From Pseudoprevotella muciniphila (GTDB lineage Bacteria; Bacteroidota; Bacteroidia; Bacteroidales; Bacteroidaceae), in NCBI RefSeq assembly GCF_003265305.2, contig NZ_CP033459.1:1984001-2048000 (forward strand): DNA of 64,000 nucleotides. The letters are read 5' to 3'. The notes beneath the pieces were generated by a model. That model saw only the letters and a program-made list of their open reading frames with translations. It made no database searches and was not told where the DNA came from. Both the position numbers and the translations under genes were made by a program. This document shows positions 1 to 64,000 of the stretch, in pieces; within the stretch, counting starts at the first letter, position 1, and the number at the start of each line of letters is the position of its first letter.

Positions 1-1244
1 AAGCCATTGGCGCAGAGGTAACTCAGAATGATGGCTATACCTATGGTCAATACAGGAATACATGTGGAAATCATACCTGTTCCGATGCCCTTGATGATGA
101 CTGTTGCAGCACCTGTCTGTCCTGCTGCAGAAATATCCTTCGTGGGCTTGTAACTGTGTGAGGTGTAGTATTCCGTTGCCTGTCCGATGATGACACCGGC
201 TGCGAGACCTGTAATCACGCTGAATGAGAGACCTATCCAGTTCTCCATGCCAAGACTCCACAGGATGACGAATGCTGCTACAGCGATGAGCACTGCGCTG
301 ACATTCGTACCGAGTGAGAGGGATTTGAGCAGGCTGCGCATTGAGGCACCTTCTTTTGTGCGTACGAGGAAAATACCGATGAGAGAGAGGAAAATACCTA
401 CAGCAGCAATCGCCATAGGAGCGATAACAGCGCGCATCTGCATATCGTAACTTGAAGAGATAAATGCTGTTGCGCCAAGGGCTGCTGTAGAAAGGATACT
501 GCCGCAATAACTTTCGTAGAGGTCGGCTCCCATACCGGCCACATCTCCCACATTGTCGCCCACGTTGTCGGCAATGGTAGCGGGGTTGCGTGGGTCGTCT
601 TCTGGAATGTCTGCTTCCACTTTGCCCACGATGTCAGCACCTACGTCGGCAGCCTTTGTGTAGATACCACCGCCCACACGAGCGAAGAGTGCCTGTGTGG
701 ATGCACCCATACCGAAGGTCAGCATCGTAGTGGTAATCGTGATGAGCGCCGTCTTTTCATCAGTGTAGAAGGCATTGAGAAGGAGGAACCAGATAGCGAT
801 GTCGAGCAGTCCGAGACCAACAACGACAAGTCCCATAACCGCACCCGAGCGGAAAGCTACTTTCAGGCCGCCATCAAGACTCTTGCGTGCTGCGTTGGCA
901 GTACGTCCGCTGGCGTATGTGGCAGTTTTCATGCCGAAGAAGCCAGCCAGTCCGGAGAAGAAACCGCCGGTAAGGAAGGCGAAGGGTACCCATGGATTCT
1001 GTACGTGGAGCACGTATGCCATGAAGGAGAAGAGAATGGCAAGTACGATAAAGACGATGAAAACGACTTTGTACTGCTGTTTGAGGTACGCCATTGCGCC
1101 TTTTCGCACATAGAGCGCGATTTCTTTCATTCGTGGTGTTCCTTCGTCGGTCTTCATCATCGAGCGGAAGAAATACCAGGCCATCGTCAGCGCGACTACA
1201 GAAGCCACGGGGACAAGCCAGAATAGAGGATGGATGTTCATCAT
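1..1244 (-). CDS. hppA: Membrane-bound pyrophosphatase, ion pump (5' part; gene continues past window start)
   Basis: Integral membrane pyrophosphatase that couples PPi hydrolysis to H+ or Na+ export. About 414 codons of the N-terminal part are present and the rest lies before base 1. The frame stays open from ATG at 1244 to the edge. It encodes hydrophobic helices and the family hallmark around 540-680, DVGADIVGKVEADIPEDDPR followed by NPATIADNVGDNVGDVAGMG, whose acidic residues bind Mg-PPi. The start overlaps the rnr stop by four bases (ATGA), so translation is probably coupled to rnr; a second ATG lies one codon inside. The residue that separates K+-dependent from K+-independent enzymes, and most residues for ion selectivity, lie outside the window, so the pumped ion cannot be stated. 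The family call is very secure. Confidence 0.95.
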   Translation of the reverse strand, partial: MMNIHPLFWLVPVASVVALTMAWYFFRSMMKTDEGTPRMKEIALYVRKGAMAYLKQQYKVVFIVFIVLAILFSFMAYVLHVQNPWVPFAFLTGGFFSGLAGFFGMKTATYASGRTANAARKSLDGGLKVAFRSGAVMGLVVVGLGLLDIAIWFLLLNAFYTDEKTALITITTTMLTFGMGASTQALFARVGGGIYTKAADVGADIVGKVEADIPEDDPRNPATIADNVGDNVGDVAGMGADLYESYCGSILSTAALGATAFISSSYDMQMRAVIAPMAIAAVGIFLSLIGIFLVRTKEGASMRSLLKSLSLGTNVSAVLIAVAAFVILWSLGMENWIGLSFSVITGLAAGVIIGQATEYYTSHSYKPTKDISAAGQTGAATVIIKGIGTGMISTCIPVLTIGIAIILSYLCANG

Positions 1245-3493
1245 TTTACTTTAGTTTTTTTATTGTTTGTTTGAATTTGTTGTTCTTCTTCAATGAGTTC
1301 GAAGTCGAGTTGCTTGCGGTCGAGATTGGCGCGTGCCACTTTTATTCTGACCGGGTCGCCAAGGCGGTAGCGCTTGTGGTATCGGCGCCCCCACAGGCAG
1401 TAGTTCCTGTCGTCGAATTCGTAATAGTCGTCTTCGAGGAAGCGTAGCGGCACCATGCCTTCGCAACCATTGTCGTCCACTTCCACATAGAGACCAAATT
1501 CCGTAACACCACTTATGGTGCCATTAAATACTTCTCCGAGGTGTGCACCCATGAACTCCACTTGCTTGTACTTGATACTCGCGCGCTCGGCGTTGGCAGC
1601 AAGTTGCTCCATGTTGGAAGAATGTTCGCAGAGTTCCTCATACTTTTTCTTGTTAGCACTTTTTCCGCCTTCCTGATAGTGGGTGAGGAGGCGATGCACC
1701 ATCGTGTCGGGATAGCGACGTATGGGCGACGTGAAGTGGGTGTAGTACTGGAACATCAGTCCGTAGTGACCAATGTTGTGTGTGGAGTAGCGTGCTTTCT
1801 GCATAGCTTTGAGTGCCACGAGTTCCACCATCTTCTGCTCTTTGCTACCCTTTGCATCTTCGAGCAGTTTGTTGAGACTTTTCGACACTTCCTTCTTTGT
1901 ACCGCTGGTCTTTACTTTGTAGCCAAACTTATTGACGAACGAGCAGAGAGTTTCAAGTTTTTCCGGGTCGGGCACATCGTGTATGCGGTAGGGGAGGGTC
2001 TTTGCTTTCGTGCCTTTCTGTACGCGCCCAATCATTTCTGCCACACTCCGATTAGCCAAAAGCATGAATTCTTCCACAAGTTTGTTGGCATCCTTTGCCA
2101 CTTTTATATAAGTGGAGATGGGTTTTCCCTTGTCGTCGATTTCGAAACGTACTTCCGGACGGTCGAATCCTATTGAGCCTTTCCTGAACCGGGCGCTTCT
2201 GAGTAGTTTCGCTATGCGATTGAGCGCGACGAGTTCTTCCACATACTCGCCTTGCAGCGGACTGCCTTTGGGTAGCGGTTTGGGATGATGCCCCGGCTGT
2301 GTGAGGTCCTCTTCACTCGCTTCGCGGTTGAGTTCGAGGATGTCCTGCACTTCTTCGTAGGTAAAGCGCCGGTTGCTCTTAATAACGGTATGTGCGAGAT
2401 GCCAATTCTGAATTTCAGCATTGTCGTTCATCTCGAAGATGCATGAATATGCCAATTTCTCTTCGTCGGGACGGAGTGAGCAAATGAAGTTGCAGAGCCG
2501 TTCGGGAAGCATAGGGATTGTGCGATCTACAAGATAGATACTCGTTGCACGTTTTCTGGCTTCCTGGTCGATGATGTCGCCTTCTTTCACGTAGTGCGAC
2601 ACGTCGGCAATGTGTACGCCTATTTCCCAATTGCCGTTTTCCAGTTTTCGGATACTGATGGCGTCGTCGAAGTCTTTTGCATCGTGTGGGTCGATGGTGA
2701 ATGTCGTTACCTCGCGGAAGTCCTCACGGCTTGCTATGACTTCGGGTGTGATGCCGGGTTCAATCTGATTGGCAGCATCCTCCACTGCCTTTGGATATCT
2801 GTGTGGCAGTCCGAATTCTGCGAGAATGGCATTCATCTCTGTGTTGTTTTCGTACTGCTTTCCAAGCACTTCAACCACTTCTCCTATCGGACTCTTGGCA
2901 TCGTCGGGCCATGAAACAATCTTCACGATGGCTTTGCAGTTGTCTGTGGCGCCGTTGAGTGACTTCTCCGGGATAAAGATGTCCTGTGCCAGAAGTCGGT
3001 GGTCCGTAATAAGGAAGCCATAGTTGTGCTCCACTTTCATAAGTCCTACAAATGTTTCACGCTTTCTCTGTATGATTTCAGTAACGGCAGCCTCTCGTGC
3101 ATGGTTGTGGCGCTTGGCTAGCATCGTTACTCGCACGCGGTCGCCATCAAGGGCATGAGCAGCGTTGCGTTCAAAGACGAGGATGGACTTGCCTCCGTCG
3201 TCGGGTATGAATACGTTTCTGCCGTTCTGCCGGCGCTGGAACACGCCTTCCATCACCTGCGAGCGCACAACGTACTTATAGTTTCCTTCCTTATCGGTGG
3301 CGATGTAGTCCTCCATCATCAGGTCGCCCAGCACATCGATGCAAAGCATCTTTGTGGGATGTGACGTGATGTGCAATGCCGAGAAAATGTGCTTGACGTT
3401 GAACGTCTTTGTGGCGTTCGACTCAAAGAAGTCAATGAGGAACGCGCGTATGTCCTTTTTGGTAAGTCGTCCTAATGATTTCTTTCTTGCCAT
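1241..3493 (-). CDS. rnr: Ribonuclease R
   Basis: 3'-5' processive exoribonuclease of the RNase II/R family, acting on structured RNA in mRNA and rRNA turnover. The 750-residue product has the expected order: an N-terminal helix-turn-helix-like segment (about 1-70), cold-shock domains (about 75-230), the RNB catalytic domain (about 265-590) and a C-terminal S1 domain (about 655-735). The catalytic acidic cluster reads TIDPHDAKDFDDA, with Asp268, Asp274, Asp276 and Asp277 matching the metal ligands of the family. The tail is Lys-rich. Length and domain order favour RNase R over RNase II. A Bacteroidetes -7 box lies 61 bases upstream, and typA precedes it on the same strand. Its stop overlaps the pyrophosphatase start. 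Confidence 0.97.
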   Translation of the reverse strand: MARKKSLGRLTKKDIRAFLIDFFESNATKTFNVKHIFSALHITSHPTKMLCIDVLGDLMMEDYIATDKEGNYKYVVRSQVMEGVFQRRQNGRNVFIPDDGGKSILVFERNAAHALDGDRVRVTMLAKRHNHAREAAVTEIIQRKRETFVGLMKVEHNYGFLITDHRLLAQDIFIPEKSLNGATDNCKAIVKIVSWPDDAKSPIGEVVEVLGKQYENNTEMNAILAEFGLPHRYPKAVEDAANQIEPGITPEVIASREDFREVTTFTIDPHDAKDFDDAISIRKLENGNWEIGVHIADVSHYVKEGDIIDQEARKRATSIYLVDRTIPMLPERLCNFICSLRPDEEKLAYSCIFEMNDNAEIQNWHLAHTVIKSNRRFTYEEVQDILELNREASEEDLTQPGHHPKPLPKGSPLQGEYVEELVALNRIAKLLRSARFRKGSIGFDRPEVRFEIDDKGKPISTYIKVAKDANKLVEEFMLLANRSVAEMIGRVQKGTKAKTLPYRIHDVPDPEKLETLCSFVNKFGYKVKTSGTKKEVSKSLNKLLEDAKGSKEQKMVELVALKAMQKARYSTHNIGHYGLMFQYYTHFTSPIRRYPDTMVHRLLTHYQEGGKSANKKKYEELCEHSSNMEQLAANAERASIKYKQVEFMGAHLGEVFNGTISGVTEFGLYVEVDDNGCEGMVPLRFLEDDYYEFDDRNYCLWGRRYHKRYRLGDPVRIKVARANLDRKQLDFELIEEEQQIQTNNKKTKVK

Positions 3494-3553
3494 AGTTTGT
3501 GGAGTTTATATTTCTATATTACAAAATAAACCATTTTTCATGGAACAGCGCCA

Positions 3554-3561
3554 CAAAAATA
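3554..3561 (-). promoter_or_regulatory. Predicted -7 box for rnr
   Basis: TATTTTTG read on the minus strand, matching the Bacteroidetes TAnnTTTG consensus. It lies 61 bases before the rnr ATG and just after the typA stop, so rnr-hppA can be transcribed separately from typA. Confidence 0.55.
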
Positions 3562-3574
3562 TGAGAAAATTTTG

Positions 3575-5374
3575 TCAATCTTCTTTGTTTGCCCGTTTGC
3601 GTGCGAGGTGGTCGAGGATAGTCTTTCGCATGCGCATAGACTTTGGTGTTACTTCGACATATTCGTCTGCCTTGATGTATTCGAGTGCTTCTTCGAGCGA
3701 GAAGATGACGGGCGGAATGATTCTTGCCTTTTCGTCCGTACCACTCGCACGCACATTGGTCATCTGTTTGGCTTTAGTTACGTTCACCACAAGGTCGTTC
3801 TCATGGACATGTTCGCCCACCACCTGTCCGGCATAGACTTCGTCCTGAGGTGAGATGAAGAATTTTCCACGATCTTGTAGGTGGTCGATGCTGTATGCGA
3901 ATGCTGTGCCGTTCTCCATCGAAATCATAGAGCCATTGGTGCGCCGCAGGATTTCACCCTTGAACGGCTGGTATTCCTTGAATCTGTGCGCCATGATGGC
4001 TTCTCCCTGACTGGCTGTGAGCACATTGGTACGCAGGCCGATGATGCCCCTTGAAGGGATGTCGAATTCGAGATCCACACGTTCGCCCACATTCTGCATG
4101 ATTCTCATTTCACCCTTTCGGCGTGTTACCATGTCGATCATTTTCGACGCAAATTCTTCCGGCACGTTGATGGTGAGTTCCTCGATGGGTTCGCAGCGCT
4201 TACCGTCTATTTCCTTGAAGATGACTTGTGGCTGCCCCACTTGCAGTTCGTAGCCTTCGCGGCGCATCGTTTCTATGAGAATGGAAAGGTGAAGCACGCC
4301 ACGTCCGCTGACAATCCATGAGTCGGTGCCTTGCGGCATGACGCGTAGCGCAAGGTCCTTTTCCAATTCTTTGGTAAGCCGCTCACCGATGTGCCGGCTG
4401 GTGCAGAATTTTCCTTCCTTTCCAAAGAAAGGACTGTCGTTGATGGTAAAGAGCATCGACATGGTGGGCTCGTCGATGGCTATGGGCGGCAGTGCTTCCG
4501 GTTCGTTGAAGTCGCAGAGTGTATCGCCGATTTCGAAGTTTTCAAGCCCGATGACGGCACAAATGTCGCCACTTTCTACAGAGTCGGTCTTCTTTCGCCC
4601 CATGCCTTCGAAAGTCTGGAGTTCCTTTATCTTGGTCTTCTCCATCGTTCCGTCGCGGTGAGCAATGGTGCAGTTCATGCCATCTTTGATGACACCGCGA
4701 TGCACACGCCCTACGGCGATGCGCCCGGTGTAGTTGGAATAGTCAAGACTCGTAACGAGCATCTGCGGTGTGCCTTCCAACTGTGTTGGGGCAGGGATGA
4801 TTTCTATGATTTTGTCGAGTAGATAGTTGATATTGTCAGTAGGAGTCTGCCAATCTTCGCCCATCCAACCTTGCTTGGCAGAACCATAAACCACAGGGAA
4901 GTCGAGTTGGTCCTCTGTTGCACCGAGTTCAAACATGAGGTCGAACACCATTTCATACACTTCTTCCGGACGGCAGTTGGGTTTGTCCACCTTGTTAACC
5001 ACAACGATGGGCTTCAGTCCTATTTCGAGCGCCTTTTGTAGCACGAAACGCGTTTGCGGCATTGGTCCTTCGAATGCGTCCACAAGAAGCAAGCAACCGT
5101 CTGCCATATTGAGCACGCGCTCCACCTCACCGCCAAAGTCGCTGTGTCCCGGGGTATCGATGATGTTGATTTTCGTGTCGTTATAGTTGATAGAAACGTT
5201 TTTCGACAGGATGGTGATGCCGCGTTCGCGTTCCAACTCGTTGTTGTCCAAGATGAGTTCGCCGGCATTCTGGTTCTGTCGGAACAGGTTGCCTGCCAAA
5301 AGCATCTTGTCAACGAGAGTAGTTTTACCATGGTCAACGTGTGCTATGATGGCGATGTTTCGGATGTTTTGCAT
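3575..5374 (-). CDS. typA: Translational GTPase TypA/BipA
   Basis: Ribosome-associated GTPase of the EF-G/LepA class involved in 50S assembly and stress adaptation. The 599-residue length is normal. GTPase motifs are complete: HVDHGKT (12-18), RGIT (51-54), DTPGH (73-77) and NKVD (127-130). They are followed by domain II, the EF-G domain III/V-like region and the BipA C-terminal domain containing the conserved glycine-rich [12 protein letters not shown] segment. The start is the [18 protein letters not shown] methionine, with the N-terminus typical of the family. It has its own -7 box, and rnr follows 81 bases downstream. Confidence 0.97.
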
Positions 5375-5425
5375 TTGATTTTCCTTTGAATTGGCATTTC
5401 AGGCCAAAGCCCATTTTTCGGGGAG

Positions 5426-5433
5426 CAAAGTTA
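5426..5433 (-). promoter_or_regulatory. typA: Predicted -7 box for typA
   Basis: TAACTTTG on the minus strand, 51 bases before the typA ATG and downstream of the terminator of the preceding gene. It fits the Bacteroidetes TAnnTTTG consensus. Confidence 0.6.
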
Positions 5434-5464
5434 CAAAGAAATGACCACTAAATGTGGTAAAAAC

Positions 5465-5495
5465 ACGAAAAAGGCAACCTTGTGGTGGTTGCCTC
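5465..5495 (-). terminator. Rho-independent terminator after the 205-residue exported protein gene
   Basis: On the minus strand AGGCAACC and GGTTGCCT form an 8-bp stem with a 7-base loop, followed by TTTTTCGTG. It lies 27 bases past the stop at 5522 and insulates the typA promoter. Confidence 0.75.
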
Positions 5496-5521
5496 TAATG
5501 TATTGTTATGTCGATATGACG

Positions 5522-6139
5522 TTAGTTAACGTGGAAATAAACTTTTGGGTCGAGTTTATCGAAGAATTCGCCTCCGTCCTTGAACCCTTCGAAGTCCAGC
5601 GTGCGGAAGTGCTGCAGGTAGGTGGGCATTTCGATGGCTTGCTGACCGTTTGTGTCTTCCCTGAGGTGCTTTTTTTCTTCGTTGAGGAAGTCCACCCACT
5701 CTTCCATGTATTCAGTACGTATCTTGAGGCCGGTCTCCCATGCGTAGTAAGCGTTGACATAGAGGAAGTGGCGGCTGAGTTTGTTCACGAGCGACTGAAG
5801 GAGGTTGGTGTTGTCGGCGTCCGTCTTCTTGATGTAAGCCGTGTAGCCCAGATAGCTGCATGCCCAGAAGTCGCCAGCCTCGCCTTGGAAGAAGAGCGTA
5901 TTTTCGGGGAAGTATTCCACTGATTTCGAGTACGTGTTAGGCTCGGCATAGAGTCTGATGCCTGTAACAGAGTCGGGTGTGAGCACATACATCGGAATGG
6001 GATTTTCGCGGCTCAGTACTTCTTTGTCGCACTGTATGGAATCGTTCACATAGCGTGTCCAGTTGTCGTTCTCATTCTGTGCATAAATATTGGTAATGCC
6101 CATCAATGCGGCAAAGACCAAAAGCAGTGTTTTCTTCAT
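5522..6139 (-). CDS. Exported protein with SH3-like segment, function unknown
   Basis: A 205-residue protein with a clear Sec signal peptide (MKKTLLLVFAALMGITNIYAQ, cut after about 21). Residues about 50-110 (VLTPDSVTGIRLYAEPNTYS...TAYIKK) have the spacing and residues of a bacterial SH3 domain, with an RLYAEPNT stretch like the usual 'LNVRSGPS' strand. The rest is charged and helical. No catalytic motif was recognised. It is a single-gene unit with its own promoter and terminator. The SH3 assignment is an inference from sequence pattern and could be wrong; export is secure. Confidence 0.8.
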   Translation of the reverse strand: MKKTLLLVFAALMGITNIYAQNENDNWTRYVNDSIQCDKEVLSRENPIPMYVLTPDSVTGIRLYAEPNTYSKSVEYFPENTLFFQGEAGDFWACSYLGYTAYIKKTDADNTNLLQSLVNKLSRHFLYVNAYYAWETGLKIRTEYMEEWVDFLNEEKKHLREDTNGQQAIEMPTYLQHFRTLDFEGFKDGGEFFDKLDPKVYFHVN

Positions 6140-6180
6140 AAATTCTTTTTTGAAATGATGTCCTTTTTGTATTCCGACGG

Positions 6181-6188
6181 CAAAATTA
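6181..6188 (-). promoter_or_regulatory. Predicted -7 box for the 205-residue exported protein
   Basis: TAATTTTG on the minus strand, 41 bases before the ATG. The repeat element 6251-6429 ends 62 bases further upstream. Confidence 0.55.
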
Positions 6189-6250
6189 CGAAAAAGTAAA
6201 ATAATTTGTTTCTTTAGGTTTTATAATAATTGTTAATTATTCGAGTTTCA

Positions 6251-6429
6251 TTTGCTTGAAGTTAACGAAGTTGATGTTTTCTTTGAAGTTAACGAAGTTA
6301 TTGAAGTTATCGCTACGCTCGAAGTTAACGACGTTACCTTATGCTTATATTATTTATCGGTCCAACGTATCGTCGATAACTTCGTTAACTCCGATAACTC
6401 CGAGCGTAGCGATAACTTCAGAAAGTTGA
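6251..6429 (-). repeat. GAAGTTAAC-unit intergenic element, copy A
   Basis: A 179-bp element made of GAAGTTAACGAAGTT-type units in two inverted arms around an A/T-rich core (CCTTATGC...TTTATCGG). One end reads TTTGCTTGAAGTTAACG, the other AACTTCAGAAAGTTGA. It also contains CGCTACGCTCG and its reverse complement CGAGCGTAGCG, so the transcript could fold into a long hairpin. The same termini occur at 12793-12934 and, inverted, at 48780-48959. It starts 22 bases after the stop of the gene at 6451-7410 and points its TTTGCTTG end at the start of the gene at 5522-6139. It has no coding capacity. Confidence 0.85.
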
Positions 6430-6450
6430 ATTAATTATCTTTTTGGCTTA

Positions 6451-7410
6451 TTATTGTTCGATGTCCATGGCGAGTCGCAGTCCGAGGTAGTCGTCCTTGT
6501 GTGTGGGGAAGGCGTAGAGTCGTCGTGTGGACCGGCAGTAGATGTTCCATCCGTCGAAACTGCCTCCACGGCGCACCCTTCGTTCGCCTGTTTCGGGCCC
6601 TGTGGGGTTCACTGCTTTGTCGGCGGTGTATCGGGCATACCAGTCGGAGCACCATTCGTACACGTTTCCGCTCATGTCGTAAAGTCCGAGTTCGTTAGGC
6701 AGTTTTTCAGCAACTTTGTGTGTTTTGGAGCCCGAGTTGTTGCCGAACCAGCATACGTCTTTAATGCTGTTGCTGCCGCTGTAATAGAAGCCGTTCGACT
6801 TGTTTCCTCCGCGGGCTGCAAATTCCCATTCTGCTTCTGTTGGCAGTCGGAAGGAGCGTCCTGTCAGGCTGCTCAGTGTGGCAACGAATGTCTGGCAGTC
6901 ATCCCATGTTACGGTTTCCACGGGCAGGGAATCATTCTCCGTGAAACTCGACGGGTTGCTACCCATGACGGCTTTCCACAGTTCTTGCGTTACTTCTGTT
7001 TCGGCTATGTAATAGTCGCCTACTGTTACCTGGTGGATAGGTGCTTCGTTGGAGAAGGCGTTCGGGTCGGTGGAACTGTCGGCGCCCATCATGAATGTGC
7101 CCGAAGCCACGCCTTTCATGGTGAACGTTACGCCGTTGGCTGTTACTTCGATGTCTGGAAGCGTGTGTTCGTATTGTCCGAGTATATAGTTGGTAAGCGC
7201 CACGATATCGCTCACGTTCACTTCTCCGTCGCCGTTGATGTCGCCGTATGTCGCGTTGTCGAGTGTGCCGTTGCCCAGAATATGGTTTACAAGGCTCACC
7301 ACGTCGGTAACGTTGACTGTTTCGTCGTTGTTCACATCTCCGAAGATGTGGGTAGCCGAGGCTGTGAATGGCATCAACAGGCTTATCAGTATATAGCAGA
7401 ATCTTTTCAT
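6451..7410 (-). CDS. Exported dockerin plus SUMF1/FGE-like protein
   Basis: A 319-residue exported protein. After a signal peptide (about 1-20), residues 24-47 and 56-80 form two dockerin type I-like Ca-binding repeats (GDVNNDETVNVTDVV and GDINGDGEVNVSDIV, each followed by a helix ending in ILG). From about 100 to the end is a formylglycine-generating-enzyme/SUMF1 fold: GTFMMGADSS, PVETVTWDDCQTF, RLPTEAEWEFAARGG, GLYDMSGNVYEWCSDWY and RRVRRGGSFDGW. The catalytic Cys pair of true FGE is not intact: only the second Cys (IYCRSTRR) is present, and the first position is Gly or Trp. It is therefore probably not a sulfatase-activating enzyme; the FGE fold is also used for binding and other chemistries. 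No cohesin was seen in the window. Confidence 0.88.
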   Translation of the reverse strand: MKRFCYILISLLMPFTASATHIFGDVNNDETVNVTDVVSLVNHILGNGTLDNATYGDINGDGEVNVSDIVALTNYILGQYEHTLPDIEVTANGVTFTMKGVASGTFMMGADSSTDPNAFSNEAPIHQVTVGDYYIAETEVTQELWKAVMGSNPSSFTENDSLPVETVTWDDCQTFVATLSSLTGRSFRLPTEAEWEFAARGGNKSNGFYYSGSNSIKDVCWFGNNSGSKTHKVAEKLPNELGLYDMSGNVYEWCSDWYARYTADKAVNPTGPETGERRVRRGGSFDGWNIYCRSTRRLYAFPTHKDDYLGLRLAMDIEQ

Positions 7411-7435
7411 TGGTCAGGTTATTGATGAAGCGCGG

Positions 7436-7443
7436 CAAAGGTA
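7436..7443 (-). promoter_or_regulatory. Predicted -7 box for the dockerin/FGE-like gene
   Basis: TACCTTTG on the minus strand, 25 bases before the ATG at 7410; fits TAnnTTTG. Confidence 0.55.
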
Positions 7444-7509
7444 TGTAAAAATCACGAAATGATACGGATATACCCTTAATTATTTGATTTTTTGCGCATT
7501 ACAATAGGT

Positions 7510-9294
7510 TTAGTCTAGTTCGTTGGTAGCCTTGATGAGCCATTCGCGGTCGGCATTGTCGGTAAGTAGTGGTAATAATTTCTCTCGCACTGTTCGGTGA
7601 TAGTCGTTCAGCCATGCTATTTCGTCCTTGTTTATTATCGAGCGCTCTATTGCAGCCGTGTCGATAGGACAGAGGGTGAGTGTTTCGAACTTGAGGAAAT
7701 CGCCGAAGTCAGTCTTTCCTGCAGGTACGGTCAGCAGTATGTTTTCAATGCGAACTCCAAATTTTCCTGCCACATAGATGCCAGGTTCGTTCGTAACGAC
7801 CATTCCCTCTTCGAATGGCACCATTGTGCAACCGCGCAGATTCTTACGGATCTGGTGTGGTCCCTCGTGGCAACAAAGATGGCTTCCCACACCGTGTCCT
7901 GTGCCGTGTCCGAAGTCGTAGCCGCATCGCCACATATTCATGCGTGCCGCTGTGTCGAGTTGCAGGCCTGTGGTGCCTTTCGGGAATTGCATCTGCGAGA
8001 GGGCGATGTGTCCTTTCAGCACGAGCGTGTAAACGTGTCGTTCCTCATCGGTCAGAGGTCCGAGGGCTATGGTGCGTGTGATGTCGGTTGTGCCACAGTC
8101 GTACTGTGCGCCGCTGTCGAGCAAGAGTAAGCCTTTGGGCTGTAATGCAGCACTACTTGCTTCGTTGGCTTCATAGTGGACGATGGCGCCGTGGGGACCA
8201 TAGCCGGCAATAGTGCCGAATGACAGTCCTTCAAAACCTTTCTGCTCCGCACGCAGGGCAGTGAGTTTCCTGTCTATGCTCATCTCTGTCTGTCCGCCTT
8301 GTGTAACTGCTTCATCCAGCCATCGGCGGAAACGTACTAAAGCTACACCGTCTCGCAGCATCGCCTCGCGCATACCGGCTATTTCGCCTTCGTCCTTCTT
8401 GGCACGCAGATGCTCTACGGGCGAAGTGGTAATATAGTCCTTGTCGGCTACTAATCCTTCCACCATCATGCTGTTCATGGTGCGCGCTATAGCGATGCAC
8501 CCCTCTTCGGCTATTTTTTTCAGCACGAAATTGCGCGTTTCGTCATAGGGCAAAACGCTAACCTCTGCCGTTCTGAGTGATTCGCGTGCCTCGTCAGTGA
8601 GTTTGTTGTCGTCAACGAAAAGCGCAGTCTCGGTCTGCCCTACGTACAGATATGCAAGGAACACGGGGTTGTAGTCCACATCGCCTCCTCGCAGATTGAG
8701 CAGCCATGCTGCGTCAGCGAGTTCATTTAGCAGTATGCTACCGCTGCAGTCCGGTGCGTAGCGGCGCAAGTCGTTTCGGATAGCAGCCAGTTTCTCTGCC
8801 GCTGTCTTACTCGTATAAATGGGATTCTGCACTCTGATCTTTCCGTTGGGTAACGGTGGTCGCCCTTCCCACAAACTGTCTGTTACTTCGGGTGGCGTCA
8901 GGCGTAGTGTGCGTCCCAAGTCAGCCAGCATGTCTCTTTCAGGGATCATCAGCGTGCTGCCATCGGCTGCTATCACATCGCCCGGCGAGGTGTGCCTGCA
9001 TATCCATTCGTCGGTTTCAGGCACTCCTGGCTCGCCTTCTTTCATTAAGATGATGCCACTCCCACGTAATTCTTCTTCAGCCTGTAGCCAATAGCGTGAG
9101 TCGGTCCACAGTGCGGCTTCGGTCTGTGTGACGACAGCCGTGCCGGCAGAGCCTGTAAATCCTGTCAGCCATTTCCGGAACTGGAAATGTGCCGGCAGGT
9201 ATTCGCTGCCGTGCGGGTCGCTTGTCGGTGCGTAGAATGCAGCCACACCCTCGGCTGCCATCCATTCGCGCAATTTTTCTATAGGTAAGGTCAT
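7510..9294 (-). CDS. pepP: Xaa-Pro aminopeptidase (aminopeptidase P, M24B)
   Basis: Cytoplasmic metallopeptidase removing N-terminal residues before proline. The chosen start (MTLPIEKLREWMA) gives 594 residues, as in the long three-domain aminopeptidase P family; an in-frame ATG 51 bases upstream adds an unlikely extension. Two creatinase-like N-terminal domains precede the pita-bread catalytic domain. Metal ligands are visible: LLLLDSGAQYDCGTTDITRT (two Asp), GTGHGVGSHLCCHEGPH (His), NEPGIY (Glu) and VRIENILL (Glu). No signal peptide. It is divergent from mdh, with 126 bases between the two starts. Confidence 0.94.
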   Translation of the reverse strand: MTLPIEKLREWMAAEGVAAFYAPTSDPHGSEYLPAHFQFRKWLTGFTGSAGTAVVTQTEAALWTDSRYWLQAEEELRGSGIILMKEGEPGVPETDEWICRHTSPGDVIAADGSTLMIPERDMLADLGRTLRLTPPEVTDSLWEGRPPLPNGKIRVQNPIYTSKTAAEKLAAIRNDLRRYAPDCSGSILLNELADAAWLLNLRGGDVDYNPVFLAYLYVGQTETALFVDDNKLTDEARESLRTAEVSVLPYDETRNFVLKKIAEEGCIAIARTMNSMMVEGLVADKDYITTSPVEHLRAKKDEGEIAGMREAMLRDGVALVRFRRWLDEAVTQGGQTEMSIDRKLTALRAEQKGFEGLSFGTIAGYGPHGAIVHYEANEASSAALQPKGLLLLDSGAQYDCGTTDITRTIALGPLTDEERHVYTLVLKGHIALSQMQFPKGTTGLQLDTAARMNMWRCGYDFGHGTGHGVGSHLCCHEGPHQIRKNLRGCTMVPFEEGMVVTNEPGIYVAGKFGVRIENILLTVPAGKTDFGDFLKFETLTLCPIDTAAIERSIINKDEIAWLNDYHRTVREKLLPLLTDNADREWLIKATNELD

Positions 9295-9375
9295 GATATA
9301 GTCCTGTTTAAGTGTGGTTTCCACAAAATTACAAAAAAAACTCAAAAAGCCAGCATAATTGCACCTTTTTTTTGT

Positions 9376-9383
9376 TAACTTTG
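9376..9383 (+). promoter_or_regulatory. mdh: Predicted -7 box for mdh
   Basis: TAACTTTG, 37 bases before the mdh ATG in the A/T-rich region shared with the divergent pepP. Confidence 0.6.
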
Positions 9384-9420
9384 CCGTTGCGAATAGATCA
9401 ACAACAAAAACATAAACATT

Positions 9421-10413
9421 ATGGCATTTTTAACAAACGACAAATTGGTTATCGTCGGTGCTGCCGGCATGATTGGCTCCAACATGGTTCAGACAGCCCT
9501 GACGATGGGTCTTACAAACAACATCTGCCTCTACGATGTGTTCTCACCCGAAGGTGTGGCAGAAGAAATGCGTCAGTGCGGTTTCGGCGACGTGAACATC
9601 GTTGCTACGACAGATGTAAAAGAAGCATTCACTGATGCGAAATATATCATCTCCAGTGGTGGTGCTCCCCGCAAGGAAGGCATGACGCGCGAAGACCTGC
9701 TTGCCGGCAACTGCAAAATTGCTGAAGAACTCGGCAAGAATATCAAGGCTTATTGCCCCGACGTGAAGCACGTGGTAATTATCTTCAACCCTGCTGATCT
9801 CACGGGTCTTGTAACATTGCTGTACAGCGGTCTGAAACCCTCTCAGGTAACCACACTTGCTGCCCTCGACTCCACACGTTTGCAGAGTGCACTGGCAAAG
9901 AAATTCGGTGTGATGCAGAGCGAAGTAACGGGCTGTGCCACATACGGCGGTCATGGTGAACAGATGGCTGTGTTCGGTTCAAATGTTAAGATAGCAGGCA
10001 AGCCGCTTACAGAGATTATTGGTACCGATGCCTTCCCTGAGGCAGAGTGGGAACAAATGAAGAAGGACGTTACTCAGGGCGGTGCTGCCATCATCAAGTT
10101 GCGTGGTCGCAGTTCATTCCAGAGCCCCTCGTATCTGAGCGTAGAGATGATTCGCAGCGTGATGGGTGGCGAAGCATTCCGCTATCCAGCCGGTACTTTC
10201 GTCAACAACGACAAGTACAGCCGCATCATGATGGCTATGGACACCACGCTCGACACCAATGGCTGCACCTACCGCATGCCACAGGGCACACCCGAAGAAC
10301 TTGCAAAACTCGATGCTTCTTACGAGCACCTCTGCAAGATGCGCGACGAACTCGTTACGCTCAACATCGTGCCACCCATCGAAGAGTGGAGCAACATCAA
10401 TCCTAATCTCTGA
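9421..10413 (+). CDS. mdh: Malate dehydrogenase
   Basis: NAD-dependent oxidation of malate to oxaloacetate, in the reverse direction part of the reductive branch to fumarate/succinate typical of Bacteroidales. The 330-residue product has the Rossmann motif GAAGMIG (13-19), substrate arginines in GAPRKEGMTR (Arg84, Arg90), Asp150/Arg153 (LDSTRLQ) and the catalytic His178 in GGHGEQM. It matches the Bacteroidetes form of the enzyme rather than E. coli MDH. Single-gene unit with its own promoter and terminator. Confidence 0.95.
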   Translation: MAFLTNDKLVIVGAAGMIGSNMVQTALTMGLTNNICLYDVFSPEGVAEEMRQCGFGDVNIVATTDVKEAFTDAKYIISSGGAPRKEGMTREDLLAGNCKIAEELGKNIKAYCPDVKHVVIIFNPADLTGLVTLLYSGLKPSQVTTLAALDSTRLQSALAKKFGVMQSEVTGCATYGGHGEQMAVFGSNVKIAGKPLTEIIGTDAFPEAEWEQMKKDVTQGGAAIIKLRGRSSFQSPSYLSVEMIRSVMGGEAFRYPAGTFVNNDKYSRIMMAMDTTLDTNGCTYRMPQGTPEELAKLDASYEHLCKMRDELVTLNIVPPIEEWSNINPNL

Positions 10414-10435
10414 TTTTAGGGACATAACAAAACAG

Positions 10436-10473
10436 AAAAGGTCGGCATTTCAATGTGCCGGCCTTTTTTAGCG
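10436..10473 (+). terminator. Rho-independent terminator after mdh
   Basis: GGTCGGCA and TGCCGGCC form an 8-bp stem (one G-T pair) around TTTCAATG, followed by TTTTTT. The A-rich flank on the other side means it may also serve the convergent GH92 gene. Confidence 0.75.
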
Positions 10474-10490
10474 GTTGCAGTGATTCTGTC

Positions 10491-12773
10491 TCATTCATCG
10501 CGCGACATGGAGTAGGGTGCATCGGTCGGGGTGGTGCCGCGTTGTGTGTCGGGCTGTGGTGCCATGTCGAAGTGGAGGCGGATGCCGCGTTGCAGTGTTT
10601 CGTGGCGGAGGTAGTTGCGTGTGTAGGGCTTCCCATCCATGGTGAGGCGATGTATATAGACGTTGTCGGCACTCACGTCGGGCGCGGTTAGTGTTGTGGT
10701 GCGTCCGTTCGCGAAGTGTATGGCGGCGCGGCGGAAGAGTGGTGAGCCGATGGCGTACTGGTCCGTGCCGGGACAGACGGGATAGAAGCCAAGGGCGCTG
10801 AATACGTACCATGCGCTGGTCTGACCGTTGTCCTCGTCGCCGGGATAGCCGTCGGGTGTGGCGCGGTAGAGTTTGCGCATGGCATCGTGTACGTGCTGCT
10901 GCGCCTTCCAGGGTTGTCCTGCCCAGTCGTAGAGGTAAATCATGTGCTGTATAGGCTGGTTGCCGTGGGCGTAGTTGCCCATTCCTGCCACTTGCATCTC
11001 TCGTATCTCATGAATGACACCGCCATAGTAGGACGCATCAAAGCGTGGCGGTACGCTGAACACGCTGTCGAGCATCTGGCAGAAGTTCTCCTTGCCACCC
11101 ATCAGCCGTATGAGACCGTCGATGTCGTGGAACACGGACCACGTGTAGTGCCAGGCATTGCCCTCGGTGAAGACTTCGCCCCACTTCAGCGGTTCGAAGG
11201 GTGTCTGCCATGTGCCGTCCTTGCGTTTGCCGCGCATCAGGCGGTGTGAGGGGTCGAAGAGGTTGCGGTAGTTGAGGGCTCGCCTGTGGAGTTCTGCCGT
11301 GTCGGCACGCCCCATTTCCTTCGCGAGTTGCCACAGGCACCAGTCGTTGTAGGCATACTCCAGCGTGCGCGCCGCACTCTCGTTGATGCCCACGTCGCAG
11401 GGAATGTAACCCAACTTGTTGTACCAGTCATAACCCTTGCGACCTGTAGAACCCACAGTGGGATGGACAGCGCGGGTGGCATGGAGCAAGCCTTCAAAGA
11501 GTGTTGTGCTGTCGGCAACACGCACTCCCTTTAGGTAGGCATCGGTGAGCACTGATGCGGAGTTGTTGCCCACCATGCAGTCCCTGTGTCCCGGGCTGCA
11601 CCATTCGGGGAAAAAGCCGCTCTCGCGGTAGGCATTGAGGAAGCCCTCCTGCATCTCGCGGTTTACGTCGGGATAGACCAGGTTGAGCAACGGAAACAGG
11701 CTGCGGAAGGTGTCCCAGAACCCCGTGTCGGTATAGAGATAGCCCGTATGCAGTTTTCCGTCGTAAGGGCTGCGGTGCAAGATGTTGCCGTCGGCATCGC
11801 ATTCATAGAGTTTGCGGGGGAAGAGCAGGCAGCGGTACAGGCAGGAATAGAACGTGCGCGCCTGGTCGATGTCGTCCATATCTACCTCGATGCGTCCCAG
11901 CACATCGTTCCAGGCCTTGCGTCCTTCCTCCCCGAGTGTCTCGAGCGATTTGTCAGCAAGTTCTGCCCGCAGGTTCTGCCTCGCTTGCATGATGCCGATG
12001 AACGATGATGCCACGCGTGCCGTAACGCGTTGCCCCTTAGTCGTGCGGAAACCTATCATGACACCGGCGTGGTTGCCTCTGGCTTCCAGGGTGTCTGCCT
12101 GTTGTCCGTCCAGAACAGTGCGAACTACGCTGAATGGTGTGTCGAACTCCACTACAAACCAGCAGCAGAAACCATCCGCCACACCACCACTGTTTTTCGT
12201 TGTGTAGCCCGAGATGCGGCGGTGAAGGGTATCAATCGCCACCGCGGAACCGCCGTCGAAAGCATCTATCGCTACCCACGCGCTGTCGGTCTGCGGAAAT
12301 GTGAAACGCATCAGGCAGGCACGCTCCGTCGGTACGAGTTCCGCCCGCACGTCGTGGTCGGCAAGATAAACCTCATAACTATAGGGTGTGGCTTTCTCGC
12401 TGAGGTGGGAGAACCAACTGGCGCGCCCCTCTTCGTCGAACACACCGCGTCCCACGAGAGGCATCAGTGAGAATTGCCCGTAGTCGTTGATCCATGGGCT
12501 GGGCTGGTGTGTCTGCTTGAAGCCGCGCAGGCGGTGTGCCGTGTAGGTGTATTGCCATCCGTTACCATTCTTGCCCGTCTGCGGTGTCCAGAAATTCATG
12601 CCCCATGGCCGGCAGATGGCGGGATAGGTGTTGCCCGCCGAGAGTTCGTAACTTGAAGCCGTGCCCATCAGCGGGTTGACCAGCGCAGCATAGTCGGTGG
12701 CTGCAGTTTGCGCCTGCGCCGTGATGCCGAAGAAGCCCAGCCACGACAGGAGAAAGAGGAAAAACTTATTCAT
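10491..12773 (-). CDS. GH92 family glycosidase (alpha-mannosidase-like) with Gln at the presumed acid position
   Basis: Exported GH92 enzyme of 760 residues; signal peptide about 1-22 (MNKFFLFLLSWLGFFGITAQAQ). The family's two-domain layout is present: N-terminal beta-sandwich starting YAALVNPLMGT and a C-terminal alpha-barrel with GNAWHYTWSVFHDIDGLI and GDEDNGQTSAWYVFSALGFY, the latter holding the conserved Asp pair of the base. The neighbouring GH92 has HGNEPSHH at the presumed catalytic acid; here the motif is HGNQPIQH with Gln606. From memory, Gln at this site characterises GH92 enzymes that cleave mannose-1-phosphate linkages, whose leaving group needs no acid. That function is an inference. 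The repeat element at 12793-12934 sits immediately upstream, and no good -7 box was found. The tail after about 740 is unusually polar. Confidence 0.93.
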   Translation of the reverse strand: MNKFFLFLLSWLGFFGITAQAQTAATDYAALVNPLMGTASSYELSAGNTYPAICRPWGMNFWTPQTGKNGNGWQYTYTAHRLRGFKQTHQPSPWINDYGQFSLMPLVGRGVFDEEGRASWFSHLSEKATPYSYEVYLADHDVRAELVPTERACLMRFTFPQTDSAWVAIDAFDGGSAVAIDTLHRRISGYTTKNSGGVADGFCCWFVVEFDTPFSVVRTVLDGQQADTLEARGNHAGVMIGFRTTKGQRVTARVASSFIGIMQARQNLRAELADKSLETLGEEGRKAWNDVLGRIEVDMDDIDQARTFYSCLYRCLLFPRKLYECDADGNILHRSPYDGKLHTGYLYTDTGFWDTFRSLFPLLNLVYPDVNREMQEGFLNAYRESGFFPEWCSPGHRDCMVGNNSASVLTDAYLKGVRVADSTTLFEGLLHATRAVHPTVGSTGRKGYDWYNKLGYIPCDVGINESAARTLEYAYNDWCLWQLAKEMGRADTAELHRRALNYRNLFDPSHRLMRGKRKDGTWQTPFEPLKWGEVFTEGNAWHYTWSVFHDIDGLIRLMGGKENFCQMLDSVFSVPPRFDASYYGGVIHEIREMQVAGMGNYAHGNQPIQHMIYLYDWAGQPWKAQQHVHDAMRKLYRATPDGYPGDEDNGQTSAWYVFSALGFYPVCPGTDQYAIGSPLFRRAAIHFANGRTTTLTAPDVSADNVYIHRLTMDGKPYTRNYLRHETLQRGIRLHFDMAPQPDTQRGTTPTDAPYSMSRDE

Positions 12774-12792
12774 TACAAGTTTAGAAATGCTA

Positions 12793-12934
12793 TTTGCTTG
12801 AAGTTAATGAAGTTAGCGAAGTTAGCGACGTATGTTTTGTTCGACAGATGGTCATTTACTTTCCACTTGGTGGTATCGTCTGTAACTTCGTTAACTCCGT
12901 TAACTCCGAGCGTAGCGAAAACTACAGAAAGTAG
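12793..12934 (-). repeat. GAAGTTAAC-unit intergenic element, copy B
   Basis: A shorter (142-bp) member of the family. It shares the ends TTTGCTTGAAGTTAA and ...ACTACAGAAAGTAG, the CGAGCGTAGCG block and the GTTAACTCC units, but its core is diverged from copies A and C. It fills the gap between the nucleoside kinase stop (12960) and the GH92 start (12773), with the TTTGCTTG end facing the GH92 gene, 20 bases from its ATG. Confidence 0.8.
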
Positions 12935-12959
12935 AGGCATGTTATATTATATACCTCTC

Positions 12960-14624
12960 TCAATATTTAAAAGTGCTTCCGCCGAGGAATTCCCGCAGCA
13001 GCGAAGTTGGTGGCAGGCCTTTAGTGGAGATGGGCTGGACGTAGAGGAGGAATTTCTTGAGTCGGTATGCCTCGCTGTATTCCGGTTCGTGTTCCGGCAC
13101 TTGTTCGAGCAGTTGCAGTGCCTTGTCGCGCAGTGCGGCGAGTTCGAAGAGCAGTGCGGTGTTGATCATCTCGTCAGCCTGTTCCTCGAAGGGGAAAATC
13201 CACTTTTCTTCTCCTGCCCTCACGCTTGGCCAGCGGCGTATGGTTTCAAGTGCAGAATAGCCTCTGTATTTGTAGTCGCGCACGATGCGTCGCAGCAGGC
13301 GGTTGTCGGTAGTGGGTATGTAGTTGTGGTAGTCGAGCAAGATACTCGTCAGGGCTGAAGCATAGATCTTGAACTTGTTCTCCTTCGGGATGTCCTTTGT
13401 GATAAGCGGATTGAGGGCGTGTATGCCTTCGAGGATGATGAGGTCGTTCTTTTCGAGTTGTACGAAGTTTCCGCTTCGCTCGCTCTTACCCGTCTGGAAG
13501 TTGTATCTGGGCAGTTCCACGTTCTGTCCGTTGAGGAGGGCGTTCATCTGCTCGTTGAACAATGGTATGTTCAGTGCCTCTACGTGTTCGAAGTCGTATT
13601 CCCCGTTTTCATCGCGAGGTGTCTTGTCGCGGTCCACGAAATAATCGTCGAGCGAGATGGGAATGGGGTGTAGTCCGCAGGTCTGCAGTTGCACACTCAG
13701 TCGTTTGGCAAAGGTGGTTTTTCCGCTTGAACTTGGTCCTGCTATGAGTATGACGCGCAGCCGTTGGTCTGCTGCTATGCGGTCTGCCATTTTCATAATG
13801 CGTTTTTCCTGCAGTGCTTCGCTGACATTGATGAGTTCGATGGTGCGTCCCTCTTCGCAGGCACGATTAAACTCTCCAACGGTGGTCATATTGAGAATGT
13901 CCTGCCAGCGGTGTTGTTCGCGGAAAATGCCCAACAAGCGTTCCTGTGCCACCATCGGGCGCAGTCTGTCTGGATCTTTTGAGTCGGGGATGCGCAATAA
14001 CAGTCCTTCGCTGTGAGGTACAAGGTCGAAGAGATAGACCTGTCCTGTTGAGATGAGCAGTGAGCCGTAGAAATAGTCTGGCAGTCCGTCGAGGGTGTAG
14101 TAGGTGGTGTAGAGTGCCCCGCCTGTCTCGATGAGCACCGCCTTGTCCTCCTGTCCATGTTCACGGAAGAGTTGTATCGCCTGGTCAGAAGGCACTGTGT
14201 TGCGGTGGAAGGGAATGTTTTCGTCCACTATTTCCTGCATCCGGTTGCGCAGAGCGTTGACGATGTCTTCCGTTACGCCTCCCTCGAGGTCGAGCCGGCA
14301 ATAGTAGCCGTTGAGTACGCTGCAGTCTATGCGTAAGCGTGCCTGAGGATAGAGGTCGTGCACTGCCTTGTAGAGTATGAAGAAGAGCGACCGGCTGTAT
14401 GTGCGCCTGCCTGAGGGATTTGTCACGTCGATGAATTCCACGTCTTTGTCGCTGAAGATGGTATAGTGGAGTCCTTCCACCTTGTTGTTCACCTTGGCGC
14501 TTGTTGCGCCATGCGGTAAGTCGAGTTCGAGCATTTCATACACTTGCTCGAGGTTGAAACCTAAGGGCACTTTGTGTGTCTTACCAGTGTTTTTGCAACG
14601 TACGTTGATGGTTTGTAAAGGCAT
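12960..14624 (-). CDS. Nucleoside (uridine-type) kinase with N-terminal TGS/ThrRS-like region
   Basis: Cytoplasmic kinase of 554 residues. Residues about 1-65 look like a TGS domain, and about 70-250 like the threonyl-tRNA synthetase second additional domain. The C-terminal half (about 290-500) is a phosphoribulokinase/uridine kinase domain with P-loop GPSSSGKT (296-303), SLDDYFVDR and LILEGIHALNP. This fusion is the usual Bacteroidetes and Clostridia 'uridine kinase' form. It probably phosphorylates uridine or cytidine in pyrimidine salvage; substrate specificity is not visible. It lies 44 bases after a GH92 gene on the same strand and may be co-transcribed with it. The TGS part suggests nucleotide-dependent regulation, which is inference. 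Confidence 0.9.
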   Translation of the reverse strand: MPLQTINVRCKNTGKTHKVPLGFNLEQVYEMLELDLPHGATSAKVNNKVEGLHYTIFSDKDVEFIDVTNPSGRRTYSRSLFFILYKAVHDLYPQARLRIDCSVLNGYYCRLDLEGGVTEDIVNALRNRMQEIVDENIPFHRNTVPSDQAIQLFREHGQEDKAVLIETGGALYTTYYTLDGLPDYFYGSLLISTGQVYLFDLVPHSEGLLLRIPDSKDPDRLRPMVAQERLLGIFREQHRWQDILNMTTVGEFNRACEEGRTIELINVSEALQEKRIMKMADRIAADQRLRVILIAGPSSSGKTTFAKRLSVQLQTCGLHPIPISLDDYFVDRDKTPRDENGEYDFEHVEALNIPLFNEQMNALLNGQNVELPRYNFQTGKSERSGNFVQLEKNDLIILEGIHALNPLITKDIPKENKFKIYASALTSILLDYHNYIPTTDNRLLRRIVRDYKYRGYSALETIRRWPSVRAGEEKWIFPFEEQADEMINTALLFELAALRDKALQLLEQVPEHEPEYSEAYRLKKFLLYVQPISTKGLPPTSLLREFLGGSTFKY

Positions 14625-14668
14625 GTTGAATAATTTATAAAATGAGTTAAGCCTATTTCCTTAATTAG

Positions 14669-16834
14669 TTAATACCACTTTGTTTTTTCTTTGCCCATCT
14701 GTATTTCGAGGGTGCCACCACGAGCGATGTCGGCATAATCTACCCAGTATTTTTTCAGACGTTTGCCATTGAGTTTCACACTCTGTATGTAGTGGTTTTC
14801 AGGGCTATTATCTTTGGCTATGATGGTAAATGTGCCACCTTTCACACGCAGGTCAGCGCGGTTGAAGAGTGGAGATCCCAGCACATAGCGCCCGCCAGCG
14901 GGTTCCACTTGATAGAAACCAAGCGAGGAGAGGATGTACCATGCCGACATTTGCCCTACATCTTCGTTTCCGCTAAGTCCGTCGGGTTGGTCATGGTAGA
15001 GTGTGGTGTTGATTTGTCGCACGAGGTCGGCTGTTTTCCAGGGTTCACCGAGCATGGTGTAGAAATACACGATGTGGTGGCTTGGTTCGTTGCCGTGTGC
15101 ATATTGTCCGATGAGTCCGCTGATGTCTGGCGATGCGTTCTTTCCGAGGTCGCCTGTTACGACGAACAGCGAGTCGAGTTTTGCGATGAGTGCTTTCTTG
15201 TTTCCGAAGAGGCTGACCAGCCCGTCGATGTCGTGCGGCACGAGCCATGTGTATTGCCAGGCATTGCCTTCTGTGAAGTCGTCCTGCTCATGCGATGAGA
15301 CAAAGGGGTCGAACGTTGTCCGGAATGTGCCGTCGGCATGGCGTCCGCGCATGAATTTTTTCTTTTTGTCGAATACGTTTGTATATGACTTTGAGCGTTT
15401 GAGGAAGTAGTTGTAGTCATCTGTCTTGCCGAGTTTCTTTGCAGCCTGTGCCACAGCCCAGTCGGCGAGGGCATACTCCAATGTGCGCGACACGTTTTCG
15501 TTGCCGTCCTCGACAGCGATATATCCGCGTTCGCGGTATTCCTTCAGTCCCCGCTCGTCGAGCATGGCGCTTGTCTTCATGGCTTCGAAGGCGAGTTGCT
15601 GATCCAGACCTTCTATGTCTTTCATTACGGCATCTCCCACCACTGCTACACCCGGGTTACCCACCATGCAGTCCGTTTCGTTAGCCATCAGGTGCCACAC
15701 GGGCAACTTGCCCTGCTCCCTGTATATATGTAGCATCGTATTGATGAAGTCGGGCATTCGGTCGCTGTGTATGAGTGTCATCAGGGGGTGTTGTGCGCGG
15801 TAGGTGTCCCACAGGCTGTAAGTGGTATAGTTGGTAAAAGCCTCTCCCTCGTCGGTGTTTTGGCGCACCATGTCGTCGCTGCCTCGATAGTCGCCGTTTA
15901 CGTCGCAGAACACGTTTGGCGCAATCATTTCGTGGTACATTGCCGTATAGAAGATGCGGCGTTGCTGTGCATCGTCGGTAGTGATGACTACGCGGCTGAG
16001 TTCATCGTTCCATGCCTTGTCGGCAGCCTTTGCCGTGGCATCGAAGTCCCATCCGGGCAGTTCTGCCGCCATATTAGCCTTTGCTCCTGCCACAGACGTG
16101 GGTGAGAGGCTGACTTTTGCGAGCACTTTCTCGCCGTCGCCGGTCTGGAAGTTGATGCGTGCATAGTGTCCATCGGCAGTGGTCTCTACACCATCGATGC
16201 GTTTGTTGAATTTAACGTGGAAGAATATTTTTTGATTCTTTGCCCAACCGGTGGAGTAGCGGTAGCCGGAGATACCGCCCTCGTCTTGTTCCATGTGTAC
16301 TTCCGTGGCTTTATCCCAACAACCACCGTTCATCAGGTCGATAACGATGGCGGCATCTGTGCTCTGCGGAAACGTGTAGCGATGCATGCCGACACGCTGT
16401 GTAGCGGTGAGTTCGGCTGTGATGCCATATCGGAGCAATTTACCTTTGTAGTAGCCCGGACGAACCACTTGTGTGCTACGTTCGATGTAACTCCAAAGTC
16501 CACTTTTCGGGTCTGTTTCTTCTCCGCGTGCATAGGCTGGTCTGCCCACAACGGGCATCATCGTTACATCGAAAAGATCACCTATGCCAGTGCCGCTGAG
16601 GTGGGTGTGGGAAAAACCTATGGCTGTGGAGTCGCTAACGTGGTATCCTGAGCACCAGTCCCATTGTTGCGGTAAGCTCGTTGGTCCGAGTTCTACTAAC
16701 CCGAAGGGTACGTTTGCTCCTACGAATACATGGCCGTGTCCTCCCGAACCTATTGTCGGGTCAACGTATTGTGTCAGGTTTTGTGCCGTTGCCGTAGATG
16801 AAATCAGCAACAATGCCATCAGGATCTTTTTCAT
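14669..16834 (-). CDS. GH92 family alpha-1,2-mannosidase-like glycosidase
   Basis: Exported GH92 enzyme of 721 residues; signal peptide MKKILMALLLISSTATAQ. The mature N-terminus NLTQYVDPTIGSGGHGHVFVG is the classic GH92 start. Catalytic motifs are canonical: HGNEPSHH with Glu583 as presumed general acid, and GNEDVGQMSAWYILSSLGFY with the base/Ca region. GH92 enzymes are Ca-dependent inverting exo-alpha-mannosidases; the usual target is alpha-1,2-mannose of high-mannose N-glycans. It is a distant paralogue of the gene at 10491 and keeps the Glu that the other lacks. Own -7 box 27 bases upstream. Confidence 0.95.
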   Translation of the reverse strand: MKKILMALLLISSTATAQNLTQYVDPTIGSGGHGHVFVGANVPFGLVELGPTSLPQQWDWCSGYHVSDSTAIGFSHTHLSGTGIGDLFDVTMMPVVGRPAYARGEETDPKSGLWSYIERSTQVVRPGYYKGKLLRYGITAELTATQRVGMHRYTFPQSTDAAIVIDLMNGGCWDKATEVHMEQDEGGISGYRYSTGWAKNQKIFFHVKFNKRIDGVETTADGHYARINFQTGDGEKVLAKVSLSPTSVAGAKANMAAELPGWDFDATAKAADKAWNDELSRVVITTDDAQQRRIFYTAMYHEMIAPNVFCDVNGDYRGSDDMVRQNTDEGEAFTNYTTYSLWDTYRAQHPLMTLIHSDRMPDFINTMLHIYREQGKLPVWHLMANETDCMVGNPGVAVVGDAVMKDIEGLDQQLAFEAMKTSAMLDERGLKEYRERGYIAVEDGNENVSRTLEYALADWAVAQAAKKLGKTDDYNYFLKRSKSYTNVFDKKKKFMRGRHADGTFRTTFDPFVSSHEQDDFTEGNAWQYTWLVPHDIDGLVSLFGNKKALIAKLDSLFVVTGDLGKNASPDISGLIGQYAHGNEPSHHIVYFYTMLGEPWKTADLVRQINTTLYHDQPDGLSGNEDVGQMSAWYILSSLGFYQVEPAGGRYVLGSPLFNRADLRVKGGTFTIIAKDNSPENHYIQSVKLNGKRLKKYWVDYADIARGGTLEIQMGKEKTKWY

Positions 16835-16860
16835 GTTTTTTTTGATTGTTAAGTTTGGAG

Positions 16861-16868
16861 CAAAGATA
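16861..16868 (-). promoter_or_regulatory. Predicted -7 box for the GH92 gene at 14669
   Basis: TATCTTTG on the minus strand, 27 bases before the ATG. Confidence 0.6.
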
Positions 16869-16985
16869 AGAAATTGTGTCGCAAAAAAGTGCGAAAATGA
16901 GAGGTTTTTTATAAAAAAGGTCTGTTTGCTCTTGCTAAAAAAGGCTTTTCATTTGTTAAAATTTTTGAATATTAAATAAAATGCT

Positions 16986-16993
16986 TATATTTG
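16986..16993 (+). promoter_or_regulatory. Predicted -7 box for the 1297-residue exported protein
   Basis: TATATTTG, 110 bases before the ATG, implying an A/T-rich leader of about 100 nt. The 16835-17102 gap contains only this box, the divergent GH92 promoter and A/T-rich leader. Confidence 0.45.
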
Positions 16994-17102
16994 CCATGAT
17001 TATGTGTTTGCACATAAGAAAAAGAAGAGCGTATAAAAAATAATTGAAAAGTTTCTTATATCAATTAAATTTTACATTATTAACTAACTAAAATCCTCAA
17101 CA

Positions 17103-20100
17103 ATGAAAAAGATTACAGTTCTTTTAGCATTCTTGCTGACAGCAGTTGTTGGTATGTGGGGACAGACCGGACCTAATGGTTCTACGCAGGTTACAAACGG
17201 AGAACTTGCAACGGGCTACTACTACATTTACAACAATGGTGCTGCCAAGTATTTGGACGGAAGTACAAATGCTTACGCATGGGTGGATGAGACCAGCCTG
17301 ACAGGTGATGTTGGTCTTTGGTTCATTCAAAACTTAGGTGCAGGTTCTGATGGAAACATCAGATACTACGTGCAGGTTATGGGTCAGAACCTCTATTTCG
17401 GAGGAGTCGGACCTGAATGTCCCCTGAACTCATCAAACGTTTATCAACGCATCAGCGTTCGCGAAAGCGGAGCCTACTACACCCTTTCCGGACACCAGGA
17501 TGTTAGCATGATTGGCAACAAGTCAGCCATCAAGTTCAACGGCACGTCAGGCAATCTGATTTACCGTAATGGTGGTGATATAACAAATTCTACTTTCGAT
17601 GCCATCAGCCAGTGGGTGCTTTACAAGGCAACGCCCGCCATCACCTACACCATTGCCGTGTCTGGTACAGACGACACAAATGCCGGTGTTCAATATCAAG
17701 GCACCAACTATACTAACGGAAGCACTTTCTCTACGAGCGACGACATTTCTGCATCTGATTTCACCGCCAATGAAGTGACCGGCTACAAGGCAAGCGTTTC
17801 TATCAGTGGTGCGACAATTAACGTTGTATATACAGATTTGAAATATGTGGTTGACCTTACAAATCTCTATGTAACTAACGCCTCTGTTTCTGCCACCACT
17901 GATCCTATCGTGGAAGGACAATGGTACATGCTGACGCAGGTTCGCCGTGAAGGTTCTAGCGCCAACGATGCAGAATCTCCGGCTTACGACAGAGGTTCAG
18001 GAAATACGATTTACCGTGCGGGGGCTGCAGTTACCCCAAGTGCTGTATTAACCCCCAACACTCCTGCCAGCGACATCAGTACATATTTGCTTCGCTTTAT
18101 CTCAACAGGTGTAGGCAACGGTTACTACATACAGTTTGCTACGGGCAATTTCTGGAATGGGGTGAAAACCAGCAATTCTATTTCTTCTGCCGGTGCATAC
18201 CTCATTTACAATGCTTACCATACATCAGCCAAATACACTGGTTGGAGAATCAATGCTACGAGCGATGGCACAACTTACGGAAGTATTGTGGACAACAACG
18301 GTGCAGGCTACTCGTTATCCTTCTGGGGGACAGGTTATTCGAACGAGGGTACAAACAATGTTTGGAAACTCTATCCCGTTGAACTTGGGCAAGCCCTTGA
18401 AGAAGTGAACTTTGATGTTGAAATTACTGATGGTACAAACTCCAAGACATTCTACGGACTATCTCTCGTAGAAGGCACTACAATTACGGCTTCTGATTTC
18501 TTGGCTATTTCCGGCGAATACATCACTTCTACCACCCATCAGGTGTCTAAAACCGATGAGGGACAGACGATAACACTCCAGGTTTCTGCTTCAGAAGCAA
18601 TGCCGGTAGGTGCTGACAACTATGTATGGCAGTCAGCAGTAGGCAATAACCCAGCCTATGTGCATTTAGATGAAAATGGTGCTGTAGTGAATCCTAACAA
18701 CTACACCATCGACTTGACAAAACCAATCACTGCGGAACACGTATGGCAGTTCGAAGGCGATATTATCAATGGTTACGGCATCAAGAATGTCTCTTCCAGC
18801 GAATATCTCGGTGGTCGTACGGAAGCAGCTGGTGCGATGAGTATGGAAGCAATGCCTTCTTTGTTCGCTCCTGTTTTCCGCAACGCAAGTTCTTTCATGT
18901 GGAAGAGTGTAGATTATGACTACTGGATTGACCGTTCCAGTGGTGCACCCTACGCACATACATCTGGTAATGCTAATGCATTGACAAAAGTGTGGCTTGT
19001 GACAGTTAGTCTGTCTGATCCGGCAGCAGGCATTATTATTGGTGGTGATACCATTAATAACCTCTCGTCATGCTTCATCTCCAACTTAGCAGAGATTTCT
19101 CTTGTTTCAAATGAATACTCCATTGCTGACATCAATGGCAAAGCCACTCTCGCAGAGGCTCTCGCAGAAATGACAGCAGGTGGCACTCTGACGATCAACG
19201 TTACTCAGGAAATGTCGAACGTGACCATCAACGTAGTTAAAGGCACACAGACAGTCAAGACCGTAACCGTTGAAAACGTTGCAGCAGGACGCGCTGTTGA
19301 CGTAGCAGAAGCCATCGGTGATGTACCTTACGTAACAGGTTACGATCCCGCAACGATTACAGCAACTGCCGACGATCAGACTGTGAATGTAACCTACACT
19401 TCTTCTCTGCCATTCACATTGGCAGCCGACCCAGCAAGCAGCGAGGCACCGACATACGCAATGACGCTCCGTGAAAAATATGCTCACGGCAATGTTGCCT
19501 CATCGACTTCTCAATACGACATCACAGACGAATACCTCTGGACGTTCGGCGGTGATGAGTTCAATGGCGTGACCGTTTACAACAAGAGTAACGGCTATAT
19601 GAGTGTAGGCTCTGAATCAGACAACAGTGTTGCCACATTCAGCAGTACTCCGACGCTCTTCACCATCAAGCCTAACACAAACCAGGCTAATGGTTTCAAC
19701 CTCAATATTCCCGGAACTGATGCCTATATAAATAGCCGCGATAACAAAGTCAGCACATGGCTCAGCGCTTTAGCTAACGGTGAAGTAGGTTCTTGCCTCG
19801 TGGCTATACCTGAAGCAACTGTTGTTGCAAACCTCATCAACAAACTGGAAGACTACTTCCATACAACTGATGTTGTAGGCGCTCTCGCTTCTGCTGACAC
19901 GGCAGCCCTTCTTGTTGACTATAACGCGCTTAAGGCAAATCCCACAAAGGCTGACTACCTCGCATTCAAGGCACAGATAGAAGCCAGCGCCATTCCTCTA
20001 ACTGTTGGTGCATACTACATCATACAAAGTGCATATCCTGGCTATTATACAAGCCAAGGTGTTTATAAGTCATGGTACTACTCTCTTTCTTCCAATACAG

Positions 20101-20996
20101 TGAAATGGAGAGACCTGCATGCATGGCCCGAAGCAGAGATCTTCCAGGTTGTTGACAATGGTAATGGCGGCAATGTGTTCTACAATCCGATGCACAATGT
20201 GTACCTCACCGATACAGAAGGTTCCGGAAGTGCTGACATCAATGCTGCCAAGGCATTCACACTCACTGCTCTCGGTGGCGGACAGTTCAACATCTTCCTT
20301 GAAGGCACAAGTGCTCCTATCCACACTGCAGGTCACAACAATGGTAAAGGTACAAATGGCAGCCTGACTAACTGGTCAGGTGGTGCCAACACTGCTTCAT
20401 CTTGGTATCTCATTCCTCAGAACATAGAAGAAATAACACTTATCGCTCCTGAAGGCGTTGCCGATGGCGAAGAAGTGGTACAGACATTTGCACATGCCAC
20501 AGACGCACAGTTGCCCACCACGATTACTGTTTACACCATCAACGAAGAACTGCCTAAGGGCGCACGTCTCGATACGATTGCTTCAGGTAAGATTGCAGCC
20601 GGTCAGGGCTACATCATCAGCGGTACGAAGGGTGCTACAGTGCCTCTCCTGCCCGTAGCAAGCGCAGTTGAAGCACCTGTAGGTAACCTCCTCGTAGCAG
20701 GCGAAGGCACCTTAGTGAACGGTGGCTTTATGCTCGCTTACAAGAAGGGTCAATCAGAAGCCAAGTTCTGGACTATCGATGGTCTTACAGTACCGACAGA
20801 CCGCTCATATCTGCCCGCGGGCACACCGACTATCGGTCTTGAGAGCATCTTCGGTGGTCTTGGTGACGACGTAACCGGTATCAACGGCATCACTACAGGT
20901 GCTGAAAACGGTGCTATCTACGACCTTCAGGGACGCCGCGTGAACAGCGCTCAGAAGGGTGTTTACATCATCAATGGTAAGAAAGTGATTAAGTAA
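17103..20996 (+). CDS. Very large exported multi-module protein with sorting-type tail, function unknown
   Basis: A 1297-residue exported protein. Signal peptide MKKITVLLAFLLTAVVGMWGQ. The body consists of repeated beta-rich modules of the kind YYIYNNGAAKYLDG...WFIQ, YYIQFATGNFW...WKLYP and YYIQSAYPGYYTS...WYLIP, a pattern reminiscent of ricin-type beta-trefoil (glycan-binding) modules. VWQFEGDIINGYGIKNVSS (about 545) and LWTFGGDEFNGVTVYNKS (about 815) are an internal duplication. The last 27 residues (YDLQGRRVNS...YIINGKKVIK) match the tail found on three other proteins here, resembling type IX secretion sorting tails. No enzyme motif was recognised. Its position upstream of the sialidase and galactosidase suggests a surface glycan-binding role (inference). 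Confidence 0.85.
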   Translation: MKKITVLLAFLLTAVVGMWGQTGPNGSTQVTNGELATGYYYIYNNGAAKYLDGSTNAYAWVDETSLTGDVGLWFIQNLGAGSDGNIRYYVQVMGQNLYFGGVGPECPLNSSNVYQRISVRESGAYYTLSGHQDVSMIGNKSAIKFNGTSGNLIYRNGGDITNSTFDAISQWVLYKATPAITYTIAVSGTDDTNAGVQYQGTNYTNGSTFSTSDDISASDFTANEVTGYKASVSISGATINVVYTDLKYVVDLTNLYVTNASVSATTDPIVEGQWYMLTQVRREGSSANDAESPAYDRGSGNTIYRAGAAVTPSAVLTPNTPASDISTYLLRFISTGVGNGYYIQFATGNFWNGVKTSNSISSAGAYLIYNAYHTSAKYTGWRINATSDGTTYGSIVDNNGAGYSLSFWGTGYSNEGTNNVWKLYPVELGQALEEVNFDVEITDGTNSKTFYGLSLVEGTTITASDFLAISGEYITSTTHQVSKTDEGQTITLQVSASEAMPVGADNYVWQSAVGNNPAYVHLDENGAVVNPNNYTIDLTKPITAEHVWQFEGDIINGYGIKNVSSSEYLGGRTEAAGAMSMEAMPSLFAPVFRNASSFMWKSVDYDYWIDRSSGAPYAHTSGNANALTKVWLVTVSLSDPAAGIIIGGDTINNLSSCFISNLAEISLVSNEYSIADINGKATLAEALAEMTAGGTLTINVTQEMSNVTINVVKGTQTVKTVTVENVAAGRAVDVAEAIGDVPYVTGYDPATITATADDQTVNVTYTSSLPFTLAADPASSEAPTYAMTLREKYAHGNVASSTSQYDITDEYLWTFGGDEFNGVTVYNKSNGYMSVGSESDNSVATFSSTPTLFTIKPNTNQANGFNLNIPGTDAYINSRDNKVSTWLSALANGEVGSCLVAIPEATVVANLINKLEDYFHTTDVVGALASADTAALLVDYNALKANPTKADYLAFKAQIEASAIPLTVGAYYIIQSAYPGYYTSQGVYKSWYYSLSSNTVKWRDLHAWPEAEIFQVVDNGNGGNVFYNPMHNVYLTDTEGSGSADINAAKAFTLTALGGGQFNIFLEGTSAPIHTAGHNNGKGTNGSLTNWSGGANTASSWYLIPQNIEEITLIAPEGVADGEEVVQTFAHATDAQLPTTITVYTINEELPKGARLDTIASGKIAAGQGYIISGTKGATVPLLPVASAVEAPVGNLLVAGEGTLVNGGFMLAYKKGQSEAKFWTIDGLTVPTDRSYLPAGTPTIGLESIFGGLGDDVTGINGITTGAENGAIYDLQGRRVNSAQKGVYIINGKKVIK

Positions 20997-20998
20997 AT

Positions 20999-21060
20999 CA
21001 AACCGGATTTTCCGGAAGTTCCGGCAACACCGGAATTTCCGGGAAACCGGAAAATTCCAC
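20999..21060 (+). repeat. CCGGAA-rich hairpin between the 1297-residue protein and the 60-residue peptide
   Basis: The spacer is built of CCGGAA/TTCCGG words. TTTTCCGGAAGTTCCGG and CCGGAATTTCCGGGAAA can pair across CAACA into a stem of about 16 bp with one G-T pair and one bulge. No T-run follows, so it looks like an mRNA-stabilising or attenuating hairpin rather than a complete terminator. Confidence 0.6.
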
Positions 21061-21079
21061 AAAAAACAAAACAAAGACA

Positions 21080-21262
21080 ATGAAAAAGACTTATATCACT
21101 CCCGCTACAGCGACATACGACATGCGCCACGAGAACGTCATCGCCACAACCATCCCTAAGGATAACAGCGGCGAAGGCATCGGCGACACCAACCAAGACG
21201 GTTTCGACTTCGCACCGAAAGATGACAACAGTTGGACCGACGGCAGTTGGACTAAACCTTGA
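21080..21262 (+). CDS. Small Bacteroidetes peptide (60 residues), function unknown
   Basis: Encodes a 60-residue peptide beginning MKKTYITPATATYDMRHEN and ending in an acidic, Gly/Asp/Trp-rich tail. The MKKxYxxP opening followed by a short beta-strand-like segment and 'IA' is a pattern seen in many small unannotated Bacteroidetes proteins that often sit next to exported-protein genes. It has no signal peptide or membrane segment. The gene lies 83 bases after the 1297-residue protein gene and is closed by a strong terminator, so it is probably the last gene of that transcript. A real coding gene is likely from context; its function is unknown. Confidence 0.65.
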   Translation: MKKTYITPATATYDMRHENVIATTIPKDNSGEGIGDTNQDGFDFAPKDDNSWTDGSWTKP

Positions 21263-21284
21263 TAAACAGCACTTCAAAATAAAA

Positions 21285-21309
21285 AGCCACCGATTTCGGT
21301 GGCTTTTTT
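21285..21309 (+). terminator. Rho-independent terminator after the 60-residue peptide
   Basis: AGCCACCG-ATTT-CGGTGGCT forms a perfect 8-bp stem followed by TTTTTT. Confidence 0.9.
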
Positions 21310-21320
21310 CTATCTTTTCT

Positions 21321-21328
21321 TATCTTTG
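21321..21328 (+). promoter_or_regulatory. Predicted -7 box for the sialidase gene
   Basis: TATCTTTG, 28 bases before the ATG and directly after the upstream terminator, so the sialidase/galactosidase pair is an independent unit. Confidence 0.6.
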
Positions 21329-21356
21329 CAAACAATAATAAGAAACAACCCCAATC

Positions 21357-26653
<5,297 letters not shown>

Positions 26654-26696
26654 CGAAGAACTTTCAATGATAAACCTCCGCTAAGGCGGAAAGCAT

Positions 26697-26741
26697 AAAA
26701 TGGTAGCAGAAGTCTTGGAAACGAGGCTTCTGCCATTTTCT
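26697..26741 (+). terminator. Rho-independent terminator after the GH2 gene
   Basis: AAATGGtAGCAGAAG pairs with CTTCTGCCATTT around a short loop, followed by TTTTCTG. A small CCGC/GCGG hairpin lies just before it. Confidence 0.7.
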
Positions 26742-26787
26742 GCACTCTAGGTTCTGCGTTAAAGTCAGAAAATTAGGCTGAATAATA

Positions 26788-26826
26788 CAAATTGAGAAAA
26801 CAACTTTGACAAATTGAGAAAACAAC
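26788..26826 (+). promoter_or_regulatory. Two exact 17-bp direct repeats upstream of the AraC-type regulator
   Basis: CAAATTGAGAAAACAAC occurs at 26788-26804 and again at 26810-26826. Start-to-start spacing is 22 bp (about two helical turns), like paired half-sites bound by AraC-family dimers. The repeats lie 37 bases upstream of the regulator's own -7 box, so autoregulation is plausible. Confidence 0.5.
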
Positions 26827-26862
26827 CTGAAAAATCGTTACTTACTTTCTTTCTACAGTTTA

Positions 26863-26870
26863 TAATTTTG
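26863..26870 (+). promoter_or_regulatory. Predicted -7 box for the AraC-type regulator
   Basis: TAATTTTG, 72 bases before the probable ATG at 26942. Confidence 0.5.
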
Positions 26871-26941
26871 CTTTCAGTTTGAAGAAACCTTGTGTATCTT
26901 AAAAACTAAATGAAGTGTACAATAACGATAGTGAAATAAGT

Positions 26942-27418
26942 ATGTCAGAGGAGAGAAAGCGCGTAGAGACAGAAGATGTTGCCGGAAGTAAAGAAAAACC
27001 TTCTGGCAAACGTAAACAAGCACTATTCCTGCAACTTGAGAAGAAAGTGAATGAAAAGAACCTGTTTCTGTGTTCACACCTTTCGCGGGAGGACCTTTGC
27101 AGGTTGATAGGTGTTGATAAGAATGACATAGCAGCCATTGTCAAGGAGTTCGACGGCCGTAACGTGCGCATGTACATTAACAACAAACGGATTATCTATG
27201 CGGCACGGCTGATGCAGCGTCAACCCAACTTCAACGTGCAGTCGATAGCCGAAGAGTGTGGCTTCAATCATCTCGGCACTTTCTACAGGCTTTTCCGTCG
27301 GAAATATGACATGACGCCCATTGATTTCGAAAAGTTGGTAAGAAAAAATGCTGCTGATGACATCCTCGACGAGCAGGGCGACCTGAAACAGCAGTACAGG
27401 ATAGTTGAAAATAAGTAA
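26942..27418 (+). CDS. AraC-type DNA-binding protein without sensor domain
   Basis: A 158-residue product from ATG 26942 (MSEERKRVETED); an in-frame GTG at 26915 would add nine residues. The N-terminal 35 residues are charged and probably disordered. Residues from about 55 to 140 carry two helix-turn-helix units: SREDLCRLIGVDKNDIAAIV and VQSIAEECGFNHLGTFYRLF ending in the family signature FRRKYDMTPIDF. There is no ligand-binding, receiver or membrane domain, unlike most AraC or hybrid regulators, so it may respond through a partner or by abundance. Two exact direct repeats upstream suggest autoregulation. It follows the sialidase/galactosidase unit and is a candidate regulator of it, but the proximity is the only support. 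Confidence 0.85.
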   Translation: MSEERKRVETEDVAGSKEKPSGKRKQALFLQLEKKVNEKNLFLCSHLSREDLCRLIGVDKNDIAAIVKEFDGRNVRMYINNKRIIYAARLMQRQPNFNVQSIAEECGFNHLGTFYRLFRRKYDMTPIDFEKLVRKNAADDILDEQGDLKQQYRIVENK

Positions 27419-27448
27419 GTATAATATTCGTTTTTCTCATAGACAACG

Positions 27449-27490
27449 GGGAGGAACCATTCGTGATGAATAGTTTCTCCTCATTTTTTT
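27449..27490 (+). terminator. Terminator after the AraC-type gene
   Basis: GGAGGAACCATTC and GAATAGTTTCTCC pair (one wobble, one mismatch) around GTGAT, followed by a run of seven T. Confidence 0.65.
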
Positions 27491-27565
27491 GTCAGGTTGC
27501 ACATCGCTTTCTGCAAAATTTGCCATTTTGTACGATTGAATTTTAAAAATTTTGTCAAAAATCAC

Positions 27566-27573
27566 TACTTTTG
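27566..27573 (+). promoter_or_regulatory. cysS: Predicted -7 box for cysS
   Basis: TACTTTTG, 38 bases before the cysS ATG at 27611. Confidence 0.6.
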
Positions 27574-27610
27574 CGCCCAAAGTAAGAAACAACATCATTT
27601 TGATAAGAAA

Positions 27611-29089
27611 ATGCTCAGGATATACAACACTTTAACAAGGACAAAAGAGCGATTTGAGCCACTTGTAGAAGGTCATGTAGGCATGTATGTCTGCGGTCCT
27701 ACAGTCTATGGTGATGCACATCTGGGCCATGCCCGTCCTGCCATCACTTTCGACCTCGTTTTCCGCTATCTCAAGCACAAGGGATATAAAGTACGCTACG
27801 TCCGTAACATTACAGATGTGGGCCACCTTGAGCACGATGCCGACGAAGGCGAGGACAAGATAGCAAAGAAGGCTCGCCTCGAACAACTCGAACCTATGGA
27901 AGTGGCGCAATACTACACTAACCGCTTCCACCATGCCATGGACCTGCTCAATGTTCTTCCGCCCAGCATCGAGCCTCACGCCAGCGGTCATATCATAGAA
28001 CAGGAAGAACTCGTGAAGCAAATCATGGCGAATGGTTATGCCTACGAATCGAACGGCAGTGTGTATTTCGACGTGGAGAAATACAACCGCGACCACCACT
28101 ATGGCAAACTTAGCGGACGTAATCTCGAAGATGTTATCAACAACAGCAGGCAACTCGACGGTGTGGGAGAGAAGCGCAACCAGGTGGACTTTGCGCTGTG
28201 GAAGAAAGCACAGCCCGAACACATCATGCGTTGGCCTTCGCCATGGAGCGATGGCTTCCCGGGTTGGCACTGCGAGTGTACCGCCATGGGCAGGAAATAC
28301 CTCGGTCAGCACTTTGATATACATGGTGGCGGCATGGATCTCGTCTTTCCTCACCACGAGTGCGAAATAGCGCAGGCTGTGGCGAGTCAGGGCGACGATG
28401 CCGTGAAATACTGGATGCACAACAACATGATTACCATCAACGGGCAGAAGATGGGCAAGAGCCTCGGCAACTTCATCACCCTCTCCCAGTTCTTCACCGG
28501 TGAGCACGACAATCTTGAGCAGGCTTACAGCCCGATGACCATCCGTTTCTTCATCCTTCAGGCGCACTATCGTTCCACAGTGGACTTTTCCAACGAAGCA
28601 CTGCAGGCCTCGAAGAAAGGGCTCGACCGCCTCATGGAAGGCCTGGCACAACTCGAGCGTGCCGACGTGACACCCAAAGGCAAAATCAACGAAGCCTATG
28701 CAAAGGATATTGCTGAGAAATGCTATGAAGCCATGGACGACGACTTCAACTCGCCCATCGTCATCAGCCACCTCTTCGATGCCTGTCGCCTCATCAATCA
28801 GGTTGTAGACAAGAAGAACAGCATCACCCCCGAAGGCCTCGAAGCACTGCGCAAAGTGATGCACACCTTTACCTACGATCTGCTTGGACTCAAAAACGAA
28901 GCACAAGGAGGCAATGAAGGCCGTGAGGAAAGTTTCGGCAAGGCAGTTGACCTGCTCCTCGAAATACGTCAGAATGCCAAAGCACAAAAGGACTGGACTA
29001 CCAGCGACCGCATACGCGACGAACTCGCACAACTCGGGTTTGAGGTGAAAGACACCAAGGACGGTGCCACCTGGCGACTGAACAAATAG
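27611..29089 (+). CDS. cysS: Cysteinyl-tRNA synthetase
   Basis: Class I aminoacyl-tRNA synthetase charging tRNA-Cys. The start [17 protein letters not shown] gives 492 residues, normal for the family; the open frame extends further upstream but would overlap the promoter. HIGH-type motif [15 protein letters not shown], zinc ligands in [17 protein letters not shown] and [10 protein letters not shown], and the KMSKS loop as KMGKSLGNF are all present. The C-terminal helical DALR/anticodon-binding region is complete. Monocistronic unit. Confidence 0.97.
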
Positions 29090-29276
29090 GAATGTACAAC
29101 TAACGGCGCAAAGCAAAGAAAAGCAAGAAAATCGACCATGAAAATGAGATTTTTTGAAAAAAAAGCATTTGATAAAAAAAATATTCTTATTTTTACACCC
29201 TAAAAAAAGAGCGTTTAATTATTCTTAATTACATTTTAATTAATTTATTTCTAACCAAAACCAAAACCAAATCCAC

Positions 29277-32200
29277 ATGAAAAAGATTACTCGTCTATTT
29301 TCAATGCTGCTTCTGATGCTTGTTGCAACAGGAGCCTATGCACAGCAGGAGATGACTGTGACGTATTCGTCCAGCGACCCTACTGCAGGTGCATTCTATC
29401 GTGAGACGACCACAGAGGGATGGCAAAAGGTAACCTCCGGATTCACAAAACGCTGGGCATCCTACGGTACACCTTCTGTTGTTATCTCTATGACGGCTAA
29501 CAACATGGATGCAGCCACATTCTCTTTCTATTCCGGTCTCGTTGTTACACCTTACACCCTCTCTATTGAGACTGAGTACCTCATTACAGGTCTCGAAATC
29601 AAGTTTGAGAACAAGATTCAGAACAATGGTCAGCGTGGTGGCGACCAAACCATGACTTGCGAAGGTGTGTCCGTAACTGCCGAAGGCGACCAGGAGGCTC
29701 ACCTGCAAGTTCTTGACCTCGGTGGTGTATCATCTGTAAGCTTTGATGTAACTGGTTCCAATACAGGTGCTACCATCAATGCCTTCATCATCCATTACAT
29801 TGAGAATCCTGAAAAGGGTATGGCTTACATTGACAACATTATTAACAATAATCCCTTCGATGCTTCTCAATATCCGGTAGGAACAGCCGGTGGCTACTAT
29901 CCCGAGACGCTCGTTGCGGCAGCAGAAGAGGCTTACAATGACATGCTCGATTGGCAGGTTTCTGGTGGTTCGAATGACGACCTCATTGCAGCAGGTGATG
30001 CTTATCTCGCAGCACTTAAGGCTCTCCAAGAAGGTCAATATCCTATCGTTGTAACAGCAGGTAACTACTACATCCTCAATGCCCGTAATGGTGATGCCAA
30101 TGAAGTAATTCCTGACCTTACCATAGAAACTGGCGTCAATGTCCTCTCTACAGCAGGAAATTACGCAGGCTGGGCACCCAATGTAACAACAGCTCAGGAT
30201 GAAAATGCACAACCCGCTTACCTGTGGACACTTGAAGCTGCCAATGATACAGCGTTCTACATCAAGAGTATAGCTTTCGATAAGTATATACCTCATATAA
30301 CCGGCGCTAATAGAGTACTCACGCTTACAGAGGAAAAGGAAAATGCTGCTAAGTTCTATTTCAATACCAGTTCGAATTACCCGGGCTGGGTAACCGTTCG
30401 CAATGCTGAAATAGAAGGTATCGGTGAGATTACCGACTATGCTTATCTCTACTCATACCCATCTACAAGCAGTTCTGGTTACTATACAGTGCTCAATGCT
30501 GGTAATACTTATGCAGCACAGTGGAAACTTGTCCCACTATCAGCAGAAGCCCTTGCAGCCCTTGAAGATAATATTAAGGCGCTTAAGGATTCACTTGCAC
30601 AAATCGAGCGCAATAAGCAGATGGAAACTCTCCTCGGCACAGCAAGAACAGCTGAATCTGCAGGTAAGTCATACATCATCGACCCAGGTACATACGACGG
30701 TGTATTCCAAGTAGATACAACTGAAGTGGAAGATCCTGAAACAGGCGAAATAGTAACCAAGACATCGGTTGATGGTCTTGTTACTGACCCATCGCAACTT
30801 TACAGCAATGCGAAGGAACCAAGCGAAGGTTCATACGCTGCTCTCTTCGATGGTGTATTCAATGGCGCATCTTTCTTCCACTCTGCATGGAGTCCTGGTA
30901 ATCCTGCAACTGAGGCCCACTACCTCCAGATAGACCTCGGTCAGGCAGACATTCAAGACATCGTGCTCAAGTATGCTACACGCTCAAATGCAGGCACCCC
31001 AGACCTGCCTTACGAAGTAACGCTCTATGGTACAAACGATCCTGCTCTGCTTTCGGGTGTAACAACTACGGTAGAGGATCCCGAGACAGGAGAAACAACT
31101 GAAACTGTTTCTGATGTGCCTTCAAGCGAATGGCCTAACCTTGGTAACTACACCATGGCATGGGATATTCAGCTGAAGGATGCTGAAGGTAATGATGTTA
31201 CAGTAAGCAACCGCCGCACAGCCGCTCCTATTAATAATGGTGCTGGTATCACAACATTCAATGTTCAGGGTAACCGCTACATCCGTATCGCTGTAACCAA
31301 GTCATTGCAGCACGCTGCTTCTGGCAACGCACGTACCAATGGCGATGGTTTCGATTATTGGTATCTCTCTGAGCTCCGTGCATACAAGTCAACTTACGAC
31401 GAGAATTGCGTTTACGAAAAGATGGACGCACAAGTTAAAGCAGACCTTGCTGCAGCCATTGCAAATGGTGAGCAAAAACTTGCTGAAGGTAAGGCATCTC
31501 AAGAAGACCTCGACCAACTCCAAGCTGCTTACGATGCTTTCATGGCAGTTTATCCAAGTTCAGACAAACTCAATGAAAAGATTGCTGAAGCAAAGACTTG
31601 GCGCGACAAGACTACCGAAGGTGCCGGTGTAGGTGAATACGAGACAGGTAGCAAAGATCCTCTGAACTCTACTATTGAAACTGCTGAAGCAGCGGCTGGA
31701 ACTGTGCTTTCATACGACGTTTACAACTCCAACATGCAAGCCCTTAACGAGGCTATAGAAACTTACATCGGTAAGGTTAACACTCCTAAAGATGGTATCT
31801 ATAAGATTCAGAGCCTCACTACAGGTGCTGCAAAGGGTGCATACGTTTGCACAGATGGTACAGGTTCTGCAAGCAATGCTTACTCCAACGTAAGATGGGA
31901 TTACGCTAACGACACAGAAATCGATAACCGTCTCAATGCACTTTGGGAACTCAAGCACGTTGACGGTGGTATTACCCTCCGTAACCTCGCTACAAACCGC
32001 TACCTCTCCAATGAGCAGGTAAGCCTGAGTGGTCGCGTTCCACAAACAGATGCTTCTCACACACTCGGACTCCGTGGCGCACGTATTGACACCATCACAA
32101 AAGCGCTCAATATTACGCTCTATAACGACTCAGTGAAGTACTTCGCAAACGCGCAACCTGGTGGAAAGGTGCTCGTAGTATGGAACTCTGCAAAGGGTGC

Positions 32201-32876
32201 AGACAACTCAGCCTTCGAATTCATCAAGGTGAGTGAAGATGAGTTTGCTGCAACGATGATTCTCGAACACCCCGTACCATTCACAGTACACCTCCTGCCG
32301 TTCGACATCGCAGCACCTGCAATTCCTGTTTACACCGTACTCGGTTTGAAGGATAATGCCGTACAACTCAAGACTATTACATCTGACGTGATTACTGCAG
32401 GTACTCCGTTCATCGTGGCTGAAGACACAGCAACGACTAAGGACTTCTCAGTTTATCTGACAGTTTACACTGCTGGTGAAATGGCTTACAGTTATGCAGA
32501 AGATGGTCTGAACGTAAATGGTATGACTGCTCTTTGGGAGCCCGACACTGTTGGTGCAAACCACCACATCCTCGGTACTGCAGATCCTGCATCGCTCCAG
32601 AGAAGGGCTGCTCTCATCCAGACCGACAAGAACACTGTAGTTGTTGCTAACGACGCTTACTTCACCATCACTGGCATGCCAGAGGCTGCTGTAGACGGCG
32701 ATGCATACATACCACTCGAAAAGGCCATCGTAGACGGTGTTGAAAAAGTGGTTCTCGGCGACGTAGTAATTAAGAACAACCGTATGTACAACATCAGCGG
32801 ACAGCAGGTTAAGTCAACCAAGAATCTGCCTGCAGGTGTTTACATCATCAACGGCAAGAAGGTTTACGTTAAGTAA
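29277..32876 (+). CDS. Large exported multi-module protein with F5/8-type domain and sorting-type tail
   Basis: A 1199-residue exported protein; signal peptide MKKITRLFSMLLLMLVATGAYAQ. Modules in order: an N-terminal beta-sandwich (about 25-180), a ricin-like YYILNARNGD...WKLVP segment (about 265-420), a short coiled-coil (about 425-450), an F5/8 type C-like domain (about 520-705, LFDGVFNGASFFHSAWSPG ... YIRIAVTK), a helical stretch (about 705-830), another trefoil-like segment (about 840-1000, IYKIQSLTTGAAKGAYVCTD) and the tail YNISGQQVKS...YIINGKKVYVK. No catalytic motif was seen. Glycan or surface binding is likely; the substrate is unknown. The 5' leader (29090-29276) is A/T-rich with no clear -7 box. 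Confidence 0.85.
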   Translation: MKKITRLFSMLLLMLVATGAYAQQEMTVTYSSSDPTAGAFYRETTTEGWQKVTSGFTKRWASYGTPSVVISMTANNMDAATFSFYSGLVVTPYTLSIETEYLITGLEIKFENKIQNNGQRGGDQTMTCEGVSVTAEGDQEAHLQVLDLGGVSSVSFDVTGSNTGATINAFIIHYIENPEKGMAYIDNIINNNPFDASQYPVGTAGGYYPETLVAAAEEAYNDMLDWQVSGGSNDDLIAAGDAYLAALKALQEGQYPIVVTAGNYYILNARNGDANEVIPDLTIETGVNVLSTAGNYAGWAPNVTTAQDENAQPAYLWTLEAANDTAFYIKSIAFDKYIPHITGANRVLTLTEEKENAAKFYFNTSSNYPGWVTVRNAEIEGIGEITDYAYLYSYPSTSSSGYYTVLNAGNTYAAQWKLVPLSAEALAALEDNIKALKDSLAQIERNKQMETLLGTARTAESAGKSYIIDPGTYDGVFQVDTTEVEDPETGEIVTKTSVDGLVTDPSQLYSNAKEPSEGSYAALFDGVFNGASFFHSAWSPGNPATEAHYLQIDLGQADIQDIVLKYATRSNAGTPDLPYEVTLYGTNDPALLSGVTTTVEDPETGETTETVSDVPSSEWPNLGNYTMAWDIQLKDAEGNDVTVSNRRTAAPINNGAGITTFNVQGNRYIRIAVTKSLQHAASGNARTNGDGFDYWYLSELRAYKSTYDENCVYEKMDAQVKADLAAAIANGEQKLAEGKASQEDLDQLQAAYDAFMAVYPSSDKLNEKIAEAKTWRDKTTEGAGVGEYETGSKDPLNSTIETAEAAAGTVLSYDVYNSNMQALNEAIETYIGKVNTPKDGIYKIQSLTTGAAKGAYVCTDGTGSASNAYSNVRWDYANDTEIDNRLNALWELKHVDGGITLRNLATNRYLSNEQVSLSGRVPQTDASHTLGLRGARIDTITKALNITLYNDSVKYFANAQPGGKVLVVWNSAKGADNSAFEFIKVSEDEFAATMILEHPVPFTVHLLPFDIAAPAIPVYTVLGLKDNAVQLKTITSDVITAGTPFIVAEDTATTKDFSVYLTVYTAGEMAYSYAEDGLNVNGMTALWEPDTVGANHHILGTADPASLQRRAALIQTDKNTVVVANDAYFTITGMPEAAVDGDAYIPLEKAIVDGVEKVVLGDVVIKNNRMYNISGQQVKSTKNLPAGVYIINGKKVYVK

Positions 32877-32902
32877 ATCTTGATTGTAAGATTATTTATT
32901 AA

Positions 32903-32938
32903 AGAAGGAGGGCGTGCTTACGGCATGCCTTCCTTTCT
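32903..32938 (+). terminator. Rho-independent terminator after the 1199-residue protein
   Basis: AAGGAGGGCGTGC pairs with GCATGCCTTCCTT around TTACG, followed by a short T-rich tail. Confidence 0.7.
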
Positions 32939-33000
32939 GTTTATAGCACATCTCTTTATAATAAGATGTGAACACCCTCTAATGATTTGCGGTTTTTTTA

Positions 33001-33369
33001 TTATTGCTGTCCGGTAAACTTATTGTTGTCCGCTAAAACGGGCTGAAAGTCCGTAAAGCCCATAGCCCAGGGCAACGCCCTGGGGGATAAGGTCAATGGC
33101 AATGGCGCACTGTAAGTGCAAAAGCAGAAACGAGATTAGCATTTATTTAATAATATGGCTTTTGTCCTTTCAGGACGCAAATACTCATACGTCCATATAC
33201 CCAAGGCGTTGCCTTGGGCTATGAGCAGTAAGGCTTTCAGCCTAATTCAGAGCACTAAAACGGACGCAACAAAGTCAAAGCGTAAGCCCCCATAGATTAC
33301 ACCACCCATAAAACACCCAAACAGAAAGGCTTATGACTATGTCCATAAAACTTTTACCGGACACCAATA
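33001..33369. mobile_element. MITE-like element with terminal inverted repeats, copy 1
   Basis: A roughly 369-bp non-coding element. The left end TTATTGCTGTCCGGTAAA and right end TTTACCGGACACCAATA are inverted copies of each other. Inside, GGGCTGAAAG...AGCCCAGGGCAACGCCCTGGG near the left is mirrored by CCCAAGGCGTTGCCTTGGGCT...GGCTTTCAGCC in the middle, a palindromic word set typical of dispersed REP-like elements. GCTTATGACTATGTCCATAAAACTTTTACCGG at the right end recurs almost exactly at 39575-39610. No transposase is present. Its right end abuts the promoter of the flavodoxin lipoprotein gene. Confidence 0.75.
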
Positions 33370-33377
33370 TTTTTTTA

Positions 33378-33385
33378 TATTTTTG
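33378..33385 (+). promoter_or_regulatory. Predicted -7 box for the flavodoxin lipoprotein gene
   Basis: TATTTTTG, 28 bases before the ATG and eight bases beyond the end of the repeat element, so any -33 element would lie inside the element's terminal repeat. Confidence 0.55.
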
Positions 33386-33412
33386 CAACAGTAAGCCAAA
33401 AAAGAAAAGAAA

Positions 33413-34012
33413 ATGAAGAAAATTATCATGATGTTGGTCACTGTGTTTGCCATTTGCGTCAGTGGCAGTTGCCAAAACGACAAAAAACAGCAAGAGAACA
33501 ACAAGTCAGAACAACAAACCGCACAAACAGAAAATCAGAAGAAAACTTTGGTGGCATATTTCTCTGCTACAGGCACCACAAAGGCTGCTGCAGAAAAACT
33601 CGCCAACGTAACAGGCGGTGAACTCTTTGAAATCGTACCCGAACAGCCCTATACGGACGCTGACCTGGACTGGAGAGATAAGCAATCGCGTAGCACGCTG
33701 GAGATGAAGGATGCCAAGTCGCGACCGGCTGTGAAGTCGAAAGTGGACGATATAAAGAAATATGACGTGATTTATGTAGGTTTCCCCATCTGGTGGTACA
33801 TCGCGCCCACTATCATCAACACTTTCCTTGAGCAATACGACCTTTCCGGAAAGGTGATAGTGCCCTTCTTTACTTCCGGCAGCAGCGAAGCAGGCGAAAC
33901 AGTGAAACACCTGCAACCCTCTGCACCCAATGCAAAAATACTGCCGGCAGAAAATCTTACCGGCGACGATGAGGCAAACATCAAAAAGTGGGTGGACAGT
34001 CTCAAGTTCTAA
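33413..34012 (+). CDS. Flavodoxin-domain lipoprotein
   Basis: A 199-residue lipoprotein: signal peptide with lipobox ending VSGSC (Cys20), then a polar Lys/Gln linker to about residue 43, then a flavodoxin fold. The FMN phosphate loop is FSATGTTKAAAEKLA (about 51-65); FPIWWYIAPTIINTFLEQY (about 123-141) is the conserved segment after the fourth strand of this flavodoxin group. An envelope-anchored flavodoxin is expected to move electrons at the periplasmic face; the partner is unknown. The following gene, 18 bases downstream, is another flavin-fold protein, and the two probably share a transcript. Confidence 0.88.
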   Translation: MKKIIMMLVTVFAICVSGSCQNDKKQQENNKSEQQTAQTENQKKTLVAYFSATGTTKAAAEKLANVTGGELFEIVPEQPYTDADLDWRDKQSRSTLEMKDAKSRPAVKSKVDDIKKYDVIYVGFPIWWYIAPTIINTFLEQYDLSGKVIVPFFTSGSSEAGETVKHLQPSAPNAKILPAENLTGDDEANIKKWVDSLKF

Positions 34013-34030
34013 TCCCTATAAAGATATTTT

Positions 34031-34654
34031 ATGAAAGTACTATTGATAAACGGTAGCCCGAGAAAGAACGGCAACACGTTCCTGGCTCTGCAAGAGGCTG
34101 CTCGCACCCTTGAGGAACAAGGAATAGATAGCGAAGTGGTGTGGATAGGCAACAAACCTGTTCGGGGTTGCATAGCCTGTGCCACTTGTAAGACTAAAGG
34201 TAATGGAATGTGTGTTTTTGACGACGATGTCTGCAACAAAGTCATCGGGAAGATGAACGAATCTGACGCACTCATCGTTGGCTCACCTGTGTATTACGGT
34301 GTGCCTACAGGTCAGGTCATAGCCCTTGTCCAGCGTATGCTCTTCGCCGGAGCCGATGTCAAGTGTAAGCCGGCGGCAGCAGTAGCGGTATGTCGAAGGG
34401 GAGGCGCCACTTCGGCATTCCAGACACTTCAGATGCCTTTCCAGATGGTAAATATGCCAATAGTAACTTCACAGTATTGGAACATAGTGTATGGTCGCGA
34501 ACAGGGTCAGGCGAGTCTCGACACCGAGGGTATGCAGACCATGCGCACCCTTGCACGCAACATGGCTTGGATGCTCAAGAATATCCATTCCGGCAATGCC
34601 GAACTCCCGCAGTATGAGCCCTGGCAGCCCATGCACTTCATCAGGGAAGACTGA
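34031..34654 (+). CDS. NADPH-dependent FMN reductase/iron-sulfur flavoprotein-like
   Basis: A cytoplasmic flavodoxin-fold protein of 207 residues. MKVLLINGSPRKNGNT (1-16) is the FMN phosphate-binding loop. GCIACATCKTKGNGMCVFDDD (about 45-65) has the Cys spacing found in the iron-sulfur flavoprotein/WrbA-like subgroup, and GSPVYYGVPTGQ (about 84-95) completes the flavin site. CRRGGATSAFQTLQ is the usual later motif. Probably a two-electron reductase of quinones, nitro compounds or FMN; the substrate is not visible. Whether a 4Fe-4S cluster is assembled is uncertain. Terminated shortly downstream. Confidence 0.88.
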   Translation: MKVLLINGSPRKNGNTFLALQEAARTLEEQGIDSEVVWIGNKPVRGCIACATCKTKGNGMCVFDDDVCNKVIGKMNESDALIVGSPVYYGVPTGQVIALVQRMLFAGADVKCKPAAAVAVCRRGGATSAFQTLQMPFQMVNMPIVTSQYWNIVYGREQGQASLDTEGMQTMRTLARNMAWMLKNIHSGNAELPQYEPWQPMHFIRED

Positions 34655-34671
34655 TGTCAGGAAAAATGTAA

Positions 34672-34700
34672 CAGGAGTGCCGAAATGGCACTCCTTTTTC
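34672..34700 (+). terminator. Rho-independent terminator after the flavin reductase-like gene
   Basis: AGGAGTGCC-GAAAT-GGCACTCCT, a perfect 9-bp stem followed by TTTTC. Confidence 0.9.
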
Positions 34701-34772
34701 TTGCCAAACCAAAACACGACCTGATTTTCTACGAAGAGAACCCGAATAGCGATTATTCCCAAAAATAAGTTG

Positions 34773-34780
34773 TAAATTTG
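34773..34780 (+). promoter_or_regulatory. Predicted -7 box for the GH3-like gene
   Basis: TAAATTTG, 22 bases before the ATG at 34802. Its position argues against a start further upstream. Confidence 0.6.
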
Positions 34781-34801
34781 CAACTTGTAAAAATATCGTC
34801 A

Positions 34802-36304
34802 ATGATTACAAAGATTTGTTCGTGGATTTATAGAGACCGTTTCAAGGCTTTCGATCGCATAGCAGAACAGCCCGAAGCCGTTCAGCGTGAGGCTCTACAA
34901 AAACTCCTTGATATGGCAAAGGACACAGAATGGGGTACAAACCACCATTTTGAAGAGATTAAATCCTATGAAGAGTATGTCGCCCGTACACCGCTCACCG
35001 ACTATGAAATATTGAAGAATGACATAGACAGGATGCGCCATGGCGAGAAGGATATCCTTTGGAAAGGACGCGTGAAATGGTACGCCAAATCCAGCGGTAC
35101 AACAAACGACAAAAGTAAGTTTATTCCCGTAAGCAAGCAAGCGCTTAAGGACACGCACTATAAAGGTGGTATCGACACTGTGTTGACTTATATGCGAAAC
35201 TATCCGAAGAGTAAAGTGATGGACCGCTTCGGGCTTATACTCGGAGGTTCGCACCAACCCAACTATAATGTTCCGGGGTCTTATGTAGGCGATCTTAGCG
35301 CAGTGCTCATACAGAATATTCCCGATATACTCAATATGTTACGCGTGCCGAGCAAGAAGACGGCACTCCTCGACGACTTTGAGGTAAAGCGCGACCGCAT
35401 AGCACGAGAAGCACTCCATCGCAACATCAGCAGCATCAGCGGTGTGCCATCGTGGATGATGAGTGTGCTCAACCGAGTACTCGAAATATCGGGGAAAGAC
35501 ACGATAGACCAGGTGTGGCCCCATCTTGAAGTGTTCTATCACGGCGGAGTGGCTTTTGCGCCTTATCGCGAGCAATACCATCAACTCATAGCAAATCCCG
35601 ATATGCACTATGAGGAGACGTATAATGCCAGCGAAGGATTTTTCGGCATACAGAGCGACCCATCAGACGTAGCGATGCTTTTGATGCTCGACTATGGTGT
35701 GTTCTTCGAATTTATACCTCTCGAAGAAGTAGGAACAGAGCATCCCACAGTGTTGCCCATCTGGGAAGTACAAGAGAACAAGAACTATGCCCTCGTCATC
35801 TCTACAAGCAGTGGACTGTGGAGATATCAGATTGGCGATGTCATTAAGTTTACAAGCACAAGGCCATACAAGTTTATCATCACAGGTCGCACAAAGAGTT
35901 TCATCAATGCATTTGGAGAAGAACTCATTGTGGACAATGCAGAGAAGGGACTCCAGGAGGCTTGCCGGAAGACGGGTGCCATCGTTCAGGAATACACCGC
36001 AGCACCTGTGTTTATGGACAAGGAGGGGCAATGCCGTCACCAATGGGTAATCGAGTTCAAGCAACCACCTGCCGACCTCAACGAATTTGTCACCATTCTC
36101 GACACAGCGCTTCAGCGCATAAACAGCGACTACGAGGCTAAACGCTTCAAGAACCTTACTCTCCAGGAACTCGAAATCGTGCCGGCACGTGAGGGACTCT
36201 TCAACGACTGGCTTAAGAGTAAAGGAAAACTTGGCGGACAGCATAAGGTGCCACGCCTGTGCAATGACAGGAAAATCATAGAGGAAATTCTCGCTTTGAA
36301 CTAA
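34802..36304 (+). CDS. GH3 family acyl-adenylating protein
   Basis: A 500-residue protein of the family named after plant auxin-responsive GH3, which adenylates a carboxylic acid and conjugates it to an amino acid; bacterial substrates are unknown. From ATG 34802 (MITKICSWIYRDRFKAFD). The nucleotide-binding motif YAKSSGTTNDKSKFIP, the YNASEGFFGIQ segment and YQIGDVIKF/ITGRTKSFINAFGEEL all match the adenylate-forming fold. No signal peptide. It is first in a tight directon with the Ig-like lipoprotein, methyltransferase-like and cobalamin adenosyltransferase genes (gaps 37, 66 and 13 bases). 'GH3' here is not glycoside hydrolase family 3. Confidence 0.9.
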   Translation: MITKICSWIYRDRFKAFDRIAEQPEAVQREALQKLLDMAKDTEWGTNHHFEEIKSYEEYVARTPLTDYEILKNDIDRMRHGEKDILWKGRVKWYAKSSGTTNDKSKFIPVSKQALKDTHYKGGIDTVLTYMRNYPKSKVMDRFGLILGGSHQPNYNVPGSYVGDLSAVLIQNIPDILNMLRVPSKKTALLDDFEVKRDRIAREALHRNISSISGVPSWMMSVLNRVLEISGKDTIDQVWPHLEVFYHGGVAFAPYREQYHQLIANPDMHYEETYNASEGFFGIQSDPSDVAMLLMLDYGVFFEFIPLEEVGTEHPTVLPIWEVQENKNYALVISTSSGLWRYQIGDVIKFTSTRPYKFIITGRTKSFINAFGEELIVDNAEKGLQEACRKTGAIVQEYTAAPVFMDKEGQCRHQWVIEFKQPPADLNEFVTILDTALQRINSDYEAKRFKNLTLQELEIVPAREGLFNDWLKSKGKLGGQHKVPRLCNDRKIIEEILALN

Positions 36305-36341
36305 TAACAAGGTTTCCGTATAACTTATCGACGCTTCCGGA

Positions 36342-38285
36342 ATGCGCATAAAAGGACTTTATTTTCTACCCATGATCTTGTTAGTGGCTATTCTCATGCC
36401 GCTGATGATGAATTCGTGCGCTAACCCTGGAAGCGGTCCTGACGGAGGTCCTTTTGATGAAACACCACCGAAAATCATGTCAATGTCGCCTAAATTGGGC
36501 AAACGACATGCCTCTCCGAAGAAGATAGAAATCGTTTTCGACGAGAACATCAGGTTGGATAACCCACAAGAAAAGGTTACAGTATCGCCTGCACAGATAG
36601 AACCACCAAATATTTCGTCTTCGGGCAAACGCATCACCGTAACTCTGCACGATACGCTCAAACCTAATACAACATACACCATCGATTTTGGTGAAGCCAT
36701 CTCCGACAATAATGAAGGCAATCCCTTTGGAAACTTCACCTACTATTTCTCCACCGGCGATGCGCTCGACACGATGGAAATAGCCGGCACAGTAGTCGAT
36801 GCTCAGACATTGGCGCCCCTTAAGGGCATTCTTGTGGGACTCTACAGCGAGGACGATGATTCTGCCTTCCAGACCCGTCCTTTCGACCGTGTGGGCAGAA
36901 CATCCGAGGATGGGAAATTCTCTATCAAGGGCGTGAGAGACGGTAATTACAGGCTCTATGCCCTAAAAGACGTGGACGGCGACTTGATGTTCAGTTCGAG
37001 GTCTGAAATAATGGGCTTTACAGACAAAACCTATCAAACGTCGTCATTCCCCGACATACGCTACGACACCATTTGGCGCGATACGGTGTACTACGACAGC
37101 ATAAAAGTGGTACACTATACGCATTATACCCCCGATGACGTCGTCATTTTGGCTTTCCAGCATGCAGACAAGCCACGCCACTTCCTCAAGAAGCAACGCG
37201 ATGTGCCCGAGTGGTTCAGAATGTACTTCACGGGACCTTCAGGACATAGCCCGGAGATAATAGGACTGAATTTTGATGCAAACGATCGTTTTGTGGAAGT
37301 CAGTTCGCCCTTCAACGATACCATCACCTATTGGCTCAAGGATAGCGCACTACTAAAGCAAGATACACTCACTTTTGCATATACCTACATGGAGACCGAC
37401 GACTCCACAGGCATGGACACTCTCCGGACGGACACCTTTGAACTCGTGCCCCGCATGACGATGGCTCGAAAACTTAAGGAACGTGCAGAAGAGATGAAAC
37501 GCTTCGAAAAGGAGCGCGAAAAGCGTCATAAGCGCGGAGATTACAGTCAGGAAACCCTGCCAGCCGAGTTTATAGAACTCATTGTTAAGGTGCAGGGCAA
37601 CCTGCCACCGAACGAGAATATACCTATCTCTATAAAGCAGCCCTTCGCCCGTTTCGACGAGAGTCGTGTGCATCTCTACCTCGGTCCCGATACAGCGAGG
37701 ACAGAGGCTCCGTTCCGGCTCGACAGGCATGAAACCGACCCCATGCTCTACGTCTTGCGCGGCGAATGGAACTATGAGCAGCAATACACCCTCGTTGTCG
37801 ACAGTGCTGCAGCGGAAAATATATATGGGCTGGTGAATAGAAAGGTGGAAAAGCGTTTCAAGATATCCAAGCAGGAAGAGTTCGGCTCGGTCTTTGTCAC
37901 ACTGCCCGATGCAGACTCATCGGCAATAGTGCAACTCATGCAGGACGACAAACGCGTGGTGAGACAGGAGCACTACAGCGAAGGTAGTGCAGACTTCTTC
38001 TATGTGAAGCCGGGAAAATATTACCTCCGCATGTTTATCGACGACGATGGCGACGACCTGTGGACACCAGGAGACTATTCCGAGCGCCGACAGCCCGAGC
38101 GCATGTACTACTACAACAAGCAGGTGGACGTAAGAGCCAATTGGGATACCGAGATAACATGGAATGCGAAGAGCATACCCATCCTGCAGCAGAAGCCTGA
38201 AGGTTTGCGCAAGAACACATCTTCGAAAAGCAGGCAGACGGCTCATCAGCGGAATTTGGAACGACGCAAAGAAAAGCGAAAATAA
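36342..38285 (+). CDS. Large lipoprotein with N-terminal Ig-like (SbsA-type) domain
   Basis: A 647-residue lipoprotein; the lipobox ends at Cys26 (LMMNSC). Residues about 40-145 (PPKIMSMSPKLGKRHASPKK ... YTIDFGEAISDNNEGN) form an Ig-like domain of the SbsA/Big_5 type. About 150-230 resembles a carboxypeptidase-regulatory-like beta-sandwich (IAGTVVDAQTLAPLKGILVG). The remainder is beta-rich with a highly charged Lys/Glu helix near 375-400, and the C-terminal tail is Arg/Lys-rich. No enzyme motif. Comparable proteins are widespread single-copy envelope components of Bacteroidales without assigned role. Confidence 0.85.
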   Translation: MRIKGLYFLPMILLVAILMPLMMNSCANPGSGPDGGPFDETPPKIMSMSPKLGKRHASPKKIEIVFDENIRLDNPQEKVTVSPAQIEPPNISSSGKRITVTLHDTLKPNTTYTIDFGEAISDNNEGNPFGNFTYYFSTGDALDTMEIAGTVVDAQTLAPLKGILVGLYSEDDDSAFQTRPFDRVGRTSEDGKFSIKGVRDGNYRLYALKDVDGDLMFSSRSEIMGFTDKTYQTSSFPDIRYDTIWRDTVYYDSIKVVHYTHYTPDDVVILAFQHADKPRHFLKKQRDVPEWFRMYFTGPSGHSPEIIGLNFDANDRFVEVSSPFNDTITYWLKDSALLKQDTLTFAYTYMETDDSTGMDTLRTDTFELVPRMTMARKLKERAEEMKRFEKEREKRHKRGDYSQETLPAEFIELIVKVQGNLPPNENIPISIKQPFARFDESRVHLYLGPDTARTEAPFRLDRHETDPMLYVLRGEWNYEQQYTLVVDSAAAENIYGLVNRKVEKRFKISKQEEFGSVFVTLPDADSSAIVQLMQDDKRVVRQEHYSEGSADFFYVKPGKYYLRMFIDDDGDDLWTPGDYSERRQPERMYYYNKQVDVRANWDTEITWNAKSIPILQQKPEGLRKNTSSKSRQTAHQRNLERRKEKRK

Positions 38286-38351
38286 CGCACGAAAACATCT
38301 TTCAGTCACCACCTTTCAGTCTATATACCTCGACAAACAAACGCTTTTGCC

Positions 38352-38915
38352 TTGAATTTTCTGAAACGAGCATACATTTGGCTTAAACGCATGCCCTATC
38401 GAAGAGGCTACGGCATACACTCGCCGTGGGCATTCAATATCGTGCGAGGCGTGATTTATGAAAAAGGCAATTATCTCGCCTATCAGTCGCTACATGAGCA
38501 AAGAAACACGAGTAGGGGAGAGCGCAAGGACAAACTCATGCTACGCTTGGCTAACGAACTGCAACCGAAGAGAGGCTTCTATGAAGGGAATGATATAACG
38601 TTAGAATACCTCAAGGCGGGCTGCAAAACTTGCGAATATCTTTCGTCGCCGCTAACGGGTATCACAAATGAGTCGTTAGACATTCTATATGCAGATACTT
38701 CCGACTTCGAGAATATGGCACCTTACATAGTGGAAAAACTTTCAGCCAGAGCATTGCTTATTGTAAGGAATATACGCAAGGACGATGCATGTTTGAAAAC
38801 ATGGAGGGAACTCATCTCTCATCCTCGTATCAGAGTCACGTTCGACCTTTACGAAATAGGACTTGCATATACAGAAGAAAGACTGAACAAACAAGACTAC
38901 ATCATCAATTTTTGA
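38352..38915 (+). CDS. Methyltransferase-like protein, probably degenerate
   Basis: A 187-residue protein. The opening MNFLKRAYIWLKRMPYRRGYGIHSPWAF matches the N-terminus of Bacteroidetes proteins annotated as class I SAM-dependent methyltransferases (RHGIHSPF pattern). The glycine-rich SAM loop is not visible: at the equivalent place is FYEGNDITLEYLKAGCKTCEY. The start used is TTG, chosen to keep the conserved N-terminus; the first ATG is at 38391. It lies 66 bases after the lipoprotein gene and 13 before the adenosyltransferase. It probably keeps the fold without methyltransferase activity (inference). Confidence 0.7.
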   Translation: MNFLKRAYIWLKRMPYRRGYGIHSPWAFNIVRGVIYEKGNYLAYQSLHEQRNTSRGERKDKLMLRLANELQPKRGFYEGNDITLEYLKAGCKTCEYLSSPLTGITNESLDILYADTSDFENMAPYIVEKLSARALLIVRNIRKDDACLKTWRELISHPRIRVTFDLYEIGLAYTEERLNKQDYIINF

Positions 38916-38928
38916 CAAATCTTTATCC

Positions 38929-39444
38929 ATGAAAATCTATACACGCAGCGGCGACGATGGCACAACACAAATCATAGGAGGCAAACGTGTGAAAAAATAC
39001 GACCTGCAAGTAGAAGTTTACGGCACGTTCGACGAACTGACCAGTTACATAGGTCTTGTAGCAACCTACTGCAAACCGCCTGTTCAGGTCTTCCTCAAAG
39101 AGATACAGCAGAAACTCTTTTACATCATGGCTTGGACGGCAGGAAGTTGCAAAGACAATCCGCTTCCTGTGGCTACAGATATTGAGAAAATAGAAAGTGC
39201 AATCGATGACCTCGAGGAAGAATATGACTTGGCATACAATGGACTCATCCTGCCGGGAGGCACACGCGCAGCAGCGCATACACATGTTGCGCGGACCATC
39301 TGTCGGCGAGCAGAACGGCTCCTCGCACGCCTTCTCGATGAACGAGAATTCTCCTCAATTTCTTCGCCACATACCCCAGTTTACCTCAATCGGCTCTCCG
39401 ACTACCTATACACATTGGCACAAACGTTGCAGCAAGAAAAATGA
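38929..39444 (+). CDS. Cob(I)alamin adenosyltransferase (PduO type)
   Basis: A 171-residue ATP:cob(I)alamin adenosyltransferase making adenosylcobalamin, the cofactor of methylmalonyl-CoA mutase and similar enzymes. The N-terminal ATP-binding signature is YTRSGDDGTTQIIGGKRVKK; FDELTSYIG and VARTICRRAERLL are the other family motifs, with helical-bundle length normal for the trimeric PduO class. Last gene of the GH3-like directon. No cobalamin riboswitch was found upstream. Confidence 0.92.
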   Translation: MKIYTRSGDDGTTQIIGGKRVKKYDLQVEVYGTFDELTSYIGLVATYCKPPVQVFLKEIQQKLFYIMAWTAGSCKDNPLPVATDIEKIESAIDDLEEEYDLAYNGLILPGGTRAAAHTHVARTICRRAERLLARLLDEREFSSISSPHTPVYLNRLSDYLYTLAQTLQQEK

Positions 39445-39500
39445 AGCGAAAACGGGCTGCGAAAAAAAACTTAAACAGGACGAATGACCTAATAAGATAT

Positions 39501-39618
39501 TATTGGTGTCTGGTAAACGGGCTGAAAGCCCCAAAAGCGCATAGCCCAGGACAATCCTGGGTGAATGTGATTAAAGGCTTATGACTAAGTCCATAAAACT
39601 TTTTACCGGACACCAATA
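39501..39618. mobile_element. MITE-like element with terminal inverted repeats, copy 2
   Basis: A 118-bp non-coding element with 17-bp terminal inverted repeats TATTGGTGTCTGGTAAA and TTTACCGGACACCAATA (16 of 17 match). Internally it holds GGGCTGAAAGCCCC, AGCCCAGGACAATCCTGGGT and GGCTTATGACTAAGTCCATAAAAC, a condensed version of the element at 33001-33369 whose right end is nearly identical. It lies in the gap between convergent genes. Confidence 0.8.
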
Positions 39619-39650
39619 AAGAAAATTGGTCAGTAAAAAAGGTCAAAAGA

Positions 39651-39688
39651 AAAGCCTTAATTGGTGAATTAGAACCAATTAAGGCTTC
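39651..39688. terminator. Bidirectional terminator between convergent genes
   Basis: AAGCCTTAATTGGT and ACCAATTAAGGCTT form a perfect 14-bp stem with loop GAATTAGA. On the minus strand it is followed by TTTCTTTT, serving the gene at 39726; it also closes the plus-strand adenosyltransferase transcript. Confidence 0.85.
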
Positions 39689-39725
39689 TTATAATAGTAT
39701 GTTTAAGTGTTATGATACCAAATGC

Positions 39726-41861
39726 TTATCTCTTCCACCATTGCTTGAGTACATCGCACATGCTTACATAGTCGGGAAGGCGTTTGTAGTTCTTTGCTTC
39801 TAAGGCGAAGGCTGCAAAGTCCTTGAATTGCTGTGCTTCAGGAACAACGTTGAATTCTATGTCTTTATTATAGTTGTAAATATAGAGCCAGTAGTCAGCG
39901 TCTGTATTAATGAATGCCTTGCCCATTTTTACCTTCAGGCGTAGTTCGTCGTTGGTGGTATAGGATGCTTGTTGTAAGGCTTCGTATGCCTTTGCCACAA
40001 ATGGGTCTTTCTCCGGTTTCCATGTGGTATAGGCATAGTCCGTCAGATACCAGCAATCGCCTTCGTCGGAAATCTGATAATACAGGTTGGCAAGTCGGTG
40101 GTAGTCGTCGTAGGAGGCTTGGCGCTTGGCAACGGCGTTCTCGAGGGCTATGATGTCCTTGCAGAAGTCCACCTTTTGGTTGCTCTTCACCTTCATGGGT
40201 TCTTCGTTCATCCAGTCATCGAGTTGAGAGGGTATGGTCTGTCGGTGGTTGAGCCAGCGGATGACGTTGTAGTCGCGTTGTGCCATGTAGAACGAGATGT
40301 TCTGGGCGGAAAGGAACTCTGTTGATACCTTTTGCAACCAGGGCAGGGCTTCTTGGAATTTGCCTTCGCGCATGTAGCGTGTGCCTATCAGGTCGTAGTA
40401 CACTTCCTGACTTTTGTATCTGTCATCAAGTTTGTTGAACAACCAGAGGTCAATGCCGCTATGTGGCGTAGAGAAGAGATTTCTATGGTATTCCACAAGT
40501 TGTTCTGGTGTCATCTCCCTGAGGTGAGTGATGTAGTCGCTGCTGTAACTGATGTAGAGTGGACTTGGGGAATACTCATTATAATAGTAGCCGCCGTACT
40601 CTATGGTTTCTGCCATATACGTGAGGAGACCCACTGTAAGTGGTCTGCCAAGTTTCTCATAGCGCGGTATGAGGTGGAGTCGGTAGATGCGGTTGGCTGC
40701 ATTCCAGGAAAGTTCGTAGTCTTCCGCTTTCACTTTGTCATTAAGCCATTGCAGTTCGGAGATGAGGAACGATTCGTAAGCGTTTTCATCGCTGTGTTTT
40801 TCGGCTGTCGAAACGAGCAGGCGTATAATGCGGGCATTGTCTTTCATGTGTGCGTTGCCCTGTGCTGTCATTGCCTTGTCAGCGAGTGTGCGCGCTTCAG
40901 CGAAGTTGCCGTAAAGGAAGTTGAGCAGAGCAGCAGCAGAGTACCACATGGATGGGGTAGAGGTCTTACCTTCTTTCACCACTTGCTGTGCGAAGGCAAT
41001 AAAGCCTTCTACTTCGTCGCGATATACCTTATTAATAATATCGCGCCCCTGGTTGTAGTCTTCGCTCTTTGCATCAAGCGTTTCCTGGGCATTGTTTACG
41101 AAGTCCTGCACGAGCAGTTGCAGTGTGCGGCTGTTGGGTGCGGTGGCATATACCCGCTTGATGCAGCCGAGGTTGCGCTCGTCCTTCATGCACCATGTGG
41201 CGCTGTGTATGTCGCCCAGTTCTGCATAAATTTCGCAGGCGTCCTCGCGCTGGTCGGTGCGATAGAGCGCACCGGCATAGAAACCTTTTGCCATGTTCTT
41301 GAAAACATTGTCCTTCATCCTTGTGCCCTTCGATTTCCATGTCGAAATCACGCCCGCATAGTCCTTAGCCTGAAACAGGCTGCGCATTTGCAGCAGGGTG
41401 TATTGGTTGAAGAGGCGTACATCATTGTATGTAGCCGCACGGGCAGCAATGCGTTTCATCTCTTTGCTGCGGGCTGCAATCTCTTCTGCCGAAGGATAGT
41501 CCCATTCGTTATACGAACCGGGTACATTAGCCATATAGTCCAGCAGTAGGGTGAGATATGCCTTCATCTCCTTGTCGTTGCGGTTGCGCACGGAAGTGAT
41601 GATGACATTTCGGCTGGTATCCATGGCGGCAGGTGTGAGTTCAGCAAGTTCTTCCACGTCTGCTGCCGCAACGGTTTTGCCCACGTATGTGCTCCATTCC
41701 TTGCTTAATTGCTCGGTACGCATTTTGCCAATCTCCTCGGCATTATCATCAATGATGTAGTACATATAGTAATTGTACGTCATAATAGGGGAGCAGGCCT
41801 TGCCGGGAATGAGGCTGAGCGCCCATAGCAGGCAAATGGTAAAAAATAGTTTGGTTTTCAT
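39726..41861 (-). CDS. Exported helical-repeat protein, function unknown
   Basis: A 711-residue exported protein; signal peptide about 1-22 (MKTKLFFTICLLWALSLIPGKA), mature N-terminus CSPIMTYNYYMYYI. The rest is almost entirely alpha-helical with recurring A/L/Y helix pairs (for example FYAGALYRTDQREDACEIYAELGD and GTRYMREGKFQEALPWLQKV), the pattern of TPR or Sel1-like solenoid repeats. Aromatic residues are frequent. The lipoprotein gene at 41941 is 79 bases upstream on the same strand and likely co-transcribed. Family not recognised; a scaffold or binding role is the most that can be suggested. Confidence 0.82.
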   Translation of the reverse strand: MKTKLFFTICLLWALSLIPGKACSPIMTYNYYMYYIIDDNAEEIGKMRTEQLSKEWSTYVGKTVAAADVEELAELTPAAMDTSRNVIITSVRNRNDKEMKAYLTLLLDYMANVPGSYNEWDYPSAEEIAARSKEMKRIAARAATYNDVRLFNQYTLLQMRSLFQAKDYAGVISTWKSKGTRMKDNVFKNMAKGFYAGALYRTDQREDACEIYAELGDIHSATWCMKDERNLGCIKRVYATAPNSRTLQLLVQDFVNNAQETLDAKSEDYNQGRDIINKVYRDEVEGFIAFAQQVVKEGKTSTPSMWYSAAALLNFLYGNFAEARTLADKAMTAQGNAHMKDNARIIRLLVSTAEKHSDENAYESFLISELQWLNDKVKAEDYELSWNAANRIYRLHLIPRYEKLGRPLTVGLLTYMAETIEYGGYYYNEYSPSPLYISYSSDYITHLREMTPEQLVEYHRNLFSTPHSGIDLWLFNKLDDRYKSQEVYYDLIGTRYMREGKFQEALPWLQKVSTEFLSAQNISFYMAQRDYNVIRWLNHRQTIPSQLDDWMNEEPMKVKSNQKVDFCKDIIALENAVAKRQASYDDYHRLANLYYQISDEGDCWYLTDYAYTTWKPEKDPFVAKAYEALQQASYTTNDELRLKVKMGKAFINTDADYWLYIYNYNKDIEFNVVPEAQQFKDFAAFALEAKNYKRLPDYVSMCDVLKQWWKR

Positions 41862-41940
41862 GATGGCGTAGGTATTTTGATTTTCTGTTTTGACGAAAGA
41901 AATACGCTAATGGTTTAATGAAATTTCTGCATATCGCACC

Positions 41941-42933
41941 TTATTTTTTGCTTACCGCCCCGAGGTGGTAGATAATGGTCTGGGCATTGATGCCCGGGCG
42001 CACTTCCTCGAGTTTGTCGGCAATCGCCTTGACGTCTGCTTCGCTGCATTCCCATACGCGCACTTCCTGTCCGGGCACGATGTGGATGTCGTAGTCGGCA
42101 GTCATTGCGCCGTGGAGTGTACGCGCCTGTATCACCTGGTAGAGCGTGTCGCCACTGATTCGCGCGTAAATGGTGGAGTCCGATAAGTTCTCATCGTAAA
42201 GGATACCCTTAAAATCTTTGCCGCTGAAGAGCAGTTGCCACCGGTAGTTCGGATAGGCGGCGCAGAGTGGCAGGTCGTAGTTGCGCAGGTGCTTGAGGAA
42301 AGGCTCTACGTCGCGCATGTCGAGGATGGGGTTGTGATCGGAACGCACTTTCAGGTTGCCCGTGTTGTAAACCATCAGCACACCGTAGTCGGCAGGTGGT
42401 GGTGCCTGCTGCAACTGGTGTAGGCGTATGGTTACGCTCATGCCCCAGCCAAAAGCCTTCAGGCGGGTGCGGATGTCCTCGAGCAAGGCGAAATAGGTAT
42501 CGCGCGAACGCGGTGTCCAGTCGCAGTCAATCTGTACCTCGCTCACATTGGGCACATGCTCACTGTCCGTCATCTTCTTCACCCTGGTCGCGATTTTCTC
42601 GCCAAGCGATGCGGTGTCGGCATGCAGGCACTCTTCGGTGATAAAAACCGTGGGAATGACCTTTATGCCGGCGGGTATGCTGTCCCTGAACTGCAATGTG
42701 CCTACAGGCATTGCCCTGCCGTCAAGCAGAGCCACGTCGAAGAACTTTACGTACATCTTCCCCACCTCGTGCTGGCGGAGATAAGCCCTCTCCGTGCTGT
42801 CGAGCGCAAGTTGTGTCTGCCAATAGTACACACTGGGGCATGGTTCAGGCACATTGCCAATTTCCTTACGGCAACCCGTGGTAATGGTGCAGAAAATAAA
42901 TAGAGAGAGGAGTATGTAATAATGTCTCTTCAT
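41941..42933 (-). CDS. Lipoprotein with possible TIM-barrel domain, function unknown
   Basis: A 330-residue lipoprotein; signal peptide MKRHYYILLSLFIFCTITTGC with lipid-modified Cys21. The body alternates strand-helix: GKMYVKFFDVAL, IKVIPTVFITEECL, VSEVQIDCDWTPRSRDTYFALLEDIRTRLKA, MSVTIRLHQL, YGVLMVYNTGNL and LPLCAAYPNYRWQLLF. Such successive strands followed by helices, with Asp/Trp at a strand end (QIDCDW), resemble glycoside-hydrolase-like TIM barrels. No catalytic Glu pair can be assigned. It precedes the 711-residue helical protein and probably forms a two-gene operon with it. Export is secure; fold is inference. Confidence 0.8.
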   Translation of the reverse strand: MKRHYYILLSLFIFCTITTGCRKEIGNVPEPCPSVYYWQTQLALDSTERAYLRQHEVGKMYVKFFDVALLDGRAMPVGTLQFRDSIPAGIKVIPTVFITEECLHADTASLGEKIATRVKKMTDSEHVPNVSEVQIDCDWTPRSRDTYFALLEDIRTRLKAFGWGMSVTIRLHQLQQAPPPADYGVLMVYNTGNLKVRSDHNPILDMRDVEPFLKHLRNYDLPLCAAYPNYRWQLLFSGKDFKGILYDENLSDSTIYARISGDTLYQVIQARTLHGAMTADYDIHIVPGQEVRVWECSEADVKAIADKLEEVRPGINAQTIIYHLGAVSKK

Positions 42934-42952
42934 AAAGGGTCGTTTTCAAAAG

Positions 42953-42960
42953 CAAAGATA
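42953..42960 (-). promoter_or_regulatory. Predicted -7 box for the lipoprotein/helical-repeat pair
   Basis: TATCTTTG on the minus strand, 19 bases before the ATG at 42933. Confidence 0.6.
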
Positions 42961-43023
42961 GTGCTTCCCGAAAAATAATTTCGTTTTCCTAAAAAAGTTT
43001 TTGAATAATAAACATTATTACAT

Positions 43024-43060
43024 CAAAAAAAAGCGGACCGACACTGTTGCCGGTCCGTTA
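43024..43060 (-). terminator. Rho-independent terminator after the modular exported protein gene
   Basis: On the minus strand ACGGACCG and CGGTCCGC form a stem around GCAACAGTGT, followed by eight T. Confidence 0.88.
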
Positions 43061-43082
43061 GAGTTGATGGTAGAGGGTTTCC

Positions 43083-45587
43083 TTATTTCAGGATAACCTT
43101 CTTGCCGTTTACGATGTAGATACCCTTTGTTGGGTTGGCCACGCGGCGACCCTGGAGGTCGAAGATGACGTTCTTGCCAACAGTAGTTTCTGTCTGTACC
43201 TTTTCGATGTCGGTAGGAATGCCGTCGCTCTTAACAGCGATGTCCTTGATTTCCCATGTGCCTGCAGCAGAAGTAGTGCTGGTGTAGAGGAAACCGATAA
43301 CAATCTTCTTGCCACCATAGACAGAGAGGTCAACAGTCTGTTTCTCGAATGCAGAGAAACTCTTACCATCGGCTATTTCAGGATAAGTGATGCTGACTTG
43401 ATTCCACTTGTCTTCTTTCAGGCTTGGAGCGGCTGACGTGCCGTCGACAGTCTTAATCCACAAGGTGGCTTCTTCTGCCACATTGCCGAAGTGCTTGCTG
43501 ATGCACTGTGAGAACACGAGGCGTGTGGGCTGACCTGCCGGAATCTCAATAACAGGAGTTTCGAGACGGCTCTGGGTAGCGTGATTGGTCTTGTTGATAT
43601 ACGCAGTGGCTTTTGCGCCGTATTGTGTGTCGAATGACCATACATATATGGATTCGTCAACGCTGATGTTGTTGACAGTAAGTGTGTTTTCGCTGCTTGT
43701 GCAAGCCTCTGAATAGAGGGTAGTGTTGTCTGGATCAGGATCTACGTTGCCGCCACCTTCGGAAGCGTCATATACGCTGATACCTTTCACTTCCCATGTA
43801 CCGGCTTTGGTTTCTGTACTGATATAACGGAAGGAGATTTGAATCTTGCTACCTACGAAGTCTTCGAGGCTGATAGTGTCGTTCACGAATGTCCAACTTG
43901 TGGGATATGCACCGATAGGCATCTGTACCCAGTCGCTGTATTCACCACCGTCGGCTGTGCGTACCCAGATGGTTGCTTCGTTCTGAATGGTGCCGAAGAA
44001 CTTACCTGCGTGCTGGTATGCGAGAACGGGGAGTTCTGCAGTGCCGAGGTCGATGATGGGCGAAAGAATTTCGCTTTCGGCAGCATAGTTCGTGCTGTTG
44101 GCATAAGCAGTAGCCTTCATACCATATTTGCTGTCGAATACCCAAACATTTTCAACGGCTTCAGGGCGAGTGATGTTGTGGATGGCGAATTGACCTATGC
44201 CTTCTGCCATGCTTTCTTCGTATGGCAGCGATACTTCGCCAACTTGAGGTTCATCATCGTCGGGATTAACCGGGTCGGGGTCGGTCGTTGCGTCCTTGTC
44301 AATAACACTTACATTCTTCACTTCCCATGTGCAAGCACCGTTAGGGGTACTGGTGTAACGGAAAGCGAGTTGAATGTTCATGCCGGCATACTGTATGAGG
44401 CTGATGGTGTCGCTGACGAAAGCCCATGAGTTGCCATCAGGAAGAGTGTTGATTGTGAGGGGTGACCATTCTGTGGCGCCCGTGGGTTCAACGATGCAAA
44501 TCAGAACACTCACTTCGTCGGGGAGGGAAGTGAAGAATTTGGCGGTATGGTCGAAAGTCAGGATGGGATCCTTGGCGCCTGCAAGCGAAATGACAGGCGA
44601 AACAATCTGACTGACTGCTTCGTAGTTCACTTGATTCTTGAAAGCACTTGCCTTCATGTAGCCGCGAGACTTGTCTGCCGTCCAAACGTATGTCAGAGAG
44701 TCGTGCATAGAGATGTTCTCGATGGTAAAGGTTCCAATGCCGTTGCCGAATGTCTCCGTGAAAGGCAGTGACTGAATTTCTGTAGAAGGATCAGTACCGG
44801 GATCAGTACCTGGGTCGGTGGAGGTGGAGTCAGCCTTGATGTTGTACGTTTGCGAAGCAATACCGCTGGCATTTCCTGCAACATCGTATGCAACCGCCTT
44901 AACTGTTACTGAACCCACTGTTGTCAGAGTGAACGGCTCCTCATAGAGCGTGCTTTGGTTGGTGGGATCGTTACCGTCGGTGGTGTAGTAGATGGTTGTC
45001 GTGCTGTCGCCCTTGATAGTTACCGTAACCTGACCGGTTTTGGTGCCACCATTGGGAGAAATCACAGGAATCTGAACATTCACCACGTCGGTCTGCGTGT
45101 TGTTGTCAGCGTCTTGCAGCGTTACCTCAATGACTGTAATCTGAGATGTACCTGTACCGGAGAAAGTAACGCTTGTGGCATTGCCGCTCCATTCTTTACC
45201 GGTGAGCGTGGCAGGGTTCGCACTGGCATTCAAGTTGCGTGCCGTAAACTTGATTTTGGTAAGCGCCTTGCCGCTTGGGGCGGTAATGTACAGTTCTCCG
45301 CCTTTGTAGAAACGGAGTTCGCAAACACCGGTGCCGTTGTTCTTGTTGTAGTACCACCAAAGACGGGCAGGATTGTTTGCACCAGCCTTGCTGGATGTGA
45401 TCTTAACGCCGTCCTGCGAAAGAATGACAGCGCCGTCTGTCTGGTCACCACGCGTACCATCATAACTTGTGCCCATCCGCATGGTGTCGGTTATCGCCGT
45501 GATGTCGAACGTAACCGTCTGTGCGTTGACCGTAATGCCACATAATGCTATGGCCAACACAGCAAGAAAAGTGTAGAATTTCTTCAT
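43083..45587 (-). CDS. Exported modular protein with chitobiase-C-like domain, three tandem repeats and sorting-type tail
   Basis: An 834-residue exported protein. The start is ATG 45587 (MKKFYTFLAVLAIALCGITVNAQ), preceded by a good -7 box; the frame is open further upstream but lacks a signal peptide there. Order: N-terminal beta-sandwich (about 24-160), chitobiase/hexosaminidase C-terminal-like domain (about 174-250, IYYTTDGNDPTNQSTLYEEP), a TDPGTDPGTDPST linker, three tandem 'cleaved adhesin'-like repeats (about 273-430, 453-600, 620-780), and the tail FDLQGRRVANPTKG followed by IYIVNGKKVILK. Each repeat has the scheme YVW...GMKATAY...SPIIDL...FRYxSTxxxGxWEVKxxSV. Probably an outer-surface adhesin or binding protein; ligand unknown. 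Confidence 0.88.
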   Translation of the reverse strand: MKKFYTFLAVLAIALCGITVNAQTVTFDITAITDTMRMGTSYDGTRGDQTDGAVILSQDGVKITSSKAGANNPARLWWYYNKNNGTGVCELRFYKGGELYITAPSGKALTKIKFTARNLNASANPATLTGKEWSGNATSVTFSGTGTSQITVIEVTLQDADNNTQTDVVNVQIPVISPNGGTKTGQVTVTIKGDSTTTIYYTTDGNDPTNQSTLYEEPFTLTTVGSVTVKAVAYDVAGNASGIASQTYNIKADSTSTDPGTDPGTDPSTEIQSLPFTETFGNGIGTFTIENISMHDSLTYVWTADKSRGYMKASAFKNQVNYEAVSQIVSPVISLAGAKDPILTFDHTAKFFTSLPDEVSVLICIVEPTGATEWSPLTINTLPDGNSWAFVSDTISLIQYAGMNIQLAFRYTSTPNGACTWEVKNVSVIDKDATTDPDPVNPDDDEPQVGEVSLPYEESMAEGIGQFAIHNITRPEAVENVWVFDSKYGMKATAYANSTNYAAESEILSPIIDLGTAELPVLAYQHAGKFFGTIQNEATIWVRTADGGEYSDWVQMPIGAYPTSWTFVNDTISLEDFVGSKIQISFRYISTETKAGTWEVKGISVYDASEGGGNVDPDPDNTTLYSEACTSSENTLTVNNISVDESIYVWSFDTQYGAKATAYINKTNHATQSRLETPVIEIPAGQPTRLVFSQCISKHFGNVAEEATLWIKTVDGTSAAPSLKEDKWNQVSITYPEIADGKSFSAFEKQTVDLSVYGGKKIVIGFLYTSTTSAAGTWEIKDIAVKSDGIPTDIEKVQTETTVGKNVIFDLQGRRVANPTKGIYIVNGKKVILK

Positions 45588-45625
45588 AATGTTTGGTTTA
45601 TAAATATTAAGATGTTTCGTGTTTG

Positions 45626-45633
45626 CAAAATTA
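45626..45633 (-). promoter_or_regulatory. Predicted -7 box for the modular exported protein
   Basis: TAATTTTG on the minus strand, 38 bases before the ATG at 45587. Confidence 0.6.
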
Positions 45634-45741
45634 TAAAATATAATTTTCACGGCTAAATTTATTGAATTCTTTTTTTGAAAAAATACAAGGCATGGATACA
45701 GTGAAGTATTGAAAAAACCCGACAATACCGATAAGTTTTCG

Positions 45742-45749
45742 TAAATTTG
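45742..45749 (+). promoter_or_regulatory. Predicted -7 box for the methyltransferase gene
   Basis: TAAATTTG, 15 bases before the ATG at 45765. Confidence 0.6.
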
Positions 45750-45764
45750 CAAAAATCTTCGGCG

Positions 45765-46940
45765 ATGACAAATAGTGATACATTACGCCTGATAGCAACC
45801 CACATCAGCGATGATGTGGCACAACTTGCGTTGCAACTGCAAGGGCATCCCGATGCTGAGTTTATCCTTCGGCAGGTGGAGGGGCGGCAGGTGATGGCAA
45901 GGAAAGTGCCGCCATGGGCGAAGGTGGACGACATTCATTATCCGCGCAGAATATCGCTCGAACAATGCAGCGGCGAGTCGGCGGCGAGATATAAGGCGGA
46001 CCTCGCCCGCCGCTTGCTGCCCGGGGGTGGAACCTTTGCCGACATTACCGGCGGGCTTGGCGTGGATTTCTCCTTTATCGCCAAGCATTTCCAGCGTGCC
46101 GTCTATGTGGAGCGTCAGGCTGAACTCTGCGAACTGGCGCGTCATAATTTCCCGTTGTTAGGTTTGCCTGATGCAGAGGTGGTGAATGACGATGGGGTGG
46201 AAGTACTCACGAAGATGGACCAGGTGGACCTTCTCTTCGTTGACCCTGCCCGGCGCGACGGACAGGGCAGAAAAGTGGTGATGCTCAGCGATTGTGAACC
46301 GAATGTGGTGGAACTCAACCGACTGCTTCTGTCGAAAGCGCGTTTTACCATCCTGAAACTCTCACCCATGCTCGACATTCACGCTGCCCTGCAACAGTTG
46401 GAAGGCGTCTGCGAAGTACATGTTGTGGCAGAGCGCAACGAATGCAAAGACCTGCTCCTCGTGATGAACAGAAGCGGGAGGCAAGCGCCCGTCGTCTTCT
46501 GCCACGATGAGAATGTGGACATTCAGTTCTTCTGCGAAGAAGAGAAAAACATACAGCCGGAATATGCCGACAGCGTGGAAACCTATCTCTATGAGCCGGG
46601 TGTAACTCTACTCAAGGCAGCGGCATACAACCTGCCCTGCCAACGCTACGGTGTGAAAAAACTCCACCCCAACAGCCATCTCTATACCTCGCAGGAACTC
46701 GTACCCGACTTCCCGGGCAGGACATTCCGGGTGGTGGAGCAGCACGATTACAAGAAAAAACAAATCAGCAACCTCAGTGGCAGTAAAGCCAACCTCGCAG
46801 TAAGAAATTTTCCAGACAGTGTAGCACAACTCCGTAAACGACTGAAAATCAAAGATGGAGGTGAGGAATATTGGTTTGCTACAACATTAAAACAGGGCGA
46901 AAAAGTGATTGTGCGAACAAAAAAAGCAAAAAAACTGTAA
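45765..46940 (+). CDS. Class I SAM-dependent methyltransferase with THUMP-like C-terminal domain
   Basis: A 391-residue cytoplasmic protein starting MTNSDTLRLIATHISDD. Residues about 90-180 form the SAM-binding core: FADITGGLGVDFSFIAKHF (motif I), VYVERQAELCELA (motif II) and LLFVDPARRDGQGRK (about 153-167, motif IV with DPARR). The C-terminal quarter (LKDGG-like basic region) matches the THUMP-like end of Bacteroidetes homologues. RNA is the likely substrate by family resemblance, but neither base nor site can be stated. It ends 37 bases before the ECF sigma gene. Confidence 0.85.
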   Translation: MTNSDTLRLIATHISDDVAQLALQLQGHPDAEFILRQVEGRQVMARKVPPWAKVDDIHYPRRISLEQCSGESAARYKADLARRLLPGGGTFADITGGLGVDFSFIAKHFQRAVYVERQAELCELARHNFPLLGLPDAEVVNDDGVEVLTKMDQVDLLFVDPARRDGQGRKVVMLSDCEPNVVELNRLLLSKARFTILKLSPMLDIHAALQQLEGVCEVHVVAERNECKDLLLVMNRSGRQAPVVFCHDENVDIQFFCEEEKNIQPEYADSVETYLYEPGVTLLKAAAYNLPCQRYGVKKLHPNSHLYTSQELVPDFPGRTFRVVEQHDYKKKQISNLSGSKANLAVRNFPDSVAQLRKRLKIKDGGEEYWFATTLKQGEKVIVRTKKAKKL

Positions 46941-46977
46941 CTTTTCATAAACTAATCCGTCTTCTAAATAGAGAGCG

Positions 46978-47490
46978 ATGAACAAACCGGATTTCAAAAA
47001 CGATTTGATGCCGCTGAAAGACATGCTCTTTCGGCTCGCAATGCGCATCACTCTCGACCGCGCAGAGGCGGAGGACGTTACAGAAGATACACTCATCAGA
47101 GTGTGGAACAAACGAGACGAGTGGAGCAAAATTAAATCGGTCGAGGCATACGCAATGACCATCTGCAGAAACCTCGCTCTCGACCGAAGCCAAAAACGAG
47201 AAGCGATGAATGTGTCGCTCGAAGAGCACGACAACGAAGCACCCGACAATGACGACGGACCGCACGAAAAAATGGTCAGAAGCGAAAGACTCAGATGGGT
47301 GCACAAATTCTTCCAGGAACTCCCGGAAAAGCAGCGAACAGTGATGCAACTGAGAGACATAGAAGAAAAAAACATCAAAGAAACAGCCGAAATAATCGGC
47401 ATCAGCGAACAAGACGTTAAAGTAACACTCTTCAGAGCAAGACAAACCATCCGCAACAAATTGCAGAAATTAGAAAATTATGGACTATAA
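46978..47490 (+). CDS. ECF-family RNA polymerase sigma factor
   Basis: A 170-residue extracytoplasmic-function sigma factor. Region 2 is DMLFRLAMRITLDRAEAEDVTEDTLIRVWNK (about 15-45) and region 4 is LPEKQRTVMQLRDIEEKNIKETAEIIGISEQDVKVTLFRARQ (about 115-156). An acidic linker (EEHDNEAPDNDDG) separates them. It overlaps the following gene by 11 bases, the usual arrangement for a sigma factor and its anti-sigma factor. No separate -7 box was seen, so it may read through from the methyltransferase gene. Confidence 0.94.
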   Translation: MNKPDFKNDLMPLKDMLFRLAMRITLDRAEAEDVTEDTLIRVWNKRDEWSKIKSVEAYAMTICRNLALDRSQKREAMNVSLEEHDNEAPDNDDGPHEKMVRSERLRWVHKFFQELPEKQRTVMQLRDIEEKNIKETAEIIGISEQDVKVTLFRARQTIRNKLQKLENYGL

Positions 47491-48004
47491 ATATATCGAA
47501 CAACTGCTAAACCGCTATTGGGAATGCGAAACAACCATGGAGGAAGAAAACATTCTCCGCGCATTCTTCAAGCAGCAAAACCTGCCCGAACACTTCGAGC
47601 AGTATAAGCCGCTGTTCGATTACGAAAGCGAACAGGCGAACCTCACCACTTCTGAGGGCTTCGAAGAACGTGTGCTCCGGAAAATACAGCAAGAAGGCAA
47701 CGAAAAGGGCGAAACGAAGAAAAAACGTACCGCCTTTATCAGCCTGCGACCACTCTACAACGCTGTGGCAATGGTAGCAATAGTATGTATGGTGGCGCTC
47801 GCTGCACAGCACACCTTCTCCAACCAGCAGGAAGAGGAATGGGATACCACCAGCACTCCGGAAATGTCCTACAAAGAGTCGTTCACCGACCCACAAGTGG
47901 CAAGAAGCGAACTCAGGGACATGCTCAAGACAATGAGTTCCACATTCAGCGATACACAGTCGCCCGACTCGGTGGAAAACAAAGAGGAAGTCATCAACGA
48001 CTAA
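47480..48004 (+). CDS. Membrane-anchored anti-sigma factor (probable)
   Basis: A 174-residue protein with one membrane helix (about 95-112, AVAMVAIVCMVALAA). The acidic cytoplasmic N-terminal part begins MDYKYIEQLLNRYWECETTMEEE, a helix pattern shared by many Bacteroidetes anti-sigma-type proteins, and about 60 residues lie outside. The start overlaps the sigma gene by 11 bases. It presumably holds the sigma factor at the membrane; the assignment rests on context and topology, because no zinc-binding (ZAS) motif is present. Confidence 0.8.
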   Translation: MDYKYIEQLLNRYWECETTMEEENILRAFFKQQNLPEHFEQYKPLFDYESEQANLTTSEGFEERVLRKIQQEGNEKGETKKKRTAFISLRPLYNAVAMVAIVCMVALAAQHTFSNQQEEEWDTTSTPEMSYKESFTDPQVARSELRDMLKTMSSTFSDTQSPDSVENKEEVIND

Positions 48005-48010
48005 ACAATT

Positions 48011-48493
48011 ATGAGAAGGCTATTCCTCATCATAGCAGTCATCATGATTCTGGTGCCCACCATGGCGCAGAAAAACCATCGCAATGCTGAACCCGACTTC
48101 GCAGCGTACTTCATGAATGCCTATCAGGATGAAGAGTTTGAGGTAACAAACATCGGTCCGAAAATGATAGCCGACATCATCGACGATTGCGAAAACAGGA
48201 ACGAAGCGGAAGTGAAAGCCAACCTCGAAAAACTCAACAGCGTGAGGATGGTCGTCACAGACAAAAAGGCAAAAACGCATTTCGACAATGCAGTGAGACT
48301 TGCCGACAAAAACAAAAAACGATATAAACTGCACAGGACAGGAAAGAACAGCAGGTTCTACATCCACCAGCGAAACGGAGTCATCATGGAGTTCTTCATG
48401 ATAGCAACAGAAGGAAAAGGGTTCGTCATCATGGACTTTACAGGAAAAATGACAGAACAAACCGTCAACTGGATGTGCAACAGAAATTACTGA
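48011..48493 (+). CDS. Exported DUF4252-like protein
   Basis: A 160-residue exported protein; signal peptide MRRLFLIIAVIMILVPTMAQ. The body (FAAYFMNAYQDEEFEVTNIG ... GVIMEFFMIATEGKGFVIMDFTGKM) matches the pattern of DUF4252 proteins, which often form the third gene of Bacteroidetes sigma/anti-sigma operons. It starts seven bases after the anti-sigma gene. It may be the regulon's output or a periplasmic signal; unknown. Confidence 0.8.
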   Translation: MRRLFLIIAVIMILVPTMAQKNHRNAEPDFAAYFMNAYQDEEFEVTNIGPKMIADIIDDCENRNEAEVKANLEKLNSVRMVVTDKKAKTHFDNAVRLADKNKKRYKLHRTGKNSRFYIHQRNGVIMEFFMIATEGKGFVIMDFTGKMTEQTVNWMCNRNY

Positions 48494-48667
48494 AAACAAT
48501 CATAAGCCAAAACAATCAATAAACAATTACAATCAATCACAAGTAAAACAATTAAAAACTACTGACTTTTTTTGAAGGGAACGACATCAATTGCCTTTAA
48601 AACAACAGAATCCGACAGGGTTCAGTTCTCTCAAAAAAACAAAACCAAAACGGAAATTCCGATAAAG

Positions 48668-48698
48668 AGAGGAGGATAGAAAGTCTTCCTCTTTTTGT
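48668..48698 (+). terminator. Rho-independent terminator of the sigma operon
   Basis: GAGGAGGA pairs with TCTTCCTC (one G-T) around TAGAAAG, followed by TTTTTG. It lies about 175 bases after the stop at 48493; the bases between are A-rich with nothing else evident. Confidence 0.65.
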
Positions 48699-48779
48699 TT
48701 TGTATGCGACAAAACATCAAAGCATTTCAGCACCACTTCCTTTTCAACAGAATTAGGATAACAGAAGGAATGTCTTTAC

Positions 48780-48959
48780 TCAACTTTCTGAAGTTCTCGC
48801 TACGCTCGGAGTTAATGCTTTTTGAAGTTATCGCTTCGCTCGAAGTTAACGACGTAACCTTATGCTGATGTCTTTTTTCTTTCTTCATTTGTTATTTATC
48901 GGTTCAACGTTTCGTCGTTAACTTCTTTAACTTCGCTAACTTCGTTAACTTCAAGCAAA
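48780..48959 (+). repeat. GAAGTTAAC-unit intergenic element, copy C
   Basis: A 180-bp member of the family seen at 6251 and 12793. Its left end TCAACTTTCTGAAGTT and right end AACTTCAAGCAAA are the reverse complement of copy A's ends. The internal core (CGACGTAACCTTATGCTGATG ... TTATTTATCGGTTCAACGT) runs in the same direction as copy A's core, so core and termini are inverted relative to each other. The TTTGCTTG end faces the PP2C gene and stops 30 bases before its -7 box. Confidence 0.85.
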
Positions 48960-48989
48960 TGACACTTGTGAAACTTGAAATTTCTTTAT

Positions 48990-48997
48990 TACTTTTG
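48990..48997 (+). promoter_or_regulatory. Predicted -7 box for the PP2C gene
   Basis: TACTTTTG, 11 bases before ATG 49009 and 20 before ATG 49018. The short leader slightly favours the second ATG. Confidence 0.6.
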
Positions 48998-49008
48998 CAT
49001 AGAAAAAA

Positions 49009-49713
49009 ATGACGATAATGAAACAGATAGAATATACATCATTTTCAGAGTGTGGTGGTCGTAAGAATAATGAGGACTACTGTCAGGTGGTTGCAAATCC
49101 GGATGATGAGCGCTACCTCTTTGTTGTGTGCGACGGCATGGGCGGACATGAAAATGGTGAAATAGCGAGCCAGTTGATTTCTACAACAATTTGCGACTAT
49201 TGGCGTTCGCATTCTGCCGGTTCAGAGACCGACATGATTTTGAAAGAGGCTTTCAGAAAGGCATCAGAAGCATTAGATGCTAAAACAGAAGAACTTGATT
49301 ATGTCATGATGGGAACAACAATGGTGCTTGCGGCGATAGTTGGCAATCAACTGACCATTGCACATTGCGGCGATAGCCGTTGCTATTTGCTACGTCCGAA
49401 TGAAGGAGTGGTCTATGAGACAACGGATCATGTTCAAAATTCAGGAGGGAGAAACTTAATCACCCGTTGTTTTTTCTCCTTTCATCGCAGACATGCAGAA
49501 GTGGACATACGTCATTTCGAATTTCAGATAGGCGACAGGCTGTTCCTTTGCACTGACGGCGTGAGTTCCTATGTCAATCCTGACATTCTCAGAGAAAGCC
49601 TGATGGAAAACAAGTCAACAGAGGAACTGGCAGACATCGTAAAATTGCTGTGTGAACAATCGTATTCGCCGGATAATTACAGTGGGATACTTTGCAAGTT
49701 CGGGATGCAATAA
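49009..49713 (+). CDS. PP2C-type serine/threonine phosphatase
   Basis: A 234-residue soluble PPM/PP2C phosphatase that removes phosphate from Ser/Thr in a metal-dependent reaction. All metal-site motifs are present: RKNNEDYC (18-25), CDGMGGHENGE (41-51), GTTMVLAAI (102-110), HCGDSRCYLL (119-128) and CTDGVSSYV (181-189, Asp183). No membrane or sensory domain. ATG 49018 (MKQIEYTSF) is an alternative start. The gene faces a VWA-domain gene across a shared terminator. PP2C plus VWA is two thirds of the TerY-P triad; no Ser/Thr kinase is present in the window. Confidence 0.93.
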   Translation: MTIMKQIEYTSFSECGGRKNNEDYCQVVANPDDERYLFVVCDGMGGHENGEIASQLISTTICDYWRSHSAGSETDMILKEAFRKASEALDAKTEELDYVMMGTTMVLAAIVGNQLTIAHCGDSRCYLLRPNEGVVYETTDHVQNSGGRNLITRCFFSFHRRHAEVDIRHFEFQIGDRLFLCTDGVSSYVNPDILRESLMENKSTEELADIVKLLCEQSYSPDNYSGILCKFGMQ

Positions 49714-49717
49714 TTCT

Positions 49718-49757
49718 AAAAAGGAGTACCTCATTAAAGAGAAACTCCTTTTTTTAT
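49718..49757. terminator. Shared terminator between PP2C and VWA genes
   Basis: AAAAAGGAGT and ACTCCTTTTT pair across a loop of about 15 bases, followed by T-rich sequence on both strands. Confidence 0.7.
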
Positions 49758-49779
49758 TTGCACAAAATTGTATGCTGCT

Positions 49780-50433
49780 TTATTTTTCCTCGTCTTCTCT
49801 AAAGAAAGACCCTGGAGCCATCTCCATGTTGCAAGATACAAGACCATTAAAACGCATGCGGCTTTTGCGTTCACAACGAAACATTTCCTCTGTGCCTTCA
49901 ACGTCCTGACAGAATTCCAAATGTTCATCGATGGCGAAGGAGTGAGCCATGGTCTCCACGTCGAGGTTGTCGGTGCCGATGAGCGTGAAGGTCCAGTTCT
50001 GTTTCTTCAGTTTCTCAATCATAGTACGTATCATCTTCAGCGTCCATTCATGCGAGCAGTTCTCTTCGCCGTCAGTAATGACAGTGACCAATACGTTGTC
50101 GTCTTCTGACACCTGCGCATTGACCTTCGAAATGCCCAAACCCATGGCATCATAAAGAGGTGTGCCACCACCAGGGTTGTAAGCATTCCAACTAAGGTCT
50201 TGTGTTTTTTCTGCAGGTGTGTTGTCATAGTGCCAGGTGGTATGGCCGGAATCGAAGGTAACGAGGGTGACGCGTTGTTCCTGATTGGGGAACTTCTCGC
50301 TCATCTGGCGGATGGTCTGTAAGGTCTCGTTCATGCCAGTAAACGCCTGTTTGCGGATGATACTCATAGAACCGCTCTCATCAACGATAATCAGGTTGAA
50401 TACTCGCTTTGTTTTTTCTTCTTTTGTTTTCAT
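49780..50433 (-). CDS. VWA-domain protein (TerY-like)
   Basis: A 217-residue soluble protein that is essentially one von Willebrand A domain. The MIDAS metal site is complete: DESGSM (18-23), the Thr in GGGTPLYDA (Thr91) and Asp in VITDGEEN (Asp121). No signal peptide or membrane helix. Small cytoplasmic VWA proteins of this type include TerY, which works with a PP2C phosphatase and a kinase; here a PP2C gene is convergent next door. The region upstream (50434-50564) is A/T-rich, with no clear box on the minus strand. Confidence 0.88.
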   Translation of the reverse strand: MKTKEEKTKRVFNLIIVDESGSMSIIRKQAFTGMNETLQTIRQMSEKFPNQEQRVTLVTFDSGHTTWHYDNTPAEKTQDLSWNAYNPGGGTPLYDAMGLGISKVNAQVSEDDNVLVTVITDGEENCSHEWTLKMIRTMIEKLKKQNWTFTLIGTDNLDVETMAHSFAIDEHLEFCQDVEGTEEMFRCERKSRMRFNGLVSCNMEMAPGSFFREDEEK

Positions 50434-50564
50434 TGTGTTAATATTTTAATAGGTTAATAGATGGGTGTGATAATTGCCTTTTTATTTCTTTGAAGAAGAT
50501 TTTCAGAAAAAATTAAGCAGTGAGGAACATTTTTTTTGTAATTTCACGCAAAATTTTTTATCAA

Positions 50565-51677
50565 ATGTATTTCCAATCACTTTCAGATACCGAGATTATA
50601 GAAGGTTTCCGCAGAGGAAATAGCAGTATTATCCACGAGTATTTTTATGGCTACTGCCGAGTGGCGTACAATTTGTATGACCAGCATTATCAGTTGAGAA
50701 GCAAGGAAAATTTAGACTTTATGTCTCTGGCTCATCAATATGCCATCTATCTGATGGAGCATGACTGGAAACCGTTGGAAGATCATTCACCTAACGTCAG
50801 TCTGCGCTCATGGCTCATTGGCGGTTTCCGGTATGTGGTGCTCGATGCCCTGAAATGGTACCAACGAGAGTACGGCAGCATCACTTTTGAGGACTATTTG
50901 CGCACGTTTGATGTCAATAGCGACTTGCGGTTGCAGTTCAACCGCGTGGTGAAGGATTTGCTCAAACATGAGTCGCTGAATGACCAGGAAAGACTGATAA
51001 TCGACATGATGCTCCTGCAAGGCTTTAAGGGCAAGGAAGTCGCAGCGCAGTTGGATATGACACCTTCTGCCATCTCGCAGAAATATAAGCAACTTATGGA
51101 GCGCATCATCGTACCATATTTCCTGAAAAACTTCGACATGGAACTCGAAATGCCGGAGGTGATGGAATTGCCTTTGGTGGAAGAATGGGGCAAGGAAATG
51201 GCTCTTCAAGAACCACAAATGTACGACTCTATGCAGTACATGCCACCTATTTCATCAAAGTCTTCTGTTCGTTTCAAAACAGACTTTTTCGAAGAAGAAG
51301 ACAAACTGCAGAAGCGAACCACTCCATATTTCATCGCAGAACTGCAGCCGAACGAGATATTTGTATTTGGCAGCAATCTGCGCGGTCTGCATAGCGCGGG
51401 TGATGCACAAAGAGCGTATCAGATGTTCGGGGCGATTATGGGGCAGGGCGTTGGTCTGCAAGGTCAGAGTTACGCCATACCCACGATGCAAGGTGGGGTA
51501 GAAACCATACGTCCGTATGTAAACGATTTTATTGGGTTCGCGAAGGAACATAAGGATCTTACATTCCTTGTAACACGAATAGGTTGTGGTATAGCCGGGT
51601 TCAACGACGAAGATATCTCACCACTGTTCAAGAATGCACATGAAGAAGAAAATATAGTGCTACCACCGCATTGGTAA
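50565..51677 (+). CDS. Sigma-like protein fused to a phage-type FGSNLxGxH domain
   Basis: A 370-residue protein. MYFQSLSDTEIIEGFRRGNS is the typical opening of Bacteroidetes ECF sigma factors, and about 140-180 is a region-4-like helix-turn-helix (LQGFKGKEVAAQLDMTPSAISQKYKQL). After a linker, residues 255-370 are a separate domain: IFVFGSNLRGLHSAGDAQRA, FGAIMGQGVGLQGQSYAIPT and LTFLVTRIGCGIAGFNDEDISP. This matches a small family found mostly as stand-alone proteins in phages and bacteria and looks macrodomain-like. An upstream in-frame ATG at 50520 lacks the sigma-like opening. The function of the fusion is unknown. Confidence 0.85.
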   Translation: MYFQSLSDTEIIEGFRRGNSSIIHEYFYGYCRVAYNLYDQHYQLRSKENLDFMSLAHQYAIYLMEHDWKPLEDHSPNVSLRSWLIGGFRYVVLDALKWYQREYGSITFEDYLRTFDVNSDLRLQFNRVVKDLLKHESLNDQERLIIDMMLLQGFKGKEVAAQLDMTPSAISQKYKQLMERIIVPYFLKNFDMELEMPEVMELPLVEEWGKEMALQEPQMYDSMQYMPPISSKSSVRFKTDFFEEEDKLQKRTTPYFIAELQPNEIFVFGSNLRGLHSAGDAQRAYQMFGAIMGQGVGLQGQSYAIPTMQGGVETIRPYVNDFIGFAKEHKDLTFLVTRIGCGIAGFNDEDISPLFKNAHEEENIVLPPHW

Positions 51678-51722
51678 TTCATCCATCGCACAATTTGAAA
51701 GAATTATAGACGAAAGAAAAAT

Positions 51723-52823
51723 ATGAGAAAAATCATAATCATTGCAGCACTGTTGCTGACTCTGACGGCATCGGCGCAGGAGAACCTGCAAAGACAAGCC
51801 GGCACGTTAAATAGGGTGAAGTCGTTCACAACAGTGAAGGAACTACCCATAACCAGCGTGAAAAACCAGTATCGCAGCGGAACCTGCTGGGCTTATGCCA
51901 CGTTGGGCTATTTAGAGAGCGAGATTTTAAGAAAAACCGGCAAGATTTACGACCTCTGCGAGATGTTCGTGGTCAACAAGGACTACATGGATTGTGCCAC
52001 ACACTATGTCAGGATGCACGGCTATAGCCAGATTTCGGAAGGCGGCTCTTGCGACGATGTGTTGGAGGTTATCAGGCAGCATGGCATCTGCCCTGAGGAT
52101 GCCATGCCGGCACCTGGCTCACTGACGGGCGACCCGCTCGCCAATTTTAAGGAATTCTTCCCTAAATTGGAAAGCACGGTGCGTGGCATAGTAAGGGAAG
52201 ATGCGAAAGCACCTCTTCCTCATTGGCAGGACTCTGTTCAGACCGTCATCGAACGATACATCGGTTGCTGTCCCGAAACCTTCGTTTACGAAGGTAAAAC
52301 CTATACTCCAAAATCGTTTGCAGAAGGTCTGGGACTGAATCTCGACGACTATGTGAGCCTGACGAGTTTCACACACCATCCGTTTAATGAGTGGTTCATT
52401 ATTGAGGCACCCTACAAGTGGCGACTGAAACCAAGTTATAACATCCCCATCAATCAGTTGATTGATATACTCGACAAGGCACTCGATGCCGGATATACCG
52501 TGGCATGGGGAGGCGACGTGACGGGCGACTTTACCGGTACGGGAATAGCCCTCCTGCCTGAAAGTGTGATGCCTACACAGGACTTACGACAGGAACAGTG
52601 GGACGACTGGCGGTTCACGTACGACCACGTGATGCTGATTTATGGCAAAGCCATCGATGAACAGGGCAAACCTTACTATATGGTGAAAAACTCATGGGGC
52701 AAGAGCGGGCAATACAATGGTACTTGGTATATGTCGCGCGAGTATATGTTGCTGAACACCACATATCTGTTCCTCAACAGGCATGCACTGCCAAAGGATT
52801 TATTCAATGAAATGAAAAAATAG
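51723..52823 (+). CDS. Exported papain-like cysteine peptidase (C1, bleomycin-hydrolase-like)
   Basis: A 366-residue exported protein; signal peptide MRKIIIIAALLLTLTASAQ. Papain-fold active site: Gln49 and Cys55 in NQYRSGTCWAYATLGYLESE, His302 in TYDHVMLIYG and Asn323 in MVKNSWGKSGQ. Insert length and the NSWG/YMSREYM ending resemble the C1B (aminopeptidase C/bleomycin hydrolase) branch, but that group is usually cytoplasmic, whereas this one is exported. Seven bases separate it from the flavin-reductase-like gene. Confidence 0.9.
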   Translation: MRKIIIIAALLLTLTASAQENLQRQAGTLNRVKSFTTVKELPITSVKNQYRSGTCWAYATLGYLESEILRKTGKIYDLCEMFVVNKDYMDCATHYVRMHGYSQISEGGSCDDVLEVIRQHGICPEDAMPAPGSLTGDPLANFKEFFPKLESTVRGIVREDAKAPLPHWQDSVQTVIERYIGCCPETFVYEGKTYTPKSFAEGLGLNLDDYVSLTSFTHHPFNEWFIIEAPYKWRLKPSYNIPINQLIDILDKALDAGYTVAWGGDVTGDFTGTGIALLPESVMPTQDLRQEQWDDWRFTYDHVMLIYGKAIDEQGKPYYMVKNSWGKSGQYNGTWYMSREYMLLNTTYLFLNRHALPKDLFNEMKK

Positions 52824-52830
52824 TTTTATA

Positions 52831-53415
52831 ATGAAAAAGTTTTTAATTACAGCACTCTTGGCTGCTATGATGATAGCGCCAAGCACAATGTCCGCGCAGG
52901 AGGAAAATGGTTTTAAGAAATTCAGTGTAGAGGAAGCCTTCGAGGATAACGGCTTCCAGTGGTTCCGCGACGCACAGTTGCTGTGTGCCGGAAACAGGCA
53001 GCAGGCCAACGCCATGACCATAGGGTGGGGCGGCATAGGTACACTCTGGAGAAGGACGGCACTTACAGTTTACGTGGCAGAGCAGCGCTATACAAAGCAG
53101 TTTATGGACAGCGCAGAGTATTTCACGGTGATGTCGTTCGACATGAAGGACAGCAACGTACTGCACTATATGGGTACCAAGAGCGGACGCGACGGAGACA
53201 AGGCGCAAGCCTTAGGCCTTCACACCGCCTATACAGCCAACGGAACACCTTACTACACCGAGGCTACAATGGTTATAGAGTGCAAAATAATGTATGCCGC
53301 CCCCTTCGACCCGCAAGGCTTCAAAAGCGATGTCCCCAAAAACATGTACACCAACTTCCCCGCCGGCATCCACTCAATGTACATAGGCGAAGTAGTAAAT
53401 GCCTGGAAGAAATAA
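52831..53415 (+). CDS. Exported flavin-reductase-like (FMN split-barrel) protein
   Basis: A 194-residue protein with signal peptide MKKFLITALLAAMMIAPSTMSAQ followed by a flavin-reductase-like split barrel: NAMTIGWGGIGTLWRRTALTVYV (about 69-91) is the family's flavin-binding strand region, and FTVMSFDMKD plus GRDGDKAQALGL follow as in cytoplasmic relatives. Members usually lack a signal peptide. It lies directly behind the exported cysteine peptidase and probably shares its transcript. Cofactor and substrate are unknown; export may be to the periplasm. Confidence 0.85.
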   Translation: MKKFLITALLAAMMIAPSTMSAQEENGFKKFSVEEAFEDNGFQWFRDAQLLCAGNRQQANAMTIGWGGIGTLWRRTALTVYVAEQRYTKQFMDSAEYFTVMSFDMKDSNVLHYMGTKSGRDGDKAQALGLHTAYTANGTPYYTEATMVIECKIMYAAPFDPQGFKSDVPKNMYTNFPAGIHSMYIGEVVNAWKK

Positions 53416-53585
53416 TAGTTCGGTAAGTAGTAAAAAAACTATATCAAGAGTTTTTTAATATCAAGTCATTATGAAGATAAATTAAAGGATTCAAGACAAA
53501 CAAGGATATTCGCGAAAGTTCCTATGAATAATAAGTGGATTGCATAATGTAACATAGTTGGAATTACCACGTTGACTGAAAAGCA

Positions 53586-53621
53586 AAAGAGGATATATCT
53601 GTGTTGACATATCCTCTTGTT
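53586..53621 (-). terminator. Terminator of the tRNA-Asn transcript
   Basis: On the minus strand AAGAGGATATGTC pairs with GATATATCCTCTT, followed by TTGCTTTTC. The remaining 53416-53585 contains nothing evident. Confidence 0.65.
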
Positions 53622-53628
53622 CTATAAG

Positions 53629-53702
53629 CGCTTCAGGATGGGCTTGAACCAACGACCCCCTGATTAACAGTCAGGTGCTCTAACCAACTGAGCTACTGAA
53701 GC
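53629..53702 (-). tRNA. tRNA-Asn (GTT), copy 1
   Basis: A 74-nt cloverleaf on the minus strand: acceptor GCTTCAG/CTGAAGC, D-arm GCTCAGTTGGTTAGAGC, anticodon stem CCTGA/TCAGG with loop CTGTTAA (anticodon GTT), and T-loop TTCAAGC. Discriminator G; CCA is not encoded. Identical in sequence to copy 2. Confidence 0.95.
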
Positions 53703-53725
53703 AAGTGCAATCTCTGTTTTTTTTG

Positions 53726-53799
53726 CGCTTCAGGATGGGCTTGAACCAACGACCCCCTGATTAACAGTCAGGTGCTCTAACCAACTGAGCTACTGAAGC
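53726..53799 (-). tRNA. tRNA-Asn (GTT), copy 2
   Basis: Identical 74-nt tRNA-Asn lying 23 bases upstream (in transcription direction) of copy 1, so the two form a tandem transcript. Confidence 0.95.
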
Positions 53800-53884
53800 A
53801 TTTTTTTTGACGAAAATCTTACAAAAATGTTCGATTTCTCAGAAATTGCGGTGCAAAAGTAACGCATATTTTTTAATTAAACAA

Positions 53885-53892
53885 TATCTTTG
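53885..53892 (+). promoter_or_regulatory. Predicted -7 box for the PfkB kinase gene
   Basis: TATCTTTG, 23 bases before ATG 53915. Confidence 0.6.
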
Positions 53893-53914
53893 CGGAAAAA
53901 TAATAAAAAATTTT

Positions 53915-54892
53915 ATGGATAAGGTTATCGGAATGGGTAATGCGTTGGTGGATATCCTCGCAAAGCTGGACAACGACGCTGTGCTCGACCGCATAGCATT
54001 GCCCAAGGGTTCCATGCAGTTGCTCGGCGAAGAGCGCTATGCCGACCTGCTCGAAGAAATAAGCAAAATGCCTACACAGCGTGTAACGGGAGGCTCGGCA
54101 GGCAATGTGATGAAAGGACTGGCTGAACTGGGTGCTGCACCGGGATTTATAGGCAAAACGGCTGCCGATGCTAACGGCGACTTCTATGCCGAAACCTGCA
54201 AGGATATGGGCGTGGATTTCGTCCGGCTGCATGATGACACACTGCATACAGGAGTGGCATTGACCTTCATCTCGCCCGATGCCCAGCGCACTTTCGGTAC
54301 GTATCTCGGTGCTGCCTCGAATTTGCAGCCGGAAGACATCCGCCCCGAATTCTTCGAAGGATACAAGTATTTCTTCATAGAAGGCTATCTCACACAGAAC
54401 CACGAACTCATAGAACGTGCTGTGGACATGGCGCGCAATGCAGGTCTGAAAATCTGTCTCGACCTGGCTTCGTACAACATAGTGGAGGCTGATCACGAAT
54501 TTTTCCAATACCTGTTGCAGAAGACCGATATCGTCTTTGCCAACGAGGAGGAGAGTTACGCGTTCACGAAAAAAGAACCTGCCGAGGCGCTCGAAGAACT
54601 GGCGAAATTGTGTGAAACAGTAGTGGTGAAGACAGGAAAGAAAGGGTCGCTCGTGGCACGCGGCAGTGAACGGGCTGTCTGCGAAGCACTGCCCGCGGAT
54701 GTGGTGGATACAACAGGCGCGGGAGATAGCTATGCCGCAGGGTTCCTCTATGGACTGATTACAGGAATGACTCTTGAAAACTGTGCCAGGACAGGCACAC
54801 TACTCGCATCCACCGTGGTGCAACACATCGGTGCAACACCGCCTGCAGAAGCATGGAATGCCATAAGGGCAGAAGTGGCAAAACTGAAATAA
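53915..54892 (+). CDS. PfkB-family (adenosine kinase-like) sugar/nucleoside kinase
   Basis: A 326-residue cytoplasmic ribokinase-fold enzyme; the start MDKVIGMGNALVDILAKL directly follows the promoter. Motifs: GGSAGNVMKGLAELG (about 59-73, substrate-side PfkB signature 1), FGTYLGAASNL and DTTGAGDSYAAGFLYG (265-280, signature 2, with catalytic Asp271 in GAGD). The pattern is closest to the adenosine kinase-like PfkB proteins common in Bacteroidetes, but ribose or other substrates cannot be excluded. The S41 peptidase gene follows 40 bases downstream without its own clear promoter. Confidence 0.9.
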   Translation: MDKVIGMGNALVDILAKLDNDAVLDRIALPKGSMQLLGEERYADLLEEISKMPTQRVTGGSAGNVMKGLAELGAAPGFIGKTAADANGDFYAETCKDMGVDFVRLHDDTLHTGVALTFISPDAQRTFGTYLGAASNLQPEDIRPEFFEGYKYFFIEGYLTQNHELIERAVDMARNAGLKICLDLASYNIVEADHEFFQYLLQKTDIVFANEEESYAFTKKEPAEALEELAKLCETVVVKTGKKGSLVARGSERAVCEALPADVVDTTGAGDSYAAGFLYGLITGMTLENCARTGTLLASTVVQHIGATPPAEAWNAIRAEVAKLK

Positions 54893-54932
54893 ATCATTCT
54901 CCCATCGTTTTCTATACGTTGTAGATTAAAAA

Positions 54933-56657
54933 ATGTTTCGCGCAATAGGTATCTCTGTTTGTAGGCTGATAATGCCGGTCATGCTGGCATTAAGCCCCGT
55001 GTATGTCTGTGCACAGAGCGCGGAGAGCATAAAATATGCCGAGCAGATGGAGCGTTTCTTCAATGTGTACCAGATCATTCAGAACCGCTATTTCATACAT
55101 GTGCCTGCAGAAAGACTCTTCAACAAGGCAATTCAGGGCATGATGGACATCCTCGACCCGCATTCGCAATTTCAGGTAATCAAGCATGATCATCCTTTAG
55201 ACTTGGGTATAAAATGGCATTACGACCCCGATATCAGACGTTTCGTGGTGTCCCGTGTGGATGAGAAAAGCGGAGCAAAGGCAGCCGGTGTGCAGGCGGG
55301 CGATGTAATCATGGAGATAAACAAGAATCCTTTGGGAGAATGTTCGCTGAATGAAGACAGTGTCCGTCTCTATGATGAGAAAATGAAGGATATACTGTAT
55401 GACGAAGTCAAGAAAGGCAAGGTGAGAATCACTTTTGCACGCAAAGTTCTCGGAGCAGATGGTGCCTTCAATCTCAAGAACAAAAACATAGACGTCAATA
55501 TAGTTAATTACGCAAAAACCACCGTGCCATTCGGTTGTCTGATTGACGGCAAAGTGGCTTATATTCGTGTCAAGGAATTCGATTTCACAGGAGATGATGC
55601 AGGAACTACCACATATTCAGAGTTTTATAACAAACTCAGGACGCTCCGGTATCAGTACAACAACCTGAAGGCTGCTGCCGACAGCGGGCTGAATGAAAAT
55701 GTAGTTCCCGACACACTCATGCCCATCATCATCGACATTCGGGGCAACGGAGGTGGACTTGTGAAGGCTGCCATAGATATTGCAGGCATGTTTTTGGACG
55801 AACGCTCAATGGTTTGCTACGTTGAGGGCGAACATCACAATGAAACTATGATTACGGAAGGAAAACCTGAATACAGAGCGAACCCATTGGTTTTCCTTGT
55901 TGACAGTGCGTCAGCATCAGCATCCGAACTGCTCAGCGGAGCCATGCAGGACCAAATGCGGGGCATCGTGATAGGACAACGCACATACGGCAAGGGCATC
56001 ATGCAGAAAACGTTGGAAAACGGAGAGTTTCAAGACAACGTGCTCTCAATCACTATAGGCAGATATTATCTTCCGAGCGGACGATGCGTGCAGAGATGGG
56101 ACTATAGCCCGCTGGTCTATGGCGAAGAAAAACGCGAAATCTACAACAAGGACGACTATGGCATCACGCCCGACAGCATGGTGAACGACACCACGCCTGC
56201 CTTCTTCGAAATGTTGGCTCAGCAGAATGCGTTTTTCAACAGTTGTGTGGACCTGAGAATAAGATATCCGGAAGTGATGGAAACCGATGCCAGAACTTTC
56301 GAACTGACCGAAGAACAACTGGAATACTTCAAGGTGAGGCTACTTGAAAATGGCTATATCTTCGAAACTCAGGTATGGAAGGATTTCAGCCAGATGAAGG
56401 AATCGCTCAGTCAATATGGCGTGGATACCAACTATCGACAGTTGGAAGAAGACGTGCTCAACCAACTTAGTAAGAAACTTGAAGGCAACGACGAGATATT
56501 GCGTGTGATGGTGACGAAGAAGCTGATGGACATGTATCGCACGCCGGAGGACTATTATCTCTATAGCCTCAATCACGATTATGTGTTAGACGTGGCAATG
56601 AAGGTGCTGAATGATGGACTGTACGAAGACCTCATGGACAAGAAGCCTGAACGCTAA
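54933..56657 (+). CDS. C-terminal processing (S41) peptidase, exported
   Basis: A 574-residue exported Ser/Lys peptidase of the CtpA/Tsp family. Signal-type N-terminus about 1-28; PDZ domain about 95-170 (VSRVDEKSGAKAAGVQAGDV); catalytic domain with IIIDIRGNGGGLVKAA (about 265-280), the serine cluster DSASASASELLSGA (324-337) and the lysine in TYGKGIMQ (Lys354). A helical C-terminal region of about 150 residues extends beyond the core, as in longer Bacteroidetes members. Role: cleavage of periplasmic proteins near their C-termini. Probably co-transcribed with the PfkB kinase. Confidence 0.93.
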   Translation: MFRAIGISVCRLIMPVMLALSPVYVCAQSAESIKYAEQMERFFNVYQIIQNRYFIHVPAERLFNKAIQGMMDILDPHSQFQVIKHDHPLDLGIKWHYDPDIRRFVVSRVDEKSGAKAAGVQAGDVIMEINKNPLGECSLNEDSVRLYDEKMKDILYDEVKKGKVRITFARKVLGADGAFNLKNKNIDVNIVNYAKTTVPFGCLIDGKVAYIRVKEFDFTGDDAGTTTYSEFYNKLRTLRYQYNNLKAAADSGLNENVVPDTLMPIIIDIRGNGGGLVKAAIDIAGMFLDERSMVCYVEGEHHNETMITEGKPEYRANPLVFLVDSASASASELLSGAMQDQMRGIVIGQRTYGKGIMQKTLENGEFQDNVLSITIGRYYLPSGRCVQRWDYSPLVYGEEKREIYNKDDYGITPDSMVNDTTPAFFEMLAQQNAFFNSCVDLRIRYPEVMETDARTFELTEEQLEYFKVRLLENGYIFETQVWKDFSQMKESLSQYGVDTNYRQLEEDVLNQLSKKLEGNDEILRVMVTKKLMDMYRTPEDYYLYSLNHDYVLDVAMKVLNDGLYEDLMDKKPER

Positions 56658-56723
56658 TGCAAATCTGACTTAAATATGTGGCAACCAGCCACTGTTGTGA
56701 CGATTTTTTTGACAAGATAATCC

Positions 56724-58043
56724 ATGATACCAATGAAGTCTATTATGAAGAAAGTGCTTTTTAGCATTATAGCCTTTTTTTGTGCAATGTCAGTTATGTT
56801 CGCACAAAAATATGAACCTACGAAGGAAAACATCGCCGCACGCAAGGAATTCACTGCCGACCGCTTTGGTGTGTTCATCCATTGGGGGACGTACAGCATG
56901 TTTGCGCAGGGAGAATGGTATCTTAGTGCCGGACTTAACGACAAGGAATACAGCAAGGCCGCTGATGCCTTCTATCCTCATCGATTCAATGCAGACGAGT
57001 GGGTGAGAGCCATCAAGGACGCAGGAGCCAGATATATCACCTTCACCTCGCGGCATCACGACAGTTTCTCCATGTTCAAGACCGCAGAGTCCGACTACAA
57101 CATCGTTGATGCAACACCCTTCAAGCGCGATGTCGTAGGCGAATTGTCTGAGGCGTGTCAGCGTCAGGGCATGAATCTGCATCTGTATTATAGCATCCTC
57201 GATTGGCACCGTGCCGACTATCCGGTAGGCAGGACAGGCCTACGCACAGGGCGACAACTACAACCCAACTACGACTCCTACTTCCGGTTCATGAAGAACC
57301 AGGTAAAGGAATTGCTGACAAAGTACGGTCCCATACGCGGCATCTGGCTCGACGGCTATTGGGATCACGACAACGACTCTGTGCCCTTCGACTGGCGCAT
57401 GCCGGAATTCTATCGTTACATACATAGTCTGAATCCGGCTTGCCTCATAGGAAACAACCACCATATCAGCCCCATCGAAGGCGAAGATTTCCAAATGTTC
57501 GAGCGCGACTTGCCTGGTGAGAACAAGGCAGGGATGAGCGGTCAGGACATCAGCAGCCTCCCGCTCGAAATGTGCCAGACGATGAATGGTATGTGGGGAT
57601 ATAAGGTGGCAGACCAGAACTATAAGTCGTCGGCAGAACTCATCAAACTCCTGGTTCGCGCCGCAGGAAAAGGTTCAAACCTGCTGCTCAACATCGGGCC
57701 GCAGCCCAATGGAGAACTCCCCGCTGTGGCACTTGAGCGACTGAAAGAAATGGGAGCATGGATGCGTATCTATGGTGAAACCATTTATGGAACGACGCCT
57801 TCCGAAATAGGAGAACAAGAATGGGGCACCACAACACAAAAGGGAAATATAATTTTTCTACACGTATTTTCTGCTCCCGAAAAAACAATAAATTTCCCGA
57901 TGAAATCGACTATTTTGGACGCTTTTGAGTATAAGACAAACAAACCTCTTGCGTTCACGCAGTCTAATGACAAAGGTGTAACTCTGCTTTTACCCTCTGC
58001 TCCAAAAGGCGAGGACTATGTCATTACCCTTCGGATAAAGTGA
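56724..58043 (+). CDS. Alpha-L-fucosidase (GH29)
   Basis: An exported retaining alpha-L-fucosidase of up to 439 residues. Three in-frame ATGs (56724, 56733, 56745) precede the signal peptide MKKVLFSIIAFFCAMSVMFAQ, so the last is a serious alternative. GH29 motifs: FGVFIHWGTYSMFAQGEWY (about 48-66), YITFTSRHHDSFSMF (104-118), the nucleophile Asp210 in GIWLDGYWDHD, and LLLNIGPQPNGELP. A C-terminal beta-sandwich follows. It removes fucose from host mucin or N-glycans. Its stop shares one base with the next gene's start. Confidence 0.94.
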   Translation: MIPMKSIMKKVLFSIIAFFCAMSVMFAQKYEPTKENIAARKEFTADRFGVFIHWGTYSMFAQGEWYLSAGLNDKEYSKAADAFYPHRFNADEWVRAIKDAGARYITFTSRHHDSFSMFKTAESDYNIVDATPFKRDVVGELSEACQRQGMNLHLYYSILDWHRADYPVGRTGLRTGRQLQPNYDSYFRFMKNQVKELLTKYGPIRGIWLDGYWDHDNDSVPFDWRMPEFYRYIHSLNPACLIGNNHHISPIEGEDFQMFERDLPGENKAGMSGQDISSLPLEMCQTMNGMWGYKVADQNYKSSAELIKLLVRAAGKGSNLLLNIGPQPNGELPAVALERLKEMGAWMRIYGETIYGTTPSEIGEQEWGTTTQKGNIIFLHVFSAPEKTINFPMKSTILDAFEYKTNKPLAFTQSNDKGVTLLLPSAPKGEDYVITLRIK

Positions 58044-58786
58044 TGAAAGAAAAGCATCCTCTTCTCGAAGTGTGCTGCGGTAGTATGACAAGCGTGGATA
58101 ATGCCCTGGCAGGTGGTGCAGAACGTATAGAGTTGTGTTCCGCGCTTGGCGTGGGCGGACTGACCCCTTCTTTGGGTCTGTTGAGAGAAGCGCGAAAGCG
58201 CTATCCTGCGCTGACAATCCATGTCCTGATACGTCCACGGGAAGGCGATTTCAACTATTCGCCCGGTGAGATGGAAGTCTTGATGGAAGATGTACGTCTT
58301 GCCGTAGAAAATGGCGCTGATGGTATAGTTTGCGGCATACTTGACAAGAATGGCGAGATAGACATCGTTCGCACAGGACAGGTTATCGCTGCATCCGGCG
58401 GCAGACAGTTTACGTTCCATCGCGCTTTCGATGCCGTGACAGACCCGATTTCAAGTCTCGAAACTCTCGTCAGTTTAGGCTGCCACAGAGTGTTGACAAG
58501 CGGAGGGGCTGAAACAGCGGTGGAGGGTGCTGATATGCTGAAAAAACTCGTAAGAGCGGCAGATGGGCGTATCATAGTAATGCCGGGAGCAGGTGTCAAA
58601 TCTTCGAATGTGGCACATTTAATGCGCAACACCGGTTGCACCGAAGTGCACGCTTCATGCGCAAGAGCACTGGCACCCGCTATGCGAGGACCGGCACTCG
58701 GGGTAGCCGATGACGGCTCGCGAACAGAAACTGATGCTAATGAAGTGGCTGCCGTCATAGCGGCACTCAGAGAATTTAGAATATAG
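58043..58786 (+). CDS. cutC: CutC family protein
   Basis: A 247-residue TIM-barrel protein of the CutC family, historically linked to copper homeostasis although the biochemical role is unsettled. MKEKHPLLEVCCGSMTSVDN, GGAERIELCSALGVGGLTPS, IHVLIRPREGDFNY and TFHRAFDAVTDP are the family signatures. The start is ATG 58043, one base overlapping the fucosidase stop (TGATG), so translational coupling is likely; GTG at 58040 is in frame. Co-transcription of cutC with glycan genes suggests a role other than copper here (inference). Confidence 0.92.
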   Translation: MKEKHPLLEVCCGSMTSVDNALAGGAERIELCSALGVGGLTPSLGLLREARKRYPALTIHVLIRPREGDFNYSPGEMEVLMEDVRLAVENGADGIVCGILDKNGEIDIVRTGQVIAASGGRQFTFHRAFDAVTDPISSLETLVSLGCHRVLTSGGAETAVEGADMLKKLVRAADGRIIVMPGAGVKSSNVAHLMRNTGCTEVHASCARALAPAMRGPALGVADDGSRTETDANEVAAVIAALREFRI

Positions 58787-58808
58787 TAAAATCAAAACAC
58801 CTGATATC

Positions 58809-60173
58809 ATGAAATCCAGACTAATATCATTGATATGCCTTATGGTATGTCTTACAGGTATTGCCCGTGCTGATGACCCCTTCCGCAACCATCGTTACAA
58901 TGCTTTTACCACTCTCAAGGTGGACACCAGCAGCATCGTCTTTGTGGGAAACAGCATCACAAACCTGCACGAGTGGTGGGAAGCCTTCGGATGCAATGCC
59001 AAAGTACTCAACCGCGGTGTGTCCGGCTCCTATTCCGACGAAGTGCTTGCCAATCTTGAGAATGTCATCATGGGTCATCCCGCAAAGATTTTCTTTATGA
59101 TAGGTACAAACGACCTCGGAATGTATGGCAACAAAACCGCAAAAATAGCCGCCAACGTGCGCGAAATCGTGGCGCGTGTTAAAAAAGAGTCGCCTAAAAC
59201 GGAAATTTATCTCCAAAGCGTGCTGCCGACAGAAGTGGGCAAGAGAACCCTGCCTGCAGAGCGTGAAATAAACGATTCTTTAAAGAAGATATGCACCGAC
59301 TGCAACCTCACTTACGTGGATTTGTGGGACTTGCTCATAGATATACCTTCAAAGAATCCCCTCAGTATGTCGAACGACGGGCTGCACCTCACAGTGAAGG
59401 GCTACTACCAGTGGTGCAATGCCATAGCACCCATCGTAGGCAGCAAGTGTGTCTACACCAACGGAGAGAACAATTATGGCGGTGTAGATAAACTTTATGG
59501 TATGCGTGTAACGCAATTCGGCGACCTGCCCGTATGTAAGGGCGACGTCCTGCTCATCGGCGATGAAGTGGTAACAGGTGGAGAGTGGCACGAATTGCTT
59601 AACTCGACCAAAATCAAGAGCCGTGGCAATGCATGGGACTATCCGGGACGCCCCCTTTCGGTAACGCTGGCTTCCATTCCTGTCATTCTCCAGGGTAGGG
59701 AAGGAAACGAACAGCCTGCAAAGGTGTTCCTCTATGCCGGAGTACGCGAAGTAAACGGAAACAAGAATGTGGCTGCTTCGGCAGTGGAGTACAGGAAAGT
59801 GGTGGACAAAATCCGCGAAATGGCACCAAATACGAAAATATACCTCATGGCACACCTGCCGCAGGCCAACGCAAAACTAAGCAAGCGCGCAAAGGATTTC
59901 AACCTCCAACTGCAAATCATTGCTGAAGACATAGAAGGTGTAACGTACGTAGATACCTACACGCCTTTTGTGAAGGGGAGTGGCATAAACCCCGAATATA
60001 TGATGGGCAACTATCTCACAGGACTTGGCTACAACCGCCTGGCTCGTGTTCTGGCGGATTATCTCGTGGAAGAAGGCGTCAGTGTGATGGACGAGGATGT
60101 GGCACGCGAACTTGCAGCAACGTATGAAGCGCGCAATGCAGCATACATGCAGAATGTGCGTAAGAAAAAGTAA
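58809..60173 (+). CDS. Exported SGNH esterase with a second, degenerate SGNH domain
   Basis: A 454-residue exported protein; signal peptide about 1-21. Domain 1 (about 30-215) is an SGNH hydrolase: block I FVGNSITN with Ser49, block II NRGVSGS, block III GTND (99-102) and block V DGLHLT with Asp190/His193. Domain 2 (about 245-430) keeps the fold pattern, but block I reads LIGDEVVTGGEW (Glu253 replaces Ser), block III reads YAGVRE and the DxxH motif is absent, so it is probably inactive. Its resemblance to sialate O-acetylesterases and the neighbouring glycan genes suggest deacetylation of host sialic acid. A paralogue follows 32 bases downstream. No sorting tail. Confidence 0.88.
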   Translation: MKSRLISLICLMVCLTGIARADDPFRNHRYNAFTTLKVDTSSIVFVGNSITNLHEWWEAFGCNAKVLNRGVSGSYSDEVLANLENVIMGHPAKIFFMIGTNDLGMYGNKTAKIAANVREIVARVKKESPKTEIYLQSVLPTEVGKRTLPAEREINDSLKKICTDCNLTYVDLWDLLIDIPSKNPLSMSNDGLHLTVKGYYQWCNAIAPIVGSKCVYTNGENNYGGVDKLYGMRVTQFGDLPVCKGDVLLIGDEVVTGGEWHELLNSTKIKSRGNAWDYPGRPLSVTLASIPVILQGREGNEQPAKVFLYAGVREVNGNKNVAASAVEYRKVVDKIREMAPNTKIYLMAHLPQANAKLSKRAKDFNLQLQIIAEDIEGVTYVDTYTPFVKGSGINPEYMMGNYLTGLGYNRLARVLADYLVEEGVSVMDEDVARELAATYEARNAAYMQNVRKKK

Positions 60174-60205
60174 TCATTAGACTCATAAATACAAAATCAA
60201 TAACA

Positions 60206-63200
60206 ATGAAGAAATTTATCCTTTTTACAGCAGCATTGATGCTTAGCATCTCTATGGTGCATGCAGACTTGCCTTTCCGCAACCATAGGTTCAGTTCCTT
60301 TTCAGTACTTGAAGTGGACACTAACAGCATCGTATTCCTCGGAAACAGCATTACCAACATGAATGAATGGTGGGAAATGTTCGACAGCAATCCCAACATC
60401 GTCAATCGCGGAAACTCCGGAGCAGTATCATCCGAATGGCTTGCAAATCTCGAAATGGTAATAACCGGCAAACCCAAGAAAATCTTCCTCATGATAGGCA
60501 CGAACGACCTTGGGGCAGTCGGTCTCAGTACTCCTCAGCAGGTGGCATCTACCATCCGCAAAATATTTACACGCATCAAAAATGAAAGTCCCAAAACGGA
60601 AGTATATTGTCAAAGTATCTTGCCCAGTAACTATCGACGAACAGAGAGTGTTTTGCTCGCAGCCAACGACTCGTTGAAGAAAATGTGCCCCGAGTTTGGA
60701 TATACCTACATCGACCTTTGGGATTCACTCTACGGCATCATGAATGGCACCAATGGAGGTCTCTCCTACGATGGCTTGCACCTCACCGCCAAGGGTTACT
60801 ACATCTGGGGGCAGAAAATCAAGCAATATGTGGGCAACAACTGTGTGTTCACTAATGCAGATTTGAATAATGCAGGCTATGGAGGCTCACATGGCATGAG
60901 ATACACCGTATTAGCCGATCTTCCTGTCAAGAGTAGCGATGTGCTCATCATTGGTGATGAAATGGTGCATGGCGGCGAGTGGCACGAACTGCTCCATAGC
61001 GATAAAATCAAGAGTAGGGGAACAGGGTGGGGATACCCGGGCTCAAGCATAGAGCATGTCATCAATCTGACGCCGGTCGTACTGCAAGGGCGCACAGGAA
61101 ATCAGGCTCCGGCAAAAATGTTTGTCTATGCTGGTGTGTCCGATGTCAACAATACGAGCGACCCGGCAACGACAGCAACAAATTATTGGAAAATCGTGGA
61201 CAAAATCCATGCGCTCTGTCCGACGACAAAAATATATGTCATGGCGCTTCAACCTACTGCCACGGCAGCCACCAATACAGGTAAGGTGGTGCCCTTCAAT
61301 GCCGCTATCAAAGCAAAGGCAGAAGCAACGGACTATGTAACATACGTGGACACCTACACACCGCTCGTCAATAGCAGTACAAACGTGGGTAACTCCAAGT
61401 ATTTCAGCGGGAACTATCTCTACGGACTTGGCTACATCAAAACGGCGCAAATCCTGGCACAATACCTTGAAGAAGAAGGTGTCAGCGTACTTTCAGAGAA
61501 CGAAGCACAGACCTTGATGAACCGCTACAGTGCGCGCAACACACTCGGTGGCGCTGTGTCCGCCGTTAACGACTACAAAGCCGGAACAGAAATGGGGCAG
61601 TACAGCGCAGAAGCCATAGAGAATTTCTCGGCAACTATAGACGAGTGCTACGAACTGCTCACCTCCGAAACTGCCACCAACGAGCAACTCTCTGCCAAAG
61701 CAACAAGCATGAATACAGCCCTAAACAGTATCCGTGAGAGCATCGCCATGCCTAAAGAAAGCGGTGACACCTGCTATTGGTACACTTTCAATTCCTCGCT
61801 TCGAAACAGCCTCTATCTCTCTTCAACAGCCACTGCAGGAGGTGTGCAAGGTAATGCATCAAGTACACGCGCATCTCATTGGAAGTTCATTAAACGAGCA
61901 GATGGCCGTTATGACATCGTGAACCGTTCACACGGGGGGTATATCGCTCCAACAGCAGTCTACAACAATCAAATCAAAACCGTATCCACCCAACCCCAGA
62001 AAGGCTGGAAATTGAGTTACAGCAACACGGCAGGTATGTATATCATCAGTAGCGATGCCGTACAACTCAACCAAACTAACCTGTTAGGCACCCCCATCTA
62101 CAACTGGAGTGCGGGAGGCACAGGCACCGACCGCGACGACGCAGGATGCCAGTTCACCATCAAATATGTAGCGATGACTGTGCCCGCTGACACTACCACT
62201 ACTCCAGACACTACAATGGCACCCGTTTATACATACAACACACAACGCGGTGCACTCTATGCCAATGGGGCCAGCACGGCAGTGAACAAAAGCGGTGCAA
62301 ACGAGGACGATCCCACCTATCATTGGGGCATTGTGGAATACAAGGACAAAAAGTACATTTTTAGTGTATCTGAAAAGGCTTTCCTTTCTAAGAAAGTGGG
62401 AATGAACAGCGGAGCAAACTCCATCCTGACGATAGATGCCATCGATGCCATCAATTTTGCAGAATCGGGCAATGCTGATTATCCCGATTTCCTGTCAGTA
62501 ACACAAAGTGGAGCCACCTACTACCTCAACATGACCTCCGATCCGGGCGATTTACGTATTGATTCGTGGAGCACGAAAGATGTTGGAAACCGTGTGAAGT
62601 TCGGAGAAGTGGAAGGTGTGCTGTACAACGAGGCGGAAGCCATTGCCATATTGAAAGAATTCCTCGGCGAGACGACAGACCCTGAAGATCCTAAAGTGCC
62701 ACCATATACCGCAGCAGCAGAATATGCCTATACACTCGACGGCACATCGCCCATAGAACTCACAGGACCACTCGCCGAAACACTCCTCGACATGGAGAGC
62801 GGAACAGTGTTCATCTCTTTCACACCTGCCACCACGACAAACAGGCAAATCCTCCTTGCTGCATGCAATTACACCAATTCTGCATTCTTCGGAGCCATGA
62901 TGAACGGCGGAAAACTCGCCGTGAACGAAACATCCACCGACGGTGCGGAAGGATGGTACACCCGCGGAACTGCAGTAACAGCAAATCAACAGCACGCTGT
63001 AGCACTGACATTCAATAAATCCACCGGTATATATACCTACTACACCAATGGCGCATCGAACGGCACGATAACGCTCCCTTCAGGAAACTATCAAGCCAAT
63101 TTCTTCGGAACAGGCAACTTCAGCCAAATCTTCCTTGGAGGAGCAAAACTTTCCAATAACGCCAACATGAACCCCTTCACCGGAAAAATCAACGACATAC

Positions 63201-63394
63201 AGGTATGGACAGAAATCCTTGATGCCGAAACCGTGGCAATGATTCAAGCCCGCAACCTCGACGACCTGCCCACGGCAATCAGCACAACTGTCGTCAATAA
63301 TCCTTCAGAAACCATCTACGACCTCACCGGCAGACAAATCAGAAAACCCGCGAGAGGCATATACATCGCAGGTGGTAAGAAATTCATTCGGTAA
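60206..63394 (+). CDS. Exported SGNH esterase paralogue with lectin-like modules, CBM40-like domain and sorting-type tail
   Basis: A 1062-residue exported protein; signal peptide MKKFILFTAALMLSISMVHA. Residues about 24-435 are homologous to the preceding gene, including active SGNH domain 1 (FLGNSITN with Ser48, GTND, DGLHLT) and the same GDE substitution in domain 2. Added are a helical linker (about 440-510), two trefoil-like modules (about 515-660, NSLYLSSTATAG...WKFIK; about 680-820), a concanavalin-like domain (about 832-1015, IELTGPLAETLLDMESGTVF ... HAVALTFNKSTGIYTYYTNG) resembling the N-terminal CBM40 of bacterial sialidases, and the tail IYDLTGRQIRKPARG then IYIAGGKKFIR. Together these suggest a surface-targeted sialate O-acetylesterase. 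Confidence 0.87.
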   Translation: MKKFILFTAALMLSISMVHADLPFRNHRFSSFSVLEVDTNSIVFLGNSITNMNEWWEMFDSNPNIVNRGNSGAVSSEWLANLEMVITGKPKKIFLMIGTNDLGAVGLSTPQQVASTIRKIFTRIKNESPKTEVYCQSILPSNYRRTESVLLAANDSLKKMCPEFGYTYIDLWDSLYGIMNGTNGGLSYDGLHLTAKGYYIWGQKIKQYVGNNCVFTNADLNNAGYGGSHGMRYTVLADLPVKSSDVLIIGDEMVHGGEWHELLHSDKIKSRGTGWGYPGSSIEHVINLTPVVLQGRTGNQAPAKMFVYAGVSDVNNTSDPATTATNYWKIVDKIHALCPTTKIYVMALQPTATAATNTGKVVPFNAAIKAKAEATDYVTYVDTYTPLVNSSTNVGNSKYFSGNYLYGLGYIKTAQILAQYLEEEGVSVLSENEAQTLMNRYSARNTLGGAVSAVNDYKAGTEMGQYSAEAIENFSATIDECYELLTSETATNEQLSAKATSMNTALNSIRESIAMPKESGDTCYWYTFNSSLRNSLYLSSTATAGGVQGNASSTRASHWKFIKRADGRYDIVNRSHGGYIAPTAVYNNQIKTVSTQPQKGWKLSYSNTAGMYIISSDAVQLNQTNLLGTPIYNWSAGGTGTDRDDAGCQFTIKYVAMTVPADTTTTPDTTMAPVYTYNTQRGALYANGASTAVNKSGANEDDPTYHWGIVEYKDKKYIFSVSEKAFLSKKVGMNSGANSILTIDAIDAINFAESGNADYPDFLSVTQSGATYYLNMTSDPGDLRIDSWSTKDVGNRVKFGEVEGVLYNEAEAIAILKEFLGETTDPEDPKVPPYTAAAEYAYTLDGTSPIELTGPLAETLLDMESGTVFISFTPATTTNRQILLAACNYTNSAFFGAMMNGGKLAVNETSTDGAEGWYTRGTAVTANQQHAVALTFNKSTGIYTYYTNGASNGTITLPSGNYQANFFGTGNFSQIFLGGAKLSNNANMNPFTGKINDIQVWTEILDAETVAMIQARNLDDLPTAISTTVVNNPSETIYDLTGRQIRKPARGIYIAGGKKFIR

Positions 63395-63448
63395 GAAAAT
63401 TTTTAATTGTTTGTTACATTAGACTGGTTATACATTTACAACGAAATG

Positions 63449-63507
63449 TTACAGCCGTAAAATTTACAGCCATAAGTTTACAGCCATAAATTTATAGCTG
63501 TAAAATT
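63449..63507. repeat. Tandem TTTACAGCCATAA repeat, hairpin-forming
   Basis: Four imperfect units of about 14-15 bp (TTACAGCCGTAAAA, TTTACAGCCATAAG, TTTACAGCCATAAA, TTTATAGCTGTAAAA). TTTACAGC of unit three pairs with GCTGTAAA of unit four, so the array can form a hairpin between convergent genes and may terminate both. Confidence 0.7.
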
Positions 63508-63754
63508 ACGCCGTCACCCCCAACTCGTATAGTCTTTCAGGCGCGAAGTCCACACCATTGTACCATTCCAGTGTCCAGTCGGTAAGGGCGAATTGGACAA
63601 ACTTGCTGTGGTCGAGCAACTGTTCGCGGAGTTTTCCTGTTAACAGCGGCCTGAAATCGACTATGCGTCGCTCACCGTTGCTAAACTCTAGTACCATTGT
63701 GTAGTCGTGCAGGTATTCCACATCGACCACTCTGAGCAATTCCTGGTTTTCCAT
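63506..63754 (-). CDS. DUF2442 family small protein
   Basis: An 82-residue protein with the DUF2442 pattern: VVDVEYLHDYTMVLEFSNGE, RIVDFRPLL and the ending TLEWYNGVDFAPERLYE. DUF2442 genes commonly accompany DUF4160 genes, as here (23-base gap). The pairing and small sizes resemble toxin-antitoxin modules, but no activity is established that I can name. Confidence 0.85.
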   Translation of the reverse strand: MENQELLRVVDVEYLHDYTMVLEFSNGERRIVDFRPLLTGKLREQLLDHSKFVQFALTDWTLEWYNGVDFAPERLYELGVTA

Positions 63755-63777
63755 CTTCGTGATTTTTAAAAGGTTGA

Positions 63778-64000
63778 TTATCTTAAAGGGTCAATGGGCA
63801 ATGCTTCTTCCCCATTCTGTAGGCGTGTCCAGTTCGCCATAAGTTCGTCGTGGTGCTCGTCCATCCACTCAAACACCTTCTTAAGTGCTTTGCGAGGCAG
63901 TTCGCCCTTAACCACCCCTTTGTTGATGGTTACGGTGCAACGATAGTCACCGTAACGCACATGGAAATCAGGTGGATTGTGATCATCGCCAAACATGGCT
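63778..64000 (-). CDS. DUF4160 family small protein (5' end beyond window)
   Basis: At least 72 residues visible from an internal ATG at 63996, but the frame is still open at the window edge. The conserved family start (a short segment before MFGDDHNPPDFHVRYGDY) is missing, so about 15-20 residues probably lie outside. The HNPPDFHVRYG motif (normally HNPPHFHV) and the helical end VFEWMDEHHDELMANW identify DUF4160. Cytoplasmic; paired with the DUF2442 gene downstream. Confidence 0.82.
   Translation of the reverse strand, partial: AMFGDDHNPPDFHVRYGDYRCTVTINKGVVKGELPRKALKKVFEWMDEHHDELMANWTRLQNGEEALPIDPLR

Follow-up and report, generated by a model that had tools for sequence, protein, structure and literature searches.

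Here we show that three intergenic repeats in a stretch of 64,000 nucleotides of the Pseudoprevotella muciniphila genome (hereafter, the window; positions 1,984,001 to 2,048,000 of contig NZ_CP033459.1) belong to a new family of non-autonomous, MITE-like mobile elements, in which an internal core, and not the outer ends, keeps one orientation relative to transcription. The favored reading, to which we assign a rough probability of 0.58, is a MITE-like family in which co-transcription acted as the filter for surviving insertions. We infer a filter that acts at the RNA level, without naming one cause. With this bias, the family provides a natural experiment on which sequences between cotranscribed genes are tolerated by the machinery of transcription and RNA decay in Bacteroidales.

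The original prediction, made from the window, described a three-copy family. Many further copies were found in the host genome (G000), which carries at least 58 loci. These range from 40 to 800 bp (median below 200 bp), one being a 40-bp fragment; a typical element is about 100-300 bp long. The loci were gathered by searches with three different copies, by patterns for the ends and the block, and by local BLAST on genome stretches, and the total is a lower bound, with the best 40 of the 70-79 candidates scored in each whole-genome DNA search. The recurrence of the element elsewhere in the genome is well beyond chance (E-values down to 1.8e-55), and, with genes called by a simple hexamer scorer, none of the 58 loci lies inside a gene.

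The left end, TCAAGTTTCGCAAGTTCCA(C/T)TTGCTTGAAGTTAA, is an imperfect inverted match of the right end, CTTCAGAAAGTTGA, over about 16 bp. Inward of the ends, GAAGTTA-type units stand opposite units of the TAACTTC type. These units are frequently accompanied by a CGAGCGAAGCG or CGAGCGTAGCG block and enclose a core. In core A, GACGATACGTTGGACCGATAAATAAC is separated from CATCAGCATAAGGTAACGTC by a purine-rich spacer whose length varies; among copies with reliable ends, 17 carry this core in one orientation relative to the ends and 7 in the other. Core B is present in 10 of the 58 loci, and its parts keep one order with respect to the ends in all 9 tokenised copies containing both; its mRNA-sense strand likewise starts with GACGATACC. 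In some loci, the units form arrays with a spacing of about 65-73 bp; these are found mainly within 879-1050 kb of the host genome.

The shared ends, the GAAGTTAAC/GTTAACTTC units and the CGAGCGTAGCG blocks reported for the three window copies were found in the places originally given, whereas the extents had to be enlarged slightly, because the left end (consensus TCAAGTTTCGCAAGTTCCA) runs further outward. Copy A (6241..6429, plus strand, from the left end, the TTTGCTTG side, to the right end) carries the common form of core A, in sense with its minus-strand neighbors: the upstream gene (6451..7410, minus), encoding an FGE-sulfatase domain and a dockerin type I, and the downstream gene (5522..6139, minus), encoding a protein of 205 amino acids without a Pfam match at 1e-5. 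A probable target duplication, TTAATTAT, can be read from the sequence at 6233..6240 and 6431..6438. Copy B (12775..12935, plus strand) has core type B and lies between the upstream gene of the phosphoribulokinase/uridine kinase family (12960..14624, minus) and the downstream gene of glycosyl hydrolase family 92 (10491..12773, minus), its left end being 2 bp upstream of the start codon of the latter; no target duplication was seen at this copy. Copy C (48780..48978, minus strand) is located between genes for a DUF4252 protein (48011..48493, plus) and, downstream, a PP2C phosphatase (49018..49713, plus), and is flanked by a 10-bp target duplication with one mismatch, detected in the duplication test (48769..48778 and 48979..48988). 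The measured distances of A and B from the preceding stop codon are 21 and 24 bp, respectively; copy C is 286 bp from the preceding stop. The original description missed that the core of C, compared with that of A, is inverted relative to the ends and that B has a different core. At gathering score, the Rfam search of the window gave only two tRNAs, adjacent genes with identical scores (53629-53702 and 53726-53799, minus strand); one copy, searched with E-values up to 1, matched two miRNA models of plant type, with scores far short of the cut-offs of these models.

The elements have terminal inverted repeats and target duplications, are multicopy and short, and contain no transposase gene, for which, at 40-800 bp with a median below 200 bp, they are too short. 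Among the 31 copies with both ends present (at most 4 mismatches each), a set that does not include copy A because its left end is degraded, 22 had flanking direct repeats above the 95% level of a mismatched-pairing control, and 0 of 500 permutations did as well. The excess identity was found at lengths 9 and 10 only. An exact target duplication of 10 bp flanks a coreless copy at 1940224, which is 102 bp long. Of the view that these are intergenic transcribed structures rather than random insertions, the polarity stands, whereas the contrast with insertion is not supported: the repeats are mobile, with inverted ends and 9-10-bp duplications. No inverted pair of ends 1-3 kb apart was seen by eye in the host genome among 100 of the 109 places found with 2 mismatches, and the matches listed (1 mismatch) for two other carrier genomes, G071 and G150 (see below), showed none spaced widely enough for a transposase. 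One copy (L021), used as a query, had no match in either the plasmid or the phage collection.

No published description of the family was recognised in the portions of the literature searched, where four element words had no match. Like the present repeats, BrickBuilt and other MITEs of Porphyromonas gingivalis are intergenic, transposase-free Bacteroidales elements with inverted ends and expanding internal tandem repeats, as far as the part of their description used here goes (PMC4596501). That part gives them GAGACC... ends of the IS5 type and duplications of 2-5 nt, in contrast to the TCAAGTTTC... ends and the 9-10 bp observed here, where GAGACC-type ends were not found; strong polarity relative to transcription also sets the present family apart from them (PMC4596501). 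The BOX, RUP and SPRITE repeats of Streptococcus pneumoniae are similarly small, interspersed, modular and palindromic, with an amplifiable middle unit in BOX; in the sections of PMC3049150 considered, these occur between convergent genes more often than expected, with only 61-63% on the leading strand, whereas here 47 of the 58 loci lie between co-directional genes and the core points one way in 41 of 44. ERIC and the Yersinia elements are likewise palindromic MITEs, and ERIC is described, in the excerpts cited, as co-transcribed in operons with an orientation-dependent effect on the message (PMC2229807, PMC3049150). According to the published table, ERIC is 127 bp long with 7-bp ends and TA termini, and the present family differs from it in duplication length and ends.

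We consider it very improbable that the elements are a REP/RAYT-type family of palindromes moved by a Y1 transposase. They are indeed palindromic, intergenic and partly arrayed, and the relevant part of PMC3733652 reports similarly palindromic, extragenic CGTC- and GTAG-tagged REPs, of which the CGTC type lacks a dedicated transposase and occurs in Bacteroidetes. However, REPs are hairpins of 20-40 bp in that account (PMC3733652), and the modular elements of about 100-300 bp, which have inverted ends and duplicate 9-10 bp of target, fit them in neither size nor duplications.

The 47 of 58 loci between co-directional genes represent only a trend toward tandem gaps, compared with 125 of 185 gaps of at least 60 nt (P=0.068). 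Within these tandem loci, the placement is tight: the upstream stop is within 41 bp in 43 of the 47, and the median distances are 13 bp from this stop to the element and 38 bp from the element to the next start, as measured from the edges of BLAST clusters, with the true left ends some 10-30 bp further out. From this position, copies between co-directional genes are probably transcribed into mRNA. After subtraction of the element, the tandem gaps that bear one have a median length of 52 bp, compared with 69 bp among the remaining 227 tandem pairs (P=0.61), and so are not shorter than other tandem gaps; residence in operons is therefore argued from single pairs and not in general. The operon-like pairs that are split by elements include NfeD/SPFH, a small HMA protein and a P-type ATPase, an FGGY kinase and an MFS transporter, and a dUTPase and a TPR protein. 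SbcD/SbcC, operon-like by content, is also split; in two relatives, the overlap of this pair is 4 nt, and in others where both frames were read, the spacing is 12-264 nt.

The constant polarity that was originally proposed from three copies holds in a genome-wide tally of orientation, which is not random. Reliable outer ends could be assigned in 40 of the 58 loci, and in 27 of these, the TTGCTTG end faces the next start, with the other end behind the previous stop; five loci are reversed, five lie between divergent genes and three between convergent genes. The core follows transcription more strictly: it points one way in 41 of the 44 co-directional loci with a clear core (P=1.6e-9; 3 of the 47 were dropped for lack of one), with core A running along transcription in 32 of 35 loci and core B in 9 of 9. 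In copies with an inverted core, the ends are flipped in 4 of 5 cases, compared with 0 of 13 among the others (stricter criteria for the ends; Fisher P=0.0016). Hence the core, rather than the outer ends, keeps the polarity. Between divergent or convergent genes, the core is found on either strand. The replication strand was ruled out as the cause, given that, with the chromosome divided into thirds, the core tracks the gene strand in every one.

The three exceptions among the 44 loci are copy C of the window, the only single-copy one, and two arrays that flank one gene of 665 codons at 887.5-889.5 kb (L037:9312-12503; genome 886812-890002). Inversion of the segment with this gene between the palindromic arrays would account for both array exceptions. 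By eye, the genes between the arrays (L037:8439-15962, minus strand) resemble a phage-derived or mobile region, with an amidase-like and a possible capsid-like product.

A fixed orientation could be set at integration, if the transposition complex, perhaps reading the arm or the core, entered just behind stop codons with fixed polarity, as would fit the tight spot behind the upstream stop (median 13 bp) and the persistence of polarity even in copies without any antisense terminator. We hold this to be unlikely, as transposases usually act on the ends of an element, whereas the polarity belongs to the core and not to the ends (4 of the 5 inverted-core copies have flipped ends), and both core strands occur at divergent and convergent loci.

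Ends of the kind described above, together with diverged cores, were found in a genome of another genus of the same family (G071) and in the goat-reticulum MAG RGIG3230 (G150). In G071, the core polarity was kept in 8 of 9 tandem loci, with core scores of 22 or more, a threshold picked after the scores had been seen, and with the best 30 of 47 matches given loci; a looser automatic tally, including low-score rows flagged as intragenic, gave 11 vs 3. In G150, where the direction was defined from this genome itself, 9 of 11 loci agreed at a score cut of 20, a result that is not significant alone (P=0.065; the best 30 of 91 matches given loci); L179 and L181, below the cut, agreed as well and were not counted. 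The majority strand in G150 is again the A-richer one (24 A and 12 T in the reference core). An origin of the polarity in chance, or in an artefact of gene calling or assembly, is scarcely credible: gene calling did rest on a simple hexamer scorer, and yet P is 1.6e-9 in the host genome and the same rule appears in two other genomes.

Beyond these genomes, an exact 27-base motif was found in 16 stretches, not all of them full elements, of nine Prevotella, Bacteroidaceae and Bacteroidales MAGs, mostly named from rumen or reticulum. In an automatic tally, the MAG loci with this motif gave 7 against and 1 with an arbitrary reference, many with low scores; of these MAGs, only G150, tallied anew as above, entered the polarity result. 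Among 150 relatives, 13 genomes, the host included, had a match, many of these short and chance-like, and the family is nearly absent from genus-mates, three of which had one weak match each (at most the best 5 candidates per genome in both cases). One genus-mate, G044, has a short core-like remnant, GAAGTTAAAGACGATACTTTAAA, directly behind a stop codon and in the usual polarity (L058, near 1500).

Several properties of the RNA could underlie a filter by co-transcription. The core spacer is A-rich in the mRNA sense (339 A, 120 G, 58 T and 34 C), so that a U-rich loop would appear in the transcript of the avoided orientation. Terminator-like sites at -6 kcal/mol were found in 0 of 40 copies in sense and in 16 of 40 in antisense (copies longer than 260 bp or without a clear core were left out). 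Shuffled sequences of the same composition gave frequencies of 0.375 in antisense and 0.10 in sense, so that composition accounts for the antisense figure and the sense strand is somewhat depleted. Furthermore, all 11 tandem copies without an antisense site below -4 keep the polarity. Antisense terminators were therefore rejected as the full cause and may at most contribute. A more stable hairpin in sense was rejected as well, because the folding energies of the whole element do not differ between strands (-51.3 in sense vs -52.5 in antisense). The consensus core stem has -11.4 kcal/mol in sense vs -5.0 kcal/mol in antisense, and its variants favor pairing in sense, with 20 G-U vs 6 A-C cells over 24 cores, counted by hand in copies that are not independent; an excess of G-U could also arise from strand-biased C-to-T mutation. 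The best 40 nt contain 29.0 pyrimidines on the pyrimidine-rich strand vs 22.9, and Rho loading on that strand is a possible cause of the polarity, as is an AU-rich cleavage site of the kind reported for ERIC in the portions of PMC2229807 and PMC3049150 used here.

The sense-specific G-U pattern in the core stem and the position behind stops would also be expected if the elements had been adopted as functional 3'-UTR or intercistronic RNAs, stabilisers or regulators, with the orientation kept because the sense RNA works; the orientation-dependent effects of ERIC on messages, in the excerpts cited, provide a precedent (PMC2229807, PMC3049150). Such adoption appears quite improbable to us, given that no conserved flanking function was seen in the gene pairs examined, that no covariation beyond wobble changes was seen, and that the near-absence of the family from genus-mates gives no sign of a long-conserved role at any locus.

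Under the favored reading, filtering by co-transcription, a transposase recognising the ends of about 16 bp would insert the elements, with the duplication of 9-10 bp of A+T-rich target that is seen at the copies. The palindromic arms of GAAGTTAAC-type units flank the core, which lies either way between them, and the arm units are multiplied to give the arrays. Copies that land between co-directional genes, in some apparent operons, would probably be read into mRNA, and those with the core the wrong way would be lost through selection at the RNA level, leaving the one orientation that is observed. In the mRNA sense, the form that survives reads 5'-GACGATAC-[A/purine-rich loop]-CATCAGCAT-GTCGTTAACTTC-3' and is part of a hairpin. 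The reverse form would expose a U/pyrimidine-rich loop and may disturb the message via termination, Rho loading or RNase cleavage.

The family copy between sbcD (L082:2722-3975, plus) and sbcC (L082:4155-7871, plus; genome 1950321-1955470) lies next to proteins of unusual sequence. SbcD scores above the NCBIfam cut-off of TIGR00619, and SbcC below its cut-offs. The SbcD frame is open, with the usual phosphoesterase motifs lost and a Pfam Metallophos score below the cut-off; SbcC is also open and without the usual Walker A. In relatives, motifs I, III and V of SbcD, which we take to be the metal ligands, are kept in 28 of 28 genomes with a readable motif (one further locus gave none). Judged by these sequences, the host SbcCD palindrome nuclease looks catalytically dead, and no second SbcD was found in this genome. 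The action of SbcCD at palindromes is established, according to the parts of PMC3315005 and PMC4245961 cited.

A tentative and rather doubtful extension of the favored reading would be an operon-adapted transposable element, whose core has a harmless and a harmful side that transcription sorts, and for which the loss of SbcCD helped the palindromic arms and arrays to bloom. If this link were true, the loss of a repair nuclease would be tied to a bloom of palindromes, which genome comparisons could test. An intact SbcD query had no hit in G071, G077 or G150, all of them carriers; among eight further MAGs with the 27-base motif, SbcD looked intact in two, was weak and partial in two, and was not found in four. 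With the diverged host SbcD as the query, there was no hit in 10 of 42 genus-mates and in 19 of 28 genomes of other families in the order, which, as judged without a detailed check, do not carry many elements. The intact-looking SbcD in some motif-bearing MAGs and the genomes with neither SbcD hits nor many elements argue against a simple link between SbcCD and the elements.

The host genome also contains a second repeat family, with the core AAGAATTTGAGAATT, whose clean loci are too few for a test of polarity. Its 11 motif hits include sites at L018 (about 580-1660), L022 (about 2240-3300), L099 (about 3950-4120) and L104 (about 3900-4040); the copies have the same kind of ends and are partly in tandem arrays, and one shows a 10-bp duplication by eye.
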